Positions 1 through 64,000 of a DNA stretch of 64,000 nt are shown piece after piece. Both the position numbers and the translations under genes were made by a program. A model generated the notes under the pieces. It was not told where the DNA came from and ran no database searches. It worked only from the letters and a program-made list of their open reading frames with translations. The DNA lies in the IMG/VR virus record IMGVR_UViG_3300008111_000048, positions 1 to 64,000 of that record. One strand, written 5' to 3'. Each line of letters opens with the position of its first letter. Position 1 is the first letter of the stretch. The stretch comes from a virus.

Positions 1-69
1 ATCCCATTCTTGCTGGGAAGCATCATTCAGGAAATCTTCCCGAGTATACTCAAATGCAGGACCACACAT
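1..69 (-). CDS. Partial small hypothetical protein (N-terminal end only)
   Basis: An ATG at 69 opens a frame (MCGPAFEYTREDF...) that runs off the left edge of the window after 23 codons without a stop. It begins 2 nt after the stop of the gene at 72, the tight spacing typical of the operons here. Nothing can be said about function because most of the protein lies outside the window. Confidence 0.5.
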   Translation of the reverse strand, partial: MCGPAFEYTREDFLNDASQQEWD

Positions 70-71
70 AA

Positions 72-230
72 TCAGATCACCGAAACGTTGACTTCTTTGA
101 TGTTCAAACCACAGAGTTGATTGTATACTCGCTTGCTGATAATGTCGCAAGCATTCTTGAGTTTTGAACGCTCATACCAAATAGTACACAAACCATCGTA
201 AGTTTCAACGCGGATCCTGATGTCTTTCAA
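72..230 (-). CDS. Small hypothetical protein
   Basis: The frame ends with the residues NIKEVNVSVI. No ATG lies near its start. I chose a TTG at 230 (MKDIRIRVETYDG...) because a -10-like TATTCT lies 24 nt upstream at 254-259, which puts the alternative TTG at 314 upstream of the promoter. The protein would have 52 residues, with mixed charge and no membrane segment. I do not recognise the family. The start is uncertain; the frame itself is likely real because it continues the close-packed minus-strand operon. Confidence 0.45.
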   Translation of the reverse strand: MKDIRIRVETYDGLCTIWYERSKLKNACDIISKRVYNQLCGLNIKEVNVSVI

Positions 231-253
231 GGTGAATTCCCGACGACGAATGT

Positions 254-299
254 AGAATATCCCACGACGTGGGCAATTGCAACTAGTCTTGTGACAGTT
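254..299 (-). promoter_or_regulatory. Putative class-2 promoter (AACTGTCACA box, N31, TATTCT)
   Basis: On the minus strand AACTGTCACA (290-299) lies 31 nt from TATTCT (254-259), the spacing of the other box-type promoters in this window. A CCCACGTCGTGGG palindrome lies between. The -10 is weaker than in the other copies. Confidence 0.4.
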
Positions 300-360
300 C
301 AAAAAGTGGCACAAGATCGATTGAATTCCGACGATCCACGTGCTAACAGGGAATTATACC

Positions 361-390
361 ATTCTCAATAAGCGAGACCTTATTGAGAAT
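361..390. repeat. 12-bp inverted repeat ATTCTCAATAAG / CTTATTGAGAAT
   Basis: ATTCTCAATAAG (361-372) is perfectly inverted at 379-390 across a 6-nt loop. Further ATTGAGAAT copies occur nearby (405-413) and on the far side of the palindrome array (1094-1146). There is no T-run, so it does not look like a terminator. It resembles paired binding sites for a dimeric protein. Confidence 0.6.
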
Positions 391-438
391 CAATAATATT
401 ATATTATTGAGAATAAGACCAATCTTTAAACTGGCACA

Positions 439-597
439 TCAGAAGATATCGCTGTAATCTTTGATGCTAACATTCACATCTTCATCACCTTCTAGGTGTA
501 GGATCTCACGCCAATTGATATCTTCTAGTTCTAGATCATCATAACACATGAGGTCTAGCGTGATACGTACCACGCGCTTTGTATGTGTGTTAGGCAT
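439..597 (-). CDS. Small acidic conserved phage protein
   Basis: A 52-residue frame from ATG 597 to TGA 439 reads MPNTHTKRVVRITLD... and ends IKDYSDIF. It is basic at the N-terminus, then strongly acidic. It resembles small proteins I have seen in other cyanomyoviruses, but no function is known. It is flanked by non-coding DNA on both sides. A TGTGCCAGTT string (minus strand) follows the stop but has no -10 at the expected spacing. Confidence 0.7.
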   Translation of the reverse strand: MPNTHTKRVVRITLDLMCYDDLELEDINWREILHLEGDEDVNVSIKDYSDIF

Positions 598-684
598 AAG
601 AATCTCGTGCGTGTTTACTTGATTATATCATGCATAATGACGATATGCAAGCGTTTCGTAATCTTGCCCATCTCGTGCATAATC

Positions 685-932
685 CTCGTCGAGATCTGCA
701 TCTTGTGCATAATACTCGTCGAGATCGTATGTGTAATCTGATGCGTATGTATAGTCGAGATCGTAGTCGTCGTACATAATGCTCGTCGAGATTTGTATGA
801 TGCTTATGAATTATAGCATAAAGCTCGACGAGATTGCAAGCCCTTATGATGCACACGTCTCGTCGAGATTCATAAGAGTATATATGCATTCTCGTCGAGA
901 TTTGTTAAGAAATGCTTATAAGTCTCGTCGAG
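685..932. repeat. Seven-copy CTCGWCGAG palindrome array
   Basis: Perfect copies start at 685, 715, 782, 824, 859, 891 and 924. Six read CTCGTCGAG on the plus strand and the one at 824 reads CTCGACGAG. The last four are 32-35 bp apart, about three helical turns. Every copy is followed by AT, usually ATT. The first three share the longer unit TGCATAATNCTCGTCGAGAT (third copy TACATAAT). Degenerate half-sites occur at 753-774. Confidence 0.85.
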
Positions 933-1091
933 ATTTGTGTGGGTCTCCTGGCATTTTTGCGGCGGTGGCACTTGACAAACTGCGCGTCTTATGATACGCT
1001 CGCTTAGCTCACAAGACCCAGAGGCATTTATGAGACTTTATAAGCATTTAGAGAGCATAAAGATCGACCATTTATGAAACCTTTAGAACAC

Positions 1092-1146
1092 CTTATTCTC
1101 AACTATATTCTCAATTGATTCTCATTAATTATCACCTTATTGAGAA
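1092..1146. repeat. Cluster of TTCTCAA / ATTGAGAAT words
   Basis: Three TTCTCA words (1095, 1108, 1117) are followed by CTTATTGAGAAT (1136-1147). These are the same half-sites that make the perfect inverted repeat at 361-390, so the words flank the palindrome array on both sides. Confidence 0.5.
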
Positions 1147-1198
1147 TGTTATAAAACACTAACATATATTTTTTAATACCTTTTTTAATTAAATTTAC

Positions 1199-1222
1199 AT
1201 TAAAAAACCCCTAAAATGGGGT
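1199..1222 (-). terminator. Rho-independent terminator
   Basis: Reading the minus strand, CCCC-ATTTTA-GGGG is followed by TTTTTTA. It begins 8 nt after the stop of the gene at 1230 and would end that operon. Confidence 0.75.
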
Positions 1223-1229
1223 AATTTGG

Positions 1230-2048
1230 TTAATTTTCGGTATTTTCACTCTTTCTCGGTCTACCTCTCCGTTTTGGAATAGGATGCTCTTCTTCCACCT
1301 CTTCATGGACATTCTCAAGAGTATTCAATGCAATCTCATCAATAATAGAATCAATCAATTGTGCTGTCTCTGTATCCTCTTCAGTCTGTGATGATTCTTC
1401 TTCCTCTAATGTGTCTGGGTCAATACCTTGTGCAATTAGACGTTCTCTTTCCATTTTTCTCCACATTACTAATTCGGGAGAATCATCCTGTAGAGCAACA
1501 TGATCAACAAAACCTACACGTTGCATTTCCTGTTCTGCAACCATTTGACGATGTGCTAATACCTCTTCCTCAGTATAATTTGGTTCTTCAGGTGTTGGAT
1601 CAAACTCCCACATTGAACCATTCCAATACCAATACAATGTACGACTATCAGGTTCTGGCATTGTCCAACTATACTTTGTTCCTAATTCCTTTTGATGTGG
1701 GAATCGGGGACGATCAATTTCTGGATCTGGATTCAGGACCTTTTCCTTAACTTGTTCAAATCCAGATTCTAACCAATCCTGTTCACTAATTGTCCATTTC
1801 TCAATTGGGCATGATTCTAATGAGAACCTTACCTTATAAGCAAGGAAACATCCACAATGACGGCAACGTCCTTGTTTACCATCAAAGTAAGGACATTCTC
1901 TACAAATATCTAAACGTTGATTTTGAATCTCCTGACTTACAAACAACTTCTCATGTCCATTGGCAAATGCTTCTTTAATCACTTCAAATGTGAACTTTGC
2001 CAGATTCTTACCTTGTTCTCCTAATGAAGGATATTCCTGTTCAGCCAT
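1230..2048 (-). CDS. Zinc-binding (DUF6171-like) protein with C-terminal AT-hook-like tail
   Basis: The 272-residue protein has a cysteine cluster (CREC, then CRHCGC, then SC, about residues 48-79) that would bind zinc and matches the DUF6171-type knuckle found in cyanophage proteins. A WYWNGSMWEF segment follows near residue 138. The C-terminal third is very acidic, then ends in a basic KRRGRPRK motif, the core of an AT-hook that binds AT-rich minor groove. It precedes the terminator at 1199 and follows the adhesin-like gene, so it may be late or structural. A DNA-binding role is inference. Confidence 0.75.
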   Translation of the reverse strand: MAEQEYPSLGEQGKNLAKFTFEVIKEAFANGHEKLFVSQEIQNQRLDICRECPYFDGKQGRCRHCGCFLAYKVRFSLESCPIEKWTISEQDWLESGFEQVKEKVLNPDPEIDRPRFPHQKELGTKYSWTMPEPDSRTLYWYWNGSMWEFDPTPEEPNYTEEEVLAHRQMVAEQEMQRVGFVDHVALQDDSPELVMWRKMERERLIAQGIDPDTLEEEESSQTEEDTETAQLIDSIIDEIALNTLENVHEEVEEEHPIPKRRGRPRKSENTEN

Positions 2049-2090
2049 GTTTTTTGAATAAAAAATGCACGTATACTAATTATAACACAA

Positions 2091-3215
2091 TTATTGATAA
2101 AGTCCTCTGATATTCGTCGTTGATCCACTGACGGTGTAATTAGCACCAGTAATTGCTCTTCCTGCAGTTCCACCATTGAATGCATCAGTACCAGCAGAAT
2201 TAGTACCCCAATCGGCACCATTGGATCCTCTTTGTCCATCAAATCCATTTCCACCATAAGTTGGGCAACCACCTGGGGATCCTGAATTTGGTCCTTCTGA
2301 TTGTCCTAATGTCGCAGAATCAGTCCTTGTTAAAGTATAACCCTGACCATTTCCTCCTCCACCTCCAGCACCACCAGGGGCACCAGGAACTGAGAATACT
2401 TGTGGATATGTGCATTGACGATAATAGTAGTAATAAGTCGGTCCTTTGAAATACTGGGCACAAATACCATTATTAATACAACCATTATCGGAAGAGGCAC
2501 CAGCAGAACATCCAGGGCAATTGTTACAATCTTGTCCAGTGTTCTGATTATAATATGTCGTACATTGTCCAGATGATCCTGTTGCTCCTACGGCACCTCT
2601 GGATCCACCAGCTCCACCACCCCAGATTCTGGCAGTTCCTCCTACAATGATCTCAACAGGTCCACCAGATGGTGAATTCACAAATAGGGCAGGTCCACCA
2701 TTATTACCTTGTCCACTTCCACTGCTCTTTAATGCACCAGTTCCACCCTGCCCATAGATATTTCCATTGACCAGAATCTGTAAATTAAATGCCGTCGCAT
2801 TGAATGATGCTCCATAGGCACCAGTCGAAACATTACCACAGGTTCCTTCAATGAAGATTCTCTTTTTAATGTTCTTTGCCAGATTATTATTCCAGTATAC
2901 CGATGCATCTAAATTAATACCATTCGCAGATGGTGTTCCTGCCGTGTTTTGATCCGTATTTGATTGAATAATATCATAACGCTTAATCGAATAACGGAAT
3001 TGCTGTGTCTTCCAGTTTGTTTGTGTCGTTGTAATTGCATCGTTTTCGGTGCAGTTCGGTACGATAGGATTGGTATTATTGGTCGGAAGAATTCTCAATA
3101 GTTCTGATGCAGAAATCTTCCCAGGATTCGCTGGTTCCTGAAAATTAGTTCTTAATGATGAAAATGTAATCGGACCAGATGAATATAATGGTGTTGTTGA
3201 TATGGCAACTGACAT
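2091..3215 (-). CDS. Glycine-rich tail adhesin-like structural protein
   Basis: The N-terminal third of this 374-residue protein is ordinary (SSGPITFSSLRTNFQEP...). Residues about 150-374 are rich in glycine, with GGGGAGG, GGAGGGGGNGQG and SPGGCPTYGG runs like the polyglycine-helix sandwich of T-even gp38 distal adhesins. A central insert has about nine cysteines and a YYYYY run, which could be a disulfide- or metal-stabilised tip. The likely role is receptor binding at the end of a tail fibre, by compositional analogy. Confidence 0.65.
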   Translation of the reverse strand: MSVAISTTPLYSSGPITFSSLRTNFQEPANPGKISASELLRILPTNNTNPIVPNCTENDAITTTQTNWKTQQFRYSIKRYDIIQSNTDQNTAGTPSANGINLDASVYWNNNLAKNIKKRIFIEGTCGNVSTGAYGASFNATAFNLQILVNGNIYGQGGTGALKSSGSGQGNNGGPALFVNSPSGGPVEIIVGGTARIWGGGAGGSRGAVGATGSSGQCTTYYNQNTGQDCNNCPGCSAGASSDNGCINNGICAQYFKGPTYYYYYRQCTYPQVFSVPGAPGGAGGGGGNGQGYTLTRTDSATLGQSEGPNSGSPGGCPTYGGNGFDGQRGSNGADWGTNSAGTDAFNGGTAGRAITGANYTVSGSTTNIRGLYQ

Positions 3216-3239
3216 CGAAATTGAACGCTATTCTTTCTC

Positions 3240-3515
3240 CTATTTAGAATTACTCTTTGTATTTTCGGTGTAAGGTACCCGTCCGGTCTCCTGATACATT
3301 ACCATGTCATACTTGAACTTACATTCCATTGGTTTCTGATTACACAACTTAAGAGTCGAATTGATCGTTGATTGTGTATAGGCATTCGATCCCAGTGCAA
3401 AACTGATCATACCTGTCAGAATGAGTGCAGGATAATACACCAGTTTACTTTTCACTGAAACACTGGTACGATTTCCGAGTTCAGGTATCCGTTCTTCTGT
3501 ACGTGTTGTTCCCAT
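3240..3515 (-). CDS. Small membrane protein
   Basis: The 91-residue protein has one hydrophobic segment (about residues 27-45, YYPALILTGMISFALGS) after a polar N-terminus, then a polar domain with two cysteines. It is the last gene of the run that begins near 5155 and is separated from the adhesin-like gene by 24 nt. I do not recognise the family. Confidence 0.7.
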   Translation of the reverse strand: MGTTRTEERIPELGNRTSVSVKSKLVYYPALILTGMISFALGSNAYTQSTINSTLKLCNQKPMECKFKYDMVMYQETGRVPYTENTKSNSK

Positions 3516-3527
3516 AATGATGCATCC

Positions 3528-3779
3528 TCAATGTTGTAAAATACTGCTGTTTGTTTTGTTTGTTTGTCCTTTTTCTGTTTGTAGTAGATAACTTGGTACT
3601 TCATAATGATCATTCCAATGTCTTATGACCCCTGCGATAATAAAACAATTAGTAAGAAGATAAGAAAGGAATATAAAAGTCCGTACACCAGCAATGTAGT
3701 CTGCTTCTCTGTCATTTTTCGTCGCCTTCTCCCCTAATGCTTTCGCCCACCATCTCCACATAGACTTTCTCTTCTTCAT
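3528..3779 (-). CDS. Small membrane protein, conserved in cyanophages
   Basis: The 83-residue protein starts MKKRKSMWRWWAKALGEKATKND and carries a hydrophobic span near residues 31-50 followed by RHWND. This N-terminal pattern is familiar from other cyanomyoviruses, where the function is unknown. It overlaps the upstream gene by 68 nt; a second ATG at 3761 is possible but still overlaps. Confidence 0.7.
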   Translation of the reverse strand: MKKRKSMWRWWAKALGEKATKNDREADYIAGVRTFIFLSYLLTNCFIIAGVIRHWNDHYEVPSYLLQTEKGQTNKTNSSILQH

Positions 3780-4002
3780 AGACAGATTCCCTTGACTTCA
3801 CATACGTTAATTCATCCCATTGAGTATGATAGCACAGAACTAATAAACGATTGTTCTTATGAATACTACAGGCATTATAGTTCTCTTGTGTTTTAGGTCT
3901 TACCCAAGATTCAATCGTGATGTATTGTTGATCTTTAAAATACACCCATCCTTCAATATGATCTTTCCATAGTACATAATCGTTCACCTGTGGTTCATAC
4001 AT
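3712..4002 (-). CDS. Conserved cyanophage protein
   Basis: The 96-residue soluble protein starts MYEPQVNDYVLWK and has a WVYFKDQQYITIE strand-rich segment followed by NNRLLVLCYHTQW. The pattern recurs in cyanomyovirus genomes, always without known function. It overlaps its upstream neighbour by 8 nt and the downstream membrane protein by 68 nt, so the three are probably co-translated. Confidence 0.72.
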   Translation of the reverse strand: MYEPQVNDYVLWKDHIEGWVYFKDQQYITIESWVRPKTQENYNACSIHKNNRLLVLCYHTQWDELTYVKSRESVYEEEKVYVEMVGESIRGEGDEK

Positions 4003-4282
4003 ACGCTGCCTCCAGTGGTGTTTGCTTTGGGACCATTGCAGAATATGGACTGGTCCGTTCTATACTAACAACGTTTCCGATCGTGTTGGAATTAACTGGG
4101 GCATGATAGGTTCGGGTTTTGGTGTTGTAGAATCCCCAGATAGATCGTACAGGAGTGCCCCCGTTATAATCAAACCGAGTGCCATTCCAAATCCAAATAG
4201 AAATGACATTTCGTTTGAAGTCTTCATACTCATAACGATAACCTTCGGGTGCCTTGTGTGGGAATTCAATAGTCATCACCAT
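3995..4282 (-). CDS. Conserved cyanophage protein
   Basis: This 95-residue protein has a FKRNVISIWIWN segment and ends TPLEAAYV, features I recognise from homologous cyanophage proteins. It is soluble and rich in aromatic residues. Another frame inside it (4060-4269) could encode a membrane segment, but I favour this frame for its conservation and its fit into the overlapping gene chain. Confidence 0.72.
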   Translation of the reverse strand: MVMTIEFPHKAPEGYRYEYEDFKRNVISIWIWNGTRFDYNGGTPVRSIWGFYNTKTRTYHAPVNSNTIGNVVSIERTSPYSAMVPKQTPLEAAYV

Positions 4283-4568
4283 ATTCTAATCCAGATTCGG
4301 CATTCATCAATTCAACAGTTGTCTGATACCCCTTGGCAATCGTTAGTTCATGAGTCTTTCCGATGTCCTGTAAGGTTTCAACATCGAACTCTGGTGCAGT
4401 GATCCAACTAAAACCTTTGCCAAATGTGTTATCAGGATTAACCACATACCAATGACAAGAAGTGTCAGGGACGAATACAGAACATTTCTTCCAATCATTG
4501 TCCCATTGAGGTACTTGAACAAATGATAGTGCGGCAAACAGAATTGCAAACAGACTTGAGAACATCAT
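4266..4568 (-). CDS. Exported or membrane-anchored small protein
   Basis: A hydrophobic N-terminus (MMFSSLFAILFAALSF, residues 1-16) looks like a signal peptide. The mature part holds two cysteines (KKCSVF, TSCHWY) that could form a disulfide after export. It overlaps the neighbours on both sides by a few bases. No family recognised. Confidence 0.7.
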   Translation of the reverse strand: MMFSSLFAILFAALSFVQVPQWDNDWKKCSVFVPDTSCHWYVVNPDNTFGKGFSWITAPEFDVETLQDIGKTHELTIAKGYQTTVELMNAESGLEYGDDY

Positions 4569-4723
4569 TCACAAAGATAAACTTTTAGATACTCTGGATT
4601 GATACCACCAGAGAGTAGTGTATTTAGAACTTCATCACATTGCTCTTTGGTTAGATTGTCGGCAACTGCTTCCCATCCACCAGTGTAGTTTTGAAGAATT
4701 TTGTAACGTTTGTCTTCGGTCAT
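4565..4723 (-). CDS. Small hypothetical protein (52 aa)
   Basis: ATG at 4723 to TGA at 4565 gives 52 residues beginning MTEDKRYKILQNYTGGWE. Its stop overlaps the next ATG as ATGA, and its start is 2 nt from the stop of the gene upstream. The amino-acid composition is that of a real soluble protein. Function unknown. Confidence 0.72.
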   Translation of the reverse strand: MTEDKRYKILQNYTGGWEAVADNLTKEQCDEVLNTLLSGGINPEYLKVYLCE

Positions 4724-4725
4724 GA

Positions 4726-4971
4726 TCAGGTCAGGAAGATGTCAATAACTCTGGACTCTTCATCATCGACAAGTGCAAATTTTGGTGCCTTGACGATGTT
4801 AGGCATGACGCGATCTTCATATTGTGGATCAAATGGATTGGTTTCACCTTCATCAAAATTGGTGAGAAGATCAAAGCATTCTTGATCATCTTCGGCAATC
4901 ACACTGATCATGCCACCATACTCAGAAGAGGGGAACGGAACCCAATAATCAACAAGATAAATGTACTTCAT
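4726..4971 (-). CDS. Small hypothetical protein
   Basis: An 81-residue soluble acidic protein (MKYIYLVDYWVPFPSSE...) with a DDQECFDLL segment near residue 28. An AAGGAG ribosome-binding site overlaps the end of the upstream gene about 15 nt before the ATG. Function unknown. Confidence 0.72.
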   Translation of the reverse strand: MKYIYLVDYWVPFPSSEYGGMISVIAEDDQECFDLLTNFDEGETNPFDPQYEDRVMPNIVKAPKFALVDDEESRVIDIFLT

Positions 4972-4984
4972 TTGTTTTTCTAAA

Positions 4985-5155
4985 TTACTCCTTAATTTTA
5001 GATGAATGATTCAGATTTGTCAACTGACGTTGGAGTTCAACTTGTGCAGGAATGAGATGAGAATATAGAAAATGTTGATACTCATTACCTTCAAGCAGTG
5101 ATGTCAGATTATCAATCTGCATGAGAGCAAAGATCAGTTTCGTCTGTTCGTTCAT
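4985..5155 (-). CDS. Small hypothetical protein (56 aa)
   Basis: ATG at 5155 to TAA at 4985 encodes MNEQTKLIFALMQIDNLTS... with no membrane segment. It overlaps the gene upstream as ATGA. The frame is predicted to be helical. Function unknown. Confidence 0.7.
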   Translation of the reverse strand: MNEQTKLIFALMQIDNLTSLLEGNEYQHFLYSHLIPAQVELQRQLTNLNHSSKIKE

Positions 5156-5334
5156 ACAAACTCAGAAATGTAATAATCAACAGACACATTCATCTCTGCT
5201 GCTTGACGTTCAAAGTAACTCTTTGTATATTTTCGTGCTGCTTCACGTCTCACATAGTTTTGGACTTCGACATCAGCATGTTTCATAAAGTCTTCAAAAG
5301 CAGTCATAAACTGCTTGATGTCTTCATCGTTCAT
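5152..5334 (-). CDS. Conserved small helical protein
   Basis: I start this 60-residue protein at ATG 5334 (MNDEDIKQFMTAFEDF). A longer frame to 5385 would extend into the upstream membrane protein gene. The protein is charged and helical and ends YYISEFV. It overlaps the upstream gene by 11 nt. Confidence 0.68.
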   Translation of the reverse strand: MNDEDIKQFMTAFEDFMKHADVEVQNYVRREAARKYTKSYFERQAAEMNVSVDYYISEFV

Positions 5335-5461
5335 TTGCACATCCAATGGTTTGACAATAATAGGACTCGAACATGCGATTGTCACGTTGAATTAACCAAT
5401 AGTTGTAACTCAACATGCCAATCGCAATCAATACACCATAGAACACATACTTCCGTGTCAT
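5324..5461 (-). CDS. Tiny single-pass membrane protein (45 aa)
   Basis: ATG 5461 to TGA 5324 reads MTRKYVFYGVLIAIGMLSYNYW, then a polar tail with two cysteines. The hydrophobic span at residues 5-22 makes it a membrane protein. The start overlaps the stop of the previous gene by one base. Confidence 0.65.
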   Translation of the reverse strand: MTRKYVFYGVLIAIGMLSYNYWLIQRDNRMFESYYCQTIGCANER

Positions 5462-5724
5462 CAGCAGGCACCATAGAAAGGATTACCAGTTTGGGGCAGG
5501 TTTTGATTGTCACCCGTCACCACATAATCATATGCCAGGCGCTCACGAATGGCAACTGCCTTCTCCACACGATTCAGATACTTCTTGGAAACCTGATCCA
5601 CACCTTTCCAGGAGAGAATTTGCATACACCATTCGGTGCTGATGTCACCGAAAGGAGTTTGGACAGGATAGAAACCGACCAGCATCGTGCCATCCTTAGA
5701 CTGGAGAGTGGGGAAGTCGATCAT
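5461..5724 (-). CDS. Conserved cyanophage protein
   Basis: An 87-residue soluble protein (MIDFPTLQSKDGTMLVGFY...). It is first in its transcript: a class-2 promoter lies at 5750-5794, and the leader has GGTAATC followed by a GC-rich stretch next to the ATG that is nearly identical to the leader of the gene at 7538. Function unknown. Confidence 0.72.
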   Translation of the reverse strand: MIDFPTLQSKDGTMLVGFYPVQTPFGDISTEWCMQILSWKGVDQVSKKYLNRVEKAVAIRERLAYDYVVTGDNQNLPQTGNPFYGAC

Positions 5725-5749
5725 GGGGGCGTCCCTCGATTACCTTAGT

Positions 5750-5794
5750 ATTATAGGTCAGAAGGACGGCACCACGTCGTTCCGTAGACCAGTT
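5750..5794 (-). promoter_or_regulatory. Class-2 promoter (AACTGGTCTA box, N30, TATAAT)
   Basis: Minus strand: box AACTGGTCTA at 5785-5794, with 30 nt between its TGGTCT core (5786-5791) and TATAAT (5750-5755). There is no TTGACA at -35. The box lies inside the coding end of the upstream gene. The transcript would start about 20 nt before the ATG at 5724. Confidence 0.7.
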
Positions 5795-5961
5795 TGGGAA
5801 CTGTCCATCCGCTCCCAGACGCTGTAGAGTTTGTTATAAAGTGCAGGCACACTTCCATATTCCCGTGCAATTCTATTTTCCTCACGGAGATTCAATTCCT
5901 GCAGTGCAGATAGAATAATGCCCATTTCATGGACATTTAGTTGTACGTTCGTTTCGATCAT
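5758..5961 (-). CDS. Small helical hypothetical protein
   Basis: I start at ATG 5961 (MIETNVQLNVHEMGIILSAL) rather than at the in-frame start at 5976. It has 67 residues, is mostly helical, and ends DVVPSF. The end of the gene carries the promoter box for the downstream gene. Function unknown. Confidence 0.68.
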   Translation of the reverse strand: MIETNVQLNVHEMGIILSALQELNLREENRIAREYGSVPALYNKLYSVWERMDSSQTGLRNDVVPSF

Positions 5962-5966
5962 TGTTT

Positions 5967-6377
5967 TCAATCCCAACTAACATTTTGCAAAAGAAATCCT
6001 GGCATCACATAAGTCCAGGCACCATCATTATCTTGACCACCAACTTTATACTCCCACTTATATTCACGCTTGTTGTAATTATCCCACGTCATGTATCCTT
6101 TCTGTTTGTCAAATCGTCCTTTGATGGTGAGACGGAAACGATTCGAAAAAATATTACGAGTGCGAAGTGCTCCACCAACCTCACGGGTTTCTACAATTTT
6201 ACAGGTATCATAATGTGGATTGCCATTATTCTCCAACATGCAGGGAGTTTCGTATGCGAATGGACGTGGCAACCTAGGTGCAACTGGAGCAGAATTGTAT
6301 TTACTTTCAGTTGCAGATGGTGTCGCAAATGCTGGTGATGCCAATAGCAACGATGCGATTAGAAAAAACTTTTTCAT
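5967..6377 (-). CDS. Secreted small protein
   Basis: From ATG 6377 the protein reads MKKFFLIASLLLASPAFA, a textbook signal peptide with an AxA cleavage site near residue 18. The 118-residue mature part has two cysteines (PCMLEN, DTCKIV) about 13 residues apart, suggesting an exported, possibly disulfide-bonded protein. It overlaps the RlpA-like gene upstream by 4 nt, which suggests a joint role at the cell envelope; that link is inference. Confidence 0.72.
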   Translation of the reverse strand: MKKFFLIASLLLASPAFATPSATESKYNSAPVAPRLPRPFAYETPCMLENNGNPHYDTCKIVETREVGGALRTRNIFSNRFRLTIKGRFDKQKGYMTWDNYNKREYKWEYKVGGQDNDGAWTYVMPGFLLQNVSWD

Positions 6378-6688
6378 CCAACTACCCTCCAACATACGGT
6401 TGCGTTTCCTTGTTTTGTAGAAGCAATGTGAGCAAATGCAGCATAACTTAAATCAAGGTCAGCATGAGAATAAGGACCGCGATCATTGACTCTTACGATT
6501 ACCTGTTTGAGATTGTCTTGGTTTGTAACTCTAATTTTAGTTCCCATAGGTAAGTAAGGGTGAGCAGCAGTCCAACGATAAGTATCAAATCGTTCTCCAT
6601 TTGCAGTAGTTTGTCCGTGAAATCCGTCACCAATTCCATAGAATGTGGCAACTCCACAAGTAAGACCAGCAATCAGTGTTTCAATCAT
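6374..6688 (-). CDS. RlpA-like double-psi beta-barrel protein
   Basis: The 104-residue protein (start ATG 6688) matches the RlpA double-psi beta-barrel: GVATFYG near residues 12-18, the TANGERFD segment near 28-35, LPMGTKIRV near 46-54 and VNDRGPY with the conserved Asp near 67-73. RlpA proteins act on peptidoglycan in the bacterial envelope. The short N-terminus (MIETLIAGLTCG) is weakly hydrophobic with a cysteine, so export is possible but not clear. In a phage it may help lysis or envelope remodelling. Confidence 0.85.
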   Translation of the reverse strand: MIETLIAGLTCGVATFYGIGDGFHGQTTANGERFDTYRWTAAHPYLPMGTKIRVTNQDNLKQVIVRVNDRGPYSHADLDLSYAAFAHIASTKQGNATVCWRVVG

Positions 6689-6879
6689 TGTTTGACTTTC
6701 ATCTCCCAAACATCACGACTCAGAGATTGAACAGCAGAATTCACATTGCTGTCCAGAGAGTGAACTTTGTACTCAAGTTCACCAAGTTGACGATATAGGT
6801 TCAGGCACATGAGAGTATTGGCAGCAATACCCACAATGATTGACCAACCAACAACTTTCTCAAGACTCACATTATTCAC
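6685..6879 (-). CDS. Small membrane protein with coiled-coil tail
   Basis: A GTG start at 6879 gives 64 residues. A hydrophobic span at residues 9-26 (VVGWSIIVGIAANTLMCL) is followed by a heptad-like segment to the end, the layout of small spanin- or holin-like proteins, but no specific family is recognised. It sits between the RlpA-like gene and small genes and overlaps both neighbours by 4 nt. Confidence 0.65.
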   Translation of the reverse strand: MNNVSLEKVVGWSIIVGIAANTLMCLNLYRQLGELEYKVHSLDSNVNSAVQSLSRDVWEMKVKQ

Positions 6880-7040
6880 TCTGTCACCTCATCATAATCA
6901 ACGGCAAGTTCAAGATAATTGTAACCAATTACCTTACGACCTTCATGGGTAGATGTATTCACAACCACACCATCTTGGGTCAGTTTTTCAACACGACGAT
7001 TTGCCGCATTGTTCATTTTAATAGTCCAATAATAACTCAT
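6876..7040 (-). CDS. Small hypothetical protein (54 aa)
   Basis: ATG 7040 to TGA 6876, starting MSYYWTIKMNNAANRRVEK. A strong AGGAGGAATCTC ribosome-binding site sits directly upstream, inside the end of the preceding gene. The GTG of the next gene overlaps this stop. Function unknown. Confidence 0.72.
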   Translation of the reverse strand: MSYYWTIKMNNAANRRVEKLTQDGVVVNTSTHEGRKVIGYNYLELAVDYDEVTE

Positions 7041-7192
7041 GAGATTCCTCCTGTTTTGTTATATTCTATCATAGATCGACGTGCAGAGTAAGCCTCAAAT
7101 TCGGATGGAAATGATGCAATGGTCCGACCATTATCTGCCCAGTACAGATACCAACGTCTGGCAAAATGTTTGATGAGAATAGGTTTGTCCAT
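7037..7192 (-). CDS. Small hypothetical protein (51 aa)
   Basis: ATG 7192 to TGA 7037 encodes MDKPILIKHFARRWYLYWAD..., basic and aromatic-rich. Its last codons contain the ribosome-binding site of the next gene and its stop overlaps that ATG. Function unknown. Confidence 0.7.
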   Translation of the reverse strand: MDKPILIKHFARRWYLYWADNGRTIASFPSEFEAYSARRSMIEYNKTGGIS

Positions 7193-7350
7193 CATTCCTC
7201 GGGGTAAAGTTTCCAAGTATCGGGATAGATTCCCATCTCTTCACAGCGCACCTCATAGGCAATACGCTGTAAGCAAAGAAGATCCATGGATTCAACTGCT
7301 TTCATAATGGAGCGGCGAATCTGCTTGTCTTGAACTGTGTCGGCAATCAT
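7192..7350 (-). CDS. Small hypothetical protein (52 aa)
   Basis: ATG 7350 to TGA 7192, starting MIADTVQDKQIRRSIMKAVE; helical, two cysteines. Its stop shares a base with the next ATG (TGATG), and its start overlaps the upstream stop. Function unknown. Confidence 0.7.
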   Translation of the reverse strand: MIADTVQDKQIRRSIMKAVESMDLLCLQRIAYEVRCEEMGIYPDTWKLYPEE

Positions 7351-7538
7351 TTGATGTCACCTTCAGCGATCAGACCCATGATTTCACGAGCAGTAGCAGC
7401 AAAGTTGATGTGATCCTCCAGACCTTCATCGGAATAGACCTTGAACAGATCAGATTCCCTGTAGGTATCCATGATCAGAGCGCAGGCATCATACAGGGCA
7501 GCGATGTGATGTGCCTTGGACTGAAAGGAAAGTGCCAT
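7347..7538 (-). CDS. Small helical protein, first gene of a class-2 transcript
   Basis: A 63-residue helical protein (MALSFQSKAHHIAALYDAC...). It follows the promoter at 7564-7609. The leader carries GGTAATC and then a GGGGCGCCCC palindrome next to the ATG, nearly the same leader as the gene at 5724. Function unknown. Confidence 0.72.
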   Translation of the reverse strand: MALSFQSKAHHIAALYDACALIMDTYRESDLFKVYSDEGLEDHINFAATAREIMGLIAEGDIK

Positions 7539-7563
7539 GGGGGCGCCCCTCGATTACCTTTGT

Positions 7564-7609
7564 ATTATAGGGCAAAGGAGAGGGGGGTTCAACGACTCCT
7601 GTACCACTT
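7564..7609 (-). promoter_or_regulatory. Class-2 promoter (AAGTGGTACA box, N31, TATAAT)
   Basis: Minus strand: AAGTGGTACA at 7600-7609, then 31 nt between its TGGTAC core and TATAAT at 7564-7569. No -35 hexamer. Confidence 0.68.
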
Positions 7610-7611
7610 GT

Positions 7612-8514
7612 TCAACTGTCCACCTTCACGATCAGGATCTCATGAGATTCTTTAGTATTGCTCCCACCAGATACAATACGATTATCACCAATACGTGTCT
7701 CTCCTAATTGATAGGAATAGTGCCACTCTGGGAAATACTGATCAAAATCTTTGTAGTATTCACGGATCGTCTCACAATTGTTGTAAGACAGGATAAAACT
7801 GCCTTTATGGTTGTGCAACAGATCCCTCAGTGTTTCATGATCAAAACCAGTATGATGCACGTCAATATTGCAGTTGGGATACATTCCCTTCAGCATTTTG
7901 TTATCGGAATCCTTATCCAAATAGTATGGAGGATCCAGATAAAGAAGATCACCAGAATGTTCTGGGATTACATCAACAAACGATGCCTTTTCCACATGCA
8001 GATCTTTATTCTTGTAGGATCTGATGTTGTGGACCATCTTATCCCATTTGGTCTGACTTTCATAGATCTTACTCATCCAACCCAGATACATCGGTCCATA
8101 GGACAGATTATGATTGAAATAATAGTATGCTGCAGCAGTCAGATCATCCAATTGGATTGGATCACGCTTATAATAATCAGTGTGCCAATCTTTGAGCATG
8201 TCCTGAGTATACTGCCACTGCAGCAACATTTCCTTAATCTCAGCATACTTTTCCTTGGTAGGAGTCAACTCCTGAAGTTTATCTGCCAACTCATGTGGAG
8301 AAGACAGAAGAACATTCCAGAAGTTGACCAGGGCATCAAAGATGTCGAACCCATAAACAGGAACGCCAAGTTCAGATGCCCACTTTGATTCTAAACTACC
8401 TCCACCAACAAATGGTGAGATGATACGCTGGGGATATGGTAGTCTAGGAATATATTGGGTGATAAGTTTGTATGCCTTTGACTTACCACCAGCATAGCGG
8501 AGAGGTGTCTTCAT
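7612..8514 (-). CDS. D12-class N6-adenine DNA methyltransferase
   Basis: The 300-residue protein has the layout of Dam-type (MethyltransfD12) enzymes: LRYAGGKSK near residues 5-13, the SAM-binding FVGGGS at 35-40, and the catalytic DPPY at 194-197. It would methylate N6 of adenine in a short DNA target. It overlaps by 4 nt a gene with GIY-YIG-like motifs, an arrangement that suggests a restriction-modification pair or a guarded nuclease. A lone methylase protecting phage DNA from host restriction is the alternative. The target sequence cannot be read from the gene. Confidence 0.9.
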   Translation of the reverse strand: MKTPLRYAGGKSKAYKLITQYIPRLPYPQRIISPFVGGGSLESKWASELGVPVYGFDIFDALVNFWNVLLSSPHELADKLQELTPTKEKYAEIKEMLLQWQYTQDMLKDWHTDYYKRDPIQLDDLTAAAYYYFNHNLSYGPMYLGWMSKIYESQTKWDKMVHNIRSYKNKDLHVEKASFVDVIPEHSGDLLYLDPPYYLDKDSDNKMLKGMYPNCNIDVHHTGFDHETLRDLLHNHKGSFILSYNNCETIREYYKDFDQYFPEWHYSYQLGETRIGDNRIVSGGSNTKESHEILIVKVDS

Positions 8515-9077
8515 TTAGTCTTGCGATCGATTTTGTACTGCCCAAATGCTTCATGAATAATACTAGGAAGTGCTACACCAGTCTCTTGATAGTTCCACTT
8601 AGGATAGCAACCTTCAATAGCATTATACTGCATCAGACAATTTTCTTCAATACCCTTGGCACTCACAGGAACAACCATCTGCTCAGACTTAAAGAGACCA
8701 GGAACTTCAACAACAATCGGTTCCATGTAAATCATATAAACTTCTACCTTGTTTCCTTGATCCAGTTGCTCACGCATAAACCAATTGATAGCAAACCGAT
8801 TGATGCCAGGGTCATCTTGACCAGCATTCAAATAAAAACCCATACAACCTTGAATACCGCTCTTGGTAGAAGATTGACCAATCTTATAGATCTCTCCGTT
8901 GACACACAAAATATACACAAGAGAGACATGCTTGTTTTTCAACTTCTTAGGGAAGTTGCTGTCATAATTCAGAACAAGTTTAGTCTTGTAAAGCACATGC
9001 TTAGGACCAGAATAAGTATCAGTTCCGTGAACAATCTCACCGACACGAATTGCATTTGGAATGTCAGAAACGTTCAT
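8511..9077 (-). CDS. Candidate GIY-YIG-like nuclease next to the methylase
   Basis: In this 188-residue protein residues 53-67 read LVYILCVNGEIYKIG, which matches the two-strand core of the GIY-YIG fold (YIL ... YKIG) as seen in GIY-YIG enzymes and T5orf172-type proteins. A downstream EENCLMQYN segment could supply the conserved Glu and Asn. The usual catalytic Arg after YKIG is not evident, so activity is uncertain. It is the first gene of a class-2 transcript and overlaps the methylase by ATGA. It could be the restriction partner, or a regulator using the same fold. Confidence 0.5.
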   Translation of the reverse strand: MNVSDIPNAIRVGEIVHGTDTYSGPKHVLYKTKLVLNYDSNFPKKLKNKHVSLVYILCVNGEIYKIGQSSTKSGIQGCMGFYLNAGQDDPGINRFAINWFMREQLDQGNKVEVYMIYMEPIVVEVPGLFKSEQMVVPVSAKGIEENCLMQYNAIEGCYPKWNYQETGVALPSIIHEAFGQYKIDRKTK

Positions 9078-9099
9078 GTGTTTGACTGATTACCTTGTA

Positions 9100-9144
9100 A
9101 TTATACTGCCTGCATCAGGCGGTTGGGGAAATGGTGTACCACTT
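9100..9144 (-). promoter_or_regulatory. Class-2 promoter (AAGTGGTACA box, N30, TATAAT)
   Basis: Minus strand: AAGTGGTACA at 9135-9144, 30 nt between its core and TATAAT at 9100-9105. The spacer contains the short palindrome GCCTGATGCAGGC. GGTAATC follows in the leader. Confidence 0.7.
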
Positions 9145-9577
9145 CTGGAACTGGCACATTCAATTCATCATACAAATACTCCAGATATAGGGTTTCTTCT
9201 TGCTCCCGTGCCTCTATTTCGTGTGCCTGATGCCAATAGTCCACATCTTCCATACATTCTTTACCATAATACATTTTTCCGCTTCGGAGTCGCAGTGAAC
9301 CTACTACCCACTGCCGCAGGTGCGTCAGTTCATGTAAAAGAGTTTGTATATACAACTCTTGGTCCATATGGGTATTCAGTTCAATCAGGAAGTGACGGGG
9401 GCGATAAGTTTCACCCACAACATCACAATACCCATAAACACACTCACGATTCAGACCACGATGAACAATATCCACCGTGATCTTGTGGCGTGGGAAGAAC
9501 CTATTCAGAAACCAAGAGGTAACATCCTCACAGATCCGCTTGCGATAACCATATCCAGAATGCGTGATGTAAGACAT
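9101..9577 (-). CDS. SprT-like zinc metalloprotease
   Basis: From ATG 9577 the 158-residue protein carries LLHELTHLRQW: the HExxH zinc motif with His82 and His86 and catalytic Glu83. A second acidic/histidine motif near the C-terminus (WHQAHEIEAREQE) probably supplies the third ligand, as in SprT/Spartan-type proteases. Cellular members degrade DNA-protein crosslinks; a phage role is not established. The frame can be extended to a TTG at 9598. The coding end carries the promoter of the next gene. Confidence 0.8.
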   Translation of the reverse strand: MSYITHSGYGYRKRICEDVTSWFLNRFFPRHKITVDIVHRGLNRECVYGYCDVVGETYRPRHFLIELNTHMDQELYIQTLLHELTHLRQWVVGSLRLRSGKMYYGKECMEDVDYWHQAHEIEAREQEETLYLEYLYDELNVPVPEVVHHFPNRLMQAV

Positions 9578-9639
9578 TGACCCCAGTGCAAAAACCAAAT
9601 GAACGATGAAACAAACAGGAGTTTTTCTTTAGCAGTCAT
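9505..9639 (-). CDS. Possible tiny membrane peptide overlapping the protease gene
   Basis: ATG 9639 lies 5 nt past the stop of the gene upstream and opens a 44-residue frame starting MTAKEKLLFVSSFIWFLHW, which has a short hydrophobic stretch. More than half of the frame overlaps the protease gene. The start position fits the operon, but the overlap weakens the case. Confidence 0.3.
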   Translation of the reverse strand: MTAKEKLLFVSSFIWFLHWGQCLTSRILDMVIASGSVRMLPLGF

Positions 9640-9641
9640 AC

Positions 9642-10097
9642 TCAACGAGCGTACAAATAAGAACCTGCCCAGTCAGCATTCTCAAGCAACCATTCACGCT
9701 GCTCAATGATACGCAGATCGTAGCGAACACCTTTGGCAGGAGACTTCCAAGATGCAGACTTGTAAACCTGACCAGTCTTCTTATCCACAAAAGCATGAAC
9801 AGAGCGGGAACCATTAGCAACCATAATGATTTTGTGATACTTACGACCCGTTTCAGGGTAGAACTCATAATCACAAATACCTTCTTTCAGTTTAGCAACA
9901 GATGCCTTGTGATAGGCAATACCAGTTTCAGTATTACCTTCCAGACGCTTCAGAGAACTCTGATGGGACTTGATGCTATATTCAATGTAGTTCTGGCGCA
10001 GTGCCTCACAGAGAGCATAGGTGTGCCCCAGAACTGCCTCTGCGATGTTCTTCCGTGCCTCTGCTTGGGCGGAATACTCAGCGAAGGTGGTGGTCAT
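9642..10097 (-). CDS. Conserved cyanophage protein
   Basis: I start at ATG 10097 (MTTTFAEYSAQAEARKN), just downstream of the class-2 promoter. The N-terminal half of the 151 residues is helical. The C-terminal half includes VHAFVDKKTGQVYKSASWK and PAKGVRYDLR, a pattern common in phage proteins of unknown function. No catalytic motif seen. Confidence 0.75.
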   Translation of the reverse strand: MTTTFAEYSAQAEARKNIAEAVLGHTYALCEALRQNYIEYSIKSHQSSLKRLEGNTETGIAYHKASVAKLKEGICDYEFYPETGRKYHKIIMVANGSRSVHAFVDKKTGQVYKSASWKSPAKGVRYDLRIIEQREWLLENADWAGSYLYAR

Positions 10098-10118
10098 TGC
10101 TTGGTTGCGTATGTGCTT

Positions 10119-10163
10119 ATTATAGGGCACTCAGAGGCGCCCAGAGCGGTCAGTATGCCAGTT
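10119..10163 (-). promoter_or_regulatory. Class-2 promoter (AACTGGCATA box, N30, TATAAT)
   Basis: Minus strand: AACTGGCATA at 10154-10163, overlapping the last codons of the upstream gene; 30 nt to TATAAT at 10119-10124. The leader carries CATACGCAAC. Confidence 0.72.
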
Positions 10164-10275
10164 CAGGATCTGGCACCCAGTAGTCGTCATTCTCCAAATA
10201 ACCCATCCAATCTTGGGGGTCTGTATCATACAGGGCAATTTCCCGCAGTTCATCAATCAGTTCAGACAGGTCCAT
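10150..10275 (-). CDS. Tiny acidic protein (41 aa)
   Basis: ATG 10275 to TGA 10150, starting MDLSELIDELREIALYDTD and ending DPELAY; strongly acidic. It has its own class-2 promoter (10301-10344), and the promoter box for the next transcript is built into its last codons. Function unknown. Confidence 0.7.
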   Translation of the reverse strand: MDLSELIDELREIALYDTDPQDWMGYLENDDYWVPDPELAY

Positions 10276-10300
10276 GAGAGAAGCGTTCAACTACTTGGAT

Positions 10301-10344
10301 ATTATAGCAGAAAACCCGCCGAGTGGGCGGGTCTTGTGCCAGTT
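10301..10344 (-). promoter_or_regulatory. Class-2 promoter with nested terminator hairpin
   Basis: Minus strand: AACTGGCACA at 10335-10344, 29 nt to TATAAT at 10301-10306. The spacer holds ACCCGCC-CACTC-GGCGGGT followed by TTTTC, a terminator-like hairpin that would stop the upstream transcript just before this one starts. Confidence 0.78.
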
Positions 10345-10345
10345 T

Positions 10346-10756
10346 TTAGACTGCCAATGCACCAGAGGGAATTTCTACACCTTCCAAGTAAGAATCGTGC
10401 CAATCGCAAGTATCATAGCACAACCAACCTTCAGATTGAGTGTAGACATAAGCAAACTCTTCACCATTCTGAAGATACTCTGCCAAGTTTGCATCAAGGC
10501 GAGGAGGAGAATCTTCACCACGTTGAGAGTAGTATTGGGGACCATAAACACCCTTCACACCAGAACCATCCCAACGCTCATCTGTCCAGGCACAGGACAT
10601 ATCACCACCATCAATCAGTTCAGCGGCAAGAGATTTGGTATTGTAGTGAGTCTTCAAGATACGACCCAACCACTCAGGATAACCATCCCAATGGGAATAA
10701 GCAGAGAGAATAGAACCATCAAGGAGTTCGATACCAATCCGAGAGCGGGTTGCCAT
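10346..10756 (-). CDS. Conserved phage protein
   Basis: The 136-residue protein begins MATRSRIGIELLDGSILSAY followed by SHWDGYPEWLG, a signature I know from proteins in many unrelated phages and some bacteria; the function has not been established. First gene of a class-2 transcript with a GGTAATC leader. Confidence 0.78.
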   Translation of the reverse strand: MATRSRIGIELLDGSILSAYSHWDGYPEWLGRILKTHYNTKSLAAELIDGGDMSCAWTDERWDGSGVKGVYGPQYYSQRGEDSPPRLDANLAEYLQNGEEFAYVYTQSEGWLCYDTCDWHDSYLEGVEIPSGALAV

Positions 10757-10781
10757 GAGGCGTTTCGTTGATTACCTCCAT

Positions 10782-10828
10782 ATTATAATGGGTCTCCCAG
10801 CGAACCAGAAGACCCAGTGTGCCAGTTT
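10782..10828 (-). promoter_or_regulatory. Class-2 promoter with nested TTCG hairpin
   Basis: Minus strand: AACTGGCACA at 10818-10827, 31 nt to TATAAT at 10782-10787. Between them GGGTCTTCTGG-TTCG-CTGGGAGACCC forms a long stem with a TTCG tetraloop. GGTAATC follows in the leader. Confidence 0.75.
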
Positions 10829-10839
10829 ACAAACTGGTC

Positions 10840-11052
10840 TCAGTCATCATACACTCTACACTCTAATGCATCAGGATTGGCATCACAATAAAGTTCCAGT
10901 GGTGTAGGATCGTGAGAGTCTTCAGGATGGTGTTCTTTATATGTTTTAAGTGCTTCTAATTCTTCTTCAGTATGTCTTCTCGCCTGTGGAGAAATAGTTG
11001 GGTCACTCAAAAGGTCCTCGTCCTTCTGAATATGTTGGTCGATGTTATCCAT
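10840..11052 (-). CDS. cp12: CP12, Calvin-cycle regulator (auxiliary metabolic gene)
   Basis: The 70-residue protein ends PLELYCDANPDALECRVYDD, the CP12 C-terminal loop with its cysteine pair (Cys56 and Cys65, eight residues between). Host CP12 bridges GAPDH and phosphoribulokinase and shuts down the Calvin cycle. Cyanophage CP12 is thought to divert carbon flux to the pentose phosphate pathway for nucleotide synthesis. The N-terminal half is a charged helix; the N-terminal cysteine pair of plant CP12 is absent, as is usual in phage versions. An AATAAATA late-type promoter word lies 20 nt upstream. Confidence 0.88.
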   Translation of the reverse strand: MDNIDQHIQKDEDLLSDPTISPQARRHTEEELEALKTYKEHHPEDSHDPTPLELYCDANPDALECRVYDD

Positions 11053-11072
11053 AGTTTTGTATCATGATGATA

Positions 11073-11080
11073 TATTTATT
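11073..11080 (-). promoter_or_regulatory. Possible late promoter AATAAATA
   Basis: AATAAATA on the minus strand 20 nt upstream of cp12. It matches the late-promoter word seen upstream of structural genes here, but the region is AT-rich, so it may be chance. Confidence 0.35.
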
Positions 11081-11083
11081 TTT

Positions 11084-11290
11084 TTATTCACTCAAAGAAC
11101 TACCACGCCAGTTCTTTGGAGTGGGTGGATCACACTTCCCTTCCAGACTTTTGACCATTAATTGAGCAAATTTCTCCATTTTTTCTGCAGAAACAGATGC
11201 TGGACGATAGGTAATTGCCTCTTTTAGGGCAACAAGTTCGTTCCATTCTTCAGTTGTGAGGTCAGCCGTGCTGGTTTTGGGGAGTGACAT
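11084..11290 (-). CDS. Small conserved cyanophage protein
   Basis: I start at ATG 11290 (MSLPKTSTADLTTEEWNELV), because the longer frame to 11323 has an unlikely N-terminus. 68 residues, helical, ending in a proline-rich tail. The TTEEWN pattern is familiar from other cyanophages; function unknown. It lies between the oxygenase cluster and cp12. Confidence 0.7.
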   Translation of the reverse strand: MSLPKTSTADLTTEEWNELVALKEAITYRPASVSAEKMEKFAQLMVKSLEGKCDPPTPKNWRGSSLSE

Positions 11291-11379
11291 AGAGTTTCCT
11301 GCGATGTAGTTCAATGTTAGCATTCCAATATAATACTATCTAGAAACTTAATGTTTTCTTTGGGATCATGTTACACTGC

Positions 11380-12006
11380 TTAATAATGCATCTCTGCAAC
11401 ATATCTTTTTAGGTAATCAATCTTGACATCAACTGATAAAATAATCCTTTCTTTTGTTCCACCATGCACAACAGAATGCTTAAGGGGTCCACCATCTTTG
11501 AATGCAAGGATCTTTCCATCTTCCCATGTTCTAGTTTGATCACCAACTGTAATTCTACATCCAGGATCGCATGAGATTCCAAGATGCATTCTCATGTAAT
11601 TATCAGTCCATCCAGTGTGAGGATTGATAACTGAACCAGGAACCAATCTGCTGATAAAAGAATTATGAAGAACGTCTAGTTCTTCTTCATACTTTCTGAG
11701 TATTCCCGTTGTTACTGGACATTTTTTTCTAGAGTTTTCAATGATAACTTTTAGAAATGCCATCTCTTGCTCACTAGCATAAGATGACATAAACTCACCC
11801 TCAAACTTTGTTAAAGGTGCTGCCTTCCAATAGTGCTCATATAGATTTCTACCATCAATTTGGTATCGTGGATAATCAAATAACGATAAAGGTGCCTCAC
11901 AAAAGTTAAGGACTTCTTCTTTAATTACTGGATAATTTTCAATCAGTTCATTATATACTGGAACATCTTCAAAATAAGAGTCCCAAAATGCTATTTTCTT
12001 GCTCAT
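11380..12006 (-). CDS. Aspartyl/asparaginyl beta-hydroxylase-like 2OG oxygenase, copy 1
   Basis: The 208-residue protein carries the Asp/Asn hydroxylase core in its C-terminal half: NPHTGW, then RMHLGI with the first iron ligand, CRITVGDQTRTWEDGKILAF, and the distal histidine in KHSVV, followed by an Arg expected to bind 2-oxoglutarate. These enzymes hydroxylate Asp or Asn side chains using Fe(II), oxygen and 2-oxoglutarate; the phage substrate is unknown. It is the last of three tandem paralogues joined by 4-nt overlaps. Confidence 0.85.
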   Translation of the reverse strand: MSKKIAFWDSYFEDVPVYNELIENYPVIKEEVLNFCEAPLSLFDYPRYQIDGRNLYEHYWKAAPLTKFEGEFMSSYASEQEMAFLKVIIENSRKKCPVTTGILRKYEEELDVLHNSFISRLVPGSVINPHTGWTDNYMRMHLGISCDPGCRITVGDQTRTWEDGKILAFKDGGPLKHSVVHGGTKERIILSVDVKIDYLKRYVAEMHY

Positions 12007-12671
12007 TTTAAATACTTCTCCAGGTAACTTAACTTAAGATCAAACGACATAACATATCTATCTTTCTTTCCATTATGGACTACACTATGATAGTATGGAC
12101 CGCCATCTTTAAATGCTAATATTTTACCATTCTTCCACGTTTTTGTCACGTTTCCTACAGTTATCTGGCATCCAGGATCTTCCACAAGACACAAGTGAAC
12201 TCTCATATAATCTTTAGAGTATCCTTGATGAGGTCTGATAATTGTACCAGGAGATAGCATACTTAGGAACATATTCGCAAGTATTCCTTCTTTTTCTGGT
12301 TTTTTAATAATATTATGAATTACAGGTGTTAATATCCATCGATACTGATCAATTAACATGTCGAGATCCTTTCCTCCCTGCAACTTCTTTACGATCATAT
12401 TCACTTCATGATGATATGACTCGCTGAATCTGGAGAGAGCTAGAACATCCCAGGTATTATCATACATTCTCACCTTTTGACCAGTTTGTGGATCGGTAAT
12501 CTTATACTTTGGATAAGGATTCATCCATTTGTAAGAAGATCCACCGACCTTTGGAAATAGTTTAGATTTGATAATGAGTTCCCACTTAATGAATCTCCAA
12601 TACCGCATAAATGTGCGACATATGGGCTCATCCATCAAATAATCTTCCCAAAATTCTGGTTCTTGTGTCAT
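12003..12671 (-). CDS. Aspartyl/asparaginyl beta-hydroxylase-like 2OG oxygenase, copy 2
   Basis: The 222-residue protein is a close relative of the genes on both sides. It has RPHQGYS, RVHLCL with the first iron ligand, CQITVGNVTKTWKNGKILAF, then YHSVVH with the distal histidine, and ends in DLKLSYLEKYL. Both iron-binding histidines are present, so it should be active. The N-terminal half is variable between the three copies and may bind different substrates. It overlaps both neighbours by 4 nt. Confidence 0.85.
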   Translation of the reverse strand: MTQEPEFWEDYLMDEPICRTFMRYWRFIKWELIIKSKLFPKVGGSSYKWMNPYPKYKITDPQTGQKVRMYDNTWDVLALSRFSESYHHEVNMIVKKLQGGKDLDMLIDQYRWILTPVIHNIIKKPEKEGILANMFLSMLSPGTIIRPHQGYSKDYMRVHLCLVEDPGCQITVGNVTKTWKNGKILAFKDGGPYYHSVVHNGKKDRYVMSFDLKLSYLEKYLK

Positions 12672-13342
12672 TCGATGTCAATATATTCTTTCAGGTAATC
12701 TACACTCAAGTCAAACGAAAGATAGAGTCGATCTTGGTCCTTACTTTCATTCTTCATGCTGATAAAATATGGACCTTGATCTCGAAATGCCAGAATATCT
12801 CCATCACTCCAGGTTCGAGTCTCATCACCAACAGTAATCGTGGCAGCATCATCGTCCCAGGCAAGTCCCAGATGCACTCGTACATATTCTTTAGTCCAAC
12901 CTTTATGACGATTCACCACACAACCAGGATAAAGTGTGCCGAGGAAAGCATTCGCCAGTTTCTTATCTCGTTCTGCTCTCCAGATCAGATTATGAAGTAC
13001 AGGTAGACCACGCTTACGCAGTTTCCTAATAGTATCATCCAGACTCAGATCGAGTTTCTTCTCTTGTTCTTCCTTAAATTCAAGGAACTCTGGACTTACA
13101 GACTTCTCCTCATCAACATAACCAACAGGAAGAGTTGTCCAGTTACCAGTATACAATGGATTCTGATCTCCAGTATCAGGATCCACAACCAAAGGATTGA
13201 AATAAGGAAGCGACCAGTGTGCTGCCATACCAGCAAAATGAGTCAGTTCAATATAAAGTTTATCAAAGTTTTCAATCAATGAAGCACAGATAGGTTCCTT
13301 TCCTTGCTTCAGTTTAAAATCCCAAAATGCAGGTTCTGTCAT
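12668..13342 (-). CDS. Aspartyl/asparaginyl beta-hydroxylase-like protein, copy 3, lacking the distal iron histidine
   Basis: The 224-residue protein aligns with its two neighbours through NRHKGWT, RVHLGL, ITVGDETRTWSDGDILAF and the closing DLSVDYLKEYI. Where copies 1 and 2 read HSVVH, this copy reads ISMKN, so the distal iron-binding histidine is missing. It may be catalytically dead, serve as a partner subunit, or use another ligand. A TATAAT lies at 13364-13369, 21 nt upstream, which would make this the first gene of the three-gene unit. Confidence 0.82.
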   Translation of the reverse strand: MTEPAFWDFKLKQGKEPICASLIENFDKLYIELTHFAGMAAHWSLPYFNPLVVDPDTGDQNPLYTGNWTTLPVGYVDEEKSVSPEFLEFKEEQEKKLDLSLDDTIRKLRKRGLPVLHNLIWRAERDKKLANAFLGTLYPGCVVNRHKGWTKEYVRVHLGLAWDDDAATITVGDETRTWSDGDILAFRDQGPYFISMKNESKDQDRLYLSFDLSVDYLKEYIDIE

Positions 13343-13369
13343 ACTTAAATCTCCACTTGTAGTATTATA

Positions 13370-14560
13370 TCACACTTCGATGACTTGACTGATACACTTA
13401 CCACCAAAGGCAAATGAATTGTTGAGAGTGCGAAGTGTTCGGTTTGGTAGTTCTAGATTCTCCTTGACAAGACATTCTTTTCTGTCAAGTGAACATTTAT
13501 TTAGGTTCTGGATGTGAGGGATGACTCTGTTCTTCATCGACTCAATTGCATAGATTGTTTCAAGAATACTAGCAGCGCCGATTGTATGCCCAATCTTACT
13601 CTTTGGTGCATAGATTGGAGTCTTATCAAGAACATCCGTGATTGCCATATATTCAATCGGATCACCAATGAATGTGGAGGTTGCATGACCCGATACAGCA
13701 TCAATGATCATGGGCATAGGACTATGCATATCAGCGTTCTTCAGCGCCTTTGTAATCGCTATCTTGGCGCCTCTGGCATCAGGTGCTGGAGCAGTCATAT
13801 CCAGGGCATCAGACGCCATTCCAGCGGGGTATAGAGTGGCGTGAATGGTGCTACCATACTCCTTTGCCTTCTGACTGGATTGTAGGATCAGGCATCCAGC
13901 ACCATCACCCATCATGAAACCTTCACGCTTGTCATCAAATGGGCAGTTATAGTTTCCAAGGGCACCAAGTGCCTGAAAATATAACATCAGTTCCACGTTC
14001 ACATTATAGTCAGACGATCCAACCACAACATATTCATATTCATCACACAGGCGTTGAGCATACTCCATGGTAAACATTGAGGTTGCACATGATGCCAACA
14101 TGGAAACAGATGCTCCCATGAATCCATAATGTCCACACAGGTGAGATGGAATCATATCAGGCAGAATGTTTACCAGTTTCCGCAGATTGATTCGCTTGTT
14201 ATTATACAAATCATTTACAATCTTGTTACCTGCCTCATAGGAATTAGAAGCAGATGAAAAGATCACGGCAACTTCCTGCTGTGGTTTCAGACCAGACATC
14301 TTAAGTGCCTGCTCTACAACATGGAATGCAAGAAGTTGTGACCTTGTGTAGGTTCGCATCAATTTGGGATCAAGATCTGGCAGTTGTAGAGTTTCATAGT
14401 CTACCATCAGACCCCTGGTGATCTTTTCACCCCGTTCAATCATGGGATGAAAATCCACAGAATAATCTACATCATCCAAAAACCTTGGAAAACAATCGCT
14501 AGGATTGTTACCCAAAGCGTCAATCATTCCATAACCAACAACATGGACTGGATTAACCAT
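13370..14560 (-). CDS. Beta-ketoacyl-ACP synthase II-like condensing enzyme
   Basis: The 396-residue protein has the thiolase-fold condensing-enzyme triad in order: Cys158 in LASCATSM, His292 in SGHATSTFIGDPIE (FabF: AHGTSTPLGD) and His325 in KSKIGHTIGAAS. Length is close to bacterial FabF (about 410). FabF elongates acyl chains on ACP by decarboxylative condensation with malonyl-ACP. No ACP or other fatty-acid gene lies nearby, so it would have to act with host ACP. It may alter membrane lipids or make a polyketide-like product. It is separated by 27 nt from the hydroxylase cluster and overlaps its upstream gene by 1 nt. Confidence 0.88.
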   Translation of the reverse strand: MVNPVHVVGYGMIDALGNNPSDCFPRFLDDVDYSVDFHPMIERGEKITRGLMVDYETLQLPDLDPKLMRTYTRSQLLAFHVVEQALKMSGLKPQQEVAVIFSSASNSYEAGNKIVNDLYNNKRINLRKLVNILPDMIPSHLCGHYGFMGASVSMLASCATSMFTMEYAQRLCDEYEYVVVGSSDYNVNVELMLYFQALGALGNYNCPFDDKREGFMMGDGAGCLILQSSQKAKEYGSTIHATLYPAGMASDALDMTAPAPDARGAKIAITKALKNADMHSPMPMIIDAVSGHATSTFIGDPIEYMAITDVLDKTPIYAPKSKIGHTIGAASILETIYAIESMKNRVIPHIQNLNKCSLDRKECLVKENLELPNRTLRTLNNSFAFGGKCISQVIEV

Positions 14561-14796
14561 TACTCGTCATCTCCACGATTAAAAAATGTACCAAAGAAAC
14601 CAGAATCACCTGGTTTTCGGTTTTCGAGTTTGTCAAGCAAGGAATCTGTAGTCTGTAGAGATTCAATACGACTGATTAGATCAGCGATCACACTACAAAC
14701 CATCGGACGCTCTTGACGTGCAGCATATGCTAATGCATTTCGCAGAGATTGCTCTGCTTCCTTTAACGATTCTTCAACAGATTGTGATAGTGCCAT
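14560..14796 (-). CDS. Conserved cyanophage helical protein
   Basis: A 78-residue protein starting MALSQSVEESLKEAEQSLRN, helical, with KPGDSGFFGTFF near the end. This pattern occurs widely in cyanomyoviruses with unknown function. Its size and a DSL tripeptide recall acyl carrier proteins, but the DSL lies at residue 51 and the surrounding sequence does not match an ACP. Confidence 0.72.
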   Translation of the reverse strand: MALSQSVEESLKEAEQSLRNALAYAARQERPMVCSVIADLISRIESLQTTDSLLDKLENRKPGDSGFFGTFFNRGDDE

Positions 14797-15002
14797 ACTT
14801 CAGGGTTCTCCAAGTCTTTACAACGGGGGTAGAAAATGCCATCACGATAGCAGGCATTTTCGGGGTCTTGTGGATCATATTTTGTCACTTTTGCTGGATA
14901 ATCTCTAATATTACAGAGTTCTCCTTGTCTGTGTAGGTAATTATCAAGGCATAAACCGCCAACAAATGGAGCAAGACCTTGTAGCATATAGAGTGTATAC
15001 AT
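14763..15002 (-). CDS. Small cysteine-containing protein, possibly membrane-anchored
   Basis: I start at ATG 15002 (MYTLYMLQGLAPFVGGLCLD), where TGATG links it to the gene upstream. The first 20 residues are hydrophobic, possibly a membrane anchor or signal. Four cysteines follow in a polar region (LCNIRD, ACYRDG, RCKDLE). Function unknown. Confidence 0.68.
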   Translation of the reverse strand: MYTLYMLQGLAPFVGGLCLDNYLHRQGELCNIRDYPAKVTKYDPQDPENACYRDGIFYPRCKDLENPEVWHYHNLLKNR

Positions 15003-15631
15003 CAGCACTCATCAGATCCAAGTGGTTTAGTAGATTTACGAATGGTATAAGAACCATCGTTGTTATCAATCCAATGGACTGCATCACCTTCTTTGAGGTC
15101 TGCTGCTTCTAACAAGTCTTGTGGGAATGAAACAAAGTATTCTGTTTCATCAGTATCCATATCCTTTGCTTCTTGAACAGGAAGAATCCATCGGGTCACA
15201 ACATCTTTTTTGACTTCTGGTGTCCATTCATATCCACCTGCTTTACGGATTTCTTCTACTTGAGCATCAAGTTCTGCTTTATCACACATCGCATCAAGTT
15301 CTTCATCAGTATATCGCACACTACTTACAGTCGTGCCCCAATCTTGAGAAAGATACTCTAAGTCACTATGTCCCCAAGGAGGCATACAATCTTCTTCTAA
15401 TTTTTTATTTTCTTTTACTACAGTTTCCTGCCAAGCAAGTTTAAACTTCTCATCAAACTCGCTCAGATAATACTCAAGAAACTCATACGCAGCAGACATC
15501 ATAGTTTCTGCTTTATCATACTGATGTTCTTGAATTTTATCGATCGCAGCGTCAATAATCTCACGAGCGGAACAAATCTTGGATGTTACCATCTCAAGAT
15601 CGTTCATTGTGTCCCATACTTTACTTACCAT
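15002..15631 (-). CDS. Protein with C-terminal AbrB-like (SpoVT) DNA-binding domain
   Basis: From ATG 15631 (MVSKVWDTMND) the protein has 209 residues. Residues about 160-200 read EYFVSFPQDLLEAADLKEGD, then VHWIDNNDGSYTIRK, the swapped-hairpin AbrB/SpoVT pattern of antitoxins and transition regulators. Cyanophages usually encode this domain alone (about 75 residues). Here it follows about 150 residues of acidic, helical sequence. It may be a transcription regulator; the DNA target is unknown. Confidence 0.72.
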   Translation of the reverse strand: MVSKVWDTMNDLEMVTSKICSAREIIDAAIDKIQEHQYDKAETMMSAAYEFLEYYLSEFDEKFKLAWQETVVKENKKLEEDCMPPWGHSDLEYLSQDWGTTVSSVRYTDEELDAMCDKAELDAQVEEIRKAGGYEWTPEVKKDVVTRWILPVQEAKDMDTDETEYFVSFPQDLLEAADLKEGDAVHWIDNNDGSYTIRKSTKPLGSDEC

Positions 15632-15788
15632 GACGTTTGAGTTCTTCTTCAATTGCTTGCTGTACTATAACTGAAACTTCTTTGGATGTCAACCCATTCA
15701 ACCATTTCCAGTTTGGGTCTTCTGGATCCCAGTCCATTGTGAACGACCCATCCTCATTCTGTGTTATCTTAAGACTATCAGCAGTCAT
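15621..15788 (-). CDS. Small hypothetical protein (55 aa)
   Basis: ATG 15788 to TAA 15621, starting MTADSLKITQNEDGSFTMDW and ending in a basic helix. It overlaps the next gene by 11 nt and the upstream gene by 11 nt. The N-terminal part resembles the short beta-hairpins found in several small phage proteins. Function unknown. Confidence 0.7.
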   Translation of the reverse strand: MTADSLKITQNEDGSFTMDWDPEDPNWKWLNGLTSKEVSVIVQQAIEEELKRHGK

Positions 15789-15963
15789 CGCAGTCAGTAT
15801 CCTTGTGTTTCTTACGAATTTTTTTAAGTTGTTTGAGTTCTTCCTTAATCATTTTATAAGCAGCATCACTATCAATCTTATCACCTATTTCTAGAGCAAC
15901 AATAATGTCCACACGAGTTCCAAAATGTGCTAGTGCTTTTTCAAAACAATCTAGATCATACAT
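15778..15963 (-). CDS. Small helical protein with CxxC-type tail
   Basis: A 61-residue protein starting MYDLDCFEKALAHFGTRVD. The middle is a charged helix and the end reads TDCDDC, a possible metal-binding or redox pair. It overlaps both neighbours. Function unknown. Confidence 0.7.
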   Translation of the reverse strand: MYDLDCFEKALAHFGTRVDIIVALEIGDKIDSDAAYKMIKEELKQLKKIRKKHKDTDCDDC

Positions 15964-16195
15964 TGTCTTTAGTCTCCTTAATCCATTGTTCTGCTGTCAA
16001 AATATCTATGCGAGCATCAACAGCATCAATAGAATTCATCAGTTCATACAAACAATTAGATGTTTCTACGTTTTCTGCTTCAAGTGCAGTAATTCTATCC
16101 TGAAGTTCAATCAACTTTGAATAAGTGTCAATTTCTTCAACAATAAGTTTTTGTGAAGGAGCAAAAAACCAATCAACAAATCGCCTAATCATCAT
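15956..16195 (-). CDS. Small coiled-coil protein
   Basis: A 79-residue protein beginning MMIRRFVDWFFAPSQK with heptad-like leucine and isoleucine spacing from about residue 25 to 65, indicating a coiled coil. The aromatic-basic N-terminus may bind a membrane or a partner. Function unknown. Confidence 0.7.
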   Translation of the reverse strand: MMIRRFVDWFFAPSQKLIVEEIDTYSKLIELQDRITALEAENVETSNCLYELMNSIDAVDARIDILTAEQWIKETKDNV

Positions 16196-16356
16196 AATAC
16201 ACCTACAGATTTTAGATAGTTACGATAACTCATATATCGTCTTATGCTTGGTTGATTCTTCACATCTAGTTGATGGCAAATTTCACAATAACACAACCAC
16301 TCATACCAGGGTGTGGTAGGATCTAACTCATGATATGGGTAATCAGAGTTTTCCAC
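16192..16356 (-). CDS. Small hypothetical protein (54 aa)
   Basis: A GTG start at 16356 gives MENSDYPYHELDPTTPWYEW and a CYCEICHQ cysteine/histidine cluster that could bind a metal. It overlaps the upstream gene by 14 nt and the next ATG by 4 nt. The GTG start makes it easy to miss. Confidence 0.62.
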   Translation of the reverse strand: MENSDYPYHELDPTTPWYEWLCYCEICHQLDVKNQPSIRRYMSYRNYLKSVGVL

Positions 16357-16549
16357 CTACTTGCCCATCATAAGTTTTGGTTTCAGGCCAACCTTCCTGC
16401 CGTCCTTTAAGATAAAAACGGGTGCCTGATATACATGACTCTTCAGTGAGAGCCGTGACCAATCCTTTTCCTTCAAGGTCTGTTGAATCCCATAGTCCAT
16501 ACTTTTTTTTCTCAACATAAAAGCAATCGTCAATTAGTTTCTTTTCCAT
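16343..16549 (-). CDS. Small hypothetical protein
   Basis: A 68-residue soluble protein starting MEKKLIDDCFYVEKKKYGLW. It overlaps the upstream gene by 20 nt. No recognised motif. Confidence 0.68.
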   Translation of the reverse strand: MEKKLIDDCFYVEKKKYGLWDSTDLEGKGLVTALTEESCISGTRFYLKGRQEGWPETKTYDGQVGGKL

Positions 16550-16697
16550 CTTTGTTTATGTAGGGATGAGGTGCATAAAGAGGACCAGGATAATTTCCAG
16601 CAAACTTTTGATACGCTTTAAGTGCAGCAATTACCTCTGGGGTCTCCTCCCAGTTCCACTCATTACCATTTTTGTCAGTAAAAGTTCTTAAAGTCAT
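16530..16697 (-). CDS. Small hypothetical protein (55 aa)
   Basis: ATG 16697 to TGA 16530, starting MTLRTFTDKNGNEWNWEETP and including YPGPLYAPHPYIN. Its ATG overlaps the stop of the dehydratase gene by 4 nt, so it is probably translated with it. Confidence 0.68.
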   Translation of the reverse strand: MTLRTFTDKNGNEWNWEETPEVIAALKAYQKFAGNYPGPLYAPHPYINKDGKETN

Positions 16698-17728
16698 AGA
16701 GTAATCCAGCGATTGTTTTTAAGTGTCCATTGAGTTACTTCTGCGATACGTTCTCTAACAGACTTAGAAGGAACCCATCCCAGTTGCTTCATTTTATCAC
16801 CATCAAGGGCATAACGCAAATCATGTCCAGGACGAGAAGAATGAAAATCTACCAAATCATACTTCAGTTCTTTTCCTTGGGCTTCGGCAATGATTTGTGC
16901 AAGTTCCAAGTTATTGAGCTCTTCCGCTCCGACAATGTTAAACTTAGGACACTTAGCATTACCCCAAGTAGGTTCGAACTTACCCTCATAATTTAACAGA
17001 AATAGAACAGCAGATGCGACATCTTCGGCATGAATGTAATGGCGAGAACCAGGAATCGTTCTGGTAGAATCACTATGAATCGTCACATTTTCACCATCAC
17101 GAATCCGTTTGATGCACATCGGAATATACTTCTCAGGATGTTGACGCTCACCAAACACATTCATTGTGTGGGTGATGTAAATTGGAAGATTATATGTATT
17201 TTCATAAGCAACAGCAAGTTCTTCACCACCTGCCTTGGTTGCACTATAAGGATTAGTCGAATTATAACGATCATTCTCCTTATATTTGATTCCGTTTGGT
17301 GCAGGACCAAAAACTTCATCAGTACCAAAATAGACAAATCGTTCCAGATTATCTTTCTGAAGACGTGCAAATTCAAGAATGTTACAGGTCGCAACAACAT
17401 TATCCATGACAAATTCCATGGGATAAAGAATGCTACGATCAACATGAGATCCAGCAGCAAGGTGTAGAATGTAATCTACATTACCAATCTCAGAGCGAAC
17501 CAAAGGATTGAGTTCTGCCTTCAAATCATGGTGAACAATCTTCACACGCTTACGAACTTCAGGATCAAATGAAAGCATCAGATCGTGAAGACGATTTAGA
17601 TTTCCACTATAATCAAGACGATCAAGTGTGATCACTTCCCAATCAGTTGTCTTGAGAATTTGTCCAATCAGATGGTGAGCAATGAAACCTGCACCACCAG
17701 TAATAAGTGCTCTTTTAGTCATAGTCAT
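16694..17728 (-). CDS. NAD-dependent sugar-nucleotide epimerase/dehydratase (RmlB-like)
   Basis: The 344-residue short-chain dehydrogenase has the NAD motif GGAGFI (residues 11-16), the active-site tripeptide in FGTDEVFG, and YSATKAGGE with the catalytic Tyr-x3-Lys. TDE between those motifs is typical of dTDP-glucose 4,6-dehydratase (RmlB), as is the overall length. It would make a 4-keto-6-deoxy sugar nucleotide used for glycan modification; cyanophages may use such enzymes to alter the host surface or decorate virions. No glycosyltransferase or other sugar-pathway gene lies in the window. It overlaps small genes on both sides by 4 nt. Confidence 0.87.
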   Translation of the reverse strand: MTMTKRALITGGAGFIAHHLIGQILKTTDWEVITLDRLDYSGNLNRLHDLMLSFDPEVRKRVKIVHHDLKAELNPLVRSEIGNVDYILHLAAGSHVDRSILYPMEFVMDNVVATCNILEFARLQKDNLERFVYFGTDEVFGPAPNGIKYKENDRYNSTNPYSATKAGGEELAVAYENTYNLPIYITHTMNVFGERQHPEKYIPMCIKRIRDGENVTIHSDSTRTIPGSRHYIHAEDVASAVLFLLNYEGKFEPTWGNAKCPKFNIVGAEELNNLELAQIIAEAQGKELKYDLVDFHSSRPGHDLRYALDGDKMKQLGWVPSKSVRERIAEVTQWTLKNNRWITL

Positions 17729-17898
17729 TCTTCAAATTTGTAACTAAGTTTAATATCTTTTTTCTTTAGTTTGTAGCGATCAATGTGCTTTTGTCGGTGT
17801 GCTTCTGATTCAAAGTAACATTTGCGAGTCTCATTCCCTTCCTTATACACAAGTTTCCAAGGGAATCCGTCAAAGGGGAATTCTTCAGTGTGTTCCAT
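17725..17898 (-). CDS. Small basic protein (57 aa)
   Basis: ATG 17898 to TGA 17725, starting MEHTEEFPFDGFPWKLVYKE, then a lysine-rich second half. It shares a base with the stop of the upstream gene (TAATG) and overlaps the dehydratase start by ATGA. Function unknown. Confidence 0.7.
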   Translation of the reverse strand: MEHTEEFPFDGFPWKLVYKEGNETRKCYFESEAHRQKHIDRYKLKKKDIKLSYKFEE

Positions 17899-18056
17899 TA
17901 AGTTGGTTGTTCTCTCCGTTGAGTATACACTGAATCAAACAATTCGTCAAGCACTTCCCCACACTCAACATAAGTTTTAGGGTCATATGTACTCTGTTCT
18001 TGATAACGGCGAACCGCAGTATAAATGAGTCTATATTGTTCAGATGTAAAGTCCAT
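17898..18056 (-). CDS. Small helical protein (52 aa)
   Basis: ATG 18056 to TAA 17898, starting MDFTSEQYRLIYTAVRRYQE; helical, with one cysteine. Start and stop both share bases with neighbouring genes, so it belongs to the oxygenase-dehydratase operon. Confidence 0.7.
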   Translation of the reverse strand: MDFTSEQYRLIYTAVRRYQEQSTYDPKTYVECGEVLDELFDSVYTQRREQPT

Positions 18057-18829
18057 TAGAAAAAAATCCTCCAAATACCATCACAAAGTAATCCATGTCC
18101 TTGCATTGTAATTCTCCTTTCATTTTCTTCAAGAGATATGAAAGGTGCAATCTGATGAAGCAATACTCCTTTAAAGAAGAAAGATTCTCCAAGATTATAT
18201 GATACCACACTATCTGGTGGTCTATGATTTAGATACTCTTGATAGTGACTTAAACCCCTGACATAATCAGATAGTTCTTTATTCGTATCATATTGTTTTA
18301 GTACAGATTCATCCCATATTGCTAATCCACTACCACATTTAGGAGATTCAAGAAGCAATGTCCAGGTTAATGAATTATGAATTGTTACATCCTTGAATTT
18401 TGCCCATACCATCCTTGCTTTTTGATGTGCATATGGTCTATCCTCATGAATTTTAAATAAAGGTTTTTGACTCAACTTCATTGTGAGTTTATTATTTAAT
18501 TGTCCAGGAGGGTGCCCAAGTACATGAAACCCAGGATGACCAAGATCATCTATAATTTCACATGGTCCTATCTGCTCAGTAAGTTTTTCAATGACAAGAT
18601 CATAAATCCATTCGAAATTCTTTTTCAAAATTGGATTCATTTTATTCATCTGGGCAGTATATCTTTCAGAATGAGTCATTCCTTCTTGATAACTGGTGGA
18701 CCCTATGGTATAAAAATCCCAGGGTTCTGGTTCTCTCCTGACCCAATATTCATAAAGGTCATCAACAATACCTACAGCAGTTTTACATTGTTCATCATTG
18801 AGAACTTTTATAAATCCATGTCTTTTCAT
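18056..18829 (-). CDS. 2OG-Fe(II) oxygenase-like protein
   Basis: A 257-residue protein starting MKRHGFIKVLNDEQCKTAVG. It contains LFKIHEDRPY (His-x-Asp, a plausible facial-triad pair), a long strand-rich middle, and a C-terminal KGVLLHQIAPF that could give the distal histidine, followed by ENERRITMQG. This is the layout of phytanoyl- or prolyl-type 2OG oxygenases. The assignment rests on the pattern HxD...H only. The substrate is unknown. Confidence 0.6.
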   Translation of the reverse strand: MKRHGFIKVLNDEQCKTAVGIVDDLYEYWVRREPEPWDFYTIGSTSYQEGMTHSERYTAQMNKMNPILKKNFEWIYDLVIEKLTEQIGPCEIIDDLGHPGFHVLGHPPGQLNNKLTMKLSQKPLFKIHEDRPYAHQKARMVWAKFKDVTIHNSLTWTLLLESPKCGSGLAIWDESVLKQYDTNKELSDYVRGLSHYQEYLNHRPPDSVVSYNLGESFFFKGVLLHQIAPFISLEENERRITMQGHGLLCDGIWRIFF

Positions 18830-19221
18830 CGACCAGTAATATCTGCATAGTCTTGAAGTTTACCATATCTAAAGTGTAATCTCAAGCGGGGCCAATCTTC
18901 CCACTTACCCTCCCATTCAGCAGGATACACTTCGACATACTTGGTGATATGATGTGGTTGAAATTTGCCATGCTGACCAGTTGGAATCCATTCAAAGTTT
19001 AGAAACCTTGCTGTATCATTATATCGCTCATCATCCTCTGAGATTGTCTCAAAGGTATGTGTGCCATTATAACTTGGATACCACAACTGACCACTGGGAT
19101 CTAACCAGTAGTCAGTCATTGTACCACCAATACCCTCTTCGATGTCTTTGGTTTGGCACACTACATTAGTGAACTGCTTACCCAAATCATAGGATGATCT
19201 AAAATAATCAAACATTCCCAT
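18826..19221 (-). CDS. Conserved cyanophage protein
   Basis: A 131-residue protein starting MGMFDYFRSSYDLGKQFTNV, an N-terminus found in a family of cyanomyovirus and some bacterial proteins. Aromatic-rich with a YWLDPSGQLWYP stretch. Function unknown. Linked to the oxygenase by a 4-nt overlap. Confidence 0.78.
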   Translation of the reverse strand: MGMFDYFRSSYDLGKQFTNVVCQTKDIEEGIGGTMTDYWLDPSGQLWYPSYNGTHTFETISEDDERYNDTARFLNFEWIPTGQHGKFQPHHITKYVEVYPAEWEGKWEDWPRLRLHFRYGKLQDYADITGR

Positions 19222-19223
19222 TC

Positions 19224-19697
19224 TTATTCTCCAAGTGTATGAATGACTGGTTTTTCGTGTGCTAGAATATGATATAGATCTTTATTTTTTGCTGCTGATA
19301 CTGGAACAAACTCCGTCTCTGGATCAAACTCATCATCACGAATGGCTTGATTGATGACAATAGAACCATCAGCACCAGAATATGAACGATGGAAAGTCAT
19401 TTTAGGGATGACTAGAGCGCCTGAACTGCGATTTAAATGAACGATATGGTAAGGGTAACGCCATTCTGGATTGACAAGTTCAAATGTGCGAAGTCCAGAT
19501 AGCACACGATTGTGGTCTATCTGGTGATAGTGAATATAAAATTGTTTGGCGCCTACAATATCATCTGGTGGTGAGATAGCAGCACCAGTATGACATACAA
19601 GGTCTTGTGCATTAGATCCATCTACTGAAATATCATAGAATACAACCGCTTCTGTTTCACGGAATACTCTGTGTTTTTTGAATTGAACTTCGCTCAT
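19224..19697 (-). CDS. Hypothetical beta-rich protein
   Basis: A 157-residue protein with alternating hydrophobic strands (AVVFYDISVDG, KQFYIHYHQID, YPYHIVHLNRSSG). It may be a cupin- or jelly-roll-like domain, but no metal motif is clear. It lies 2 nt after the upstream gene's end region and 3 nt before the next gene. Confidence 0.65.
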   Translation of the reverse strand: MSEVQFKKHRVFRETEAVVFYDISVDGSNAQDLVCHTGAAISPPDDIVGAKQFYIHYHQIDHNRVLSGLRTFELVNPEWRYPYHIVHLNRSSGALVIPKMTFHRSYSGADGSIVINQAIRDDEFDPETEFVPVSAAKNKDLYHILAHEKPVIHTLGE

Positions 19698-19891
19698 TAG
19701 TCGTAAACGTTTTGCTCCTGTTGTATTCTATCTAGGTGATGGTAAATCGTCTCTTGAGAGTACTTAAATTCTTCAAATCTTTGTGGATTATTTTTCTGCA
19801 TTTTGGTAAGCATATTAATCCATTGATATCGACTATCAACGACCCAACCATAACGTCGTTCGTCTTGCATCATGTCGTAAATGGAAATCAT
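19697..19891 (-). CDS. Small helical protein
   Basis: A 64-residue protein starting MISIYDMMQDERRYGWVVDS, helical and charged. It overlaps the neighbours by 1-4 nt. Function unknown. Confidence 0.66.
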   Translation of the reverse strand: MISIYDMMQDERRYGWVVDSRYQWINMLTKMQKNNPQRFEEFKYSQETIYHHLDRIQQEQNVYD

Positions 19892-20091
19892 TGGAACCCC
19901 TTCGTTTTCTTTTTCTTCTGTGGAATGTCAAGAACTTCAATGTGACTTAAAAAACCAGATGGACTATTCCACCAAGTTAATTGAACATCTTCAAAGTTAT
20001 CAAAAATAACTTCTTTACCATTTGTGGACACCAACTTATAGTGATGGCGATCATAAGGTTTATCACAAGTTTGTTTAAATGTTTCAGTCAT
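19888..20091 (-). CDS. Conserved small cyanophage protein
   Basis: I start at ATG 20091 (MTETFKQTCDKPYDRHHYKL). The 67-residue protein contains NFEDVQLTWWNSPSGFLSHI, a pattern common in cyanophage genomes, and ends in a KKKKTK tail. Function unknown. Confidence 0.72.
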   Translation of the reverse strand: MTETFKQTCDKPYDRHHYKLVSTNGKEVIFDNFEDVQLTWWNSPSGFLSHIEVLDIPQKKKKTKGFQ

Positions 20092-20330
20092 TTTGGACAA
20101 TGTAAAAAGTATTTGTATTCGGCAAGGGCACCATAATGCCATTGTACCACATCACAATCCTTATACTTACTCACAACATTGTAAGTGCCGTGATTGGGTT
20201 CAGGTTGTTCCACTTTTGTCTCTGGTTCTTTGACATCCAATGCTACACCCACCATATAAAATAGTGAGAGAGATGCCATACCCAATACTACTCCAAGTAT
20301 CACGGCACGATAATAATCAAAGTTTCTCAT
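20088..20330 (-). CDS. Small single-pass membrane protein
   Basis: An 80-residue protein with an N-terminal hydrophobic span (residues 9-31, AVILGVVLGMASLSLFYMVGV) and an outer domain with two cysteines. Probably anchored in the membrane with the C-terminus outside. Function unknown. Confidence 0.7.
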   Translation of the reverse strand: MRNFDYYRAVILGVVLGMASLSLFYMVGVALDVKEPETKVEQPEPNHGTYNVVSKYKDCDVVQWHYGALAEYKYFLHCPK

Positions 20331-20500
20331 TGTTCTTTAACAACACAAGACGAAGTACATTTGAGATCACCAGAAGACCCAGACACTGTAGAATTATGTT
20401 GAGGTGTCCTCTCTGGTGTTAGATTATAGGACACAATCGCAGAAATGAAAAACGCAAGTGCGGGAATCGCAACATATTGAAGATAAGTTTTACTACTCAT
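20327..20500 (-). CDS. Small single-pass membrane protein (57 aa)
   Basis: ATG 20500 to TGA 20327, starting MSSKTYLQYVAIPALAFFIS. Hydrophobic through residue 26, then a Ser/Thr-rich tail with two cysteines. The layout matches the adjacent membrane protein at 20088; the two may act together. Confidence 0.68.
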   Translation of the reverse strand: MSSKTYLQYVAIPALAFFISAIVSYNLTPERTPQHNSTVSGSSGDLKCTSSCVVKEQ

Positions 20501-20688
20501 AATGCTTCTACCTCATCAGCAATTTTATTTAATACATCAACAGGATGTTCCAACTCACCCCAATCGGTACAAAGTCGGTCTGCTGCTTCACGAATCACAC
20601 GAGCAATCAACTTCTGTCTATCGCCACTTTTAGGACGCATAGAAAGTTCCATCGTTGATTCCAAGATTTGTAGGGCTCTGGTAGTCAT
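20497..20688 (-). CDS. Small helical protein (paralogue of the gene at 24332)
   Basis: Started at ATG 20688 (MTTRALQILESTMELSMRP). The 63-residue protein has LIARVIREAADRL in the middle and NKIADEVEAL at the end. The protein at 24332-24526 has a similar plan (LIASVLRIAAENI, then LQLAQELEE), so the two are probably diverged copies. Confidence 0.68.
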   Translation of the reverse strand: MTTRALQILESTMELSMRPKSGDRQKLIARVIREAADRLCTDWGELEHPVDVLNKIADEVEAL

Positions 20689-20689
20689 T

Positions 20690-21031
20690 TTAATCATCCC
20701 AAGGTGCTTTACGACTTAATACTCTGGCAATCTTTTTATCATACTCTGGTGGTTTGTTAATTGCTTCTACCAGTTTATCATATGCTTCTTCTGAAACATA
20801 AACAACTGGTGGTTTTTGACCTAATCTCAACTTACGTTCTGGTGAAGGAATGTGTCCATAAAATACATCATCATAAGGATAGATGTAGTCATCATACCAT
20901 CCAGATGATAGTGCCTCCCAGAACTCATCATAACTATATTCATCACCTGCAATATAACAATCCCAGGCATACAGAAAGTCGTGGAAACCTTCAAGGAATA
21001 GTTCCCATTTTGTTGGGTTTTCAAATCTCAC
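20690..21031 (-). CDS. Protein with DUF1778-like C-terminal segment
   Basis: The first 65 residues of this 113-residue protein are acidic and rich in Tyr and Trp. The end reads PPVVYVSEEAYDKLVEAINK, then KKIARVLSRKAPWDD, which resembles the tail of DUF1778-type ribbon-helix-helix antitoxins. No partner toxin gene is evident. The resemblance is from memory and modest. Confidence 0.6.
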   Translation of the reverse strand: MRFENPTKWELFLEGFHDFLYAWDCYIAGDEYSYDEFWEALSSGWYDDYIYPYDDVFYGHIPSPERKLRLGQKPPVVYVSEEAYDKLVEAINKPPEYDKKIARVLSRKAPWDD

Positions 21032-21213
21032 GGGGTCTCATCACTCCAATAATAACGCAGTTTATCACTATCCGCAGAAATATTCAAGTGATAGATTTTA
21101 TCATCTTCTGTATAAACACCAATCCAAAGTGTGCGTTCATTCATACTTTCAAGATGAAACATTTGAATGTCTTGAAGCACAATTTCGTCTGGATTTTCTT
21201 GAAATCTACTCAT
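21028..21213 (-). CDS. Small hypothetical protein
   Basis: A 61-residue strand-rich protein starting MSRFQENPDEIVLQDIQMFH. Linked to both neighbours by 4-nt overlaps. Function unknown. Confidence 0.65.
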   Translation of the reverse strand: MSRFQENPDEIVLQDIQMFHLESMNERTLWIGVYTEDDKIYHLNISADSDKLRYYWSDETP

Positions 21214-21512
21214 TTCAATACCTCCGTTACAGTTGCTTGACCATACTCTTCAATCTTCAAGAGTTCCATCACATAACCCTCAAAGTCAGTTTCATCCTTC
21301 TCATAGATGACGTGACCATGATTATTATCACTCTCTGTGTGATTATCAAGGTAGTCACCAATCACCAGAAAGATTGCCGCAGTTCGTGCCTTATCGTGTT
21401 CTGTTAGGTGCTGATGTGGATGTGCTACGATATTCATAATCGTGTTGAAGAGTTCTGCTCTGGTATAAGAGAACGCAGGTGCTTCTTCGTTCAGTTCATA
21501 AGGGTTTCTCAT
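21210..21512 (-). CDS. Hypothetical protein
   Basis: I start at ATG 21512 (MRNPYELNEEAPAFSYTRAE), 1 nt beyond the stop of the upstream gene; the longer frame would overlap it with an unlikely sequence. 100 residues, helical first half. Function unknown. Confidence 0.66.
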   Translation of the reverse strand: MRNPYELNEEAPAFSYTRAELFNTIMNIVAHPHQHLTEHDKARTAAIFLVIGDYLDNHTESDNNHGHVIYEKDETDFEGYVMELLKIEEYGQATVTEVLK

Positions 21513-21513
21513 C

Positions 21514-21753
21514 TCAACCAACTCCATATGCTTCCAGAATAGCACGGGCAAGAGCAATAGCCAAGTCCTTCTGTTCAATACTTATATCTTCACGAGCACC
21601 ACCAGAACAAGAAGTAACGAAGATACCACCATTATCTACTGTGAGTTCTACTCGGTGAGTTTCATTCTCATCAGCAGGATTAGTCCAAGTAAAGACATCA
21701 ATCTTACTGCGGAGCACATCAGTTCCAGGAAGTAAAGTGTAAAAATTACTCAT
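21514..21753 (-). CDS. Small beta-rich protein
   Basis: A 79-residue protein with strands TWTNPADENETHRVELTV and GGIFVTSC, then a helix DLAIALARAILEAY. Possibly an immunoglobulin- or dsRBD-like small fold, without clear family. Overlaps the upstream gene by 4 nt. Confidence 0.66.
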   Translation of the reverse strand: MSNFYTLLPGTDVLRSKIDVFTWTNPADENETHRVELTVDNGGIFVTSCSGGAREDISIEQKDLAIALARAILEAYGVG

Positions 21754-22145
21754 ACCAAGCTCCTCAATACTTTACGAAGAAACTGAATAGAACCATAAAA
21801 CTCTTCACCATCTTGCCCACCAATCACAATCCAGTCAATTTCTTCTAGTGCAAGTTGAATTCGTTGCTCTCTTGTGAGGTCTTCAAAATCTTTTTCAGCA
21901 AGTTCTTTTCTTTCAATCGCAGCAAGATGTTGGAATGCTTCCTTATTTTCTTCCATAAGGTTCCTTGCGATGTCTAATACCTTTTCTTCTTTTTCTCTTC
22001 GTGCTGCTTCTTCAAGCATTTCTTCGTGAGTCATTTCTTTAACCTCTAATTTCATTTCTGGAGTTTGGATTTTTCCCCAAGAACTACCATCAATTGCGAA
22101 ATTTTCTTTTCCTTTATCATAGAACCTCAACTTACCATCAGTCAT
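21750..22145 (-). CDS. Hypothetical helical protein
   Basis: Started at ATG 22145 (MTDGKLRFYDKGKENFAID). 131 residues with a long charged helix in the middle (EEMLEEAARREKEEKVLDIA). Function unknown. Confidence 0.68.
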   Translation of the reverse strand: MTDGKLRFYDKGKENFAIDGSSWGKIQTPEMKLEVKEMTHEEMLEEAARREKEEKVLDIARNLMEENKEAFQHLAAIERKELAEKDFEDLTREQRIQLALEEIDWIVIGGQDGEEFYGSIQFLRKVLRSLV

Positions 22146-22336
22146 ACATCCCACTCCCTTGCTTCCCAGTCCATCAAGCACATTTCACCTTGCTCCTTGT
22201 CTGTGTAGTTGTCGTAGGCATATTGTCGGCACTGGTCTTCTGTGCCCTCAAATAGCATTTCATACATCTTGTGGTCTCCATCATAGGTAATTTTATAGAG
22301 TCCCCACTCGTCGTAGCAATCAGGGAAGAACGGCAT
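22142..22336 (-). CDS. Small acidic protein
   Basis: Started at ATG 22336 (MPFFPDCYDEWGLYKITYDG). 64 residues, with EGTEDQCRQYAYDN in the middle. Overlaps its neighbours. Function unknown. Confidence 0.66.
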   Translation of the reverse strand: MPFFPDCYDEWGLYKITYDGDHKMYEMLFEGTEDQCRQYAYDNYTDKEQGEMCLMDWEAREWDV

Positions 22337-22598
22337 CTTTGTTTCTCCTATACCATTCAAGATTTCTGGGTGCCCCATCAATTATATCACAACTCATCTC
22401 AAATGCTCGCCAGCGGAAAGTAAATCCACACAAACATTTACTACCAATATTCACAATCAGCATGGGGAAGATTTCCGTGGCAGGATATTCATCCCACTGT
22501 AGGGTGAAATCAAACAGAGCAAACTTGGGGGATGTGAGAACCTGAAAGAACCATTCGTGCCCGTAGTCCTCATAGTGTTCGGTATCAAAGAGTTTCAT
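22320..22598 (-). CDS. Small aromatic protein (paralogue of the gene at 24054)
   Basis: A 92-residue protein starting MKLFDTEHYEDYGHEWFFQV. The pattern MKLF - FALFDFTLQWDEYPATE - FRWRAFEMSCDI is repeated in the gene at 24054-24335 (MKLF - YALLQVAIDFGEYGNWIEW - FTLGKLGFSFDI), so the two are diverged paralogues. Function unknown. Confidence 0.68.
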   Translation of the reverse strand: MKLFDTEHYEDYGHEWFFQVLTSPKFALFDFTLQWDEYPATEIFPMLIVNIGSKCLCGFTFRWRAFEMSCDIIDGAPRNLEWYRRNKDAVLP

Positions 22599-22813
22599 CG
22601 TAATTTACTTTTGATGGTTCTAATACATTCATTCCATTTATAACTGTTGGTATCGTGTTCTTTCGGCAACCAGTTTTCAATACTCTCAACAAGGTCCATA
22701 ATGGTGGGGGTTTTATCCATATATTCACCATCACGATCTACTGGTGCTGGATTATTACAGAATACATCATCCCACCAGTCGGCAATCACATCATAGAGTT
22801 TTTGTTCATTCAT
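22595..22813 (-). CDS. Small hypothetical protein
   Basis: Started at ATG 22813 (MNEQKLYDVIADWWDDVFCN); 72 residues. The longer frame to 22855 reads through the acidic end of the upstream gene. Function unknown. Confidence 0.66.
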   Translation of the reverse strand: MNEQKLYDVIADWWDDVFCNNPAPVDRDGEYMDKTPTIMDLVESIENWLPKEHDTNSYKWNECIRTIKSKLR

Positions 22814-22985
22814 CTTCATCTTCCTCATAAGGGAACATTTCATCATACTCTTCATCAGTCAGAGTAAGATACTGAACATTAGCGTTCTTGTGCTCTTCGG
22901 CATACACTGACTGATAGTGTGCGAAAGAAGATGGGTCAGAACTAGCGTATTCTAGCAGACCATCAACAAAACAAAGGTAGTTCAT
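22806..22985 (-). CDS. Small acidic protein
   Basis: Started at ATG 22985 (MNYLCFVDGLLEYASSDPSS); 59 residues with a very acidic tail (FPYEEDEDE). Overlaps its neighbours by 4-8 nt. Function unknown. Confidence 0.66.
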   Translation of the reverse strand: MNYLCFVDGLLEYASSDPSSFAHYQSVYAEEHKNANVQYLTLTDEEYDEMFPYEEDEDE

Positions 22986-23182
22986 AATACCTCCCAATCA
23001 CATTCCCAGTTACAATCGTTGCTTACATTAACCCAGAAGAAGTATTTCTGGTTCTCTGATGCGAGAAACATCATACCATCTCCCTTATCTTGCTCTACAA
23101 TACAGATGGGGTTGTTGCCCATCATATTAGCAAGACGATTCTTAGCCTTGCTACTCTTTGGTTTTACGGTCACTCTTCGCAT
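22982..23182 (-). CDS. Small hypothetical protein with basic N-terminus
   Basis: A 66-residue protein starting MRRVTVKPKSSKAKNRLANM; the basic start could contact nucleic acid. The second half is aromatic (KYFFWVNVSND). Function unknown. Confidence 0.66.
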   Translation of the reverse strand: MRRVTVKPKSSKAKNRLANMMGNNPICIVEQDKGDGMMFLASENQKYFFWVNVSNDCNWECDWEVL

Positions 23183-23183
23183 T

Positions 23184-23648
23184 TCAATCTTTTACCCCAG
23201 TTTCAGGACTACCATCGGGCCAAACATCATCAAGTGTAGTATCTACTTCAAATCCTTCATCTTCCTTATCAGTCAGGACAGTTCCCATAGGACCTTTTTT
23301 CAGTCGTGCCCACTCTTCTTCTGCTTGCTGCATATCATCAAACTTCTTCCTCAGGTCTTCACCCAAAGTCAGTTCAAACTCATCAGCAACTTTACGCATA
23401 TCTTCTTCTCTTCGGTCCTCACCAAATGCGACACCACAAGCACCTCTCATAATGTTGATCTCATCGTGACCCATCGCACGGGCAACAGTTGCAAAGAAGC
23501 GAAAAAGTTGATGAACATTAAGATCTTCAGCAGGAACCTGAAAAGTATAATGCTCTTCAGGCAACACTGAATCATCAAAACCACTGCTATAATGAGTGGA
23601 AGTCCACTCAGTATCAAACTGAACTTTAAGGGTTGCCTTGTAAGTCAT
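23184..23648 (-). CDS. Conserved cyanophage protein
   Basis: A 154-residue protein starting MTYKATLKVQFDTEWTSTHY. It has a beta-rich start, a central helical segment, and an acidic Pro-Gly tail. It is the first gene of a class-2 transcript: promoter at 23670-23714 and a CATACGCAAC leader. Function unknown. Confidence 0.74.
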   Translation of the reverse strand: MTYKATLKVQFDTEWTSTHYSSGFDDSVLPEEHYTFQVPAEDLNVHQLFRFFATVARAMGHDEINIMRGACGVAFGEDRREEDMRKVADEFELTLGEDLRKKFDDMQQAEEEWARLKKGPMGTVLTDKEDEGFEVDTTLDDVWPDGSPETGVKD

Positions 23649-23669
23649 TGGTCTGTTGCGTATGAAAGT

Positions 23670-23714
23670 ATTATAATGGAAATTCCACCCATTCTATGAG
23701 TGAGTGTGCCAGTT
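23670..23714 (-). promoter_or_regulatory. Class-2 promoter (AACTGGCACA box, N30, TATAAT)
   Basis: Minus strand: AACTGGCACA at 23705-23714, 30 nt to TATAAT at 23670-23675. The spacer has no strong hairpin here, so the spacing is kept without one. CATACGCAAC follows in the leader. Confidence 0.75.
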
Positions 23715-23716
23715 CC

Positions 23717-24064
23717 TCAAGTGTCCTCATCATCTTCATCATCAAACAAATCTACATCAACACCATCAGTAAGTTCTTTTATTCTATCAAAAAAGTCTTC
23801 ATCAAGTGGATATACTTTCTCTTCACCTCTATCAATACGATCACACATTTCCATCAGATACTCAAGAAATTCTTTGGGATAAGTTTCATCTAGGTTGATA
23901 CTCGTCCAGAACCATTGATAACACTCTTGGTAGGGGTCATCATCATCCAAGAGAGCATATCCCTCATAGTTTCCACTGATAAGGTCTCTCCACATCTTAA
24001 AGTTATTCCACATCTCACGCCATCCAGTTTGGAAGCAGTGACCGAAGTAATACTCAATCCAGTT
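23717..24064 (-). CDS. Acidic hypothetical protein
   Basis: Started at ATG 24064 (MNWIEYYFGHCFQTGWREMW). 115 residues, rich in Trp and Tyr at the N-terminus, with a long acidic tail (DLFDDEDDEDT). Possibly a DNA mimic, but that is speculation. The gene ends 3 nt before the next promoter box. Confidence 0.68.
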   Translation of the reverse strand, partial: NWIEYYFGHCFQTGWREMWNNFKMWRDLISGNYEGYALLDDDDPYQECYQWFWTSINLDETYPKEFLEYLMEMCDRIDRGEEKVYPLDEDFFDRIKELTDGVDVDLFDDEDDEDT

Positions 24065-24335
24065 CATTTTTTTGGACATAGAACAATTCATCCCGCCAGT
24101 TACGACCTGCAATATCAAAACTAAATCCTAACTTACCAAGAGTGAATAGAAATGAGAATAATCTACCATATCCCATAGAGATTTGTAGATAAGGCCATTC
24201 TATCCAGTTACCATACTCACCAAAGTCAATTGCGACTTGAAGAAGTGCATATCGTTCGGTTAGAAAGAGTGAAAAGTAGAACTCTTTACCGTAGTCTTCT
24301 CTGACTCCCCACTTTGCGACTTGAAATAGTTTCAT
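24054..24335 (-). CDS. Small aromatic protein (paralogue of the gene at 22320)
   Basis: A 93-residue protein starting MKLFQVAKWGVREDYGKEFY. Similar in layout to the protein at 22320-22598. Overlaps its neighbours by 4-11 nt. Function unknown. Confidence 0.68.
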   Translation of the reverse strand: MKLFQVAKWGVREDYGKEFYFSLFLTERYALLQVAIDFGEYGNWIEWPYLQISMGYGRLFSFLFTLGKLGFSFDIAGRNWRDELFYVQKNELD

Positions 24336-24526
24336 TCTTCCAATTCCTGTGCTAGTTGTAGCATATCATTTTTATCAAGAACAATCAAGTCATTTTGAGC
24401 AGTATAAAACTGAATGTTTTCAGCAGCAATACGCAAAACAGAAGCAATTAACTTCTCTTCGGTATCAGCACCAGCATTTCGTGCTTCCCATATTTGATTC
24501 ATTAATGATTGAGATCGTTCAGTCAA
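24332..24526 (-). CDS. Small helical protein (paralogue of the gene at 20497)
   Basis: A 64-residue protein starting MTERSQSLMNQIWEARNAGA, with LIASVLRIAAENI in the middle. Resembles the protein at 20497-20688. Function unknown. Confidence 0.66.
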   Translation of the reverse strand: MTERSQSLMNQIWEARNAGADTEEKLIASVLRIAAENIQFYTAQNDLIVLDKNDMLQLAQELEE

Positions 24527-24723
24527 TGTACTTTCCTCTTTTTTAAGTAATGATGGTTTTCAGAATCAAAGATTGTCCATTTTGCTATTTTAAGACACAT
24601 TAGCACAGTTTGGTGCTCTCTCTGATACAAGTCCCAATCTTCTTTAAGTTTTGCAGCGTGTCTTCTACGATAGGCACAGCACCAAACATTTTTATAAATT
24701 TGTGCTTTTTCGGTTAAAGTCAT
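24523..24723 (-). CDS. Small basic protein
   Basis: A 66-residue basic protein starting MTLTEKAQIYKNVWCCAYRR. Linked by 4-nt overlaps to a paralogue gene and to the oxygenase gene upstream. Function unknown. Confidence 0.65.
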   Translation of the reverse strand: MTLTEKAQIYKNVWCCAYRRRHAAKLKEDWDLYQREHQTVLMCLKIAKWTIFDSENHHYLKKRKVH

Positions 24724-25430
24724 CCCAAACTTCTCAAAAAATCTTTGTCAATTTCCTGATCAAAACAGAGGCAGTATCTTGGTGTAGATAATTCATTTTC
24801 TACTTTATGGCGAATTCTACCCCAAAAGAACATGTGTTGATTGTTTACGAACAATCTTTTCTCTGCTTTTTCTCTATTGTTACCAAACATTAGATAACAT
24901 TCTTTACCTTCTTCCTGACGAACATCAAGTCCCCAGAGACCACGAATAATTGCTAGATTATCACGTTCTGGATCTGGATCAAGATGCCAACCAATACCTT
25001 TACCAGGACCAACCATACTAATACCAAATCTTCTCTTAATTCCAGCCTCTCTCATTGTTGATGTGAGAATAGGAAGTAATTCAGAGTTTTCTCTGTGATA
25101 TCCAATTTTTTCTTCTTTAACAAAAATTGGATCTCCAAAGTTTTTGCCAATAATTGTGGGTGCTATTTTAACAAATGAGTCCCATTCATCATCAGTGATT
25201 AGTTTTGCACTAAAGGGATCTCTACACTCCATAAAGATCGGAGCAATTTGCCAACCAGCATAAGCAATTGCAGTATGACCAGAATACCCAGTATCATATC
25301 CCCAGTTACACCAATAAATCTTATCGAAATTGTCAAGAAATTCTTTTTGAATCTCTTCAAATCTTTCCTCAACAAGTTTAAGTTTTGGATTTAACTCCTC
25401 AAGAGTAAAGAAACGATCTATTTTATTCAT
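24720..25430 (-). CDS. Asp/Asn hydroxylase-like 2OG-Fe(II) oxygenase
   Basis: In this 236-residue protein a MVGPGKGIGWHLDPDPERDN segment gives His-x-Asp. It is followed by a strand-rich core (RGLWGLDV, KECYLMFG) and a distal histidine in WGRIRHKVEN. This matches phage Asp/Asn hydroxylase-type oxygenases, and the layout is shared with the next gene upstream (LDWHCDKD ... THRVEN). Substrate unknown. Confidence 0.75.
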   Translation of the reverse strand: MNKIDRFFTLEELNPKLKLVEERFEEIQKEFLDNFDKIYWCNWGYDTGYSGHTAIAYAGWQIAPIFMECRDPFSAKLITDDEWDSFVKIAPTIIGKNFGDPIFVKEEKIGYHRENSELLPILTSTMREAGIKRRFGISMVGPGKGIGWHLDPDPERDNLAIIRGLWGLDVRQEEGKECYLMFGNNREKAEKRLFVNNQHMFFWGRIRHKVENELSTPRYCLCFDQEIDKDFLRSLG

Positions 25431-26089
25431 AGCATACTTCTAAAAAATACATTTGGTTTATTATTAATGTGTGCAAGACTTTTAGAGGCAAACACATCCA
25501 TTGCTATCACTGTTCTTGGTTGAGACATCATATTCTCAACACGATGAGTAGTATTTGAGTCAAAAGTATAAAACTTATTGTTCTCAAACAATTGAGTTTC
25601 TACATTTCCAGATTCATCTTTCATTTGAAAGATCGAATATTTATCTTCTTCTACTGGAACATCAATTCCCCACAAAACACGATAGGTATTCAATCCTCCA
25701 CCACCATAATCCTTATCACAATGCCAATCTAATGAAGCTCCTGGATGTAATACGTTGATTCCCGCAACTAATACTGCTTTAATGGAAGAAAGTGTTTGAC
25801 ATAATATAGGAAGGTACATTGCATTGCATGGATGAAATACTCCATGGTAACTCAATGCTCCCATATGCCATCCAATATCACTATTGGTTTGCTTGGCATC
25901 CAAATAACTATTGAATTGAATTGGAAATCCTCTTTTATTTTGTGTAATATATTCCTTTTGTTGATCTGTAAAATCCCTAATTTCTAGAGATTCTCGATTT
26001 GTGACAAACTCATCGTGAATTGAATCAAAATTGTCGGATAATATCTGCAATTCTGGTAGAATCTCTTTATAGTCTAAGAAGAGAGACAT
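25427..26089 (-). CDS. Asp/Asn hydroxylase-like 2OG-Fe(II) oxygenase
   Basis: A 220-residue protein. The LHPGASLDWHCDKDYGGGG segment supplies His-x-Asp, VLWGIDVPV is a core strand and the distal histidine lies in SNTTHRVENMM; an Arg in QPRTVIAMDV fits the 2-oxoglutarate site. It is a diverged paralogue of the next gene downstream, with which it overlaps by 4 nt. Substrate unknown. Confidence 0.77.
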   Translation of the reverse strand: MSLFLDYKEILPELQILSDNFDSIHDEFVTNRESLEIRDFTDQQKEYITQNKRGFPIQFNSYLDAKQTNSDIGWHMGALSYHGVFHPCNAMYLPILCQTLSSIKAVLVAGINVLHPGASLDWHCDKDYGGGGLNTYRVLWGIDVPVEEDKYSIFQMKDESGNVETQLFENNKFYTFDSNTTHRVENMMSQPRTVIAMDVFASKSLAHINNKPNVFFRSML

Positions 26090-26090
26090 C

Positions 26091-26603
26091 TTACAACCAA
26101 TTAAAGTTTATATTTGCTCTATATTTAGAATCAGAAGTTGTACTAGAATTGTGCTCGTCATGGGCATCAAATAAAATCAATCTATTTGCAACACTATCAA
26201 CTTTAGTGCCATCAGACATCCGTGTGAATCCGTCACAAGTATTCAAAGAAAATATTGCTGCTTTATGTGAAAAATCGTAATCAGAATGTTTAGTATGTTC
26301 TTTTATATTTTCAGTATTGGGATATAGATTTGCTTTAATTCTTAACCAAGATCTTAATGGATTTTCTTTATCAAGTTTTGAAGCAAAAATTTGATTTAAA
26401 AATTGAAAATGTCTGCTATTAGGAACGTTAGAAATATAAAAAACATGTACAAAATAGGTTGACCATATTTCTGATTCTGCTTTTACATGTGTCACACCAT
26501 CACTGAAGAACCATTCAAATCCTTCTTCATTATCAAGTATCAAATTAGAAATCTGTTTAAACTCATTCTTATCTAAAAAATTATCAATAACTTTATAACT
26601 CAT
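26091..26603 (-). CDS. Prolyl-4-hydroxylase-like 2OG-Fe(II) oxygenase
   Basis: A 170-residue protein starting MSYKVIDNFLDKNEFKQISN, a common N-terminus for phage prolyl-hydroxylase-type oxygenases. HTKHSDYDFSH gives the His-x-Asp pair; FDAHDEHNSSTT carries the distal histidine, and KYRANINFNW holds a basic residue for 2-oxoglutarate. It is the first of three consecutive oxygenase genes, all on one transcript. Confidence 0.8.
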   Translation of the reverse strand: MSYKVIDNFLDKNEFKQISNLILDNEEGFEWFFSDGVTHVKAESEIWSTYFVHVFYISNVPNSRHFQFLNQIFASKLDKENPLRSWLRIKANLYPNTENIKEHTKHSDYDFSHKAAIFSLNTCDGFTRMSDGTKVDSVANRLILFDAHDEHNSSTTSDSKYRANINFNWL

Positions 26604-26797
26604 ACTGATTTCAATCCATTTAGAACTTCTTTAAACTTTTCGGCACGACTTTGATGCTCTGCAGCATTCTGCCCAAGCACATCCACAATATCTCCCAGAA
26701 TCACATCCGCAGGAGCATCGGTATCAAAGTATTGTTGGATTGCTTCGGCAAGATATCGCCGCCTGGTCCACTCTACGCTGTAGGGTTTGTAGTCCAT
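26600..26797 (-). CDS. Small helical protein, first gene of a sigma70-type transcript
   Basis: Started at ATG 26797 (MDYKPYSVEWTRRRYLAEAI). The longer frame to 26848 would reach across the promoter, so it is unlikely. 65 residues, helical. The strong promoter at 26820-26848 would drive this gene and the three oxygenases downstream. Function unknown. Confidence 0.72.
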   Translation of the reverse strand: MDYKPYSVEWTRRRYLAEAIQQYFDTDAPADVILGDIVDVLGQNAAEHQSRAEKFKEVLNGLKSV

Positions 26798-26819
26798 AAT
26801 GAAAGAGTTATATATGGGT

Positions 26820-26848
26820 ATTATAGGGTATCTATCCCTGTTCGTCAA
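26820..26848 (-). promoter_or_regulatory. Sigma70-type promoter TTGACG-N17-TATAAT
   Basis: Minus strand: TTGACG at 26843-26848 and TATAAT at 26820-26825, spaced 17 nt. It lies in the coding end of the upstream gene. Probably recognised by host RNA polymerase early in infection. Confidence 0.82.
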
Positions 26849-27053
26849 GTCCTAAACATTTCTCAAACTTATCTCTCATCTCATTAATCTTGACCTGATG
26901 CTGAAATTCCATAATGTGGTCCTTTATTTCCTTCTCTTCATCAGTCAGTTCCAAACGATATTTGAGTTTAACATCAACAAGACGTACCATTTCCATATAG
27001 AACTCGGTGCCTTTATGAATAAACTCGTCGTATGTCAATCTCTGGTCCTCCAA
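26832..27053 (-). CDS. Small helical protein
   Basis: A 73-residue protein starting MEDQRLTYDEFIHKGTEFYM; highly charged, one or two long helices. Overlaps the upstream gene by 19 nt. Its end contains the sigma70 promoter of the next transcript. Function unknown. Confidence 0.7.
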   Translation of the reverse strand: MEDQRLTYDEFIHKGTEFYMEMVRLVDVKLKYRLELTDEEKEIKDHIMEFQHQVKINEMRDKFEKCLGLDEQG

Positions 27054-27358
27054 TCAGTTTCGTCTTCATCACGTTTAAACCAATCATGTAAGTCATCTAC
27101 ACTATCAAAACCGCGACGACCAAATCGTTCATGACCTAAACCACCAATATCCAACTGATTCATAAAATCATCTAAGTCACCCTCAACCATATCAGGGTTT
27201 TCTGCTCTTCTTCTTGCCTGACGAAGCATTGTACCAGCAGAGCGGTTTGCCTTGGCAAGTTTCTCTGCCCAAATCATATCTTCAAGACTGACTTCTTCGT
27301 GTAGAACGATCTTTTCACAGATTGCTTCCAGTCTCAATCTATATTGTGTGGATAACAT
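27035..27358 (-). CDS. Conserved cyanophage protein
   Basis: A 107-residue protein starting MLSTQYRLRLEAICEKIVLH. Helical first half with AEKLAKANRSAGTMLRQARR, then an acidic Gly-rich second half. The pattern is common in cyanomyoviruses; function unknown. An AATAAATA word lies 20 nt upstream. Confidence 0.74.
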   Translation of the reverse strand: MLSTQYRLRLEAICEKIVLHEEVSLEDMIWAEKLAKANRSAGTMLRQARRRAENPDMVEGDLDDFMNQLDIGGLGHERFGRRGFDSVDDLHDWFKRDEDETDWRTRD

Positions 27359-27377
27359 AAGTCTTTCCAGATATAGT

Positions 27378-27614
27378 TTATTTATTTTTAGATTCTAATT
27401 CTTTCATCAACTCTTTGGCAAGTTGATTTGAGCGTCTCCACATTAAATACTTGACAATCGGATTGCGTGGATTATTCTTTATCCACCAGATTTGTCTTAC
27501 TATCTTATTTTTTACAATATCAAAAATATACACAAAAGCATCAGCAACATTTCTGTCGCTGATGATTACATAAGCAATGATAGCAAGTAAAGCAAACCAG
27601 GCGTAGTAAGTCAT
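27378..27614 (-). CDS. Small membrane protein
   Basis: A 78-residue protein with an N-terminal hydrophobic span (YYAWFALLAIIAYVIISD), then a basic cytoplasmic tail. Overlaps the small gene upstream by ATGA. An AATAAATA word (27379-27386) at its end may be a late promoter for the next gene. Function unknown. Confidence 0.7.
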   Translation of the reverse strand: MTYYAWFALLAIIAYVIISDRNVADAFVYIFDIVKNKIVRQIWWIKNNPRNPIVKYLMWRRSNQLAKELMKELESKNK

Positions 27615-27781
27615 CGTCTTAGAATTTTTAGATATTCTAGCACATGTTCCCGAACTGCCATGAGTTCATTGTAACATTTTTGATTGTGAGCACACTGACG
27701 AAGTTCGTGGTCTGGTTTGTGTACACTTTCAATAAACAAATCCAGTCCTCGGTTCCATTTAACGTCTTGTGCTTCATCCAT
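27611..27781 (-). CDS. Small hypothetical protein (56 aa)
   Basis: ATG 27781 to TGA 27611, starting MDEAQDVKWNRGLDLFIESV. Two cysteines and a helical basic tail. Its stop overlaps the ATG of the membrane protein. Function unknown. Confidence 0.72.
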   Translation of the reverse strand: MDEAQDVKWNRGLDLFIESVHKPDHELRQCAHNQKCYNELMAVREHVLEYLKILRR

Positions 27782-27804
27782 AATGTTCAATGTAATTGTA
27801 CTAT

Positions 27805-28059
27805 TTAACTAAAAAATTGATCGATACTTGTAGTCTTTTTCTTTGATGCATTGACTTGCTTCAAGATGTAAGACTTTGCCGATGAATAATTGTTAGCGGT
27901 GTGAACTTGCTGCCCGTTATGAATGATAATGAATTTTTTACCAGTCCAGGGGACAGCAGCCCACATTCCGTCTTTAGTCACATAACCTTCTGGATCTCCT
28001 GGTTTAGGATCAAGGACACCAGGACGAGGAACAAATGGTTTGAGAAAGTTTTCGCTCAT
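27805..28059 (-). CDS. Conserved cyanophage protein
   Basis: An 84-residue protein starting MSENFLKPFVPRPGVLDPKP with GKKFIIIHNGQQVHTANNYS later. Common near the helicase in cyanomyoviruses, function unknown. Its start overlaps the upstream stop as ATGA. Confidence 0.75.
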   Translation of the reverse strand: MSENFLKPFVPRPGVLDPKPGDPEGYVTKDGMWAAVPWTGKKFIIIHNGQQVHTANNYSSAKSYILKQVNASKKKTTSIDQFFS

Positions 28060-28199
28060 CCGAATACTGCAGTGACACCAACAACTTTAGCAGTAGGATT
28101 ACGTGCTAGAGCAGTACGACGGGCATCTTCATAGTCCCGTGCTTCAACAATTTCATCAAAAGTGCGACCAGCGACGTAGAGTTGGACTTTGCAGCGCAT
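28056..28199 (-). CDS. Tiny conserved cyanophage protein (47 aa)
   Basis: ATG 28199 to TGA 28056, starting MRCKVQLYVAGRTFDEIVEA and ending VVGVTAVFG. I recognise this small protein from other cyanomyoviruses; the middle (ARDYEDARRTAL) is a charged helix. AAGGAGG lies 12-18 nt upstream of the ATG. TATAAT at 28226-28231 probably starts the transcript. Function unknown. Confidence 0.8.
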   Translation of the reverse strand: MRCKVQLYVAGRTFDEIVEARDYEDARRTALARNPTAKVVGVTAVFG

Positions 28200-28225
28200 T
28201 AGGGGGTTCCTCCTTGTGTGTGAGT

Positions 28226-28254
28226 ATTATAGCAGAAAAGTCAGCGCCTGACAA
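28226..28254 (-). promoter_or_regulatory. -10 element with terminator hairpin at helicase gene end
   Basis: Minus strand: the hairpin GTCAG-GCG-CTGAC (28240-28252) is followed by TTTTC and then TATAAT (28226-28231). It stops the helicase transcript and starts the next. Neither TTGACA nor a clear AACTGG box is present at the right distance. Confidence 0.55.
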
Positions 28255-29422
28255 TGCTGATGGCAGGTTGACCCTGTTGGAATACGGTGTCTACGACCGC
28301 CTGAACGCTCTTGGCGGTGCTGATGCCCACCTTGTCATAGACAGGCACACAGACCAGTCCAAACGTCTTCTGGGCGCCCCCCAGGCGGATCACACGCCCG
28401 ATGCTCTGGGAGATACCGATGTAGTCCATGTTCCGCATGAACAACACTGCCTCCAAACCAGACACATTGATACCCTCAGACAGAATGCTGTGGTGCAGAA
28501 CCACAAACTTCTTAGAGGAGTCTTTGCCCCAGGCATTGAGAGTATCAAAGAACACCTCACGATTAACCTTCTGACCATCAATCACGGCACCAGTCTTGGA
28601 AGTAATATACATCCAAGAATATCCACGCTCCTTGAGGTCAGAGCAGAAGTCAGACTGAGAGACCAGATTGACGATCTGTTTGGTAGAACGAGCACAGATC
28701 AGAATCTTATCCAAACCATTATCATCAATCGTCTCCAGCAGATTAGCAGAGTCACGATCAGCAATCATCTGCTTGTCCTGAACCATCTCAAGTTGCTTCA
28801 CGACAACTTTAGGGGGCAATATGTATCCTTGATCCACCAGTTCGGGAGCAGGGACATTACAGATCACTTGACCATAAACCTCGGGCATGTTCATCCCAGG
28901 TTTGGAAATCGTAGCAGAATGCTTAGGAGTAGCAGTGAAGAAATAACAGCGGTCAGCAACAGAAGAGAAGTGCTCCGTAGCAGGGAAAAAGTTACGTTGG
29001 ACCGAGTTGTGTGCCTCATCAAAATAAATGGTATCGACATGAATATCTGCCTGCTGCAGACGTTGCAGGGAGTTGTACGTGGTGAAGATAAGTTTATGAC
29101 CTTGAGTTGCTTCTACCCAAGTGCGGATTACATTAGGACGAGTGCTGCTGAAGTGGTGCGTCTCACCGCTGTGAACGTGAAGAACTTGTGCGTTGGTGAT
29201 AAACTCAAGAAACTCACTAGATAACTGCTCTGCCAGCAAGATGCGCGGGCAGCACACTACAATGGTCTGAGGAGTATCTTTCAGAAACTGACGGATGGCA
29301 TCGAAGATCATCGTAGGAGTCTTACCAGCACCCGTTGGCATCACCAGTTGACCCAGTTGATGCTGTTCCATAGCATCAAGACCACGTTGCTGGTGAGGAC
29401 GAAGTTCGAACACAGGTCTCAT
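28241..29422 (-). CDS. SF2 DEAD/DEAH-type helicase
   Basis: This 393-residue protein has the superfamily-2 motifs: LRPHQQRGLDAM (Q-like motif), Walker A MPTGAGKT (residues 28-35), TTYNSLQR, Walker B DEAH, TATP, and motif VI QSIGRVIR. It should unwind or remodel nucleic acid with ATP. It is shorter than T4 UvsW (about 500) and lacks the UvsW N-terminal domain, but it may do a similar job in recombination. First gene of a class-2 transcript, with a CATACGC leader; its end overlaps a terminator hairpin. Confidence 0.9.
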   Translation of the reverse strand: MRPVFELRPHQQRGLDAMEQHQLGQLVMPTGAGKTPTMIFDAIRQFLKDTPQTIVVCCPRILLAEQLSSEFLEFITNAQVLHVHSGETHHFSSTRPNVIRTWVEATQGHKLIFTTYNSLQRLQQADIHVDTIYFDEAHNSVQRNFFPATEHFSSVADRCYFFTATPKHSATISKPGMNMPEVYGQVICNVPAPELVDQGYILPPKVVVKQLEMVQDKQMIADRDSANLLETIDDNGLDKILICARSTKQIVNLVSQSDFCSDLKERGYSWMYITSKTGAVIDGQKVNREVFFDTLNAWGKDSSKKFVVLHHSILSEGINVSGLEAVLFMRNMDYIGISQSIGRVIRLGGAQKTFGLVCVPVYDKVGISTAKSVQAVVDTVFQQGQPAISIVRR

Positions 29423-29435
29423 CGCGTATGAAACT

Positions 29436-29479
29436 ATTATAGCAGAAAGGGGTCCCCGAAGGAACCCCCTGTGCCAGTT
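29436..29479 (-). promoter_or_regulatory. Class-2 promoter with nested TTCG hairpin
   Basis: Minus strand: AACTGGCACA at 29470-29479, 29 nt to TATAAT at 29436-29441. Between them GGGGTTCC-TTCG-GGGACCCC is followed by TTTCT, a terminator-like hairpin for the fibre transcript. Confidence 0.78.
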
Positions 29480-29491
29480 ATGTAAGTGTCC

Positions 29492-32485
29492 TTAAGTGAC
29501 TCCTGACCCCTGTACGACAAATGTATTTGTTCCTACACATAAAAGTCTAGCAACTGTTCTTTGAGCTAGAGTTCTATTTCCTGTAGTTGCAGTACCACTA
29601 AGATACATTGTAACACCTGCACCCTGAGATAATGTTTGAGATAATGCAGTGTTATTATAAATTAACACTTCATCACCAATAGAAAAGACACCCGATGGAA
29701 CTGTAGCAATTCCTGCAGAAGTTGAGAACGAAATATGCTTACCAGCATCACTAGAAGCAAGAACATAACCAGTTAAAGAAGATTGAGCATTTTGAGGATA
29801 ACTCCTTACATTTCCAATCGAATCACTAATTGTACCCGTTGATGTGATATTATCCTGAACGTCTAAGGTGCCTCCTGCAGAATCAAGAATAAGATTTCCA
29901 GAAGCAGTATCAATTTCATTAACTGCCGTTGTACCGACTCGAATATTTTGATGATGTGATCCAGAGGCAAATGTAGAAACTCCAGTTGACTGATAAATTG
30001 CTCCACTAACTGTGAGTTTTGCATTTGTTAATGTTGTTGTTCCAACTCCAAGATTAAACTGACTATTACCAACTAACCAATATTCACAAGTATTAGAGGC
30101 ATTAACACCAATTGCTAGTACTTTATTGCCAGGGAATGGTGGAGCAAAAAATCCGTTAGCAACACTTGTGCTAAGTCCAGCTGCAGTTGTTCCTGGGCGA
30201 CCAGCAAATACATCACCATTACTACCAGCAGTGTTTGTTCCTACACCAATAACAACGTTGTGAGAAACGTTTAGGTGTCCTTGAGCAGAAGCTCTTCCTG
30301 CTTTATATCCAAGACAAAGATTATTGTCACCAGCAATATCAAATCCAGAACGATCTCCAAGGAAAGTATTGTATCTTGCACTTGCACTCAAACCAGAACC
30401 AACTCTAGTTCCGATAAAGACGTTACTTGTTGCACCTAAACTTACATAGTTCCCAGTGATGTATCCTTGCTGAGGAGATCCAGCAGTTCTGTCATGAGTG
30501 CTATTTGAATCATATTCAACACCAAGAACAACGTTTGGCCAAACAATATATCCTGCGGGTTGCCATAAACTATTTTGGTGGAAATATTCTGGTCTACGAG
30601 AACTTCTTTCTTGAATAAATCCCCCACTTCCCAGATCAACATCATAAACAAGAGCTTCTCTTTCAGCTCTTGTTAATTGTGGAGCATAGAAAACTGCCCT
30701 TCTCGTTGCACTATAATTAGCACATCTTAAGTCAACAGCACCAAAAGGAACATTGGTACCAACTCCAATGAATCCATTTACTTTTGGATTGGCACTATTT
30801 CCAACAAGAATAACGTCCGCATTTACTGCAACAATATCCCTACCAAAAACTGATAATCCAGTTGCATCCACAAAACTATTATCTGGTCCTGGAATGGTAT
30901 CCAGACTGATTGTAGCACCTATTGAAACTCTATCTCTGAATAATGCTGTGCCTCCACTTACAAAAGCAGCAGCTGCTGATGTCGTTGTTCCGATTCCAAC
31001 ATTAGCAAAATGAGCACTAATAGTCTTACCATCTAATCCAAGACCAGCTGCTGGAAGAGTTGTTCCTATTCCCAATATTGCATCATTGGTTAGATATAAC
31101 CTATTAAGAGTGCTGATTCCAGTAGTAACGTTAATATTTGTTGGTATTGCAGGAGGATTTCCACCACCACCGAGAGTAAATCTTGAGGATCCAGATCCAA
31201 AGGTTAATGTTCCAGCGGCAATGAAATTACCAGCAACTGTTAGATCGGAAGTAATAGTTCCTGTACCAACAACATGCAAGTTAAAGCTTGGATTTGTAAG
31301 TCCGATTCCAAGTCTTCTATCAGATAATGCTGGTCCTGCTGTTAAGACTGCTGCAGCAGAATTATCTTGTCCATAAAGCCATTGGAATGATCCAGTTCCA
31401 ATTCCTGGTTGACCAGCATGTAAAACTGAAATGAGAGAACCTGTTCCTCTGTTAATGATCTCAAGAGTTCCTCTTGTCGCACCATATCTTAAATATCCAG
31501 TGCTATTTCCAAGACCCACTGAATTTCCTAATGAAATTCTTGATTCTCCACTTGGATTAACAACTTCAATCGTTGGATTAGCAGAAAGTCCGTTTTTAAA
31601 GATTTGAAGTTCTACAGTTGGGAGTGCAGTTCCTACACCAATTCTTCCAGACTCTACAGCAGCAACGGCAGTTCCACCAACACCAACTCTGAAAATAGTT
31701 AGAATAGTAGCAACTCCAACGGTTGCAAATGGACTATTTAAAGCAGTGGCAGTTACAATTCCAACATTAATACTTGGTTGTCCAGTCAATGCAAGCGCAG
31801 AATCTGCGGTAATAGAATTACCATTGATATTACCAAAGAAACTTCCATAGAAATTAGTTGCTGTAATGCTTCCAGCAATACTAATAGGTGAAGGTAATTT
31901 ATCGTTAGGAAGAACAGGTAAAACTGATGTGCTAATAACACCATTTGTAATATTTTGTCCTGTAAGTGCGGTAATTCCAGCACCACTACCAACAAAAGAT
32001 GCAGCACTGACAATGCCAGATGCTCTCATATCACCTACGGTATTAAATCCGACACCAAGTTGTCCAACAAATGGATTTCCACCGATTTGGAATGTGTTTC
32101 TCGGATCAAGTGTTGCAATACCAACAAATCCAGCAGCATAAATGCTGGTGAATCCTAAACCAACATCAACGTCAACCCACTGAGAAGTTGGTAAGTTGGA
32201 CAATGTAGCGCCGTTTCCATAAAAAGAAGTAGCAGTAATTGATCCGCTACTTCCAACAACTCTAACTGTTGATCCAACTCTAAGAGTATTATTAATTGTT
32301 GCGATGCCACTTACAAAAGCATCAGTGGCAGTCATTAATCCAACTACTCTGGCATTACCTCTTACGTCTAGACGTTCGGTTGGAACTGTGGTGCCAATTC
32401 CAACCAAAGTACCACGTACTACGAGATCTTTATCATCGACCTGAACACCATCACGAAAATTAAAAGTCTTCCTGATATTCGCCAT
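29492..32485 (-). CDS. Large tail-fibre-like structural protein
   Basis: The 997-residue protein is built of repeating segments of the type VGIGTTVPTERLDVRG and YFxGNGATLSN, with many VGIG turns and alternating small/hydrophobic residues, typical of trimeric beta-rich phage fibre shafts. It has no enzymatic motif and no S74 chaperone at the end; the C-terminus (FVVQGSGVT) is beta-rich. A GATAAATA late promoter lies just upstream, and the even larger fibre gene follows 23 nt away. Likely part of the tail-fibre or baseplate-fibre apparatus that contacts the host. Confidence 0.8.
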   Translation of the reverse strand: MANIRKTFNFRDGVQVDDKDLVVRGTLVGIGTTVPTERLDVRGNARVVGLMTATDAFVSGIATINNTLRVGSTVRVVGSSGSITATSFYGNGATLSNLPTSQWVDVDVGLGFTSIYAAGFVGIATLDPRNTFQIGGNPFVGQLGVGFNTVGDMRASGIVSAASFVGSGAGITALTGQNITNGVISTSVLPVLPNDKLPSPISIAGSITATNFYGSFFGNINGNSITADSALALTGQPSINVGIVTATALNSPFATVGVATILTIFRVGVGGTAVAAVESGRIGVGTALPTVELQIFKNGLSANPTIEVVNPSGESRISLGNSVGLGNSTGYLRYGATRGTLEIINRGTGSLISVLHAGQPGIGTGSFQWLYGQDNSAAAVLTAGPALSDRRLGIGLTNPSFNLHVVGTGTITSDLTVAGNFIAAGTLTFGSGSSRFTLGGGGNPPAIPTNINVTTGISTLNRLYLTNDAILGIGTTLPAAGLGLDGKTISAHFANVGIGTTTSAAAAFVSGGTALFRDRVSIGATISLDTIPGPDNSFVDATGLSVFGRDIVAVNADVILVGNSANPKVNGFIGVGTNVPFGAVDLRCANYSATRRAVFYAPQLTRAEREALVYDVDLGSGGFIQERSSRRPEYFHQNSLWQPAGYIVWPNVVLGVEYDSNSTHDRTAGSPQQGYITGNYVSLGATSNVFIGTRVGSGLSASARYNTFLGDRSGFDIAGDNNLCLGYKAGRASAQGHLNVSHNVVIGVGTNTAGSNGDVFAGRPGTTAAGLSTSVANGFFAPPFPGNKVLAIGVNASNTCEYWLVGNSQFNLGVGTTTLTNAKLTVSGAIYQSTGVSTFASGSHHQNIRVGTTAVNEIDTASGNLILDSAGGTLDVQDNITSTGTISDSIGNVRSYPQNAQSSLTGYVLASSDAGKHISFSTSAGIATVPSGVFSIGDEVLIYNNTALSQTLSQGAGVTMYLSGTATTGNRTLAQRTVARLLCVGTNTFVVQGSGVT

Positions 32486-32502
32486 CTTAAAATGTTTTTA
32501 GT

Positions 32503-32510
32503 TATTTATC
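32503..32510 (-). promoter_or_regulatory. Late promoter GATAAATA
   Basis: GATAAATA on the minus strand, 17 nt before the ATG at 32485. It matches the T4 late word TATAAATA at seven of eight positions and overlaps the end of the upstream fibre gene. Confidence 0.65.
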
Positions 32511-35500
32511 AATCTGATAACAAACCCCTTTCTCTGGCAATATTTTCCAGTGTTTCAACTTTATGTGTCAGTTCCTTAATTGATTCAATTAGAAGTGGAG
32601 TTATCTTATGATAATCAACGGCGAGATATCCGTTATCTCTTTCTCTAACTGCTTCTGGGAGAACTTCTTGAACTTCTTGTGCGATAACACCAATGTCAAG
32701 TCCTTCTTTTTCAGATTTTTCATTCCAGGTATAAGTATTACCACTTAGTGCATTAACTTTTTCAAGAGAATTAGGAATTGGAGTAATGTTATCTTTTAAT
32801 CTCTTATCTGAAGCATAGAATGCAGTGATGTCGCCTGTTACATCTAGTGGTCCAGTTACAAGTACACCTGCACCAGCAGCAGTATTTCTGCATCTCAATC
32901 TTTCATTTCCACTATCAGTCTGGAAGATAATTGCAGAGTTGTCTATCTGACTGATAATTGCACCACCAGAAGACGAAGAAATATTCAGTCTGTTTGCATT
33001 CCCTCCAGTCTCACTAATTCCAAGTGAACCTTCTACACGAACACTTGATTTAGCATTTAATTGTGCATCAAAAGTCGAAGTGCTAGTTACATTAAACGTA
33101 CCACCAACAGAAACGGCAGTTGCAACAAATAGTTTTTTCTTAATTGCAACACCACCACTAAAGATGACTGATGCAGTATCAGTTGCTAATACACCTGTTG
33201 CTTCAGTTGCATTTGTATACAGAGATAATCCTGTTACTTTATGAACACCATTGGTAGTTGTGTTGCTATTAAACTTCAGTTCTTTATTGAAGCTAACTGG
33301 ACCATCAAATTGTGATAGAACTGTGCCTGAAGAACCACCTTCAACGATAATTCTTTCTTTGGCAACAATTTCATCGAATACAACACTCAATCTAGAAGAA
33401 TCTTGTCCTGCAGTTGTTGGAATTGGAATATCAAACGTCTTCTGAGTTCCAGATGAAGATGCATACTTAGTATTTCCTACGAAGAAGTCACCATTACCAT
33501 TCATTCCAGTGTAGGCAACATTACCACAAGATCTTTCTTGTGCCTGTACCAGGAAGTCCTCTCTTTCACTTAGAGTTTTAACCTGAACCTGTGGTAGACC
33601 AGTTGAATAGTTACCAGGACCATATCCAAGATATTCAAATGTGTGACCAGATGCACGAATAATCGAAGGTCTGCGAGTTTCAACCGCGATTGGATGAATC
33701 TTTCTGAGGAATTGACCAGTAGAATGATTCTCTCTAGGAGTTCCTAAAGCACCACGAATTACGCTGATTTCATCAAGTCCAGATCCTGTTAGAGAACTGG
33801 ATGTGATTCTCATAATTTCGTTTCCAGATTGGATGTAAGATCCCATTGGGAATCTTGTAACCGTACCAATACCAGAACTCTTCGCTTTTACTCTAAGGAT
33901 TGATTCTGTAGTAATTCCTGCTTGTAGAACTAGGTCTTCACCAGAATAGAAAGATAATCCTCTTGTACCAAGATTCTCAAAGGAACTGTCAGATGTTGTA
34001 TCACCTGCAACCAGAGCAGTATGATAGAGGAATGTTGGAGATACCGATGCATTTGTTATGGCAGTAAATGTATTGACCCCAACTCTTTCTCTAACATTAT
34101 AATCACCAATAACATTATTAGTAGATCCAACCAACCTAAATTTTTCTCCAGCAACTAATCCATGTGAGAATGCACAAGTAAATGTTGTGATTCCACTTGC
34201 AGAATCATATACATTTGAAGATACGTTAACTGCTGGACCAACGTTAATTGCATATTGACCAGAAATAATTTTTGGATATGATGAAGTAATTGCAAAAGTA
34301 AGTTGATTCTTTGCAGGAACTGAACTGATTCTAACATATCCATCGGAAGTGGTACCAATACCAGTTACATGCAATACATCACCAATATTAGTGCTAATAC
34401 CAGCTGTTGCAATTGTTATTCTTGCACCAGTTCCACCACCCAAAGCAGTGCTATCAAAATCTAATGTTTCTCCATTTGTATATTGAGAACCACCATTGGT
34501 AATTGTTGCGGCAGTAACAACACCAGATGCAACGGTAACTCTTGCAAGGGCACCATCCCAGTTTAGAGTTGTTGTATTATAGAGTTTTACATTATGATAT
34601 GTTCCACTTTGAGTATATCCAGATCCTGGTATTAAAGTACTATAGGTTGTAATCCCGCCATATCCATGATTTCTATCAAGAGTAATTGTTGCAACACCAG
34701 CAGTAGCAGTCGTAAAGAATGTTGTTACTCCAACAATTTTTAGTCCTACACCAAGATCTTTCAGAGTTTTATCAATACTTTCTCTTGTAATACTCTTAGA
34801 GATATCATTTGTAACAACTTCGCCTAGAGGACTTCTCTTAGCATAACTTTGAGTTGATTGTGGATTGTCATCGATATTATCTTTATCATTCTGTGGATAC
34901 AGATCAGTAATATTTTGATTGTACTTTAGGTCTGTGAATTCGGTTTCAACTGCATTCGATGCATTGAGAATATAAACGTGATAAATGCCATCCTGAATAT
35001 CTTGAATGTATGGTTTAATAACTTCACTTCTATAGATGTAAAGATTTGACTTAAGATCATTTCTTTCAAATCTAGGTAATGCTGTTGTTCTCGAATTAAT
35101 ATTTGTATTAAATGTTCCGACACCATGTACAACTCCAAGAACATCAGTTGTTGTATATTGGAACTGCATGTCATCAACAAGTGCTGTGACTTCAAAAGTT
35201 CCATTAAATCCAAGATTTAATGTTGCTTGTGGATTTGCTGTACTTGCAACATTTTTGATGTTTACAATATCACCAGCATTTAAATTGTGAGGTAAGTCAC
35301 AAACAACTGTGATAGTATTAGAAGCAACAGTACAGGTTGTGATGAATCTTGGGTTTCTATTATATCCATAATCATCTTGTCCGATCGTCGTCAGAGAGAA
35401 GTCTGTATTTCTTCTCGCACCAGTATTGCTGGATTCTTGGATAACATATCCATCTGTTGGATCCTTAGCATTAACAGATTCTTTAGGAATGACAAGACGG

Positions 35501-37887
35501 ACCTTATAAAGTTTTTCATCAAGGCTTCTATCATCATCAATTCTCTTAATATATGTAATATCAGTTCTTTCAGTTAATCCAGCAACTCCTTGTGTATTGA
35601 TCTCACTAAAAATTGTATTACTAGAAGAAGCATGGACAAACCAATTCTTTTGAATTGGGTCAAATTGAACTGGTGATCCAAGATCTCCACTATTCTTATC
35701 ATTTACTCTACTTTCAATTCTAAGTTGCTTACCACCATAGATTGTTAAGGCAGTTCCATTATCAGCATTTGTTTTTGATGATGCGATTTTGATCTTTTCA
35801 TCATCAACCTTAATTGCATAATATAAAGTGTTTTCTACAATGTTCTGAGGAAGATCCCCATTGTCACTGAACATTCGAATTGATTCACCAGTTTGTAATT
35901 TATGTTGATTTTGAGGTGTTCCAATGGTTAAAACACTATTATTAATCTCCGATATAACTCTATAAATTTTCCTATTTGTAGTCTGACCAAAAGCAACTGT
36001 TGCACCAACAGCTACTGTATTATCCATCATGCAAATTGTTGCATTTCTAATGACACCCAGACCAACATCTAGATAAAGTTGATCGTTTGTTTTTGCACCA
36101 ACTCTATAACCTTGAAGAACAATAGGTGGTTTTGTATCAACGTCAGTGTATCCATAAAGATACAAGTGACTGGAAAGTCCAACGTTTTTAGTTAATGCAA
36201 CGTCTAGGGATGTCCAGTCAACGTTGAATTCTGGATTTGCAATTGCCCTTGGTCTAATGACAGAGGTAATATATCCATGATTATCTTTGGCAAATGCCTC
36301 TTTCTTAAATCCTTCAGCAGAAAGAGAAATTTGTCCAAAGTTAGAGTTAGAGTTGGTGATTGAACCATCACCACCAGATAAAGAATCAAAATGCTTATTG
36401 AATCCAATCGCAAACACAGATACAATCTGAACGAATGAATCGTTCGACATCTTAATGTGACTAGTTTCCCAACCTGGTCTGTAAATAGAATCAGAATCTA
36501 GGTGATAAACTGTTGCTGGGTTCGTTGATGATGAACCAGATGAAAGTTCTGCGCCTTTTACTGGGGTAATAGTTAGAGATTCATAAAGTCTCGATGTGGA
36601 ATTATATCTTGCGAATGCTCTATCGTCTTTTTGAAGTGAAATAGCAGTGAACTGGGCAACAACCATTGAGCGGAATCCAGCTGCTTTGGATCCGTCAGCG
36701 TGCATACCCTGCATACCCCAAACAGATCTTAGGGATACGTTAAAGACATATGGAGATGCACCAGATACAGTGTCAGTTTCAATTGTTACAGTTGAACCAG
36801 AAATAATAGGAGTTGCTGGTAGATTAACTCTTACGAATGGTAAGAGATATGTAAATGTTGTTTCGTTGAGTACCGATTGTACTTTCGTAGAAATATTATA
36901 ATCAACTGGATCAACACTATCAATCTTAATTGGCGTTCCAGATGTAAGATTATGGGGAACTGCTGTGCTAACAGTTACAATTGTACCAGGAGTAAATCCA
37001 TCTCCAGAATACAATTCAGAAATGTTAAGTGGATCAGATGCGAATGCGCCAACAATTTCATACTCTGGACGCTGCTTAGCAAATCCTAGTGACTCTGTTG
37101 GGTACTTCTGATCAATATCTCTACCAGATGCAGCATTAAATGCATTTGATAGTTTACTATAATACATGTCAAGGTCGGTGAGATCATAACCAGAAGGAAT
37201 GGTTACACCATCAGCATATTCAAAACAAGTTAGTTTATGGTGAGAAAAAGTTGGTTTTGATTGATTGTTTGCAGAGAAATCAACAGGATCGGTATAAACA
37301 AGTCCAGAATCATCTCCATCAAACATGGAGAATTGCCAGAAGTAACAAGCACCAGTAATTCTGAATAAAGCAGAAGACTTTACAGCAGGATCAGTTGGGT
37401 TAGGAACATATTTTGCACGAATCTTAGTCTTTCTTAGGTCAAGACCAACGATCGAAGTACCACGAGGAACGATAACTCCACCATAGATACTATTAAACCT
37501 ATAAAGAATATTATCTCTTTGAGTAAGGTCAAAGTTAGATGATAAATTGAGAGTTAATGTTTCTTGTGCTGATGTTTGTGCGCCAGAAGTGGAAACTGCA
37601 GTGGCAGTTCCATTCACATTCTTAATCGCAAAACCAGGTCTGTTATCGAGAACATGCTCACCTGGGAAAAGTAAGATAGTAGTTTTTTCTACAATATCAT
37701 TGTTTCCACCTCTCACATATGAGAATCTTGCCGATTCGAGAAGTGCTCTTTGAATTGTTTTAAATGGTTTGCTAAGAGAATTACCTTGGTTCTCTATAGC
37801 ATCAGTAGCATCAATGTCGTTGGGGTTGACATATAGTATTCTACCTTCTGTATTCTTAACGAAATTCTCTAGCTTATTGAGAGGCAT
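32509..37887 (-). CDS. Giant tail fibre with C-terminal S74 intramolecular chaperone
   Basis: In this 1792-residue protein the N-terminus (MPLNKLENFVKNTEGRILYV) and the long beta-rich body are typical of cyanophage fibres. The last ~110 residues form a peptidase S74 domain: SDKRLKDNI, then TYTWNEKSE, IGVIAQEVQEVLPEAV, and a final coiled coil (SIKELTHKVETLENIA). S74 domains trimerise fibres and then cut themselves off; the conserved Ser-Asp at the start of SDKRLKDNI is the expected cleavage site. Probably the main host-contact fibre. Confidence 0.88.
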   Translation of the reverse strand: MPLNKLENFVKNTEGRILYVNPNDIDATDAIENQGNSLSKPFKTIQRALLESARFSYVRGGNNDIVEKTTILLFPGEHVLDNRPGFAIKNVNGTATAVSTSGAQTSAQETLTLNLSSNFDLTQRDNILYRFNSIYGGVIVPRGTSIVGLDLRKTKIRAKYVPNPTDPAVKSSALFRITGACYFWQFSMFDGDDSGLVYTDPVDFSANNQSKPTFSHHKLTCFEYADGVTIPSGYDLTDLDMYYSKLSNAFNAASGRDIDQKYPTESLGFAKQRPEYEIVGAFASDPLNISELYSGDGFTPGTIVTVSTAVPHNLTSGTPIKIDSVDPVDYNISTKVQSVLNETTFTYLLPFVRVNLPATPIISGSTVTIETDTVSGASPYVFNVSLRSVWGMQGMHADGSKAAGFRSMVVAQFTAISLQKDDRAFARYNSTSRLYESLTITPVKGAELSSGSSSTNPATVYHLDSDSIYRPGWETSHIKMSNDSFVQIVSVFAIGFNKHFDSLSGGDGSITNSNSNFGQISLSAEGFKKEAFAKDNHGYITSVIRPRAIANPEFNVDWTSLDVALTKNVGLSSHLYLYGYTDVDTKPPIVLQGYRVGAKTNDQLYLDVGLGVIRNATICMMDNTVAVGATVAFGQTTNRKIYRVISEINNSVLTIGTPQNQHKLQTGESIRMFSDNGDLPQNIVENTLYYAIKVDDEKIKIASSKTNADNGTALTIYGGKQLRIESRVNDKNSGDLGSPVQFDPIQKNWFVHASSSNTIFSEINTQGVAGLTERTDITYIKRIDDDRSLDEKLYKVRLVIPKESVNAKDPTDGYVIQESSNTGARRNTDFSLTTIGQDDYGYNRNPRFITTCTVASNTITVVCDLPHNLNAGDIVNIKNVASTANPQATLNLGFNGTFEVTALVDDMQFQYTTTDVLGVVHGVGTFNTNINSRTTALPRFERNDLKSNLYIYRSEVIKPYIQDIQDGIYHVYILNASNAVETEFTDLKYNQNITDLYPQNDKDNIDDNPQSTQSYAKRSPLGEVVTNDISKSITRESIDKTLKDLGVGLKIVGVTTFFTTATAGVATITLDRNHGYGGITTYSTLIPGSGYTQSGTYHNVKLYNTTTLNWDGALARVTVASGVVTAATITNGGSQYTNGETLDFDSTALGGGTGARITIATAGISTNIGDVLHVTGIGTTSDGYVRISSVPAKNQLTFAITSSYPKIISGQYAINVGPAVNVSSNVYDSASGITTFTCAFSHGLVAGEKFRLVGSTNNVIGDYNVRERVGVNTFTAITNASVSPTFLYHTALVAGDTTSDSSFENLGTRGLSFYSGEDLVLQAGITTESILRVKAKSSGIGTVTRFPMGSYIQSGNEIMRITSSSLTGSGLDEISVIRGALGTPRENHSTGQFLRKIHPIAVETRRPSIIRASGHTFEYLGYGPGNYSTGLPQVQVKTLSEREDFLVQAQERSCGNVAYTGMNGNGDFFVGNTKYASSSGTQKTFDIPIPTTAGQDSSRLSVVFDEIVAKERIIVEGGSSGTVLSQFDGPVSFNKELKFNSNTTTNGVHKVTGLSLYTNATEATGVLATDTASVIFSGGVAIKKKLFVATAVSVGGTFNVTSTSTFDAQLNAKSSVRVEGSLGISETGGNANRLNISSSSGGAIISQIDNSAIIFQTDSGNERLRCRNTAAGAGVLVTGPLDVTGDITAFYASDKRLKDNITPIPNSLEKVNALSGNTYTWNEKSEKEGLDIGVIAQEVQEVLPEAVRERDNGYLAVDYHKITPLLIESIKELTHKVETLENIARERGLLSD

Positions 37888-37917
37888 CTGCTTATTTTCA
37901 AAAATATTTCTATGTTT

Positions 37918-37925
37918 TATTTATC
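37918..37925 (-). promoter_or_regulatory. Late promoter GATAAATA
   Basis: GATAAATA on the minus strand, 30 nt before the giant fibre ATG at 37887. It overlaps the end of the upstream gene. Confidence 0.65.
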
Positions 37926-38226
37926 CCATTAAATCTTCTTCATCATATTCAAATTCAATATCATCTGGCATATCTTCAGGGTTTTCTAACTCGACTGGAA
38001 AAAAACAAGGATGTACTTCTTCGTCTATTAGATAGAAAGAATTTCGATATAAGTCCTCTGGTTCAAACGATCTATTCTTATCTGCTTCTCTACAAAGATC
38101 TTGGTCGTATAAGTGACCTTCTGGCATTTCATCAAACGTAAAAGGAACGTGATTGATGAAGTACATTTTCACAATCATGCTGCCATCATTGTACCAGCAG
38201 TATGCAGTATCGATACGATAAGACAT
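37921..38226 (-). CDS. Small acidic hypothetical protein
   Basis: Started at ATG 38226 (MSYRIDTAYCWYNDGSMIVK), which follows a late-promoter word by 20 nt; the in-frame extension to 38271 lies across that promoter. 101 residues with an acidic tail (PDDIEFEYDEEDLMG). It shares bases with the HNH remnant upstream. Function unknown. Confidence 0.68.
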   Translation of the reverse strand: MSYRIDTAYCWYNDGSMIVKMYFINHVPFTFDEMPEGHLYDQDLCREADKNRSFEPEDLYRNSFYLIDEEVHPCFFPVELENPEDMPDDIEFEYDEEDLMG

Positions 38227-38473
38227 AGGGATTTTCCCATATCTTATATTTATTTTCAGGTCTCCCATCAATATGATGAAATTCCATTATTTCTTGTGGA
38301 TGTATTTCTTGACAACAATGACAAGGAACAGACCTTTTTTCTATTAAAAATTTTTTATTTTCATCTGTTCTTTTTTCTTTTAAGATTTTTTGCCTTTCTT
38401 TATATTCTACAGATTGATTTTTGTACCATTCATTTTGATATTTTCTTTGATACTCGTTAGAATTTTTAGGCAT
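38186..38473 (-). pseudogene. Truncated HNH endonuclease remnant
   Basis: The 95-residue frame begins MPKNSNEYQRKYQNEWYKNQ and reaches a zinc-finger-like CHCC, followed by MEFHHIDGRPENK, which is the first half of an HNH nuclease. The usual CxxC...HH second half is missing: the frame runs into the promoter and start of the next gene and ends YRYCILLVQ. It looks like a homing endonuclease cut short by deletion or recombination. A perfect TATAAATA late promoter lies upstream. Confidence 0.7.
38247..38254 (-). promoter_or_regulatory. Late promoter AATAAATA
   Basis: AATAAATA on the minus strand, 20 nt before ATG 38226. It lies within the end of the HNH reading frame. Confidence 0.5.
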
Positions 38474-38487
38474 ATCCTTAAAATAAA

Positions 38488-38495
38488 TATTTATA
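38488..38495 (-). promoter_or_regulatory. Late promoter TATAAATA (perfect T4 match)
   Basis: TATAAATA on the minus strand, 14 nt before the HNH frame start. It lies just downstream of the tRNA-Leu gene. Confidence 0.65.
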
Positions 38496-38509
38496 TATTT
38501 TAAGATTTA

Positions 38510-38592
38510 TAGGAGCGGGGGGACTCGAACCCCCACGGTCAAAGACCAACAAATTTTAAGTTTGGTGCGGCTACCTGTTACGCCACGCTCCC
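38510..38592 (-). tRNA. tRNA-Leu (UAA)
   Basis: The minus strand folds into a class II tRNA. The acceptor stem is GGGAGCG with CGCTCCT, the anticodon loop CTTAAAA gives UAA, and the long variable arm is GGTC-TTT-GACC. The T-arm reads GGGGG-TTCGAGT-CCCCC. Length 83 nt with discriminator A. CCA is not encoded. It decodes UUA, useful in a phage richer in A+T than its host. Confidence 0.93.
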
Positions 38593-38631
38593 AATAAGAC
38601 CATTATAACTCATAGAGTTGTAGTGGTCAAG

Positions 38632-38704
38632 TGCTGGTTGCGAGGATCGAACTCGCCTCCCATCGATTATGAGTCGATTGCATTCGCCAGATTGCTAAAC
38701 CAGC
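38632..38704 (-). tRNA. tRNA with CAU anticodon (Met, or Ile after lysidine modification)
   Basis: Acceptor stem GCTGGTT with AACCAGC, anticodon stem ATCGA-CTCATAA-TCGAT, T-arm GGCGA-GTTCGATC-CTCGC. 73 nt with discriminator A; CCA not encoded. The anticodon CAU could be elongator Met or Ile2 whose C34 is changed to lysidine; sequence alone does not decide. Confidence 0.88.
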
Positions 38705-38708
38705 AAGG

Positions 38709-38796
38709 TACGAGTGCCTGGATTTGAACCAGGTCAAAGCCGCTAATCTGGCGGAAAGAGTTTATAAGACTCCTCTGACTACCAAGTCTCACTCGC
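38709..38796 (-). tRNA. Class II tRNA-like gene with UAU anticodon
   Basis: The minus strand has an acceptor stem GCGAGTG with CACTCGT, a T-arm CCTGG-TTCAAAT-CCAGG and discriminator A. The anticodon loop CTTATAA in stem GGAGT/ACTCT reads UAU, which pairs with the Ile codon AUA. However, the 23-nt variable arm (CCGC-CAGATTA-GCGG) belongs to Leu, Ser or Tyr tRNAs. The D-arm is short. It may be a Leu-type tRNA whose UAA anticodon changed to UAU, or a decayed gene. It lies 4 nt from the tRNA-CAU gene and 1 nt from the terminator. Confidence 0.7.
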
Positions 38797-38818
38797 AAAA
38801 AACCCTAAGTGTCAGGGT
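38797..38818 (-). terminator. Rho-independent terminator before the tRNA cluster
   Basis: Minus strand: ACCCT-GACACTT-AGGGT followed by TTTTTTG. It overlaps the end of the small frameshifted gene and lies just upstream of the first tRNA. Confidence 0.7.
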
Positions 38819-39058
38819 GCTTCGTTGTTTAACTCAGTGTGTATTCGTATCAGATCATCATCAGCGGGCATCATCACTGCTGCTTGCCCATCATCGTTGA
38901 TGATACCTATGCGCTCCCCATTTTCAACTCGTATTCATAAACTCCTGAACGGTCTCACACTCAACCAGACGCTCGCTGCCTTGATCGCTAAGAAGCAGAA
39001 AACTGCGAGTGCATACATCAATCACAATACCCTCTACGGTTTCTTGGGCGGTGCTCAT
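38812..39058 (-). CDS. Small cyanophage protein interrupted by a frameshift
   Basis: ATG 39058 (MSTAQETVEGIVIDVCTRSF...) reads 44 residues to TGA 38924. From the same point the +1 frame continues as VENGERIGIINDDGQAAVMM and stops at 38812, with normal protein composition and no start codon of its own. Removing one base near 38927-38931 would join the two into an ~80-residue protein. The N-terminal part resembles a conserved cyanophage protein. It is either a sequencing error, a true mutation or a programmed +1 shift. It follows a perfect sigma70 promoter. Confidence 0.6.
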
Positions 39059-39083
39059 GTGGTGTTCCGTTGATTACCCCCAT

Positions 39084-39112
39084 ATTATAAGGGATTTTGA
39101 ATCAGGTGTCAA
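39084..39112 (-). promoter_or_regulatory. Sigma70-type promoter TTGACA-N17-TATAAT
   Basis: Minus strand: TTGACA at 39107-39112 and TATAAT at 39084-39089 with a 17-nt spacer: a consensus promoter for host RNA polymerase. GGTAATC follows in the leader. It would read through the small gene toward the tRNAs. Confidence 0.88.
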
Positions 39113-39115
39113 GTC

Positions 39116-40096
39116 CTATGGGGACAGACTGGTGATAGCGGAAATGACGCTTGCTTTGGCAGTTGCCTGACCAGATATTTTTCTCTGATGATTAGTAATA
39201 CCCCAAGCTTGCAAATCTTTATTTGATTTTTCTTCTTTAACAATATTTAAATTAGATCGTAAAGTATCTCTTTGAGATCGTAAAGTTGTAATCTCACTTT
39301 GCAATGCAGTAATTGAACTTGCAATAGCAACACATCTTGAAGCAGTAACACTTGTATTTGATGCATAGGGGGCAACTCCTGCACCAAAATAATAACGATA
39401 TGGAATAGCAGCTGAAATAGTTCTAGGATTATGATCTGATTGTGTTGCCGAAATATCTAATCTTGCGATTCCAACAGATGTTCCACCATTATCATCTTTT
39501 GTATTAGCTCGTCCATATCCAGAATATGCAGACGTTAATTCTTGACTTACATCTGGATTGAATGGATTTACAGCATCATAATTTGGAGAAAGTCCTTCAA
39601 TATTTGTGTAAATTGACAATAAATCTCGATCTTGCTTAAAGGTCGTTTGAGATGAATAATCTTGATTGAAATTAGGAGTTGAAAGAGTTGTTCCACCAGA
39701 CGTTGTTACGCTGGCAGCAATACCTGGCCAACAATTTCCATTGGTTGCTTCTAGAGATAAAGTAACAATCTGTTGTTTAATAAAATTGATTCTAGCATTA
39801 AATGATAAGATCTTATCATCTACTGTTTTACAAAATTGACGGAATGTTTCTGGTTTTGATTTTGCCTCAGAAAAAGCATCCTGTTCTGGATCAGTGCGAG
39901 AAATTGGTGGTGGTGCCTCATTTTGTTGAACAACCCATTCTCCACTAGCAGACTCTTGAGTTGCAGTCGTAGCAGTAATTGTTGATGGTATTTCTACACT
40001 TGCATTATTTTTTTCTTGCTCACTCTTAGACTGAGAATATTGTGATTGTTCTTTTGTTAAGATATCAATAGTACTTTGTGCTGCACCGTCTGGCAT
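39116..40096 (-). CDS. Structural protein of unknown position
   Basis: The 326-residue protein has a Ser/Thr/Gln-rich N-terminus (MPDGAAQSTIDILTKEQSQY). The rest has predicted helices at both ends (AINFIKQQIVTLSLEA; SSITALQSEITTLRSQRDTL) around a central low-complexity beta region. Located at the end of the baseplate operon after the S74 protein, so probably a virion or baseplate-fibre protein. An ACTAAATA word 28 nt upstream may be a late promoter. Confidence 0.65.
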   Translation of the reverse strand: MPDGAAQSTIDILTKEQSQYSQSKSEQEKNNASVEIPSTITATTATQESASGEWVVQQNEAPPPISRTDPEQDAFSEAKSKPETFRQFCKTVDDKILSFNARINFIKQQIVTLSLEATNGNCWPGIAASVTTSGGTTLSTPNFNQDYSSQTTFKQDRDLLSIYTNIEGLSPNYDAVNPFNPDVSQELTSAYSGYGRANTKDDNGGTSVGIARLDISATQSDHNPRTISAAIPYRYYFGAGVAPYASNTSVTASRCVAIASSITALQSEITTLRSQRDTLRSNLNIVKEEKSNKDLQAWGITNHQRKISGQATAKASVISAITSLSP

Positions 40097-40123
40097 TTTT
40101 TACACCTACAAAATCAATTATTG

Positions 40124-41023
40124 TTATTTAGTTTGCTCTAGATCAGCGATTCTTTGTTTTAAATCTTCAATCTGTTGCTGTTGTTCTTTCATACCTTCAA
40201 TCAGAAGTGCCACGAGATTTTCATACTTGACACCCTTAACGGACATTTTTTGAGTTTTTGCTGCTAGATCAGGATCATCAAATACTGGAGCATTCGGTAT
40301 AATTTCAAATTGTCGTACAACTTCTGGCACAACTTTTTCTACCTCTTGTGCGATAACACCTATTTCACCATTTGGATTTTCTTGTGCTTTTTCAGGCCAA
40401 ATATCTTCCTTCCAATTAAAAGAAACTCCTTGTAACTGAAGGATCTTATCCAGAGCATTTTCTAGTGGTTCAATATCTTTTTTTAGATTAAAATCAGAAG
40501 ATGGGCAAGGAGCACAAATAGGAGCACCATTATAAGTCCAAGTTCCAGTTAATGCTCCTGTTGCAGTATTAATAGTAATTCCAGATGCACCTCCACCAAT
40601 TTCAACCAATCCACCATTAAGGTCTATTCTTGATGCATTTACTGTATAGTTTGGAGTACAAGTATTATCTTCAGGAACTGCCTTTCCTCTAAATGAATTC
40701 AATCCCTGCATAACAGCAGAAAGAGAAATATCAGATGCTCCAATAACAGTATGACTTCCAATAGTTATGTTAGATCCAACAGTACAATGAGTTCCTGTAA
40801 ATAACCCCAATCCAAGGAAATTAGTCGTTAGAGGTTTATCTAAACAAGGACCTGCAGCAAGAGCTGCTGTTCCATATAATGCAGTCGATCCACTTCCAAA
40901 ATATCCAGCGTAAATTGAAGCTGTGCCAGGTACTAAACTGCGAAGAAATTTTGGAAGAACTACAGCAGTGTCAAATAATGGATGAATGACACTAAAACTA
41001 AAAACATCTAAATCGTCGAACAT
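40124..41023 (-). CDS. Short fibre/spike protein with S74 intramolecular chaperone
   Basis: The 299-residue protein ends in a full S74 domain: SSDFNLKKDIEPLENALDKI, VSFNWKED, IGVIAQEVEKVVPEVV and a coiled coil (EQQQQIEDLKQRIADL). The first ~160 residues are beta-rich (GSNITIGSHTVIGASDI; GGGASGITINTATGALTG). It should trimerise and auto-cleave before SDF. It follows the spike-like gene at 41029, so it may be a baseplate-associated fibre or spike tip. Confidence 0.82.
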   Translation of the reverse strand: MFDDLDVFSFSVIHPLFDTAVVLPKFLRSLVPGTASIYAGYFGSGSTALYGTAALAAGPCLDKPLTTNFLGLGLFTGTHCTVGSNITIGSHTVIGASDISLSAVMQGLNSFRGKAVPEDNTCTPNYTVNASRIDLNGGLVEIGGGASGITINTATGALTGTWTYNGAPICAPCPSSDFNLKKDIEPLENALDKILQLQGVSFNWKEDIWPEKAQENPNGEIGVIAQEVEKVVPEVVRQFEIIPNAPVFDDPDLAAKTQKMSVKGVKYENLVALLIEGMKEQQQQIEDLKQRIADLEQTK

Positions 41024-41028
41024 AATTG

Positions 41029-41622
41029 TTACTTACAACTTTCGGTTACACCAGCGATAACATCGGCAAAAGGAATGCCCAGACTTTTCAATAAGGTAGA
41101 TAACGGAGATCCACCTTTTTGAACTTCACCAACGATATTAATAAAATGATCCGTTACAATATTAACCTCAGCGGTTCCCTTAATACAAACTTTAGTCCCG
41201 GTTAAAGTTAATTGTTCTCCACTATGAACAACAACTGCTCCATTTGAAGATAACATGAAGCACCCATTAGTTTTCTTTTCACCTTGAGTTTCAATGTACA
41301 TATTCTTACAAAGAAACTTGATATTTCCACCTTGAGCATTAAAAACAAGATCACCAGTTTTAGCATTCAAAGAAAATGCAATATCTTCTTTGGATGGTTT
41401 ATCTCTATTTTTCTGTAAGTTGTGTCCACAAGTGATATGATATGGACCTTGAACGTGCTCCATTTTGGAGCCATCAGTCTTATATTTAAAAGTTGAGTTT
41501 GATGCAACAGCCAGACGAAATTGCGTTCCATCATCAGCTTCTTTTGGTCCACCTGGTCCAAAAAACATAATCCCATGGGGATTATCAGTAACAATATATT
41601 CTGGAGGTCTATTAGTTGCCAT
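41029..41622 (-). CDS. Baseplate spike-like beta-helical protein (gp5 C-terminal-like)
   Basis: In this 197-residue protein the middle holds the repeat pattern typical of gp5/VgrG needle proteins: SLNAKTGDLVFNAQGGNIKF, then ETQGEKKTNG and SGEQLTLTGTKVCIKGTAEV. An NPHGIMFFGPGG segment near the start is common in phage spike proteins. It follows the large virion protein by one base and lies near the gp27-like and gp5-OB-like genes, so it may form the lower spike. Confidence 0.7.
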   Translation of the reverse strand: MATNRPPEYIVTDNPHGIMFFGPGGPKEADDGTQFRLAVASNSTFKYKTDGSKMEHVQGPYHITCGHNLQKNRDKPSKEDIAFSLNAKTGDLVFNAQGGNIKFLCKNMYIETQGEKKTNGCFMLSSNGAVVVHSGEQLTLTGTKVCIKGTAEVNIVTDHFINIVGEVQKGGSPLSTLLKSLGIPFADVIAGVTESCK

Positions 41623-44009
41623 TACTTAAGAACACACTGAGTAACTTTGATCAATTGTGCCGCATTGAAATCTGGTCTATTATTGTTTGCAGCAAGGTAA
41701 TCATTCTTTTCTGTAAATGCAATAATAGGTCTTACTTCTAAACCAGCGCCTGTTTTACTATTTATTGTGATTGTAGGTGTCTCGGTGATACCACAACCTG
41801 CAGTTTCAACAACCATTGCCACAATTTGCCCCACATCTGTCATTTGCACCTTTACCTGCAAACCAGGTATATCTGGTGTTATTGATATACTATCATTCAC
41901 AGTATATCCAATTCCTGTGCTCAATATTTCAATTTCTTCAAGACATCCAACATATTCCCTAACATCATTTTCAACTACTTCTTCTTCCACTCTTTCTTGA
42001 AATTCATCCAATCCCGTAGGTGAATTAACATATCCCCTTCCAGTATTAACCATAATAACTTTAATGACTTCACCAACATTATTTGTAATTGTATAAGCAG
42101 AGGCAAAATTTCCCTGCCCACAATTATCATTGAAAGTCACAAATGGTGGAGAAGTATACCCCTGACCACCATATCTTAAGTTAACTCCCAATACTTCCCC
42201 TATATTGTTAACAATTGCATCTCCAACTGCTCCAGATCCACCGCCACCAAAAAACTCAACCTGTGGAGGTCCACATCTCCATGCTCCAGTGTTACATCTT
42301 AATTGACTTTCATATCTTCCAGGTATACTTTGATTTAGATTTGTAAAATCTTTACCAAAAACTGTAGCTCCAGTAAGAATATTATTTTTATCTAAGAATC
42401 CACCAACTTTATCTAGTACCCATTTTTCAGCTTCTGCAGCATCGGGTATCGGTATCATCTTATCGAATGCCTCTTTCATTGAATTTGTAGATCCACTACC
42501 AATTTTGAAAGATTTAATTTCTGGACAATCTGGTTTAGCGCATAAAAATGCCTCAAATCCAAGAATATAATCAACTGCCTGGAATACAGACCCTGCAATT
42601 TTTGCAACTCCACCTAATACATCATTGATTTTATTTAAAATAGGTTTCAGTTGTTTATCAATCGATGCTGATAGATTATTTAATAGTGCATTTGTGAATT
42701 GTTCAACAGCACAGAACGCTGCATTGATAACGTTGCCAATAAGAGAGAATAGAAAATCAGTAACCAACTTAGTCAATCCATCAATAATTTTATCGAAAGC
42801 ACAAAGAATTGAATCAATGATAACTTTGATAACTGTATTTTTCAATGCCTTTGTCAAAGAAGTCATTATTTTATTGATTATTTTTTCGATTAATTTACGT
42901 ATCAAATTCAGAATAAAATTCCTCATTCTTTGAATCAATAGTTTCAAGACAGCACTAATGATTACAGCGGTATTGCCAATGATAGCAGTTATATTTCGAA
43001 TCTTATTGATTGTTCCTTTGACATAAACATTATAAAACTTTTTAGATTCTTTCAAGAAATTAAAGAATTTCAACAGAGCATTATTAATTCCTGCAAGCGT
43101 GCTTTTCCCACATGGATCTGCCATAGTATTAATCTCTTCTTCTATCTCCTCCTCCATTGCTCTCAATTGACTATAATTAAATCCATCCTTACATTTTTTA
43201 TCGGGTGCGGACCAACCATTGTTTGCATCATTAACTGGGCGACATTCAGCAACTCTCTTCTTAATCTCATCAAGAATTGCCTGTTTGCGTTGACGTAGAC
43301 TGAGATAGTTATCTATTTGTGGTCCAAATTTATTTCGTAGTTCTTGTGTAACTCCTGTTCCACCATTATCTGTTAATCTATCATATAAAGTTTCTTTCCC
43401 AGCATCACCAGGAAGTGTGGGATCAATTAAAGTATTCTGAAGAGTGACAACAGAATCTTGTAAGAATCCATCAACTAAGGTTTTATCTTGTAATAATTCT
43501 GTTGTACTACGATCTTTGAATAAATTAATATCAGCATCAATTGCAAGAGGTTCAGTAAAAGGAATTACCGGAAGTGATTGTACTTCTGTAGTTGGAACTA
43601 CAACTTTTTGAAGTTCTGGTCCATTTCCTTTTGCGGCTTGCTCGGACAATGCTGCTTTTGTATCAGGATTACTCGTTTTCGATGCTGCCTGAGTTCCATC
43701 AGAATATGTGATTGTTACATCAAGACCATTACCATCAACACTAAACTTGGTATTACTTATTGGATCAAAGTACTTTGCGTTTGGTGGGACAACATATGTA
43801 CTTGTTGTTGGATTCTTTGCTGGTGTTTGTGTCGTTGTTGTTTTATATGTTGATTCGTCTTTGGATATATTGTTTTTTAAATCATAAAGAAGCGCAGAAT
43901 CAGTGACATTGATTAAAGTTCCATTTGATTGGACTTCTTTCCATACACCATTTATACGCTTATAAGTGATGCCCTGTATTTTTCTAGTAACATTAGCTGG
44001 TGTAACCAT
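41622..44009 (-). CDS. Large virion protein of the baseplate hub region
   Basis: I use ATG 44009 (MVTPANVTRKIQGITYKRIN), preceded by GAGAGG; a TTG at 44015 would add two residues. Residues about 320-500 are helical with repeated amphipathic segments (IRKLIEKIINKIMTSLTKAL), like a membrane-interacting or tape-measure-type segment. The C-terminal 250 residues carry repeats of the form LRYGGQGYTSPPFVTF / VNTGRGYVNSP / LSTGIGYTVNDS, a beta-repeat often seen in phage structural proteins. Function within the hub is unknown. A late promoter lies at 44034. Confidence 0.75.
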   Translation of the reverse strand: MVTPANVTRKIQGITYKRINGVWKEVQSNGTLINVTDSALLYDLKNNISKDESTYKTTTTQTPAKNPTTSTYVVPPNAKYFDPISNTKFSVDGNGLDVTITYSDGTQAASKTSNPDTKAALSEQAAKGNGPELQKVVVPTTEVQSLPVIPFTEPLAIDADINLFKDRSTTELLQDKTLVDGFLQDSVVTLQNTLIDPTLPGDAGKETLYDRLTDNGGTGVTQELRNKFGPQIDNYLSLRQRKQAILDEIKKRVAECRPVNDANNGWSAPDKKCKDGFNYSQLRAMEEEIEEEINTMADPCGKSTLAGINNALLKFFNFLKESKKFYNVYVKGTINKIRNITAIIGNTAVIISAVLKLLIQRMRNFILNLIRKLIEKIINKIMTSLTKALKNTVIKVIIDSILCAFDKIIDGLTKLVTDFLFSLIGNVINAAFCAVEQFTNALLNNLSASIDKQLKPILNKINDVLGGVAKIAGSVFQAVDYILGFEAFLCAKPDCPEIKSFKIGSGSTNSMKEAFDKMIPIPDAAEAEKWVLDKVGGFLDKNNILTGATVFGKDFTNLNQSIPGRYESQLRCNTGAWRCGPPQVEFFGGGGSGAVGDAIVNNIGEVLGVNLRYGGQGYTSPPFVTFNDNCGQGNFASAYTITNNVGEVIKVIMVNTGRGYVNSPTGLDEFQERVEEEVVENDVREYVGCLEEIEILSTGIGYTVNDSISITPDIPGLQVKVQMTDVGQIVAMVVETAGCGITETPTITINSKTGAGLEVRPIIAFTEKNDYLAANNNRPDFNAAQLIKVTQCVLK

Positions 44010-44033
44010 TATCAATCAACCTCTCGTATTTGA

Positions 44034-44041
44034 TATTTATT
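44034..44041 (-). promoter_or_regulatory. Late promoter AATAAATA
   Basis: TAATAAATA on the minus strand, 24 nt before ATG 44009 and overlapping the stop codon of the upstream gene. Confidence 0.6.
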
Positions 44042-44723
44042 AGACAGTTCGATCATTGATACCTATTATTCCTGCTCGAATCGCATCAGATTCTGCATCC
44101 GATATTGTTTGAGATGTAATATATGGTAGCTTGCTGCTTCTAATATCATTTAGTTCTTTTAATGTAATTGAAGTATCTCCAGGACCCGTATATGTACCGC
44201 CAGGAAGAACTGTTGGAACTGCTGGTTCGACTTGCGAATTTTTAGCTTTATTAAAATCTTCTTGTGATGGAATTGCGGGTTCAGTTGGTTTTGCACCACC
44301 TAAAATTTTATGAGAAGGTGGATTGAATCCAAAATTGTAAGATACTACATTTTTAAATTCTGTGGATCCTTTTTGTTTTACCTCATCTAAATCAATAATT
44401 TCACCAGATTCTGATCTGGTTAAAATCGCAGTGATTACTGGAACCTGATTATAGGCATCTAAAAAGTATCCTCTAACCCATTCACCGCCCGCTAATCCAG
44501 TTGTTGAACGATTGAAACTTCCTTGTGTTGTTGGTCTTTCAACCATTGCCCAAGGTAATTTGCTATCTGGTAATTTAGATCCAGATTTATCATGAATACC
44601 AACGATTCTTACTCTAACACGATCAAATCCATCTGGATTGTATCGATCCTCAAGTTGATTGACGGCAACTTGACCAATCCACCATTGAAAATTATCCTTC
44701 CCAGTAAAACCTGTATTTGACAT
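44040..44723 (-). CDS. Baseplate protein with gp5-like OB domain
   Basis: The N-terminal ~110 residues of this 227-residue protein look like the oligomer-binding (OB) domain of gp5/VgrG: FQWWIGQVAVNQLEDRYNPD, DRVRVRIVGIHD, LPWAMVERPT and GEWVRGYFLDAYNQVPVITA. There is no lysozyme domain. The C-terminal half is Pro/Gly/Ser-rich. In T4, gp5 sits in the centre of the gp27 hub; the upstream gene here is gp27-like, which agrees. Confidence 0.75.
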   Translation of the reverse strand: MSNTGFTGKDNFQWWIGQVAVNQLEDRYNPDGFDRVRVRIVGIHDKSGSKLPDSKLPWAMVERPTTQGSFNRSTTGLAGGEWVRGYFLDAYNQVPVITAILTRSESGEIIDLDEVKQKGSTEFKNVVSYNFGFNPPSHKILGGAKPTEPAIPSQEDFNKAKNSQVEPAVPTVLPGGTYTGPGDTSITLKELNDIRSSKLPYITSQTISDAESDAIRAGIIGINDRTV

Positions 44724-44730
44724 GTTTCTA

Positions 44731-45969
44731 TTAACCTGGTGTGTCCTTAACTAAGGTTAAAGAAGTATACGATCTAGTCGTATCAAAATGATGGCAGATA
44801 TTCAATATCAAATATTTACCACTTTCAATTTCATCATATTCAGTATCACCTTTAACATTAATATTAATCAATCCACCAACAAGTAAATTTGGATTGCAAG
44901 GAATCACAACATTCAACATCTTACTGAAAAGTATGTTGTACCTGGAGGTAGAATATGCCTGCCATTCCATTGCATTATTATTTACCTTAGTTGATTTAGA
45001 TTCTAACATTCCAACATCTAAAATATGAAAATGAGTTCTTGTAAAATCAGTATCTTCAGAAACAAAACTAGATGCAGTTTTTACAGATTTCCCTAAGGTG
45101 TTTGGTTTCTTAATTGGTTTGTCACCAAGAGTCATTTCCCCCTTATCAGTAATTTTAAAAATTAATTCAGTATATTCTAACAAACGAGGATCAAAGAAAA
45201 TATTTCTAGTACAATAAACACCACTCTTCAAAGCATTCAATGTTGATTGATTTCTGATTGTTCTAAATGATAAGATTCTATAATCATGATTCTCATCATT
45301 TTTTAAAATGGCATTATATTCATAAGATATTGGATATGGATCTTGTTCTATCATTTTACTGATTGATCTGAAATGAATCCCCAACTGATTTTCAAAGAAG
45401 AAATAACCTGGGAGACCATCACTACCATAAGGAATAGATTTTTGACATAATTCTATAATGATTTTGAATGCATCTTTACTTGATCCAAGAAAATTATAAG
45501 TGTTTAGTGTTTGGTCAATAAAAAGTTTGTTTGGTAAAATACCAAGTTCTTTGGTCAAAATTTTTCTTACAGAATCTGATATCTTTCCTGTGTATTTTTC
45601 TGTTAAGGTTGTCTTTAAATTTTCTTCTGCGGTCTCAGACATCAAAGACATTGCAACCAGTTCACGATTTGGTTCCTTTTCAGCAACAGGAGCACCAATA
45701 ATTCGTAGAGGCTTATTATTAAAATCTAGAGTTCCCAGTTTAGATTTAATTGAAAATGATACTTTCTCATTACCTTGTATTGGTAACTTAGACATCAATC
45801 GATTTGTATCAACTAGTGCAATATTAGCAGTGACGATTGGTGAAAAAAGACTCTCATAATAATCAAAAGAAACGGTGGATGTTCTTTGATCTATACCAGA
45901 AATTGGATAAGACGTTTGATTTTTTATAATTGATATATTTTCGTAAATTGATGGACTTACTGCTGACAT
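44731..45969 (-). CDS. Baseplate hub protein (gp27-like)
   Basis: The 412-residue protein is close to T4 gp27 in length (391) and lies directly upstream of the gp5-like gene. It is beta-rich at the N-terminus (ISGIDQRTSTVSFDYYESLF; TANIALVDTN) and has GSSKDAFKIIIELCQKSIPY in the middle, a pattern of gpD/gp27-type hub domains. It ends LNICHHFDTTRSYTSLTLVK, as in hub proteins. gp27 trimers connect the tail tube to the spike. Confidence 0.72.
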   Translation of the reverse strand: MSAVSPSIYENISIIKNQTSYPISGIDQRTSTVSFDYYESLFSPIVTANIALVDTNRLMSKLPIQGNEKVSFSIKSKLGTLDFNNKPLRIIGAPVAEKEPNRELVAMSLMSETAEENLKTTLTEKYTGKISDSVRKILTKELGILPNKLFIDQTLNTYNFLGSSKDAFKIIIELCQKSIPYGSDGLPGYFFFENQLGIHFRSISKMIEQDPYPISYEYNAILKNDENHDYRILSFRTIRNQSTLNALKSGVYCTRNIFFDPRLLEYTELIFKITDKGEMTLGDKPIKKPNTLGKSVKTASSFVSEDTDFTRTHFHILDVGMLESKSTKVNNNAMEWQAYSTSRYNILFSKMLNVVIPCNPNLLVGGLININVKGDTEYDEIESGKYLILNICHHFDTTRSYTSLTLVKDTPG

Positions 45970-45975
45970 TTTTAA

Positions 45976-47634
45976 TTATCCGAGACTTGAAAATGCGCTA
46001 TTAGAATAAGAAGATCCACCACCTCCTGATGATCTTCTTTCCATCGCTACTGGAGTGGGAAGTGGAACACCAACTGGTTGTACAAAAGTCTGAGTTACTA
46101 AGTATGTAGTTTGATTTTGTAAAGAAGATTGCTCATTACCACGCTCTAATGTATTCAATAAATCACCAACACCTTCGGCAACAGGATCTACTTTAGATTT
46201 TGCTGCTTTAATTTTTTTCTTTACTTCTGCAGATGGACCACCACTTAAATGCCCAAGAAGATATTGTTGACCATTCTCATCCATAATAATTGTAACATTT
46301 CCATAACCAGCATTTTCACCAGCTGAATATTCAACAAATTTTAACCCTGGTCCTAAAGTAATTGGTGTTCCGCTGGGGGCTGGAAAATCAAATCCTCTAT
46401 GCCCTCTGCCTGCACCAAGACCATCACCTTGAGACATCTTAGAAAGAGGAACTCCCCCAATGAAAACACCATTCAAAATACTTTTTGAAAGTGCTCTACC
46501 ACCACGATCACCCCATCCATTACCCCATTCAACATGTAAGTGTGGTCCAGTGGATCTTCCCGTACTTCCAATTCTACCAATAATACTACCAGGATCAACA
46601 GGAACTGAAGTTGAAGGAGTAAATGGATCCTGTTGTCCAGATCTTTGTGCTCCTGGATCCATATCATCAAGTGGTTTACTTTTATCTTTTTTATCTAATC
46701 CAAAAAATTGCAAGAATTTGGAGAAAGATTGATTAACCTGCTCAAAGGTATCATTGATACCTTCTTTATCTGATAGGAGTTGTGCGTTTATTTTTGTTCC
46801 GAAAGAAACAGTTTGAAAATTATCAAAAGAATCTACACTTTCAATTGCATTTGATCCCATCGGAGTTGCAGTAACTCCTCTAAATCCACTAGAGATTGTT
46901 GCTTTGTTTGTGCCAGTATTTTTTGCTTTAACAGTTCCACCTTTTGCAAGTCCTTGTGGTTTTTGAACTGGTGCTTGCTGTGACGATGGTGTTGGTGCTG
47001 GAGAAGGAGAAGATGCTGATGGTGTTGGAGATGGAGTTGTGGAAGGATACATTGATCCTGGTGCCCCAGGAAGACCAAGACCCTTATTAGGAACTGGATC
47101 TTGAGTTGGGTTTAAAAATTTGTTCCAAATATTATAAGCAGCTTCTGCGATTGCAATCGTCCTATCAATCTCTTTTGCAACATATCTTCTTTCATTATCA
47201 ATAGCAGACATTACACCTTGAGGATATTCTGTAACTAACCATATCATTCCCATAATTCCTTCACCAATTATTTTCAACGTTGTCTTTGTAATCTTAATTA
47301 ATAAAGCATTATCAGAGAAAAATCTTTTAAGTCTATCAATCATCTGAGGGAGATTATTAACAAACAATCCGAGAAGAACAAGACCGAAAAATTCTTTGAC
47401 TTTATCAAAAAATCCTAGTGGACCTGCAAGAACTCTCGACTTAACACTCTCGATTGTTTTTCCAATTCCGGATTCTATCTTCTGCTCCTTTTCTTTTCGC
47501 TTTTCTTGATTTTCAAAAGTAGCAGTTAATCTATTCTCTTCGACTCTAAGTTTACGCAGTTCCTTATTGTAACCAACCAATGAGTTCCTAAGATTGGATG
47601 CATTAATTCTTAATCGCGTTACTTGTGCTTCCAT
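45976..47634 (-). CDS. Tail hub/tape-like protein with circularly permuted M23 peptidase motifs
   Basis: In this 552-residue protein residues 1-60 are coiled coil, and 75-135 are hydrophobic and share a segment with the upstream gene (FFDKVKEFFGLVLLGLFVNN). Residues 180-225 are a Pro/Ser linker. The C-terminal part carries M23 metallopeptidase motifs in swapped order: STGPHLHVE (361-369) comes before HRGFD (412-416) and YLLGHLS (458-464). Canonical M23 has HxxxD first and HxH last. All zinc ligands are present, so a peptidoglycan-cutting tail enzyme is plausible. It lies between the tape-measure-like gene and gp27-like gene. Confidence 0.75.
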   Translation of the reverse strand: MEAQVTRLRINASNLRNSLVGYNKELRKLRVEENRLTATFENQEKRKEKEQKIESGIGKTIESVKSRVLAGPLGFFDKVKEFFGLVLLGLFVNNLPQMIDRLKRFFSDNALLIKITKTTLKIIGEGIMGMIWLVTEYPQGVMSAIDNERRYVAKEIDRTIAIAEAAYNIWNKFLNPTQDPVPNKGLGLPGAPGSMYPSTTPSPTPSASSPSPAPTPSSQQAPVQKPQGLAKGGTVKAKNTGTNKATISSGFRGVTATPMGSNAIESVDSFDNFQTVSFGTKINAQLLSDKEGINDTFEQVNQSFSKFLQFFGLDKKDKSKPLDDMDPGAQRSGQQDPFTPSTSVPVDPGSIIGRIGSTGRSTGPHLHVEWGNGWGDRGGRALSKSILNGVFIGGVPLSKMSQGDGLGAGRGHRGFDFPAPSGTPITLGPGLKFVEYSAGENAGYGNVTIIMDENGQQYLLGHLSGGPSAEVKKKIKAAKSKVDPVAEGVGDLLNTLERGNEQSSLQNQTTYLVTQTFVQPVGVPLPTPVAMERRSSGGGGSSYSNSAFSSLG

Positions 47635-47637
47635 ATC

Positions 47638-49485
47638 TTATACAAAAATCCCCAACATTTCTGGTACAATTTGCATATATGGATTTGCCATATTTACACT
47701 GGAAACACTTGGTTCTTCTGTTTCTACTCCACCCGCAGCACTATATTGTGGCACCCCAGACATTGGTAACGTTTGTGATGGTAAGTTTATTGGTACAATT
47801 GATGATGTTGCACTTTTCTTAACAGGTCTCTTAATATCAGAATGTAGTACAAGTTCTGGAGAAACCATATTTGAACTTGTTCTTCTCTCTGCATATCCAC
47901 CATTTCCAATTTCTTTAGTTTTTTTAACCCTCTCTTCATTAACAAACTTATCCAATTGACCTTTAAATGTTGTTAGTTGAGCAGCAAGAATTTGTAATGC
48001 ACTCTTCATTGTTGAGTTTGATACTACCAGTCCCCCAACAGCATCAGAAAAAGTAGTCCACATTCTTCCAGCATTATTATTAATGTCTTTCAAAAGTGGT
48101 CTGAACATCATTGCTGCTGATGCACGAATAACTTCTTCACCAGGAGCAAGCATCGCTGGAACACTATCAACACTTCCAGATCCAGTGCCACCAACAGTTC
48201 CACCTAATGATCTTCTGATTGGTAGTTTTGTGCTTTTTGCCTGTTTTACAATATCAATAATATTTTGAGCACTAGATGGTTTTGCAGATCCGGATCTTAA
48301 TGCTGCTTGTATTTGTTCTGGAGTATATTGTACCTGTTGTTTCCCAGACAAATTTGTAAATGTTCTAATGCCAGAAGCAGCAGGAGCAGGTGGAGGTGTT
48401 ACTGGTTTTGGTCCTCTTATTCCAATACTACTTAATCTTGTCCATAAACCACCAATAGTAGCTGTTGTAAGGGCACCACCACTAGCTAAAGCACCGATTA
48501 ATCCAGCAACAACCAATCCAAGAGCGTCAACTCCTGGAGCTTTAGTTTGTCCGCCTTTTAAGAGATCCTCTCTAACTCCTGGTGGTAAGTTTGATAAATC
48601 CCCATATATGCTTTTGGGTTTTTGTCCTGGTTGTTGAACTGGTTGTTGAACTGGTTTCTGTCTTGGAATTAAACCAAATAAAGGAGAAAAGACTCTCGTT
48701 TTCTTTAAAGTTTCGGCAAGTTTTTCAGCAGCAGCTCCACCAATATCTTTTATGCAATTTAAAACTGGACCACATCCTCCGCCAGCAGGTCCACCTCCAC
48801 TAGGACCACCTCCCCCACCTGGTTTTCCACCACCTGGTGGTTTTGGTGGTCTCTTAAATAGATCAACTATTCGTTTTAGAGCACTAACTATCTTTAAGAG
48901 TTTATATGCACCATAAAGAGCAAGTAACTCTTTCCAATGATTTGCAACAAATTTGAAGAATTTAGCAAGTTTTTGTTGATTTGCTGGATTTTCTAACCAC
49001 TTGAACGCATTATTAACCAATAATCCAGTTACAATAATACTAAAAAAATCTAATATTTTTTGGAATATACTTTTTGCTGGAGATGTTACAACATCAAAAG
49101 TTTTCATAATGCCAGAACCAAATTGTCTTACAGACTCAATGGCCTTTTCTTTTGTCCCTACCCTTTCTCTCGTTACCTTTATCTTGCTAGCTCGTAATGC
49201 CTGCCTCTTTTCAGTAATCCTATTCGCAAAATCAAGAGATAATTGTTTTTGAATTTCTACGAGAATTCTATTTGTCTCTTGTAAACTTACATCTAAACTA
49301 GTTGTTTCTGCCTTTAGACTAGATCCTACGGTACCACGTCTTTCGCCACCAATAAAACTAAAAGTAGATCTCTTTAATCTTGGACTAGAAGCAATCTGAG
49401 CACCAGTCATTACCGAAGAAGATATGTTTCTTCTACTTAACTTTGGTAATGATGGTGCTCTGTAAATTTGGTTGTTAAATTCCAC
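47638..49485 (-). CDS. Tail tape-measure/hub-like protein
   Basis: A GTG start at 49485 (MEFNNQIYRAPSLPKLSRRN), overlapping the upstream gene by 11 nt, gives 615 residues. It has a helical N-terminal third, a hydrophobic segment (ILDFFSIIVTGLLVNNAFKW), Pro/Gly-rich linkers (PPKPPGGGKPGGGGG) and a further hydrophobic stretch near residue 325. Position and length match T4 gp29, the tail-length determinator, but sequence similarity is not obvious. It shares the FF...GLLVNN segment with the next gene. Confidence 0.6.
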   Translation of the reverse strand: MEFNNQIYRAPSLPKLSRRNISSSVMTGAQIASSPRLKRSTFSFIGGERRGTVGSSLKAETTSLDVSLQETNRILVEIQKQLSLDFANRITEKRQALRASKIKVTRERVGTKEKAIESVRQFGSGIMKTFDVVTSPAKSIFQKILDFFSIIVTGLLVNNAFKWLENPANQQKLAKFFKFVANHWKELLALYGAYKLLKIVSALKRIVDLFKRPPKPPGGGKPGGGGGPSGGGPAGGGCGPVLNCIKDIGGAAAEKLAETLKKTRVFSPLFGLIPRQKPVQQPVQQPGQKPKSIYGDLSNLPPGVREDLLKGGQTKAPGVDALGLVVAGLIGALASGGALTTATIGGLWTRLSSIGIRGPKPVTPPPAPAASGIRTFTNLSGKQQVQYTPEQIQAALRSGSAKPSSAQNIIDIVKQAKSTKLPIRRSLGGTVGGTGSGSVDSVPAMLAPGEEVIRASAAMMFRPLLKDINNNAGRMWTTFSDAVGGLVVSNSTMKSALQILAAQLTTFKGQLDKFVNEERVKKTKEIGNGGYAERRTSSNMVSPELVLHSDIKRPVKKSATSSIVPINLPSQTLPMSGVPQYSAAGGVETEEPSVSSVNMANPYMQIVPEMLGIFV

Positions 49486-49654
49486 TAGATTGCTGTGCCT
49501 TTAAGTTTTCTTCTTCAATATAATCTTGAAGCAGACCAATATAAACTTCACGCTCCCAAGGCATCATATTTTCAATCTCTGTCAATGAATATTTATGATG
49601 ATGCATGAGGGCAAAATTAATTTGATAGTATGACTCAAGACTAGTATGAGCCAT
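49475..49654 (-). CDS. Small baseplate-assembly-region protein (59 aa)
   Basis: ATG 49654 (MAHTSLESYYQINFALMHHH) to TAA 49475; contains IENMMPWEREVYIGLL. The pattern is that of small helical proteins found directly after gp26 in T4-like phages and of tail-assembly chaperones that precede tape-measure genes. It starts 2 nt after the gp26 stop and overlaps the tape-like gene by 11 nt. Some cyanophage annotations call the gene at this position gp51; I would not press that. Confidence 0.72.
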   Translation of the reverse strand: MAHTSLESYYQINFALMHHHKYSLTEIENMMPWEREVYIGLLQDYIEEENLKAQQSSGI

Positions 49655-49656
49655 AC

Positions 49657-50379
49657 TTAGATGAAAAAAGCAGCTAGACCCTCCAGGACAACTTCACTTT
49701 CAACTTTTGTGTTTGGATTTTTAACTTTAATTGTATGAGCAAGTTTAGGCATTGTTACAAAAAAGTTTTCAATTTCTTTAAACTGCTTTGTATTCATTTG
49801 CTCTACAAATTCTTCAAGTTCTTCCTTACTACAATCTGATGCACTCCAAGATTCCTCTTGATCATAAACAGTATCAATACAAGAAATAATCAAAGAAAGT
49901 GACTTATCAACATTGGTGTTTTCTTCAGATACCTCAAAATTATTTTCAACAAACTGCTCAAGAGATGGATACTTGAGTTTCATTGAAAGATTATCATCAA
50001 GTTTAATAATATTAGTGTGTGCAGGATCTTTTTGAACCTTGATAGAATCAATCGCAATTTCTTCTTTTACTTGTGTTATGCCATCATCAGGACAAGTTAC
50101 ATTAACCTCAACAGTTTCACCAACTGACTTGGCACGAACATTAAGGAAGAGATATTCAATATCAAATGTCGATAGTTCTGATACTTTTACAGTTTTAGTC
50201 AGAATACAATCCGATAAGATTTGAACAATTGAACTTGAGATTTGCTTTGTATCTTCAGATTCTAATGCAATTAACAGAATTTTTTCTTCTCTAACTAGGA
50301 AAGGACGATATCTAATTTTTTTCCCAGTAGAAGGTAATTCCAACTCATACGTTGGAGTATTAATCTTTGGTAAAGGCAT
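49657..50379 (-). CDS. 26: Baseplate hub subunit gp26-like (T4_baseplate family)
   Basis: A 240-residue protein starting MPLPKINTPTYELELPSTGK followed by RPFLVREEKILLIALES, the signature N-terminus of the T4 baseplate gp26/gp51 family (PF12322). The middle has FDIEYLFLNVRAKSVGE and a zinc-less TCPDDG turn. It helps assemble the baseplate hub in T4. A TCTAAATA late promoter lies at 50407. Confidence 0.85.
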   Translation of the reverse strand: MPLPKINTPTYELELPSTGKKIRYRPFLVREEKILLIALESEDTKQISSSIVQILSDCILTKTVKVSELSTFDIEYLFLNVRAKSVGETVEVNVTCPDDGITQVKEEIAIDSIKVQKDPAHTNIIKLDDNLSMKLKYPSLEQFVENNFEVSEENTNVDKSLSLIISCIDTVYDQEESWSASDCSKEELEEFVEQMNTKQFKEIENFFVTMPKLAHTIKVKNPNTKVESEVVLEGLAAFFI

Positions 50380-50406
50380 AATGACCTATAAAACTTCAGT
50401 TGTGAT

Positions 50407-50414
50407 TATTTAGA
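50407..50414 (-). promoter_or_regulatory. Late promoter TCTAAATA
   Basis: TCTAAATA on the minus strand, 27 nt before the gp26 ATG; the same word forms the divergent promoter at 51198-51238. Confidence 0.6.
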
Positions 50415-50423
50415 CCCAATTAT

Positions 50424-51200
50424 CTACCTAATAAATCCATCAGTAAGAACTTCATTTCTAGTTCTTGGGCGGTTTCTTGGTGGTTGTGGAACTGATGGTT
50501 TTTGTTCTGCTGCTGGTGGTATCGGTGCTTCTGGACTTTGACTTTGTTCTTGTTTTGGCACAACAAATCTACCAAGAACATATCGATCATAGTTCATTGT
50601 CACAGTAACTTTCATCAATTCACTTGGTCCATAAGCAACTGGAATACTAGTGACAGATTTTGGAAATGCATTAACTAATTGGTATTGCAATCTCGTGCTT
50701 CCAGGAACGTTATATCCTCTATTGAATTTTGTAATGAATAATTGACTGGTTTTATAATTTTCAGGCCAGTTGAATCTACGATATGCATATGGAAGATCTG
50801 AAGATGCTGCTATTTCAGAATTCCCACCAACATAATTCATCCAAAATTCAAAAAATTGAAGAACCTTATACTCTGTATCAATGTAAAAAGTAAAATCAAT
50901 GTCAGTATATAATCTAGTATGAGCAAATTCTTGGGGAACTCCCATGTAATTATCTTTTACTTCTGCAGTGGCGTATGTTGAAGTTGGTAGAGTTGCATCA
51001 GAACAAAGAAGACCTAAAGTTTTTCCAAATTCAGATAAACTAATTTGAGGACCCCATGATGCATTTTGCAATTTACCAATAAAATCTGAATTGAATTGTC
51101 CAATATGCACCTGATAATAATTAGTCATTGCAATTTTGCCAAAATAAGTTTTGGCATTTGCCATAGTCACATTTTCCACTGGTTGCGGAGTATTAGGCAT
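50424..51200 (-). CDS. Baseplate tail-tube initiator-like protein (gp54-like, gp19 fold)
   Basis: The 258-residue protein has a tail-tube-type core: YYQVHIGQFNSDF, LSEFGKTLGLLCSDATLPTS, RLYTDIDFTFYIDTEYKVLQ, FFEFWMN and VTVTMNYDRYVLG, with a Pro-rich tail. These fit the T4 gp19-like family that includes the tube-initiating proteins gp48 and gp54. The gene is divergent from gp4 and shares an overlapping late promoter. I favour gp54; a plain tail-tube protein is less likely because gp19 normally lies with gp18, not here. Confidence 0.72.
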   Translation of the reverse strand: MPNTPQPVENVTMANAKTYFGKIAMTNYYQVHIGQFNSDFIGKLQNASWGPQISLSEFGKTLGLLCSDATLPTSTYATAEVKDNYMGVPQEFAHTRLYTDIDFTFYIDTEYKVLQFFEFWMNYVGGNSEIAASSDLPYAYRRFNWPENYKTSQLFITKFNRGYNVPGSTRLQYQLVNAFPKSVTSIPVAYGPSELMKVTVTMNYDRYVLGRFVVPKQEQSQSPEAPIPPAAEQKPSVPQPPRNRPRTRNEVLTDGFIR

Positions 51201-51238
51201 CTAAATATTTTTACTTGATATTATTAAATATTTAGATG
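51198..51238. promoter_or_regulatory. Divergent overlapping late promoters in a 13-bp inverted repeat
   Basis: CATCTAAATATTT (51198-51210) is perfectly inverted at 51226-51238. Each arm contains a TCTAAATA late word on one strand and the ATG of the divergent gene on the other: the plus-strand box (51200-51207) serves gp4 at 51236, and the minus-strand box (51229-51236) serves the gene starting at 51200. Neither leader has a clear Shine-Dalgarno. Confidence 0.75.
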
Positions 51239-51673
51239 TCGTATAAAGGAAAATATCAACCATCATACCCTCAAAAATACAAGGGAGATCCAACTAATAT
51301 CATTTATAGATCATTATGGGAAAGAAAATTCATGGTCTATTGTGATCTCAATGAAAATGTTCTTGAGTGGGGATCTGAAGAGATTGCACTTCCTTATCGT
51401 TCACCAATCGACAATCGTATTCATAGATATTTTCCAGACTTTTACATTAAAGTAAAAGAATCAACTGGACAAATTAAAAAGTATTTAATTGAAGTTAAGC
51501 CTAAAAGACAAACATTACCACCACCAAAACCGAAAAGGCAAACAAAAGGATACATTTATGAGGCATATGAGTACGCAAAAAATCAGGCAAAATGGAGAGC
51601 AGCAAAAGAATTTTGTGAAGACAGAAATTGGGATTTTAAAGTTCTAACCGAGGATGAACTAGGTATCAAGTAA
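51236..51673 (+). CDS. 4: Head completion protein gp4
   Basis: A 145-residue protein starting MSYKGKYQPSYPQKYKGDPT followed by IIYRSLWERKFMVYCD and YFPDFYIKVKE, then LIEVKPK. This is the T4 gp4 (gp50) family, about 150 residues, which resembles a small PD-(D/E)XK-type nuclease (PDF...EVK). In T4 it is needed to complete heads after packaging. First of four plus-strand genes in this window. Confidence 0.9.
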   Translation: MSYKGKYQPSYPQKYKGDPTNIIYRSLWERKFMVYCDLNENVLEWGSEEIALPYRSPIDNRIHRYFPDFYIKVKESTGQIKKYLIEVKPKRQTLPPPKPKRQTKGYIYEAYEYAKNQAKWRAAKEFCEDRNWDFKVLTEDELGIK

Positions 51674-52068
51674 TGCCAAGAAAAACCCTAAGACAAAGAC
51701 AAAATCCAACAGATGATAAGAATAGTAGAGTTAGATCTGTAATTGATAATCTTCAAGGTAATGAAGATCCAGATGATTTAATGTTAGAAATTATGAACGT
51801 TTTAACGGAAACTAATAAAGGTCCAAAAGTTGGAAGATATTATACATTTGTTTATCAACCAAAAACACCAAATATTAGTTACGATCAAAATCCCCTTGTT
51901 GCAGTGACTGAGGTTTATGGTTGGGGATTTAGAGGTATTAATTTTCATTGGGGAGAATCTCGCCAATATACCTGGGACGAGATTGCTGGAGGTTTATATG
52001 AAATTTATGCGGAAGAAATTCCAGATCTTATAGAGGTTCCTTTTGGAAAAATCCGTCTAAATAGTTAA
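51673..52068 (+). CDS. Conserved T4-like structural-region protein
   Basis: A 131-residue protein starting MPRKTLRQRQNPTDDKNSRV and containing VGRYYTFVYQPKTPN, then VYGWGFRGINFHWGESRQYT. Conserved between gp4 and the tube-cap gene in cyanomyoviruses, with no assigned function that I know. Overlaps gp4 by 1 nt. Probably late and structural or assembly-related. Confidence 0.75.
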   Translation: MPRKTLRQRQNPTDDKNSRVRSVIDNLQGNEDPDDLMLEIMNVLTETNKGPKVGRYYTFVYQPKTPNISYDQNPLVAVTEVYGWGFRGINFHWGESRQYTWDEIAGGLYEIYAEEIPDLIEVPFGKIRLNS

Positions 52069-52080
52069 AAAATTAGCCAA

Positions 52081-53022
52081 ATGGCGCAGGTATTAAGGTA
52101 TCCATACGACTTATATACTCAAGAGACAGACTATCTGCAGATAACTTTGCGTAGGAAAAAAGCAGCATCTTCATCTTTAGAAGAATTTGGTTCATCTTCT
52201 TTAATAAAAAAGAATGGTGCATATCAAGGTGGTCCTACTCAAAATGCTTCTAACGTTGGGAAAAAAATATCTTCAGGATTTGTAAGTCAAGTTGGTGACA
52301 TAATTCTTTTACCTATACCATCAAGTATCGGAGATAGCAATAGCGTAAATTTTTCAGAAGATAAGTTAGATGCAATAACAGCTAAAGTTGCTGGTGCTGC
52401 TTATAATATTATGACAACTCAAACACCAGGAAAAACTGATATTACTGGTTTTTTGAACAAACTTGGTGAAAATACTTTAAAAGAATTAAAAGGTGTATTT
52501 GCAGAGTCTGCGGACCTTAGAGCAATATATCTAACAAAATTAGCGGCAGAGGCAGCTGGACTTGCTGGTATTGGAAACATTAGTCTAGACCAAATTTTAG
52601 CAAGATCTCAAGGAAAAATCTTGAATCCAAATATGGAGTTGTTATTTAATGGTCCAACAATTAGATCATTTAAATTTTCTTTTAAAATGACCCCAAGAAG
52701 TAAAAAAGAAGGAGATCAAGTAAAATTGATTATTGGATCATTAAAAAGACACATGGCACCAACTCCTGCTGGAAATTTCCTTGGAACACCAGGACAATTT
52801 GATTTAACTTATAGAAGTGGACCAGATAATCATAAGTTTCTAAACAAAATCAAAACTTGTGTGCTTCAGGATATGTCGGTAAATTACACTGGTGAAAATG
52901 TTTATGCAACATATGAAGATGGGACACCAGTTTCGATGATTATGGACTTGACATTCAAAGAACTAGAACCTATCTATTCATCTGATTATAGCAATGATCC
53001 AAACGAAGGAGTAGGATACTAA
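52081..53022 (+). CDS. Baseplate tail-tube cap-like protein (gp48-like)
   Basis: A 313-residue protein starting MAQVLRYPYDLYTQETDYLQ. It has a low-complexity Ser/Gly region, an Ala-rich helical middle (IYLTKLAAEAAGLAGIGNIS) and a tube-like C-terminal domain (RSFKFSFKMTPRSKKEGDQV; TYEDGTPVSMIMDLTFKELE). The last pattern is typical of gp48-family tail-tube caps (T4 gp48, 364 residues). It lies directly upstream of gp53, as in other cyanophages. Confidence 0.75.
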   Translation: MAQVLRYPYDLYTQETDYLQITLRRKKAASSSLEEFGSSSLIKKNGAYQGGPTQNASNVGKKISSGFVSQVGDIILLPIPSSIGDSNSVNFSEDKLDAITAKVAGAAYNIMTTQTPGKTDITGFLNKLGENTLKELKGVFAESADLRAIYLTKLAAEAAGLAGIGNISLDQILARSQGKILNPNMELLFNGPTIRSFKFSFKMTPRSKKEGDQVKLIIGSLKRHMAPTPAGNFLGTPGQFDLTYRSGPDNHKFLNKIKTCVLQDMSVNYTGENVYATYEDGTPVSMIMDLTFKELEPIYSSDYSNDPNEGVGY

Positions 53023-53024
53023 AA

Positions 53025-53675
53025 ATGGCAAACTATTTTTCTTATCTACCAGATTTAGAATATCAATCATTTTTAAATGATAAGACATCTGATAGAGATT
53101 ACGTTCTGGTCAAAAATCTCTTCAGGAGAGTCAAACTTCGTGACGATGTATATAATTCCTTGACAGCATTTACAAAATATCAAGTTCCAGATGGATCTCG
53201 TCCAGATACAGTTGCGGAAGAACTTTATGATGATGCTAATTATGATTGGGTTGTTCTAATCACGGCAAATATTATACACCTAAGAGATGAATGGCCTCTT
53301 TCAAATTCACAACTTTATAATTATGCAGAAAACAAGTATGGAACAACTTTGACTGATATCAAATTTTACGAGACTAAAGAAGTACGAGATTCTTTAAATC
53401 GACTTATTTTACCTGCTGGTAAGATTGTATCTTCAAATTTTACTATTCCAAATCCATCAAATCCAAACGCTAATTTAAATCCAGTAAATGCAGTATCAAA
53501 CTACGAATACGAAACTAGATTGAATGATAAAAAAAGAAACATTTATGTACTGAAACCAATTTATCTGCAGCAGTTCTTACTTGACATGAGAACTGTGATG
53601 GATTATCAGGATTCTTCACAATATGTCAGTGAGAAACTCATCCGTACTGAGAATACTAGGATCACGATGCCATAA
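53025..53675 (+). CDS. 53: Baseplate wedge protein gp53
   Basis: A 216-residue protein starting MANYFSYLPDLEYQSFLNDK, with RVKLRDDVYNSLTAF, then AEELYDDANYDWVVLITANI and DEWPLSN, the gp53 signature (gp53 family PF11246; T4 gp53 196 residues). gp53 holds the wedges together around the hub. Its last 60 nt overlap the 3' end of the convergent Mom-like gene on the other strand. Confidence 0.9.
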   Translation: MANYFSYLPDLEYQSFLNDKTSDRDYVLVKNLFRRVKLRDDVYNSLTAFTKYQVPDGSRPDTVAEELYDDANYDWVVLITANIIHLRDEWPLSNSQLYNYAENKYGTTLTDIKFYETKEVRDSLNRLILPAGKIVSSNFTIPNPSNPNANLNPVNAVSNYEYETRLNDKKRNIYVLKPIYLQQFLLDMRTVMDYQDSSQYVSEKLIRTENTRITMP

Positions 53676-54254
53676 GAGTTCTAAACTCTTATCAAATATC
53701 ATTACATATCGGTGTTTGCGGGAGCGGTCTTTCCATTCTCCTTCAGCACCTTTAACTTTGCCTCTAGAGTGTTTAGTTCCGTCTGCATAGTAGAAATCCT
53801 TCTTTGGGTCTGAAAGTCCGCAATATTTAAAATTACAAGCGCGATAGATTGTACCAAAATGGAAATCACTATCAGCGTAAGAGATGATTGCCCTAACTTT
53901 TGTATCCTTCCGTAACTGTCTAATCGCTCTTGAAACAAACCAAGAAGTGATATTATGTTCGGTTCCCTGGGTTTCAGGGTGGATGCAAAGTCGTGAAAGT
54001 TCAAATAATCCTTCTTGCTCATTCCGTTCGAGTCCAAATGCTCCTTGTGCAATTTCAGGAACAGGGAGACCTGTGAAGACACAGACTCCCTGAATGCCGC
54101 CGATGTTCAATGGGCAAAAATCGTTACCCTTATATAAACCATAATTATAACCAGATCTAAAACCTTTAGAAAAATCCTTAAGATAATGAAACCGCAGAAG
54201 TAATTCTGCGGATTCGGATTTACTTACACGATCAATGTAGTAATCAGACTTCAC
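53616..54254 (-). CDS. Mom-like DNA-modification protein (GNAT-like fold)
   Basis: The 212-residue protein matches phage Mu Mom-type proteins: GIQGVCVFTGLPVPEIAQGA, LFELSRLCIHPETQG, SWFVSRAIRQLRK, IISYADSDFHFGTIYRACNF and KYCG. Mom uses an acetyl-CoA-related fold to convert adenine in DNA to N6-carbamoylmethyladenine, which protects phage DNA from restriction. It overlaps gp32 upstream by 4 nt, so it would be made early with the replication proteins. The C-terminus (HRDPSILSTDEFLTDIL) overlaps gp53 on the other strand. Confidence 0.78.
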   Translation of the reverse strand: MKSDYYIDRVSKSESAELLLRFHYLKDFSKGFRSGYNYGLYKGNDFCPLNIGGIQGVCVFTGLPVPEIAQGAFGLERNEQEGLFELSRLCIHPETQGTEHNITSWFVSRAIRQLRKDTKVRAIISYADSDFHFGTIYRACNFKYCGLSDPKKDFYYADGTKHSRGKVKGAEGEWKDRSRKHRYVMIFDKSLELLWHRDPSILSTDEFLTDIL

Positions 54255-55171
54255 TCTTCGGCAAGACGTGCAAAGTACGAGAGTGCATCATCATCCTCAT
54301 CTTCCTCAACCGCAGCACGACGGGTAGGTTGCAGATTGTTGAGTTCGGTGCGAAGGTCTTCATCGAGTTCCTTCACAGGACCACGGGTGTTGTCCTCATC
54401 AAACTCTTCGGGATCTTGATAGCGGGGAGTGCCCTTGTTACCCAGTACATAATCAAGACGCTTCTTCAGTTCGTCATAGGACTTGAACTGATCGGCAGCA
54501 ACGAGTTCGGCAAGCGAATACTGCTTCTTCCAGATTGCTTCCATCGCATCATCGTCGTCCAGGAGAGCTTCAGAGCGAGCAAACTCAGAGGAGTCATAAT
54601 TGCGATAACCAGCGACATTCTTTGCCTTCAGTTTGAAGTTGGCACCAGCCCAGAAGTCAAACGGATCAATTGCTTCCTCATCTTCAAACTCAGGTTGCAT
54701 TGCAGCGGTGAGTTTGTCGAAGATCTTCTTACCATACTTGAACAGGAAGACCTTACCTTCATTGGCAGGGTTGGCAGGATCCTTCACCACATAAATATTG
54801 GACACATAGGTCAGTTTACGCTTCTGCTTACGGGCAAGTTCCTTACCAGCATCAGTGCCGTTGTTCCACAGTTCGGAGTTCAGTTCGGACACAGGATCTT
54901 TCTGACCCAGAGTGGTCAGCGAGTTCTCGATGTACCAACCACCAGGACCTTGGAAGGCGTGGGAATAAAGTTTCACAAACGGCAGGTCTTCGCCGTTGGG
55001 AGCAGGCAGGAAACGGATTACGGCATAACCATTGCCGCTCTTATCTACATCCAGTTTCCACAAGCGGTCATCACTAGAACCGCTGCTAGTATTCATTTTT
55101 TCTACTTCTTTGACCAATTTGGCAGTAAGATTGCCCAGCTTGGACTGCTTTTTAAGGTCGGAAAACGACAT
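54251..55171 (-). CDS. 32: Single-stranded DNA-binding protein gp32
   Basis: The 306-residue protein has a basic N-terminal segment (LKKQSKLGNLTAKLVKEVEK) for cooperativity, an OB core including YAVIRFLPAPNGEDLPFVKL, HAFQGPGGWYIENSLTT and FKYGKKIFDKL, and an acidic C-terminal tail (VEEDEDDDALSYFARLAEE). Length and layout match T4 gp32 (301). T4's zinc-binding motif is absent, as is typical in cyanophages. It coats ssDNA and organises replication and recombination. A sigma70-type promoter and a repeat-bearing leader precede it. Confidence 0.95.
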   Translation of the reverse strand: MSFSDLKKQSKLGNLTAKLVKEVEKMNTSSGSSDDRLWKLDVDKSGNGYAVIRFLPAPNGEDLPFVKLYSHAFQGPGGWYIENSLTTLGQKDPVSELNSELWNNGTDAGKELARKQKRKLTYVSNIYVVKDPANPANEGKVFLFKYGKKIFDKLTAAMQPEFEDEEAIDPFDFWAGANFKLKAKNVAGYRNYDSSEFARSEALLDDDDAMEAIWKKQYSLAELVAADQFKSYDELKKRLDYVLGNKGTPRYQDPEEFDEDNTRGPVKELDEDLRTELNNLQPTRRAAVEEDEDDDALSYFARLAEE

Positions 55172-55173
55172 TT

Positions 55174-55214
55174 GGATTACCTCGGATAAATTGGATTCGG
55201 GGGATTACTCGGAT
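55174..55214 (-). repeat. Duplicated element in the gp32 leader
   Basis: ATCCGAGGTAATCC (55174-55187) and ATCCGAGTAATCC (55202-55214) on the minus strand are direct repeats in the 43-nt leader; one copy lies next to the ATG. They could be a translational operator for gp32 autoregulation, as in T4, though no pseudoknot is evident. Confidence 0.6.
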
Positions 55215-55243
55215 AGTATAGCGAAAATTGAATCACCTGTCAA
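55215..55243 (-). promoter_or_regulatory. Sigma70-type promoter TTGACA-N17-TATACT for gp32
   Basis: Minus strand: TTGACA at 55238-55243 and TATACT at 55215-55220, 17-nt spacer. It lies inside the last codons of the upstream gene. It would drive gp32 and the Mom-like gene early. Confidence 0.85.
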
Positions 55244-55565
55244 TGAATTGTTTGAGTGACTCAATGGTTTTGTTCATACTACTGAATAAAACTTGCATAT
55301 CAGTCTCTGGTGGGAAACCCATCAGTGCTACTGACTTGCGTAGGTTCTCTTTCATCTCAACCGCTTGTGGGTCATCTGAAAGGGACAACCTAGTATACAT
55401 CACTCTCTGCTTTTCTAGCAAGAGCTCAAGTTTTTCAATGTGTTCCAGTTTAGTCTCACGGGGCATCATACCAAAAGTTAGAATGCTTCCGTAGATTTCT
55501 TCTTGTAACTTGTTGATTTCTCTCAGTTCGTCTTGAATAATGTCGGAGTCAAAAAAGCTACTCAT
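55233..55565 (-). CDS. DUF1825-family protein
   Basis: A 110-residue helical protein starting MSSFFDSDIIQDELREINKL. The FFDSDI start, the central EKLELLLEKQRVMYTRLSLS and the GFPPETDMQVLF segment match DUF1825, a family common in cyanobacteria and their myoviruses. It lies between gp32 and gp59, so it may act in replication or transcription, but no function is established. Its end contains the gp32 promoter. Confidence 0.75.
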   Translation of the reverse strand: MSSFFDSDIIQDELREINKLQEEIYGSILTFGMMPRETKLEHIEKLELLLEKQRVMYTRLSLSDDPQAVEMKENLRKSVALMGFPPETDMQVLFSSMNKTIESLKQFIDR

Positions 55566-55604
55566 CTATGATGTCCCTTAAAATTTTTTTGTAATTGAAC
55601 ATTT

Positions 55605-56060
55605 TTATTTAGATTTAGATTCATAATATTTCTGTTTTGATTGTAGTAATATCCGATCTTTATTTTGCTCATATCTTTCCTTTGCATGTAATATCATTTT
55701 TTCTCTATTTTCTCTATAATATTTTTTAGAATATTCCTTATTCTTATCTCTATTCTTTTTAGAGTATTCTAATCGTTTTTCTTTTAAAGATTCTTTATTT
55801 TCTTCTTTCCATTTTTTTACTCTTTCTTTATACTCTGGTTTATCTCTTGTTCTTTTTCTACTTTCTTTAAATGCCTTTAACTTCTCTTCTTCTGTTTTAT
55901 ATTTTTTATTTTTTTCTCCTATTGCTCTTTTAGCCTCATCGGTGTGATTCCAACCTGATATTCCCCAATTTCCAATATTTTCTGATTCTGGTAAAAAAGT
56001 ATCATTAATATAATCTGGTCCTTCAATATTTAAGAATGCATTTAATTTGCTACAGTCCAT
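55605..56060 (-). CDS. Homing-endonuclease-like protein with NUMOD-type motif
   Basis: I start at ATG 56060 (MDCSKLNAFLNIEGPDYIND), 24 nt after a perfect late promoter. 151 residues. WNHTDEAKRAIGEKNKKYKT resembles the NUMOD3 DNA-binding motif of phage homing endonucleases, followed by a very basic helical repeat region (RKRTRDKPEYKERVKKWKEE; KKNRDKNKEYSKKYYRENRE). No nuclease active site is visible, so it may be a truncated element or use an undetected domain. It interrupts the usual gp59-gp32 neighbourhood. Confidence 0.65.
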   Translation of the reverse strand: MDCSKLNAFLNIEGPDYINDTFLPESENIGNWGISGWNHTDEAKRAIGEKNKKYKTEEEKLKAFKESRKRTRDKPEYKERVKKWKEENKESLKEKRLEYSKKNRDKNKEYSKKYYRENREKMILHAKERYEQNKDRILLQSKQKYYESKSK

Positions 56061-56083
56061 TATTCTTTTAGTAGGGGTAATAC

Positions 56084-56091
56084 TATTTATA
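56084..56091 (-). promoter_or_regulatory. Late promoter TATAAATA (perfect T4 match)
   Basis: TATAAATA on the minus strand, 23 nt before ATG 56060, within an otherwise early/middle gene cluster; it would give the endonuclease its own late expression. Confidence 0.7.
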
Positions 56092-56149
56092 GTGTAAAGG
56101 CGGGACTTACACAAGTCAAATACCCCTACCCGACTTTGCTGCCCGCCAA

Positions 56150-56734
56150 TTATAAAATTATTTCTTTAAGTATTTTTTTATAACTGGAAATATCTACTTG
56201 AATGAAAGGAGAATACTTCTTAATCTTCAAGGAAACACACTCCCACACCGGGTCCAAAAGTTGCTTATCAAAAGTTTTCCCGAACAGGAATATTTTATCA
56301 TAAATCACTAGGGTTTCAAGGGAAATTTTCCCGCCCAGGAACTTTTTAAGGACGGGTGGATGACCTTTGGAACAATTCAAGGCATCGTCTAATTTGATTT
56401 CCGAGAATAATTCGTTGCTTTGTTCTTTGAACAAGTAAGTCAAACTCTGTTGGCGACGCATCCAATCTGCGTAAGTCCTTTCTCCAGAATTGATAATTTC
56501 TCCAATCCATAAGTTTTGTGGGTTGTCTGCGGATACAAAGTTTGATAATAGAAAATCTACAATTTCCCGATCGGAATACTTTCTCGATGTTTTTTCAAAC
56601 CAATATTTGTCTTTTCTTTTATTGAAAGATGTGATAGTGGCTCTTGATTTACCTCCATACTTAAAAAAGTCATATTTACTATTCGTAAAATGACTTTTCA
56701 TCGAAAGATAAGTTTGATATGTCTCAAATGGACT
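56150..56734 (-). CDS. 59: Replicative helicase loader gp59
   Basis: Started at ATG 56734 (MSPFETYQTYLSMKSHFTNS); the longer frame runs back into the gp33 gene. 194 residues. YDFFKYGGKSRATI, FNKRKDKYWFEKTSRKYSDR, FLLSNFV and NLWIGEI match T4 gp59 (217 residues), which loads the gp41 helicase onto gp32-coated forks. The ATG shares a base with the gp33 stop. gp32 and gp59 being close is the normal T4-like arrangement. Confidence 0.88.
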   Translation of the reverse strand, partial: SPFETYQTYLSMKSHFTNSKYDFFKYGGKSRATITSFNKRKDKYWFEKTSRKYSDREIVDFLLSNFVSADNPQNLWIGEIINSGERTYADWMRRQQSLTYLFKEQSNELFSEIKLDDALNCSKGHPPVLKKFLGGKISLETLVIYDKIFLFGKTFDKQLLDPVWECVSLKIKKYSPFIQVDISSYKKILKEIIL

Positions 56735-56994
56735 CATAACGGAAGTCGTGCTCTCGAAGTCTTTTTCATGAAGTTGAGACGTGTGGCATCCCATTTCAGA
56801 CGCTCTTTCAAAGGTTTTGAAATGAGCTTCACAACAGATTCTACTTCAAGACTATTAATTTCGCAATAGTGAACAATAGCATCAATATAATTGAAGTTTT
56901 CTTCCGCGACAATCTTTTCAATCTCAAGAGCAAACTTGGAAGGGGTTAAAAATTTACTTTCTATTGCCTGTTCTAGTTCTTTATTTGGTTCCAT
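56734..56994 (-). CDS. 33: Late transcription co-activator gp33-like protein
   Basis: Started at ATG 56994 (MEPNKELEQAIESKFLTPSK). 86 residues, with FALEIEKIVAEENFNYIDAI and SLEVESVVKLISKPLKERLK. This pattern and the position next to gp59 fit cyanophage gp33, which in T4 bridges RNA polymerase and the sliding clamp at late promoters. The late promoters seen in this window need such a factor (and gp55, outside the window). Overlaps the exonuclease gene by 14 nt. Confidence 0.75.
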   Translation of the reverse strand: MEPNKELEQAIESKFLTPSKFALEIEKIVAEENFNYIDAIVHYCEINSLEVESVVKLISKPLKERLKWDATRLNFMKKTSRARLPL

Positions 56995-57661
56995 AGAGCT
57001 CCAGTTTATCTCTAACAAACGTTCTAATGTATTTGCTGAGCAGTTTGATGTATTTTGATTTGTCTCGTTCTTCATAGACAACGCATTCTCCATTTTCACA
57101 AGCCATAATGATTACAAGTTTTTTGACTGAAATACCAGTCAGTTCGTATAGCATACAACCATATGCCATACATTGAACAAAATAGTGTTCAATCCACTCG
57201 CGTGGTTTTGGTTTTTTGGAAGTCTTAAAGTCAATTATTGCTAACTCGCCGTCATATTCGGCAATGCAGTCAACTGTCCCAGCAATTCCCAGTTGTTTAC
57301 TATATAGGGACCCTTCAAGGGCGTAAATATTATTTATACGTTTTAAATCCGTTTTCGCAATTTTAAACAGAAAATCCGCCATAGGCGCAACAGGCGGGAG
57401 ATTCTTATTATCCAGATAGTTTTCCACAAGAGAATGCATATCTGTGCCCCGAGAAGTAGCCGCTTTAGTAATTTTCTGCGCCTCCTCCTCACCAACCTTT
57501 TTGCGCCAGTTATCGAAGATTTCACGATTAAAATGACTCGTAACAGAAGTAATCGAAACTAAGCGAAGAAGACTTTCTTCATCTGGAACCTTATAATAGC
57601 GAATACCATCAATTGTTTCACGCTCCAACTTAGGGAGTTCAATATCAACACGTTTAAACAT
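56981..57661 (-). CDS. PD-(D/E)XK exonuclease-like protein (Cas4/RecB type)
   Basis: The 226-residue protein has a Cas4/RecB-family nuclease core: RGTDMHSLVENYL near residue 70, GIAGTVDCIAEYDGELAIID, then DFKTSKKPK (Asp-x(n)-Asp-x-Lys) and the following EHYFVQCMAYGCML (QxxxY motif). Phage members process DNA ends in replication and recombination. It lies between phoH and gp33 with 1-14 nt overlaps. Confidence 0.85.
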   Translation of the reverse strand: MFKRVDIELPKLERETIDGIRYYKVPDEESLLRLVSITSVTSHFNREIFDNWRKKVGEEEAQKITKAATSRGTDMHSLVENYLDNKNLPPVAPMADFLFKIAKTDLKRINNIYALEGSLYSKQLGIAGTVDCIAEYDGELAIIDFKTSKKPKPREWIEHYFVQCMAYGCMLYELTGISVKKLVIIMACENGECVVYEERDKSKYIKLLSKYIRTFVRDKLELYGTK

Positions 57662-58419
57662 TAAAAACCAGATTCCATTTTTGCGATGATGTATTCCTTA
57701 ACAAGTCCAGAACGAACAATGTCTTCTACACCAAATTCAATTATATCAAACGAAGGCATTTTACGCAAGACCGACATAAAATCAACGATACCATTACGCT
57801 CGTTTGTTTTTTGTAAGTCCGACTGAGATGCATCACCACAGAAACAAATCTTGGTATTCTCACCAACACGAGTAATAATAGAATCAAGCTCGTGGAAGTT
57901 TAGATTTTGAAACTCATCTACAATCACAATAGCATTATCAAGAGTCGTTCCACGAAGGAATGAAGTGCTCCAAAACTTAATAGTTTCTTGTGACTTCAAG
58001 TTACCATAAAGCATCTCAAAGTCTGCATCAGAAGGCATCTGGAACATATACTTCACCATATTCTTATAAGGAATCTGGTAAATGTCTGCTTTGTCCTCAT
58101 GAGAACCAGGCAAAAATCCAATCTCTCTTGTGGCGACTAGAGAGCGAACAAGGTAGATTCGTTCGTAAGGAGTTCTTTCATCCAGAACATCACACAGAGC
58201 ATTATAAAGAGTAATGAATGTTTTACCTGTTCCAGCACATCCATATGCTACAAGATGTTTTCCATCTACATAAGAATCGAAAAGACGTTTTTGATTATCT
58301 GTAAGGGGATCAATCTCAACTAAGTAATCTGCACTTAGAGGTTTTCTCCTTTTCATCTGTTTTGCAGTTAGACCAACTCCGATTGGTTGGTCAATATTGC
58401 CTCTTTTTCTTCTTGCCAT
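57661..58419 (-). CDS. phoH: PhoH-like P-loop ATPase
   Basis: The 252-residue protein has a Walker A GCAGTGKT (residues 60-67), Walker B IVIVDEFQN and CFCGDASQSD downstream, typical of PhoH. It is common in cyanophages. Its function is uncertain; it may be an RNA helicase/nuclease-type ATPase rather than a phosphate-stress protein. It shares single bases with neighbours on both sides. Confidence 0.93.
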   Translation of the reverse strand: MARRKRGNIDQPIGVGLTAKQMKRRKPLSADYLVEIDPLTDNQKRLFDSYVDGKHLVAYGCAGTGKTFITLYNALCDVLDERTPYERIYLVRSLVATREIGFLPGSHEDKADIYQIPYKNMVKYMFQMPSDADFEMLYGNLKSQETIKFWSTSFLRGTTLDNAIVIVDEFQNLNFHELDSIITRVGENTKICFCGDASQSDLQKTNERNGIVDFMSVLRKMPSFDIIEFGVEDIVRSGLVKEYIIAKMESGF

Positions 58420-58667
58420 TAGATTTTCTTTACGCGAGAACCAGGTGCTTTTGATGCCTTATGAAGGACATCATTCCATCCAGGATTACGATTGATCAGT
58501 TTATCTTTCCACTCACCAACCTCTCCAGGAGAAGGACAAGTCGAAGGATCAGACCAGTCACGAGTCCAGTCTGGATTATCATTTTTCCACTGGTCCCAGT
58601 CGTGGATACTCATTTCCACTTCTTTCTGTTCACCAGTTTTTGTATTCACTACAGGATATGTTGCCAT
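58419..58667 (-). CDS. Conserved phage protein (FmdB-like N-terminus)
   Basis: An 82-residue protein starting MATYPVVNTKTGEQKEVEMS, with HDWDQWKNDNPDWTRDW and GWNDVLHKASK. Its layout (short beta start, tryptophan-rich middle, basic end) resembles FmdB-like phage proteins lacking zinc cysteines. Common next to phoH in cyanophages. An AATAAATA late word lies 22 nt upstream. Confidence 0.75.
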   Translation of the reverse strand: MATYPVVNTKTGEQKEVEMSIHDWDQWKNDNPDWTRDWSDPSTCPSPGEVGEWKDKLINRNPGWNDVLHKASKAPGSRVKKI

Positions 58668-58688
58668 TGTTATAATTTCAAGATAATT

Positions 58689-58696
58689 TATTTATT
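58689..58696 (-). promoter_or_regulatory. Late promoter AATAAATA
   Basis: TAATAAATA on the minus strand overlapping the thyX stop, 22 nt before ATG 58667. Confidence 0.5.
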
Positions 58697-59351
58697 AGTA
58701 AATCCAACCTTCAAACTTTGTCCATTCAAGTGCTTCGGCAACTGCAGGAAACTGCTCAATAAACACATTTTTACAGGCAAGTGCAATGTCCATGTGTTCT
58801 TTCTGAGTCCCATTAGCAGAGCGAAGATTGATATAATGTATCCATGACCTGCACGATCCACTCATATAGATACGTGTGGGCGTCGCCAAGGGTAGTACAA
58901 ACCTTGCACACTCCTTAGCAACCCCATGGGCGAGAAGTTCCTTGTAGAGTTGCATAGAGTGCGTAAAATGCTCTTGAATTTTGCTCTGCAAAGTCAGTTT
59001 TTCATAGTCAGAAATATCATCAATCGAATTCTGACGATTCTTAGTATCTTGGCGACGCAAATCAGGAACGGGAATATACTCAGAGATCAATGACGTATCG
59101 GCATAACGCTGAGAAAACTCTTGGTAGGTGAAACTCCTGTGGCGCAGAATTTGTGCTGCGATACCACGATTCGTCTCAATCTCAAGAGTCATAAAAGACT
59201 GCTCAAAAACAGACCAATGATTATGCTTAATACAATAAGCAAGCAACTTGGCATAGTTTTCGTTGTCTTGATTCGCTGGGTTGCTAACTCTAGCAACATA
59301 CGCCATTGTTTGTTCTGCATCGGGCGTCACACTGATGAGTTTTACAGTCAT
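58695..59351 (-). CDS. thyX: Flavin-dependent thymidylate synthase ThyX
   Basis: The 218-residue protein has the ThyX signature RHRSFTYQEFSQRY (RHRx7SxRY, residues 70-83), plus RFVLPLATPTRIYMSGSCRS for dUMP and NLRSANGTQKEH for FAD/folate. It makes dTMP from dUMP using methylene-tetrahydrofolate and FAD, supplying thymidine for phage DNA. Overlaps the small gene upstream by 4 nt. Confidence 0.96.
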   Translation of the reverse strand: MTVKLISVTPDAEQTMAYVARVSNPANQDNENYAKLLAYCIKHNHWSVFEQSFMTLEIETNRGIAAQILRHRSFTYQEFSQRYADTSLISEYIPVPDLRRQDTKNRQNSIDDISDYEKLTLQSKIQEHFTHSMQLYKELLAHGVAKECARFVLPLATPTRIYMSGSCRSWIHYINLRSANGTQKEHMDIALACKNVFIEQFPAVAEALEWTKFEGWIY

Positions 59352-59524
59352 TTCTTTCCAAATCCTTTGAATGTGTGTGCTTCTAGTCTTGCAACTTCTT
59401 CTTCTGCCTCACGAAGACGTTTTTTCATCTCATGCATTTCAGTTTCACTATACAAGTGATTCTGTGCAACAAGTCTCTTCATCAATTTTAAGAGTTCTTT
59501 TGCTTTTTTAGTCTGTGTATCCAT
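59348..59524 (-). CDS. Small coiled-coil protein
   Basis: Started at ATG 59524 (MDTQTKKAKELLKLMKRLVA). 58 residues, one long charged helix (MHEMKKRLREAEEEVARLEA). Overlaps the upstream gene by 17 nt and thyX by 4 nt. Function unknown. Confidence 0.7.
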   Translation of the reverse strand: MDTQTKKAKELLKLMKRLVAQNHLYSETEMHEMKKRLREAEEEVARLEAHTFKGFGKK

Positions 59525-59672
59525 CGTCATCATCAAAAATCTCGTCGTAATCTGTGTGTGTTTGATTTTGTGGTGCTCTGTAAGCAGAAACGTCAGAATA
59601 AATTTCCACCTTTAAAGAATCTACCAACATTTCCAGATTACGGACAATTAGTTTTAGTTTGTCTCTGTCCAT
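59508..59672 (-). CDS. Small acidic protein (54 aa)
   Basis: ATG 59672 to TAA 59508, starting MDRDKLKLIVRNLEMLVDSL and ending in DDDDGYTD. It is the first gene after the terminator at 59704. Function unknown. Confidence 0.7.
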   Translation of the reverse strand: MDRDKLKLIVRNLEMLVDSLKVEIYSDVSAYRAPQNQTHTDYDEIFDDDDGYTD

Positions 59673-59703
59673 AGGATAGTATTCTCTCTAAGTATCATAA
59701 CAT

Positions 59704-59732
59704 AAAAAAAGGAGGGGATCAACCCCTCCTTG
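59704..59732 (-). terminator. Rho-independent terminator
   Basis: Minus strand: AAGGAGGGG-TTGAT-CCCCTCCTT followed by TTTTT. It lies just after the 28-residue membrane protein and ends the transcript coming from 60523. A strong terminator. Confidence 0.88.
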
Positions 59733-59737
59733 ATAAT

Positions 59738-59824
59738 TTACTTATAAAGCCACTGAATGTATGATGACAACAATATAGTCATCAGTGCAATCGCAGCAGT
59801 TGAAGATACAATAAATTGTGCCAT
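59738..59824 (-). CDS. Tiny membrane peptide (28 aa)
   Basis: ATG 59824 to TAA 59738, starting MAQFIVSSTAAIALMTILLS; almost the whole peptide is one hydrophobic span. Its ATG overlaps the stop of the gene upstream, and the terminator follows its stop by 5 nt. Tiny membrane peptides are common in cyanophages; function unknown. Confidence 0.65.
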   Translation of the reverse strand: MAQFIVSSTAAIALMTILLSSYIQWLYK

Positions 59825-59922
59825 CACTTTGCTGCAACTAGTTGTGCTAGTTGGGCTTGATGACGACGCTCTTCTTTTTGTTTTTGTTCTTTGATTATTT
59901 GAAGGAAGTTAAGTTTTTTCAC
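59824..59922 (-). CDS. Tiny charged helical peptide (32 aa)
   Basis: A GTG start at 59922 gives MKKLNFLQIIKEQKQKEERR then a Gln/Ala/Leu-rich helix. The start overlaps the stop of the gene upstream (GTGA) and the end overlaps the next ATG (TGATG region). Function unknown. Confidence 0.6.
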   Translation of the reverse strand: MKKLNFLQIIKEQKQKEERRHQAQLAQLVAAK

Positions 59923-60077
59923 TTCTGCACCTCCATGTTTTTACATGGGCGGTATGCTAATCCACGATATGTATTTTGTGGATGAGCAGGAGCATGAGTC
60001 TTGAGATACCAAGTTTCATACTCTTTCTTTGCATTGTCGGTGTCGTATTGACAACCTCTATAAACGGCTTTAGACAT
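59919..60077 (-). CDS. DUF4278-like small protein (52 aa)
   Basis: ATG 60077 to TGA 59919, starting MSKAVYRGCQYDTDNAKKEY and containing NTYRGLAYRPC. The paired YRG-x-x-Y motifs match DUF4278, a family of short proteins in cyanobacteria and cyanophages. Function unknown. Confidence 0.72.
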   Translation of the reverse strand: MSKAVYRGCQYDTDNAKKEYETWYLKTHAPAHPQNTYRGLAYRPCKNMEVQK

Positions 60078-60116
60078 TAGGTTTTCTCCTTAATTTTGAG
60101 GCTAAAGAGCGTTCCT

Positions 60117-60269
60117 TCAGTCGGCTTTTGCGTCTATTTTGCACTCCTTTGGAGAGATTTGTTTGATCTCCCATATCAAATCATTCTTAGCTTGTTTGGG
60201 AATGTTCTGTTGTTGAACTCTTCCCGCAATTAATTGTGCTTGAAGGCATGAAAGAATGAGTGTCTCCAT
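60117..60269 (-). CDS. Small conserved cyanophage protein
   Basis: Started at ATG 60269 (METLILSCLQAQLIAGRVQQ) by resemblance to cyanophage homologues; a GTG at 60323 would extend it by 18 residues. 50 residues, with two cysteines and a hydrophobic start that may be a weak signal peptide. Function unknown. Confidence 0.65.
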   Translation of the reverse strand: METLILSCLQAQLIAGRVQQQNIPKQAKNDLIWEIKQISPKECKIDAKAD

Positions 60270-60316
60270 AGATGAACGATCCGTTCCGAGTCGGCTTACT
60301 TCCGTCCTATTAAGTT

Positions 60317-60523
60317 TTAGCACCTTGTAATCACATCCTTTCGGAGTTCTAATAGCAATTGGTCTTCTTTTCTCTGGTGAACAACATCGTCGTTTTTAAC
60401 GATGTCCATTAGTTCCCACGCTGCGTTACAACTTATTGTGACTGGAAATTCAGTCTTATTAGGTTGTGGTGAGGCAACAGAAAGAAGTGGAACCCATGCT
60501 AAAAGCAAAAGTGCTTTAGTCAT
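60317..60523 (-). CDS. Small exported protein
   Basis: A 68-residue protein with a signal-peptide-like start (MTKALLLLAWVPLLSVAS, cleavage near residue 18) and two cysteines in the mature part (ISCNAAW; TRC at the end). A TATAAT lies at 60544-60549, 20 nt upstream. Function unknown. Confidence 0.68.
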   Translation of the reverse strand: MTKALLLLAWVPLLSVASPQPNKTEFPVTISCNAAWELMDIVKNDDVVHQRKEDQLLLELRKDVITRC

Positions 60524-60543
60524 AGGATGAACGTTAGAGGAAT

Positions 60544-60658
60544 ATTATACCTCTATTCATCTTATATAGGTGAGAAATATCTTGAAATAGTAACAATAGA
60601 TACAAAAATGTATCTATATTATACTAAAAAGCGTGAAGATTTGTGAAAACCCTCACGC
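60544..60658 (-). promoter_or_regulatory. Intergenic terminator and two -10 elements
   Basis: Minus strand: GCGTGA...TCACGC (60631-60658) with a 16-nt loop, then TTTTTAG, ends the transcript from upstream. It is followed by TATAAT at 60618-60623 and another at 60544-60549. Neither has a good -35 hexamer or AACTGG box. A ~27-bp TACATTTTTGTATC-type inverted repeat lies between. Confidence 0.5.
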
Positions 60659-60698
60659 AAGAAAATTTTGCCGGAAAAATTTTGCCTTATATGAGGAA

Positions 60699-61052
60699 TT
60701 ACTTTCGCTTTTTGGTTTTGGGTGATTGATAACCCCAGAGTTTAGGATTGACTCTACCATACCCAAAGTCAATGTCTTTTAAGTTTTCACGAAACTTATC
60801 CCAATACATATCAAACAAACGAGTTCTTGTTCCCCTGGTCAGATCAAAACAAATTTTTTCATCAACAATATACTTGATAATATAAGCATCATTTGGTGCT
60901 TCTTTGGTACAAACATCAGCATATGAACCATTTTCAACAAGAATGTCACACCCATAGCGAGACTTACAAGTTTCTTTTTCTGCTGGTGTCCAATAGTCCA
61001 TATGCTTTTCCGTACTTTGCGTTTGTTCAATCACATCACTAAGTTGACTCAC
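60699..61052 (-). CDS. Hypothetical phage protein
   Basis: I choose GTG 61052 (MSQLSDVIEQTQSTEKHMDY): GGGGAGGG lies just upstream and GTGA overlaps the preceding stop. 117 residues, five cysteines (ETCKSRYGCD; VCTKEA; ICFDLT), basic tail (PKTKKRK). Function unknown. Confidence 0.7.
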   Translation of the reverse strand: MSQLSDVIEQTQSTEKHMDYWTPAEKETCKSRYGCDILVENGSYADVCTKEAPNDAYIIKYIVDEKICFDLTRGTRTRLFDMYWDKFRENLKDIDFGYGRVNPKLWGYQSPKTKKRK

Positions 61053-61648
61053 GAACGCCCTCCCCAAGTAATATCAGGATATGCCTCAGAGACAATTTCC
61101 TTCGTAATCTTATACTTTTCGGATAGATTTTTATCCTTTACAAGGCAAATGATTTCTGCTTCAAGAGGATGAAGCCCTTCAAGAATATTAATAAACATTG
61201 TTTCACGACGAATGCTATTCAAAGCATCGTTACCACCTTTAATAAAGTGATAGAAGTTTACATACTCTCTACGAATCGTCGTGTGTCCTTGACGATCTGT
61301 TGCTCCAAGAGAGAATGATCCAGTCTCGTGCATCCTACGGATGTCCTCGGTAATCTTAGTGCTTAAAGAACCACTATAAGAAGTCTGTTCAGCATATCCA
61401 GAATAAGGAACAGGACCAGTTGGAAGAACAGAAATGATGGATTCATCAAAGTTCCAAATTAAAGTTGCCTTAAGCGAAGGATGCTCATATTTTTTAAGAA
61501 CTTCCACTTTCTTAGCATTGGACTTTTGCTTAGATACTAAATCAAATACTTCAAAAGCAAAAGGACTTGTTGGAAGTTCTACGATAGCAGTTTCTTTTAC
61601 TACCTTTGGTTTAGTCGTCGTTGTCTTCTTCTGTGTCGTCGTAGTCAT
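61049..61648 (-). CDS. DUF6433-like conserved T4-like phage protein
   Basis: Started at ATG 61648 (MTTTTQKKTTTTKPKVVKET). After a Thr/Lys-rich tail, FEVFDLVSKQKSNAKKVEVL, KYEHPSLKATLIWNFDESI and GGNDALNSIRRETMFINILE match a family conserved across T4-like phages (DUF6433), about 190-200 residues. Function unknown; it is usually in the replication-related part of the genome. Confidence 0.78.
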   Translation of the reverse strand: MTTTTQKKTTTTKPKVVKETAIVELPTSPFAFEVFDLVSKQKSNAKKVEVLKKYEHPSLKATLIWNFDESIISVLPTGPVPYSGYAEQTSYSGSLSTKITEDIRRMHETGSFSLGATDRQGHTTIRREYVNFYHFIKGGNDALNSIRRETMFINILEGLHPLEAEIICLVKDKNLSEKYKITKEIVSEAYPDITWGGRS

Positions 61649-61841
61649 GATAGTTCTCAAAATTAAATGCAATCACCTCATCTGGAATCAGGTTGCCCTG
61701 GTTATCGAACATTTCGGGGTGAGGTCTTGGTATTTCCCGATAGTTCATCATATATTCTCTTGCTACCCAACCTGCCATTATCCCCACTATAAGAAACAAA
61801 AAGGTTAGAAAGGAACCGAAAACTAAACTAACTGCTAACAT
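61611..61841 (-). CDS. Small membrane protein with acidic tail
   Basis: A 76-residue protein with an N-terminal hydrophobic span (SLVFGSFLTFLFLIVGIMAG) then AREYMMNY and a long acidic tail (YDDTEEDNDD). It overlaps the next gene by 38 nt. Function unknown. Confidence 0.72.
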   Translation of the reverse strand: MLAVSLVFGSFLTFLFLIVGIMAGWVAREYMMNYREIPRPHPEMFDNQGNLIPDEVIAFNFENYHDYDDTEEDNDD

Positions 61842-62079
61842 TTCTTTTACCTCGGGAAACTACTTTTTTCTTCCTTGACTTAAAGGAAAATTCAAAATAG
61901 ATAGTGACTTCCCGATTTAGAAAGCAAACTATCTTCTCAAAGATAATGTGGAATGGTTGAGTTTGCTTTCTTTTCCCTCCATTAAGTATGAGTTCAATAC
62001 CACGATTAAAGTGGTCTTCAGTTTTATTTAGGTCACGATTTGATGACTTGTTGTTCTTTGAGGAATTTGATTGTGTCAA
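61828..62079 (-). CDS. Conserved cyanophage basic protein
   Basis: An 83-residue protein starting MTQSNSSKNNKSSNRDLNKT; the middle EDHFNRGIELILNGGKRKQT and NREVTIYFEFSFKSRKKK recur in cyanomyoviruses. Overlaps glutaredoxin by 47 nt, so the true start may be a later codon near the ERGIEL region. Function unknown. Confidence 0.68.
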   Translation of the reverse strand: MTQSNSSKNNKSSNRDLNKTEDHFNRGIELILNGGKRKQTQPFHIIFEKIVCFLNREVTIYFEFSFKSRKKKVVSRGKRNVSS

Positions 62080-62275
62080 CGGATCCTCCTATTTTTTTAT
62101 CGTCACAAATAACTTGAGGAAAAGTAGATCCCTCGCCAAACTCGGCATAGAATTCCTCTCTAGTAAAGTCTTGTCCTAAAGTATACACTACAAACTTCTG
62201 TTCTGTCAACTCTAATACTTGTTTGACTTTACTGCAATACGGGCAATTTTCTTTTGAATAGACTGTAAAGTTCAT
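62033..62275 (-). CDS. nrdC: Glutaredoxin
   Basis: An 80-residue glutaredoxin: KENCPYCSKVKQ holds the CPYC redox site (residues 11-14), TFPQV has the cis-proline, and KIGGSVD the GG motif for glutathione. It gives electrons to ribonucleotide reductase for dNTP synthesis. It lies downstream of the candidate RNA terminator, so it needs its own promoter: TTATAAATTA about 25 nt upstream could serve. Confidence 0.92.
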   Translation of the reverse strand: MNFTVYSKENCPYCSKVKQVLELTEQKFVVYTLGQDFTREEFYAEFGEGSTFPQVICDDKKIGGSVDTIKFLKEQQVIKS

Positions 62276-62307
62276 AATTCTTTAATAACTTATACTAATT
62301 TATAAGA

Positions 62308-62335
62308 GAAAAAAGGAGGGTATAAACCCCCCCTT
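62308..62335 (-). terminator. Rho-independent terminator of the candidate small RNA
   Basis: Minus strand: GGGGGG-GTTTATA-CCCTCC (one G-U pair) followed by TTTTTTC. It lies about 90 nt after the sigma70 promoter at 62413 and before the glutaredoxin gene. Confidence 0.8.
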
Positions 62336-62406
62336 GTTAACCACCAACTCACCTCTCCCACCACAGAGAGGGTCTTCATTCCCAAAGATACAAGGATGTT
62401 GAAGAC
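62309..62406 (-). ncRNA. Candidate ~97-nt structured small RNA
   Basis: A consensus sigma70 promoter (62413-62441) is followed by a transcript that begins with a hairpin GGTCTTCA...TGAAGACC (62371-62407). A second hairpin CCTCTC...GAGAGG (62352-62371) follows directly, and the strong terminator ends it. No open frame with a ribosome site lies inside. It is either a free-standing small RNA or a terminated leader (attenuator) of the glutaredoxin operon. Confidence 0.55.
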
Positions 62407-62412
62407 CTTGAT

Positions 62413-62441
62413 ATTATAAGAGAAAAAGACAAAAATGTCAA
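62413..62441 (-). promoter_or_regulatory. Sigma70-type promoter TTGACA-N17-TATAAT
   Basis: Minus strand: TTGACA at 62436-62441 and TATAAT at 62413-62418, spacer 17. It sits just after the stop of the virion gene and has consensus hexamers. Confidence 0.88.
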
Positions 62442-62442
62442 A

Positions 62443-64000
62443 TCAACCCTGAGATTCGGTCCAGGTTACTCGTCCAGAAATAGCTCTTGTTTGCCCCGAA
62501 ATATTTGTGGCAAAAACAGTTAATGTATCTGGTCCATCAGGATAAATGCCAGGTCCACCGAGAATACTATTACCAAGTTCACGAATTGTCGTGATTGGAT
62601 AAGTAGTATTTGCAAATCTACCTTGTCCATCTTCTGCGAAAAATGCAGTAATAACATCTCCCCCACTAAATGCACCACCAGTGAAACTATGGTCAATATA
62701 TTGTGCAATAGATCCGTTAGGAGCTCTTCTCCAGTTAGCAGTGTTATTTAATACATTCGATTCAGCATTAATTCTGACCTCGATAGCAAAATTACCATTA
62801 GCAGAAAGACCAATACTATCAAGAGATAGAGAAGATCTATTAATTAAGTTTCGAACTCCATAAAATCCAGGAATACCAAAGTCAACACTAGGCGCCAATC
62901 TAAGAGTTATAAGAGCAACTCTTACATTATTACCAACAAATTGATATCCACCAACACCTTGTGCTGTTTGTGCCGTAAAGAGGTATGCTTTATCAACATC
63001 AAATCTACCATCCATAATCACAGAAACACCCCAATGACTTAAAGAAGGAGAGCAATTCTGATTAATTGATAACCAAGTATCATTTATTCCAGCAGTTGTT
63101 GGTCCACCAAGAAGACCACCAATATTTCTAGTTATTAAGTTTAATGTTCTAACACTTCCTGCTAATCCTCCCTTCGTATAATTAATGTATTCATTATTAA
63201 TTGCGATTGTGCCTGAAGGTGGTAAGAAAATAGCTTCGGATTCATTTACATTAATAGTCGATGATCCACTTGTCATTGAAGTCAATAATTTACCAGACTT
63301 AGATTTAGATGAAATTTCAAATCTACCTGGTAGGTTACCAGTTCTCATATATGCTTCGGTATTAATATTATTTTGTTTTACTTCATGAACATAATGAATA
63401 TATCCATCTGTTGTTCTAATTCCCCAACGAACTTTACCAGCACCATACCAAGAATAATCAATAAAGACCATTTGCATTCTATTTGGATCTAGAGTGTATT
63501 TACTTTCTCCAGTTCCATCTAGTTTGTCTATATTGAATTGATCTTGTCTGTAACGTTCATCGGTTGTTTTAACAATTTTAACATCAGTTACTGACGTTGA
63601 TCTATAATCAGGAGAAACAGTTAAATCAGTATCACTGCTTATTTTTGTAACAAGATAATTTCCACCTTTGATAATGATATTATCTTCTTCTTTAAGTTGA
63701 GTTAAAAATTTAGTATTTGTTCCTATTACCGAAGAAGAATTTTGTGCAATTGCAATTCTTCCTGCCAATTGATTTGTACTGGATCTTTTTACAGCATGTA
63801 GATATTTTCCATCATGCTCAAAAAATATTCCATTTTGGTCATCGAACAAACCAGATCTTACTGTAGCATCATTCCATTCAATAACTTCAACTCTTGGGGT
63901 TCCTCCAGGATTAGTATCAGTTGGCAGTCCACCATTACCAGCACTTACATTTACGTTAATTGTAAATGTAGTTCTATTCACAATGGTGGCAACTCTGTAC
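62443..64000 (-). CDS. Large virion structural protein (partial)
   Basis: The frame is open to the right window edge (YRVATIV before the GTG at 63981), so the start lies outside; at least 518 residues are visible. Beta-rich with NINTEAYMRTGNLPGRFEIS, NINVNESEAIFLPPSGTIAI and repeated turns, typical of large cyanophage structural proteins (VrlC-like). No catalytic motif. It is followed at once by the sigma70 promoter at 62441. Confidence 0.7.
   Translation of the reverse strand, partial: YRVATIVNRTTFTINVNVSAGNGGLPTDTNPGGTPRVEVIEWNDATVRSGLFDDQNGIFFEHDGKYLHAVKRSSTNQLAGRIAIAQNSSSVIGTNTKFLTQLKEEDNIIIKGGNYLVTKISSDTDLTVSPDYRSTSVTDVKIVKTTDERYRQDQFNIDKLDGTGESKYTLDPNRMQMVFIDYSWYGAGKVRWGIRTTDGYIHYVHEVKQNNINTEAYMRTGNLPGRFEISSKSKSGKLLTSMTSGSSTINVNESEAIFLPPSGTIAINNEYINYTKGGLAGSVRTLNLITRNIGGLLGGPTTAGINDTWLSINQNCSPSLSHWGVSVIMDGRFDVDKAYLFTAQTAQGVGGYQFVGNNVRVALITLRLAPSVDFGIPGFYGVRNLINRSSLSLDSIGLSANGNFAIEVRINAESNVLNNTANWRRAPNGSIAQYIDHSFTGGAFSGGDVITAFFAEDGQGRFANTTYPITTIRELGNSILGGPGIYPDGPDTLTVFATNISGQTRAISGRVTWTESQG

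Follow-up and report, generated by a model that had tools for sequence, protein, structure and literature searches.

T4-like cyanophage promoters with an inverted repeat at a near-constant distance from the -10 element probably co-opt a host GntR activator

The promoters described here, located in a 64,000-nucleotide stretch of viral DNA (the window), form a real class with near-constant spacing rather than a chance pattern, and are most likely early, sigma-70-type promoters of a T4-like cyanophage. Judged from sequence, they probably co-opt a host GntR (PlmA-type) activator that is predicted to bind them, since the same two-armed site stands at about the same distance before a host regulatory RNA. 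A 2010 review (PMC2984593, excerpt) describes T4-like cyanophages as being without motA, asi, alt and modA, and the control of their early and middle transcription as unclear. With a matrix that detects the promoters in raw sequence, the regulon can be read in phages that have never been cultured. With a host protein named, the question comes down to straightforward binding and reporter assays; if the proposal is true, phage takeover would be linked to host nitrogen and light signalling.

Results

Architecture of the window promoters

The window contains eight bipartite promoter sites, all on the minus strand. Each of them had been placed by the original prediction, whose spacing of 29-31 nt is identical to the 28-30 nt given by exclusive counting. 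The pattern AASTGGNNYA-N28-30-TATAAT matches eight times in the window, against a maximum of 1 and a mean of 0.005 in 200 dinucleotide shuffles, and all other box-to-TATAAT gaps from 0 to 79 together give three matches. As an observation the original prediction was real and understated, and its interpretation is partly supported. The single box that it described exists, but is one half, the right arm, of the imperfect inverted repeat KGMCASTT-N4-AASTGKCACA, located 28-30 nt ahead of the -10 element. With a cut-off of 14, a matrix of the whole repeat selects exactly nine minus-strand sites in the window, all of them 28-30 nt from a -10; of eight places selected on the plus strand, seven are the same near-palindromes read backwards and the eighth is a further dyad at 429 (score 19.1) without a scored -10. 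The activator box had been centred near -45, whereas arithmetic from the spacing positions the centre of the repeat near -53. The reported lack of a -35 hexamer holds for the window sites, which never exceed 4/6 matches, but not for the whole class, as 90 of 702 distinct relatives display a -35 with at least 5/6 matches at 16-18 nt, compared with about 1% in shuffled spacers.

Genes behind the promoters

Promoter 1 (29436..29493, minus strand) comprises a dyad at 29493-29470 with the box starting at 29479, a 28-nt spacer containing a GC hairpin (spacer fold -15.3 kcal/mol) and TATAAT at 29441-29436. It precedes a superfamily II helicase (28241..29422, minus; PF04851, E 5.2e-19; PF00270, E 1.6e-13) whose ATG lies 19 nt past the start of the -10, and the helicase thus belongs to the promoter class as proposed. 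Promoter 2 (23670..23728, minus; dyad 23728-23705, box start 23714, 29 nt, TATAAT 23675-23670) has the top matrix score of the window, 46.6, and is followed by a 154-aa ORF (23184..23648, minus) with no Pfam match; among the single-linkage clusters into which the first genes fall, it belongs to the biggest, with 43 members. Promoter 3 (10782..10841, minus; dyad 10841-10818, box start 10827, TATAAT 10787-10782) has a 30-nt spacer with a hairpin (fold -17.9 kcal/mol) and stands before a 136-aa ORF (10346..10756, minus), also with no Pfam match. Promoter 4 (10301..10358, minus; dyad 10358-10335, box start 10344, TATAAT 10306-10301), whose 28-nt spacer combines a hairpin and a T-run (fold -14.8 kcal/mol), lies directly before a 41-aa minus-strand ORF, the 3' end of which is overlapped by the dyad of promoter 5 (10119..10177, minus; dyad 10177-10154, box start 10163, 29 nt, TATAAT 10124-10119, spacer fold -9.5 kcal/mol). 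Promoter 5 precedes a DUF7717 (PF24835) gene (9642..10097, minus; E 8.6e-46), and blastp from the Syn9 homologue recovers this protein from nine of the ten remaining reference cyanophages.

Promoter 6 (9100..9158, minus; dyad 9158-9135, box start 9144, 29 nt, TATAAT 9105-9100, spacer fold -7.0 kcal/mol) is followed in series by a 188-aa ORF (8511-9077) and a D12-class adenine methyltransferase (7612-8514; PF02086, E 1.9e-24), both on the minus strand. A methyltransferase/GIY-YIG pair had been proposed here; the methyltransferase stands, whereas GIY-YIG is unconfirmed, the 188-aa ORF having no Pfam match. Promoter 7 (7564..7623, minus; dyad 7623-7600, box start 7609, 30 nt, TATAAT 7569-7564), with a spacer fold of only -3.7 kcal/mol, precedes a 63-aa ORF (7347-7538, minus), and promoter 8 (5750..5808, minus; dyad 5808-5785, box start 5794, 29 nt, TATAAT 5755-5750, spacer fold -9.3 kcal/mol) an 87-aa ORF (5461-5724, minus). 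The weaker ninth site noted at 254 is genuine: promoter 9 (254..313, minus) has a symmetric dyad at 313-290 that includes the box AACTGTCACA (299-290, minus), a 30-nt spacer and TATTCT at 259-254. Downstream of it a DSL-LC02 ORF matches 230-84; this promoter was left out of the first-ORF analysis because it is too close to the window edge.

The promoter class in relatives

Scanned with the trained matrix, the fetched viral loci (2.64 Mb) gave 730 sites, and the reversed sequence gave none. Of these sites, 728 were kept (the other two had flanks that were too short), and 702 different spacers are represented. The training loci were fetched with patterns holding one or both arms, and the C/G balance at the S positions therefore leans to the typed letters. 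Matrix sites concentrate at spacings of 28 (78), 29 (435) and 30 nt (283), every other value from 15 to 45 reaching at most 24. When sites were selected by the dyad alone and the downstream region was left free, 67 of 111 sites had an exact TATAAT 29 or 30 nt away, and 90 had, within 27-31 nt, a hexamer differing from it by no more than one letter. Leaders are short, the ATG of 640 of the 808 first ORFs being 20-39 nt past the start of the -10.

The 11 reference T4-like cyanophages carry 2-27 matrix sites each, with 10-27 in nine of them (S-CRM01 20, Syn9 11, P-TIM40 13) and the exceptions being S-SM2 with 2 and DSL-LC02 with 7. T4, the Pelagibacter phage HTVC008M and the podovirus Syn5 have no matrix sites; their absence from HTVC008M, a T4-like phage of a non-cyanobacterial host, speaks for a host activator. 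In Syn9, where the sites at 49087 and 49092 are two strands of one dyad, 8 of the 11 sites fall within 44.8-53.0 kb, a stretch of small genes most of which lack a named function. This placement would fit early expression at least as well as the middle-type timing originally proposed. A looser word search gave 10 matches in P-SSM2, 7 in P-HM2 (1 reversed), 1 in Syn9 and none in S-SM2 or T4. It also gave 1 in HTVC008M (0 reversed), a match that counts against the use of a host activator, as does the presence of just two matrix sites in S-SM2. A dyad pattern one position too tight was positive in 9 of 22 records, all T4-like cyanophages (control 0), and missed Syn9, P-HM2 and S-SM2. A scan with the left arm plus TATAAT was rejected as mostly chance, a matrix site being present in only 19 of 90 new loci.

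The operator word in host yfr2 promoters

The word TGTG[AC]CA[GCA][TC] starts 58-66 nt before the Yfr2 RNA in 42 of 71 upstream regions (0 reversed), 29 being without it at that place, and 180 of the 730 phage sites carry it too, beginning 64-66 nt upstream of the predicted +1. Similarly, among 71 distinct regions upstream of yfr2, 33 reach a score of 5 or more for the phage-trained box, compared with 3 of the 71 when reversed, and in 31 of the 33 the box ends 35-40 nt ahead of the RNA; the other 38 score below 5. By word and by matrix, the operator word thus lies, in many promoters of the host yfr2/CGRE1 class, roughly as far from the transcript start as it does in the phage sites. In contrast to the phage sites, host right arms are far more degenerate, and the searched genomes that gave a match have 1-5 copies of Yfr2 each, fewer than the sites in most of the phages. 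In the available excerpt of PMC6778093, yfr2 promoters carrying CGRE1 are bound by PMM1637, a GntR regulator of the host that is the mediator of Yfr2 induction; CGRE1 would correspond to this dyad. A review links the GntR/PlmA regulator to PII-PipX, thioredoxin and photosystem balance (PMC7344720, excerpt).

Symmetric dyads number four in 388 cyanobacterial genomes; Rfam Cyano-1/Yfr2 lies directly 3' of two chromosomal dyads, and two of the four are not in front of Yfr2. Three of the cyanobacterial genomes had been picked because they bear dyads. With spacers of 25-29 nt only, the bipartite pattern is unenriched in cyanobacterial genomes (14 matches vs 26 in the reversed-pattern control). The consensus phage dyad has at least 120 matches in viral contigs and only 3 in the genome_contigs collection of prokaryote genomes. 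The near-absence of consensus phage dyads from hosts counts against a host activator, as do the unenriched bipartite pattern, the degenerate host right arms and the yfr2 regions that score low or are without the word.

Discussion

In the proposed mechanism, the two-armed operator centred near -53, which resembles that of the host yfr2 sRNA promoters, would be bound by the resident dimeric GntR activator of the host (PMM1637 in Prochlorococcus MED4, PlmA elsewhere). The bound activator would recruit host RNA polymerase to the -10 element 28-30 bp downstream, its contact replacing or supplementing the -35 contact. We infer binding of the phage sites by the host protein, activation at those sites and early expression of the genes. 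The broader proposal, somewhat favoured, is that T4-like cyanophages drive a scattered set of promoters by imitating a single host sRNA promoter in both operator and geometry, tie their takeover to GntR/PlmA and accommodate the terminator of the upstream gene in the 29 bp that separate the operator from the -10.

The original prediction of middle-type promoters bound by a phage early protein finds no support, given the arm word before Yfr2, the host GntR protein reported at yfr2 (PMC6778093, excerpt) and the failure to find a GntR domain in any of 14 phage records. A version of it, in which a dimeric DNA-binding protein encoded by the phage and made early activates middle promoters with the dyad as its operator, appears unlikely. 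It would explain the excess of consensus dyads in viral contigs over prokaryote genomes, and an anchored spacing suits a phage-made activator equally well. The conserved phrog_507 (27038-27358 in the window), which looks like a helix-turn-helix protein by eye, occurs in 10 of 11 reference cyanophages and was not found in T4, HTVC008M or Syn5. Against this, phrog_507 was not found in S-CRM01, with its 20 sites, but is present in S-SM2, host yfr2 promoters have the operator word in a similar position, and motA and asi are reported absent from cyanomyoviruses (PMC2984593, excerpt). Among candidate activators, phrog_507 was rejected because its presence does not track the sites. DUF7717 (Syn9 gp69) was rejected as well: its model (pLDDT 92) has helices and strands that do not read as a helix-turn-helix, and no PDB fold matches it at E 0.001, the best reaching 0.36. 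Sm-like, DUF3110, MazG and other proteins common to the site-bearing phages are without a DNA-binding name.

GntR regulators are often repressors, and the dyad could instead be a repressor operator through which a GntR or another protein silences phage genes until displaced. This is quite improbable, since the dyad lies farther upstream than RNA polymerase usually makes its core contacts and the -35 is poor or absent in the window sites, which makes an activator more needed; the excerpt of PMC6778093 moreover calls PMM1637 a mediator of induction. Least probable is an element acting as RNA, with box and spacer folding in the upstream transcript for termination or antitermination rather than initiation. 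The spacers do commonly contain a terminator-like hairpin, their mean fold being -6.9 kcal/mol vs -4.4 in shuffles, with stems of at least 5 bp in 403 of 702 (255 of 702 shuffles) and runs of at least four T in 139 (67 in shuffles). However, the arms do not keep Watson-Crick pairing: the variable S/S pair is paired at 0.29 vs 0.43 expected, an anti-pairing on which the dyad was rejected as an RNA hairpin. In addition, the distance to the -10 is fixed and that to the ATG is short. With activation by the host GntR protein as the preferred reading, the spacer often resembles the terminator of the upstream gene, and promoters can therefore be packed between short genes.

A T4 MotA middle promoter consists of a -10 and, some 12 nt away from it, a single upstream MotA box centred near -30. 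The window promoters share the -10 and an upstream activator box with this class, but a single box in that position was not found in them; the dyad spans about -42 to -65, so that the geometry is distinct, as originally claimed. Doron et al. 2016 reportedly described an early-gene element of the T4-like cyanophages Syn9 and P-TIM40, both of which carry dyad sites. That element is likened here by description only, and the dyad, spacing law, spacer hairpin and host match come from the present analysis. Doron 2016 and Lambrecht 2018, which have an author in common, may discuss the link between phage sites and host GntR, and parts of the finding may already be in print there; the literature searched, which these two papers lie outside, yielded no paper making that link. 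The PeSL promoter-terminator cassettes of T4-like phages (PMC4503421, excerpt) similarly have a stem-loop beside the promoter, whereas in the present class the stem-loop is positioned inside the promoter, between the operator and the -10 element.

Architecture of the promoter class

The promoters found in the window belong to a genuine class that occurs widely among T4-like cyanophages. Each consists of an inverted repeat, KGMCASTT-N4-AASTGKCACA, followed by a 28–30 nt spacer and a TATAAT-like -10 element. All eight sites at which the original prediction paired the right arm of this dyad (the box AASTGGNNYA) with a TATAAT at near-fixed spacing are present, lie on the minus strand and have a box-to-TATAAT gap of 28–30 nt; none of 200 dinucleotide shuffles gives more than one match, against the eight observed. 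The ninth site, at 254, described as weaker, is likewise real and is a good site with TATTCT as its -10. A further dyad occupies positions 429–438 on the plus strand (score 19.1), and the matrix scan of the window, with a position-weight model of dyad and -10 trained on fetched viral loci, gives no scored -10 at 24–34 nt from it. Words of the CTCGACGAG type occur at 300–820, near the left end of the window, and similar text is found at S-SRM01 88189, adjoining a dyad.

The predicted spacing also holds among relatives, a search with the bipartite pattern concentrating it at 28–30 nt across viral contigs. At least 120 viral-contig matches to AACTGGCACA-N24-34-TATAAT were obtained, and the gap among the fetched AACTGGCACA sites is 28 nt in 15, 29 nt in 77 and 30 nt in 33, with four or fewer at each other value from 24 to 34. 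The second arm, GMCASTT, lies four nt before the box and is highly conserved at positions not fixed by the search pattern (C 97%, A 91%). A scan for the dyad alone also gave at least 120 matches; among the 111 new sites examined, 67 carry a perfect TATAAT 29 or 30 nt on, in 90 a hexamer within one mismatch of it lies at 27–31 nt, and 21 have neither. The iterated matrix recovers 730 sites in 2,635,425 bases of viral loci and none in the reversed sequence. The resulting logo reads KGMCASTT-N4-AASTGKCACA, 28–30 nt, TATAATA, five nt, R (97–99%) and T (75–81%), where the conserved R, seven nt after the -10, is the expected +1. An ATG ORF of at least 40 codons starts within 160 nt downstream of 808 of 893 sites, and in 640 of these 808 first ORFs the ATG lies 20–39 nt past the first base of the -10, distances that fit a promoter whose leader is very short. 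Where the arms vary (the S position), Watson-Crick pairing between them is rarer than expected (0.29 observed against 0.43 under independence), so we interpret the dyad as acting as DNA and not as RNA.

Doron 2016 reportedly describes a novel element controlling early genes in Syn9, and parts of this finding may already be present there and in Lambrecht 2018.

Spacer and -35 region

The 702 distinct spacers fold at a mean of -6.9 kcal/mol, against -4.4 for shuffles, -1.7 for downstream and -2.4 for upstream segments. Stems of at least 5 bp are found in 403 of them (255 when shuffled) and runs of at least four T towards the -10 in 139 (67 when shuffled). Because of these stable folds, stems and T-runs, many of the spacers resemble a terminator for the upstream gene. 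Of the eight window spacers measured, five have a folding energy of -9 or lower and one has just -3.7. In a raw count, 527 of 728 dyads contain a stop-codon word at their centre. The claim that these promoters have no -35 hexamer does not hold throughout the relatives, as 90 of 702 have a -35-like hexamer with at least 5/6 matches at 16–18 nt, against about 1% in shuffles, so the class is of the sigma-70 type, carries a strong operator upstream and does not always lack a -35.

Read by eye, window positions 39089 and 62418 (minus strand, TATAAT) are promoter-like and have a -35 resembling TTGACA but lack the dyad, which suggests a second, host-like promoter class. The text GGGGTAATCAACGG after 39089 resembles that downstream of some dyad promoters.

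Genes behind the dyad promoters

The first genes in the window are an SF2 helicase (ATG at 29422), a 154-aa ORF (23648), a 136-aa ORF (10756), a 41-aa ORF behind promoter 4 (counting down from 29436), a DUF7717 protein (9645–10097, minus strand), a 188-aa ORF (9077) and ORFs of 63 aa (7538) and 87 aa (5724). The regulon thus includes the helicase and methyltransferase as proposed, the D12 methyltransferase being second, after the 188-aa ORF. In Syn9 the sites precede gp150 and gp153, annotated as peptidase and CobS, labels taken from the annotation in the record and from how the sequence looks; proteins like each recur as first genes, with 18 members each. DUF7717 is the first gene behind a dyad promoter in 28 cases, and its structure prediction gives a confident model with two long helices and a small sheet, for which no PDB fold match was found at E 0.001.

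A phrog_507 protein of 107 aa (27038–27358, minus strand), conserved in 10 of the 11 T4-like cyanophages used as references, has an HTH-like stretch by reading of its letters.

Distribution among phages

The record holding the window spans 65,972 bases (IMG/VR). DNA similarity and protein matches place it among T4-like cyanophages; 27 of 28 DNA-similar phage records are named Synechococcus phage or cyanophage, and its closer relatives include freshwater S-SRM01 and DSL-LC02. Three tRNA genes cluster at 38509–38796 (minus strand; Leu-TAA, Met-CAT, Ile-TAT), two tRNAs being recovered there by Rfam at gathering score.

At a matrix score of at least 18 and a -10 part of at least 1, with a few symmetric dyads counted twice, once per strand, S-SRM01 has 27 sites (one in reversed sequence). 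With none reversed, S-CRM01 and P-SSM2 have 20 each, S-PM2 17, P-TIM40 and S-RSM4 13, P-HM2 and Syn9 11, P-SSM4 10, DSL-LC02 seven and S-SM2 (NC_015279) two. S-SM2 is a T4-like cyanophage almost devoid of this class, with no such promoter before its DUF7717 gene. T4, HTVC008M and Syn5 have no matrix sites, forward or reversed, and a looser word search gives one match in HTVC008M and none in S-SM2 or T4. Fixed patterns, which also missed three carriers, give no match in Ma-LMM01, P-SSP7, P-SS2, S-TIM5, KVP40, S-CBS1 or RB49. Among fetched viral loci 209 of 313 have a site, and a reference cyanophage ORF is matched at E 1e-15 in 206 of these 209 against 55 of the 104 without. HTVC008M infects Pelagibacter, and the record's taxonomy assigns it to the same family; its lack of matrix sites is what a cyanobacterial host factor predicts, in this one phage.

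A candidate host regulator

The likeliest mechanism is that the phages co-opt a GntR activator of the host, one with its operator upstream of yfr2, the gene of a cyanobacterial sRNA; we infer its binding to the phage sites and the timing of the promoters. The GntR domain PF00392 is found in none of 14 phage records, the same search being positive in 12 of 14 control genomes. According to PMC6778093, PMM1637 is a GntR regulator common to all cyanobacteria that binds yfr2-homologue promoter regions with the motif CGRE1 and mediates Yfr2 induction, and CGRE1 is placed in the MED4 genome nowhere but at those promoters. PMC7344720 describes PlmA as a GntR regulator present in all cyanobacteria and only in them, which contacts PII-PipX and regulates Yfr2.

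In 388 cyanobacterial genomes the bipartite pattern, with spacers of 25–29 nt, shows no enrichment, its 14 matches comparing with 26 for the control, and the three consensus dyads in the genome_contigs collection can, by our own estimate, be within reach of chance. The symmetric form TGTGNCASTTN4AASTGNCACA gives four sites in three of the 388 genomes and none in the control. Two of these, in genome G158 and on contig 113 of G343, have a -10-like hexamer 29 nt past the dyad (TTTAAT and TATAAA) and, downstream, Rfam Cyano-1 (RF01701), the Yfr2 family, at 43.2 and 55.8 bits (cut-off 41); the loci searched at the other two contain no Cyano-1 RNA. For the Desmonostoc consensus dyad, the hexamer 29 nt on reads TACATT, and the locus has no Rfam match.

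RF01701 has 103 matches in 48 of 49 chosen genomes, from which 72 upstream regions (71 distinct) were examined. With the phage-trained box, 33 of the 71 reach a score of 5 or more (reversed 3), and the word TGTG[AC]CA[GCA][TC] starts 58–66 nt before the RNA in 42 (reversed 0), or 30 and 40 of 68 when L474, L476 and L542, from three genomes chosen for holding dyads, are excluded, many regions coming from related species and hence not being independent. For 31 of those 33 scoring regions the distance from the end of the box to the RNA is 35–40 nt; the word occurs at 180 of 730 phage sites, starting 64–66 nt before the putative +1. In some small cyanobacterial genomes the yfr2 upstream regions (L536, L514, L531 and L511) carry two directly adjoining arms (AACTGNCACA-TGTGACARTW), an arrangement unlike the dyad.
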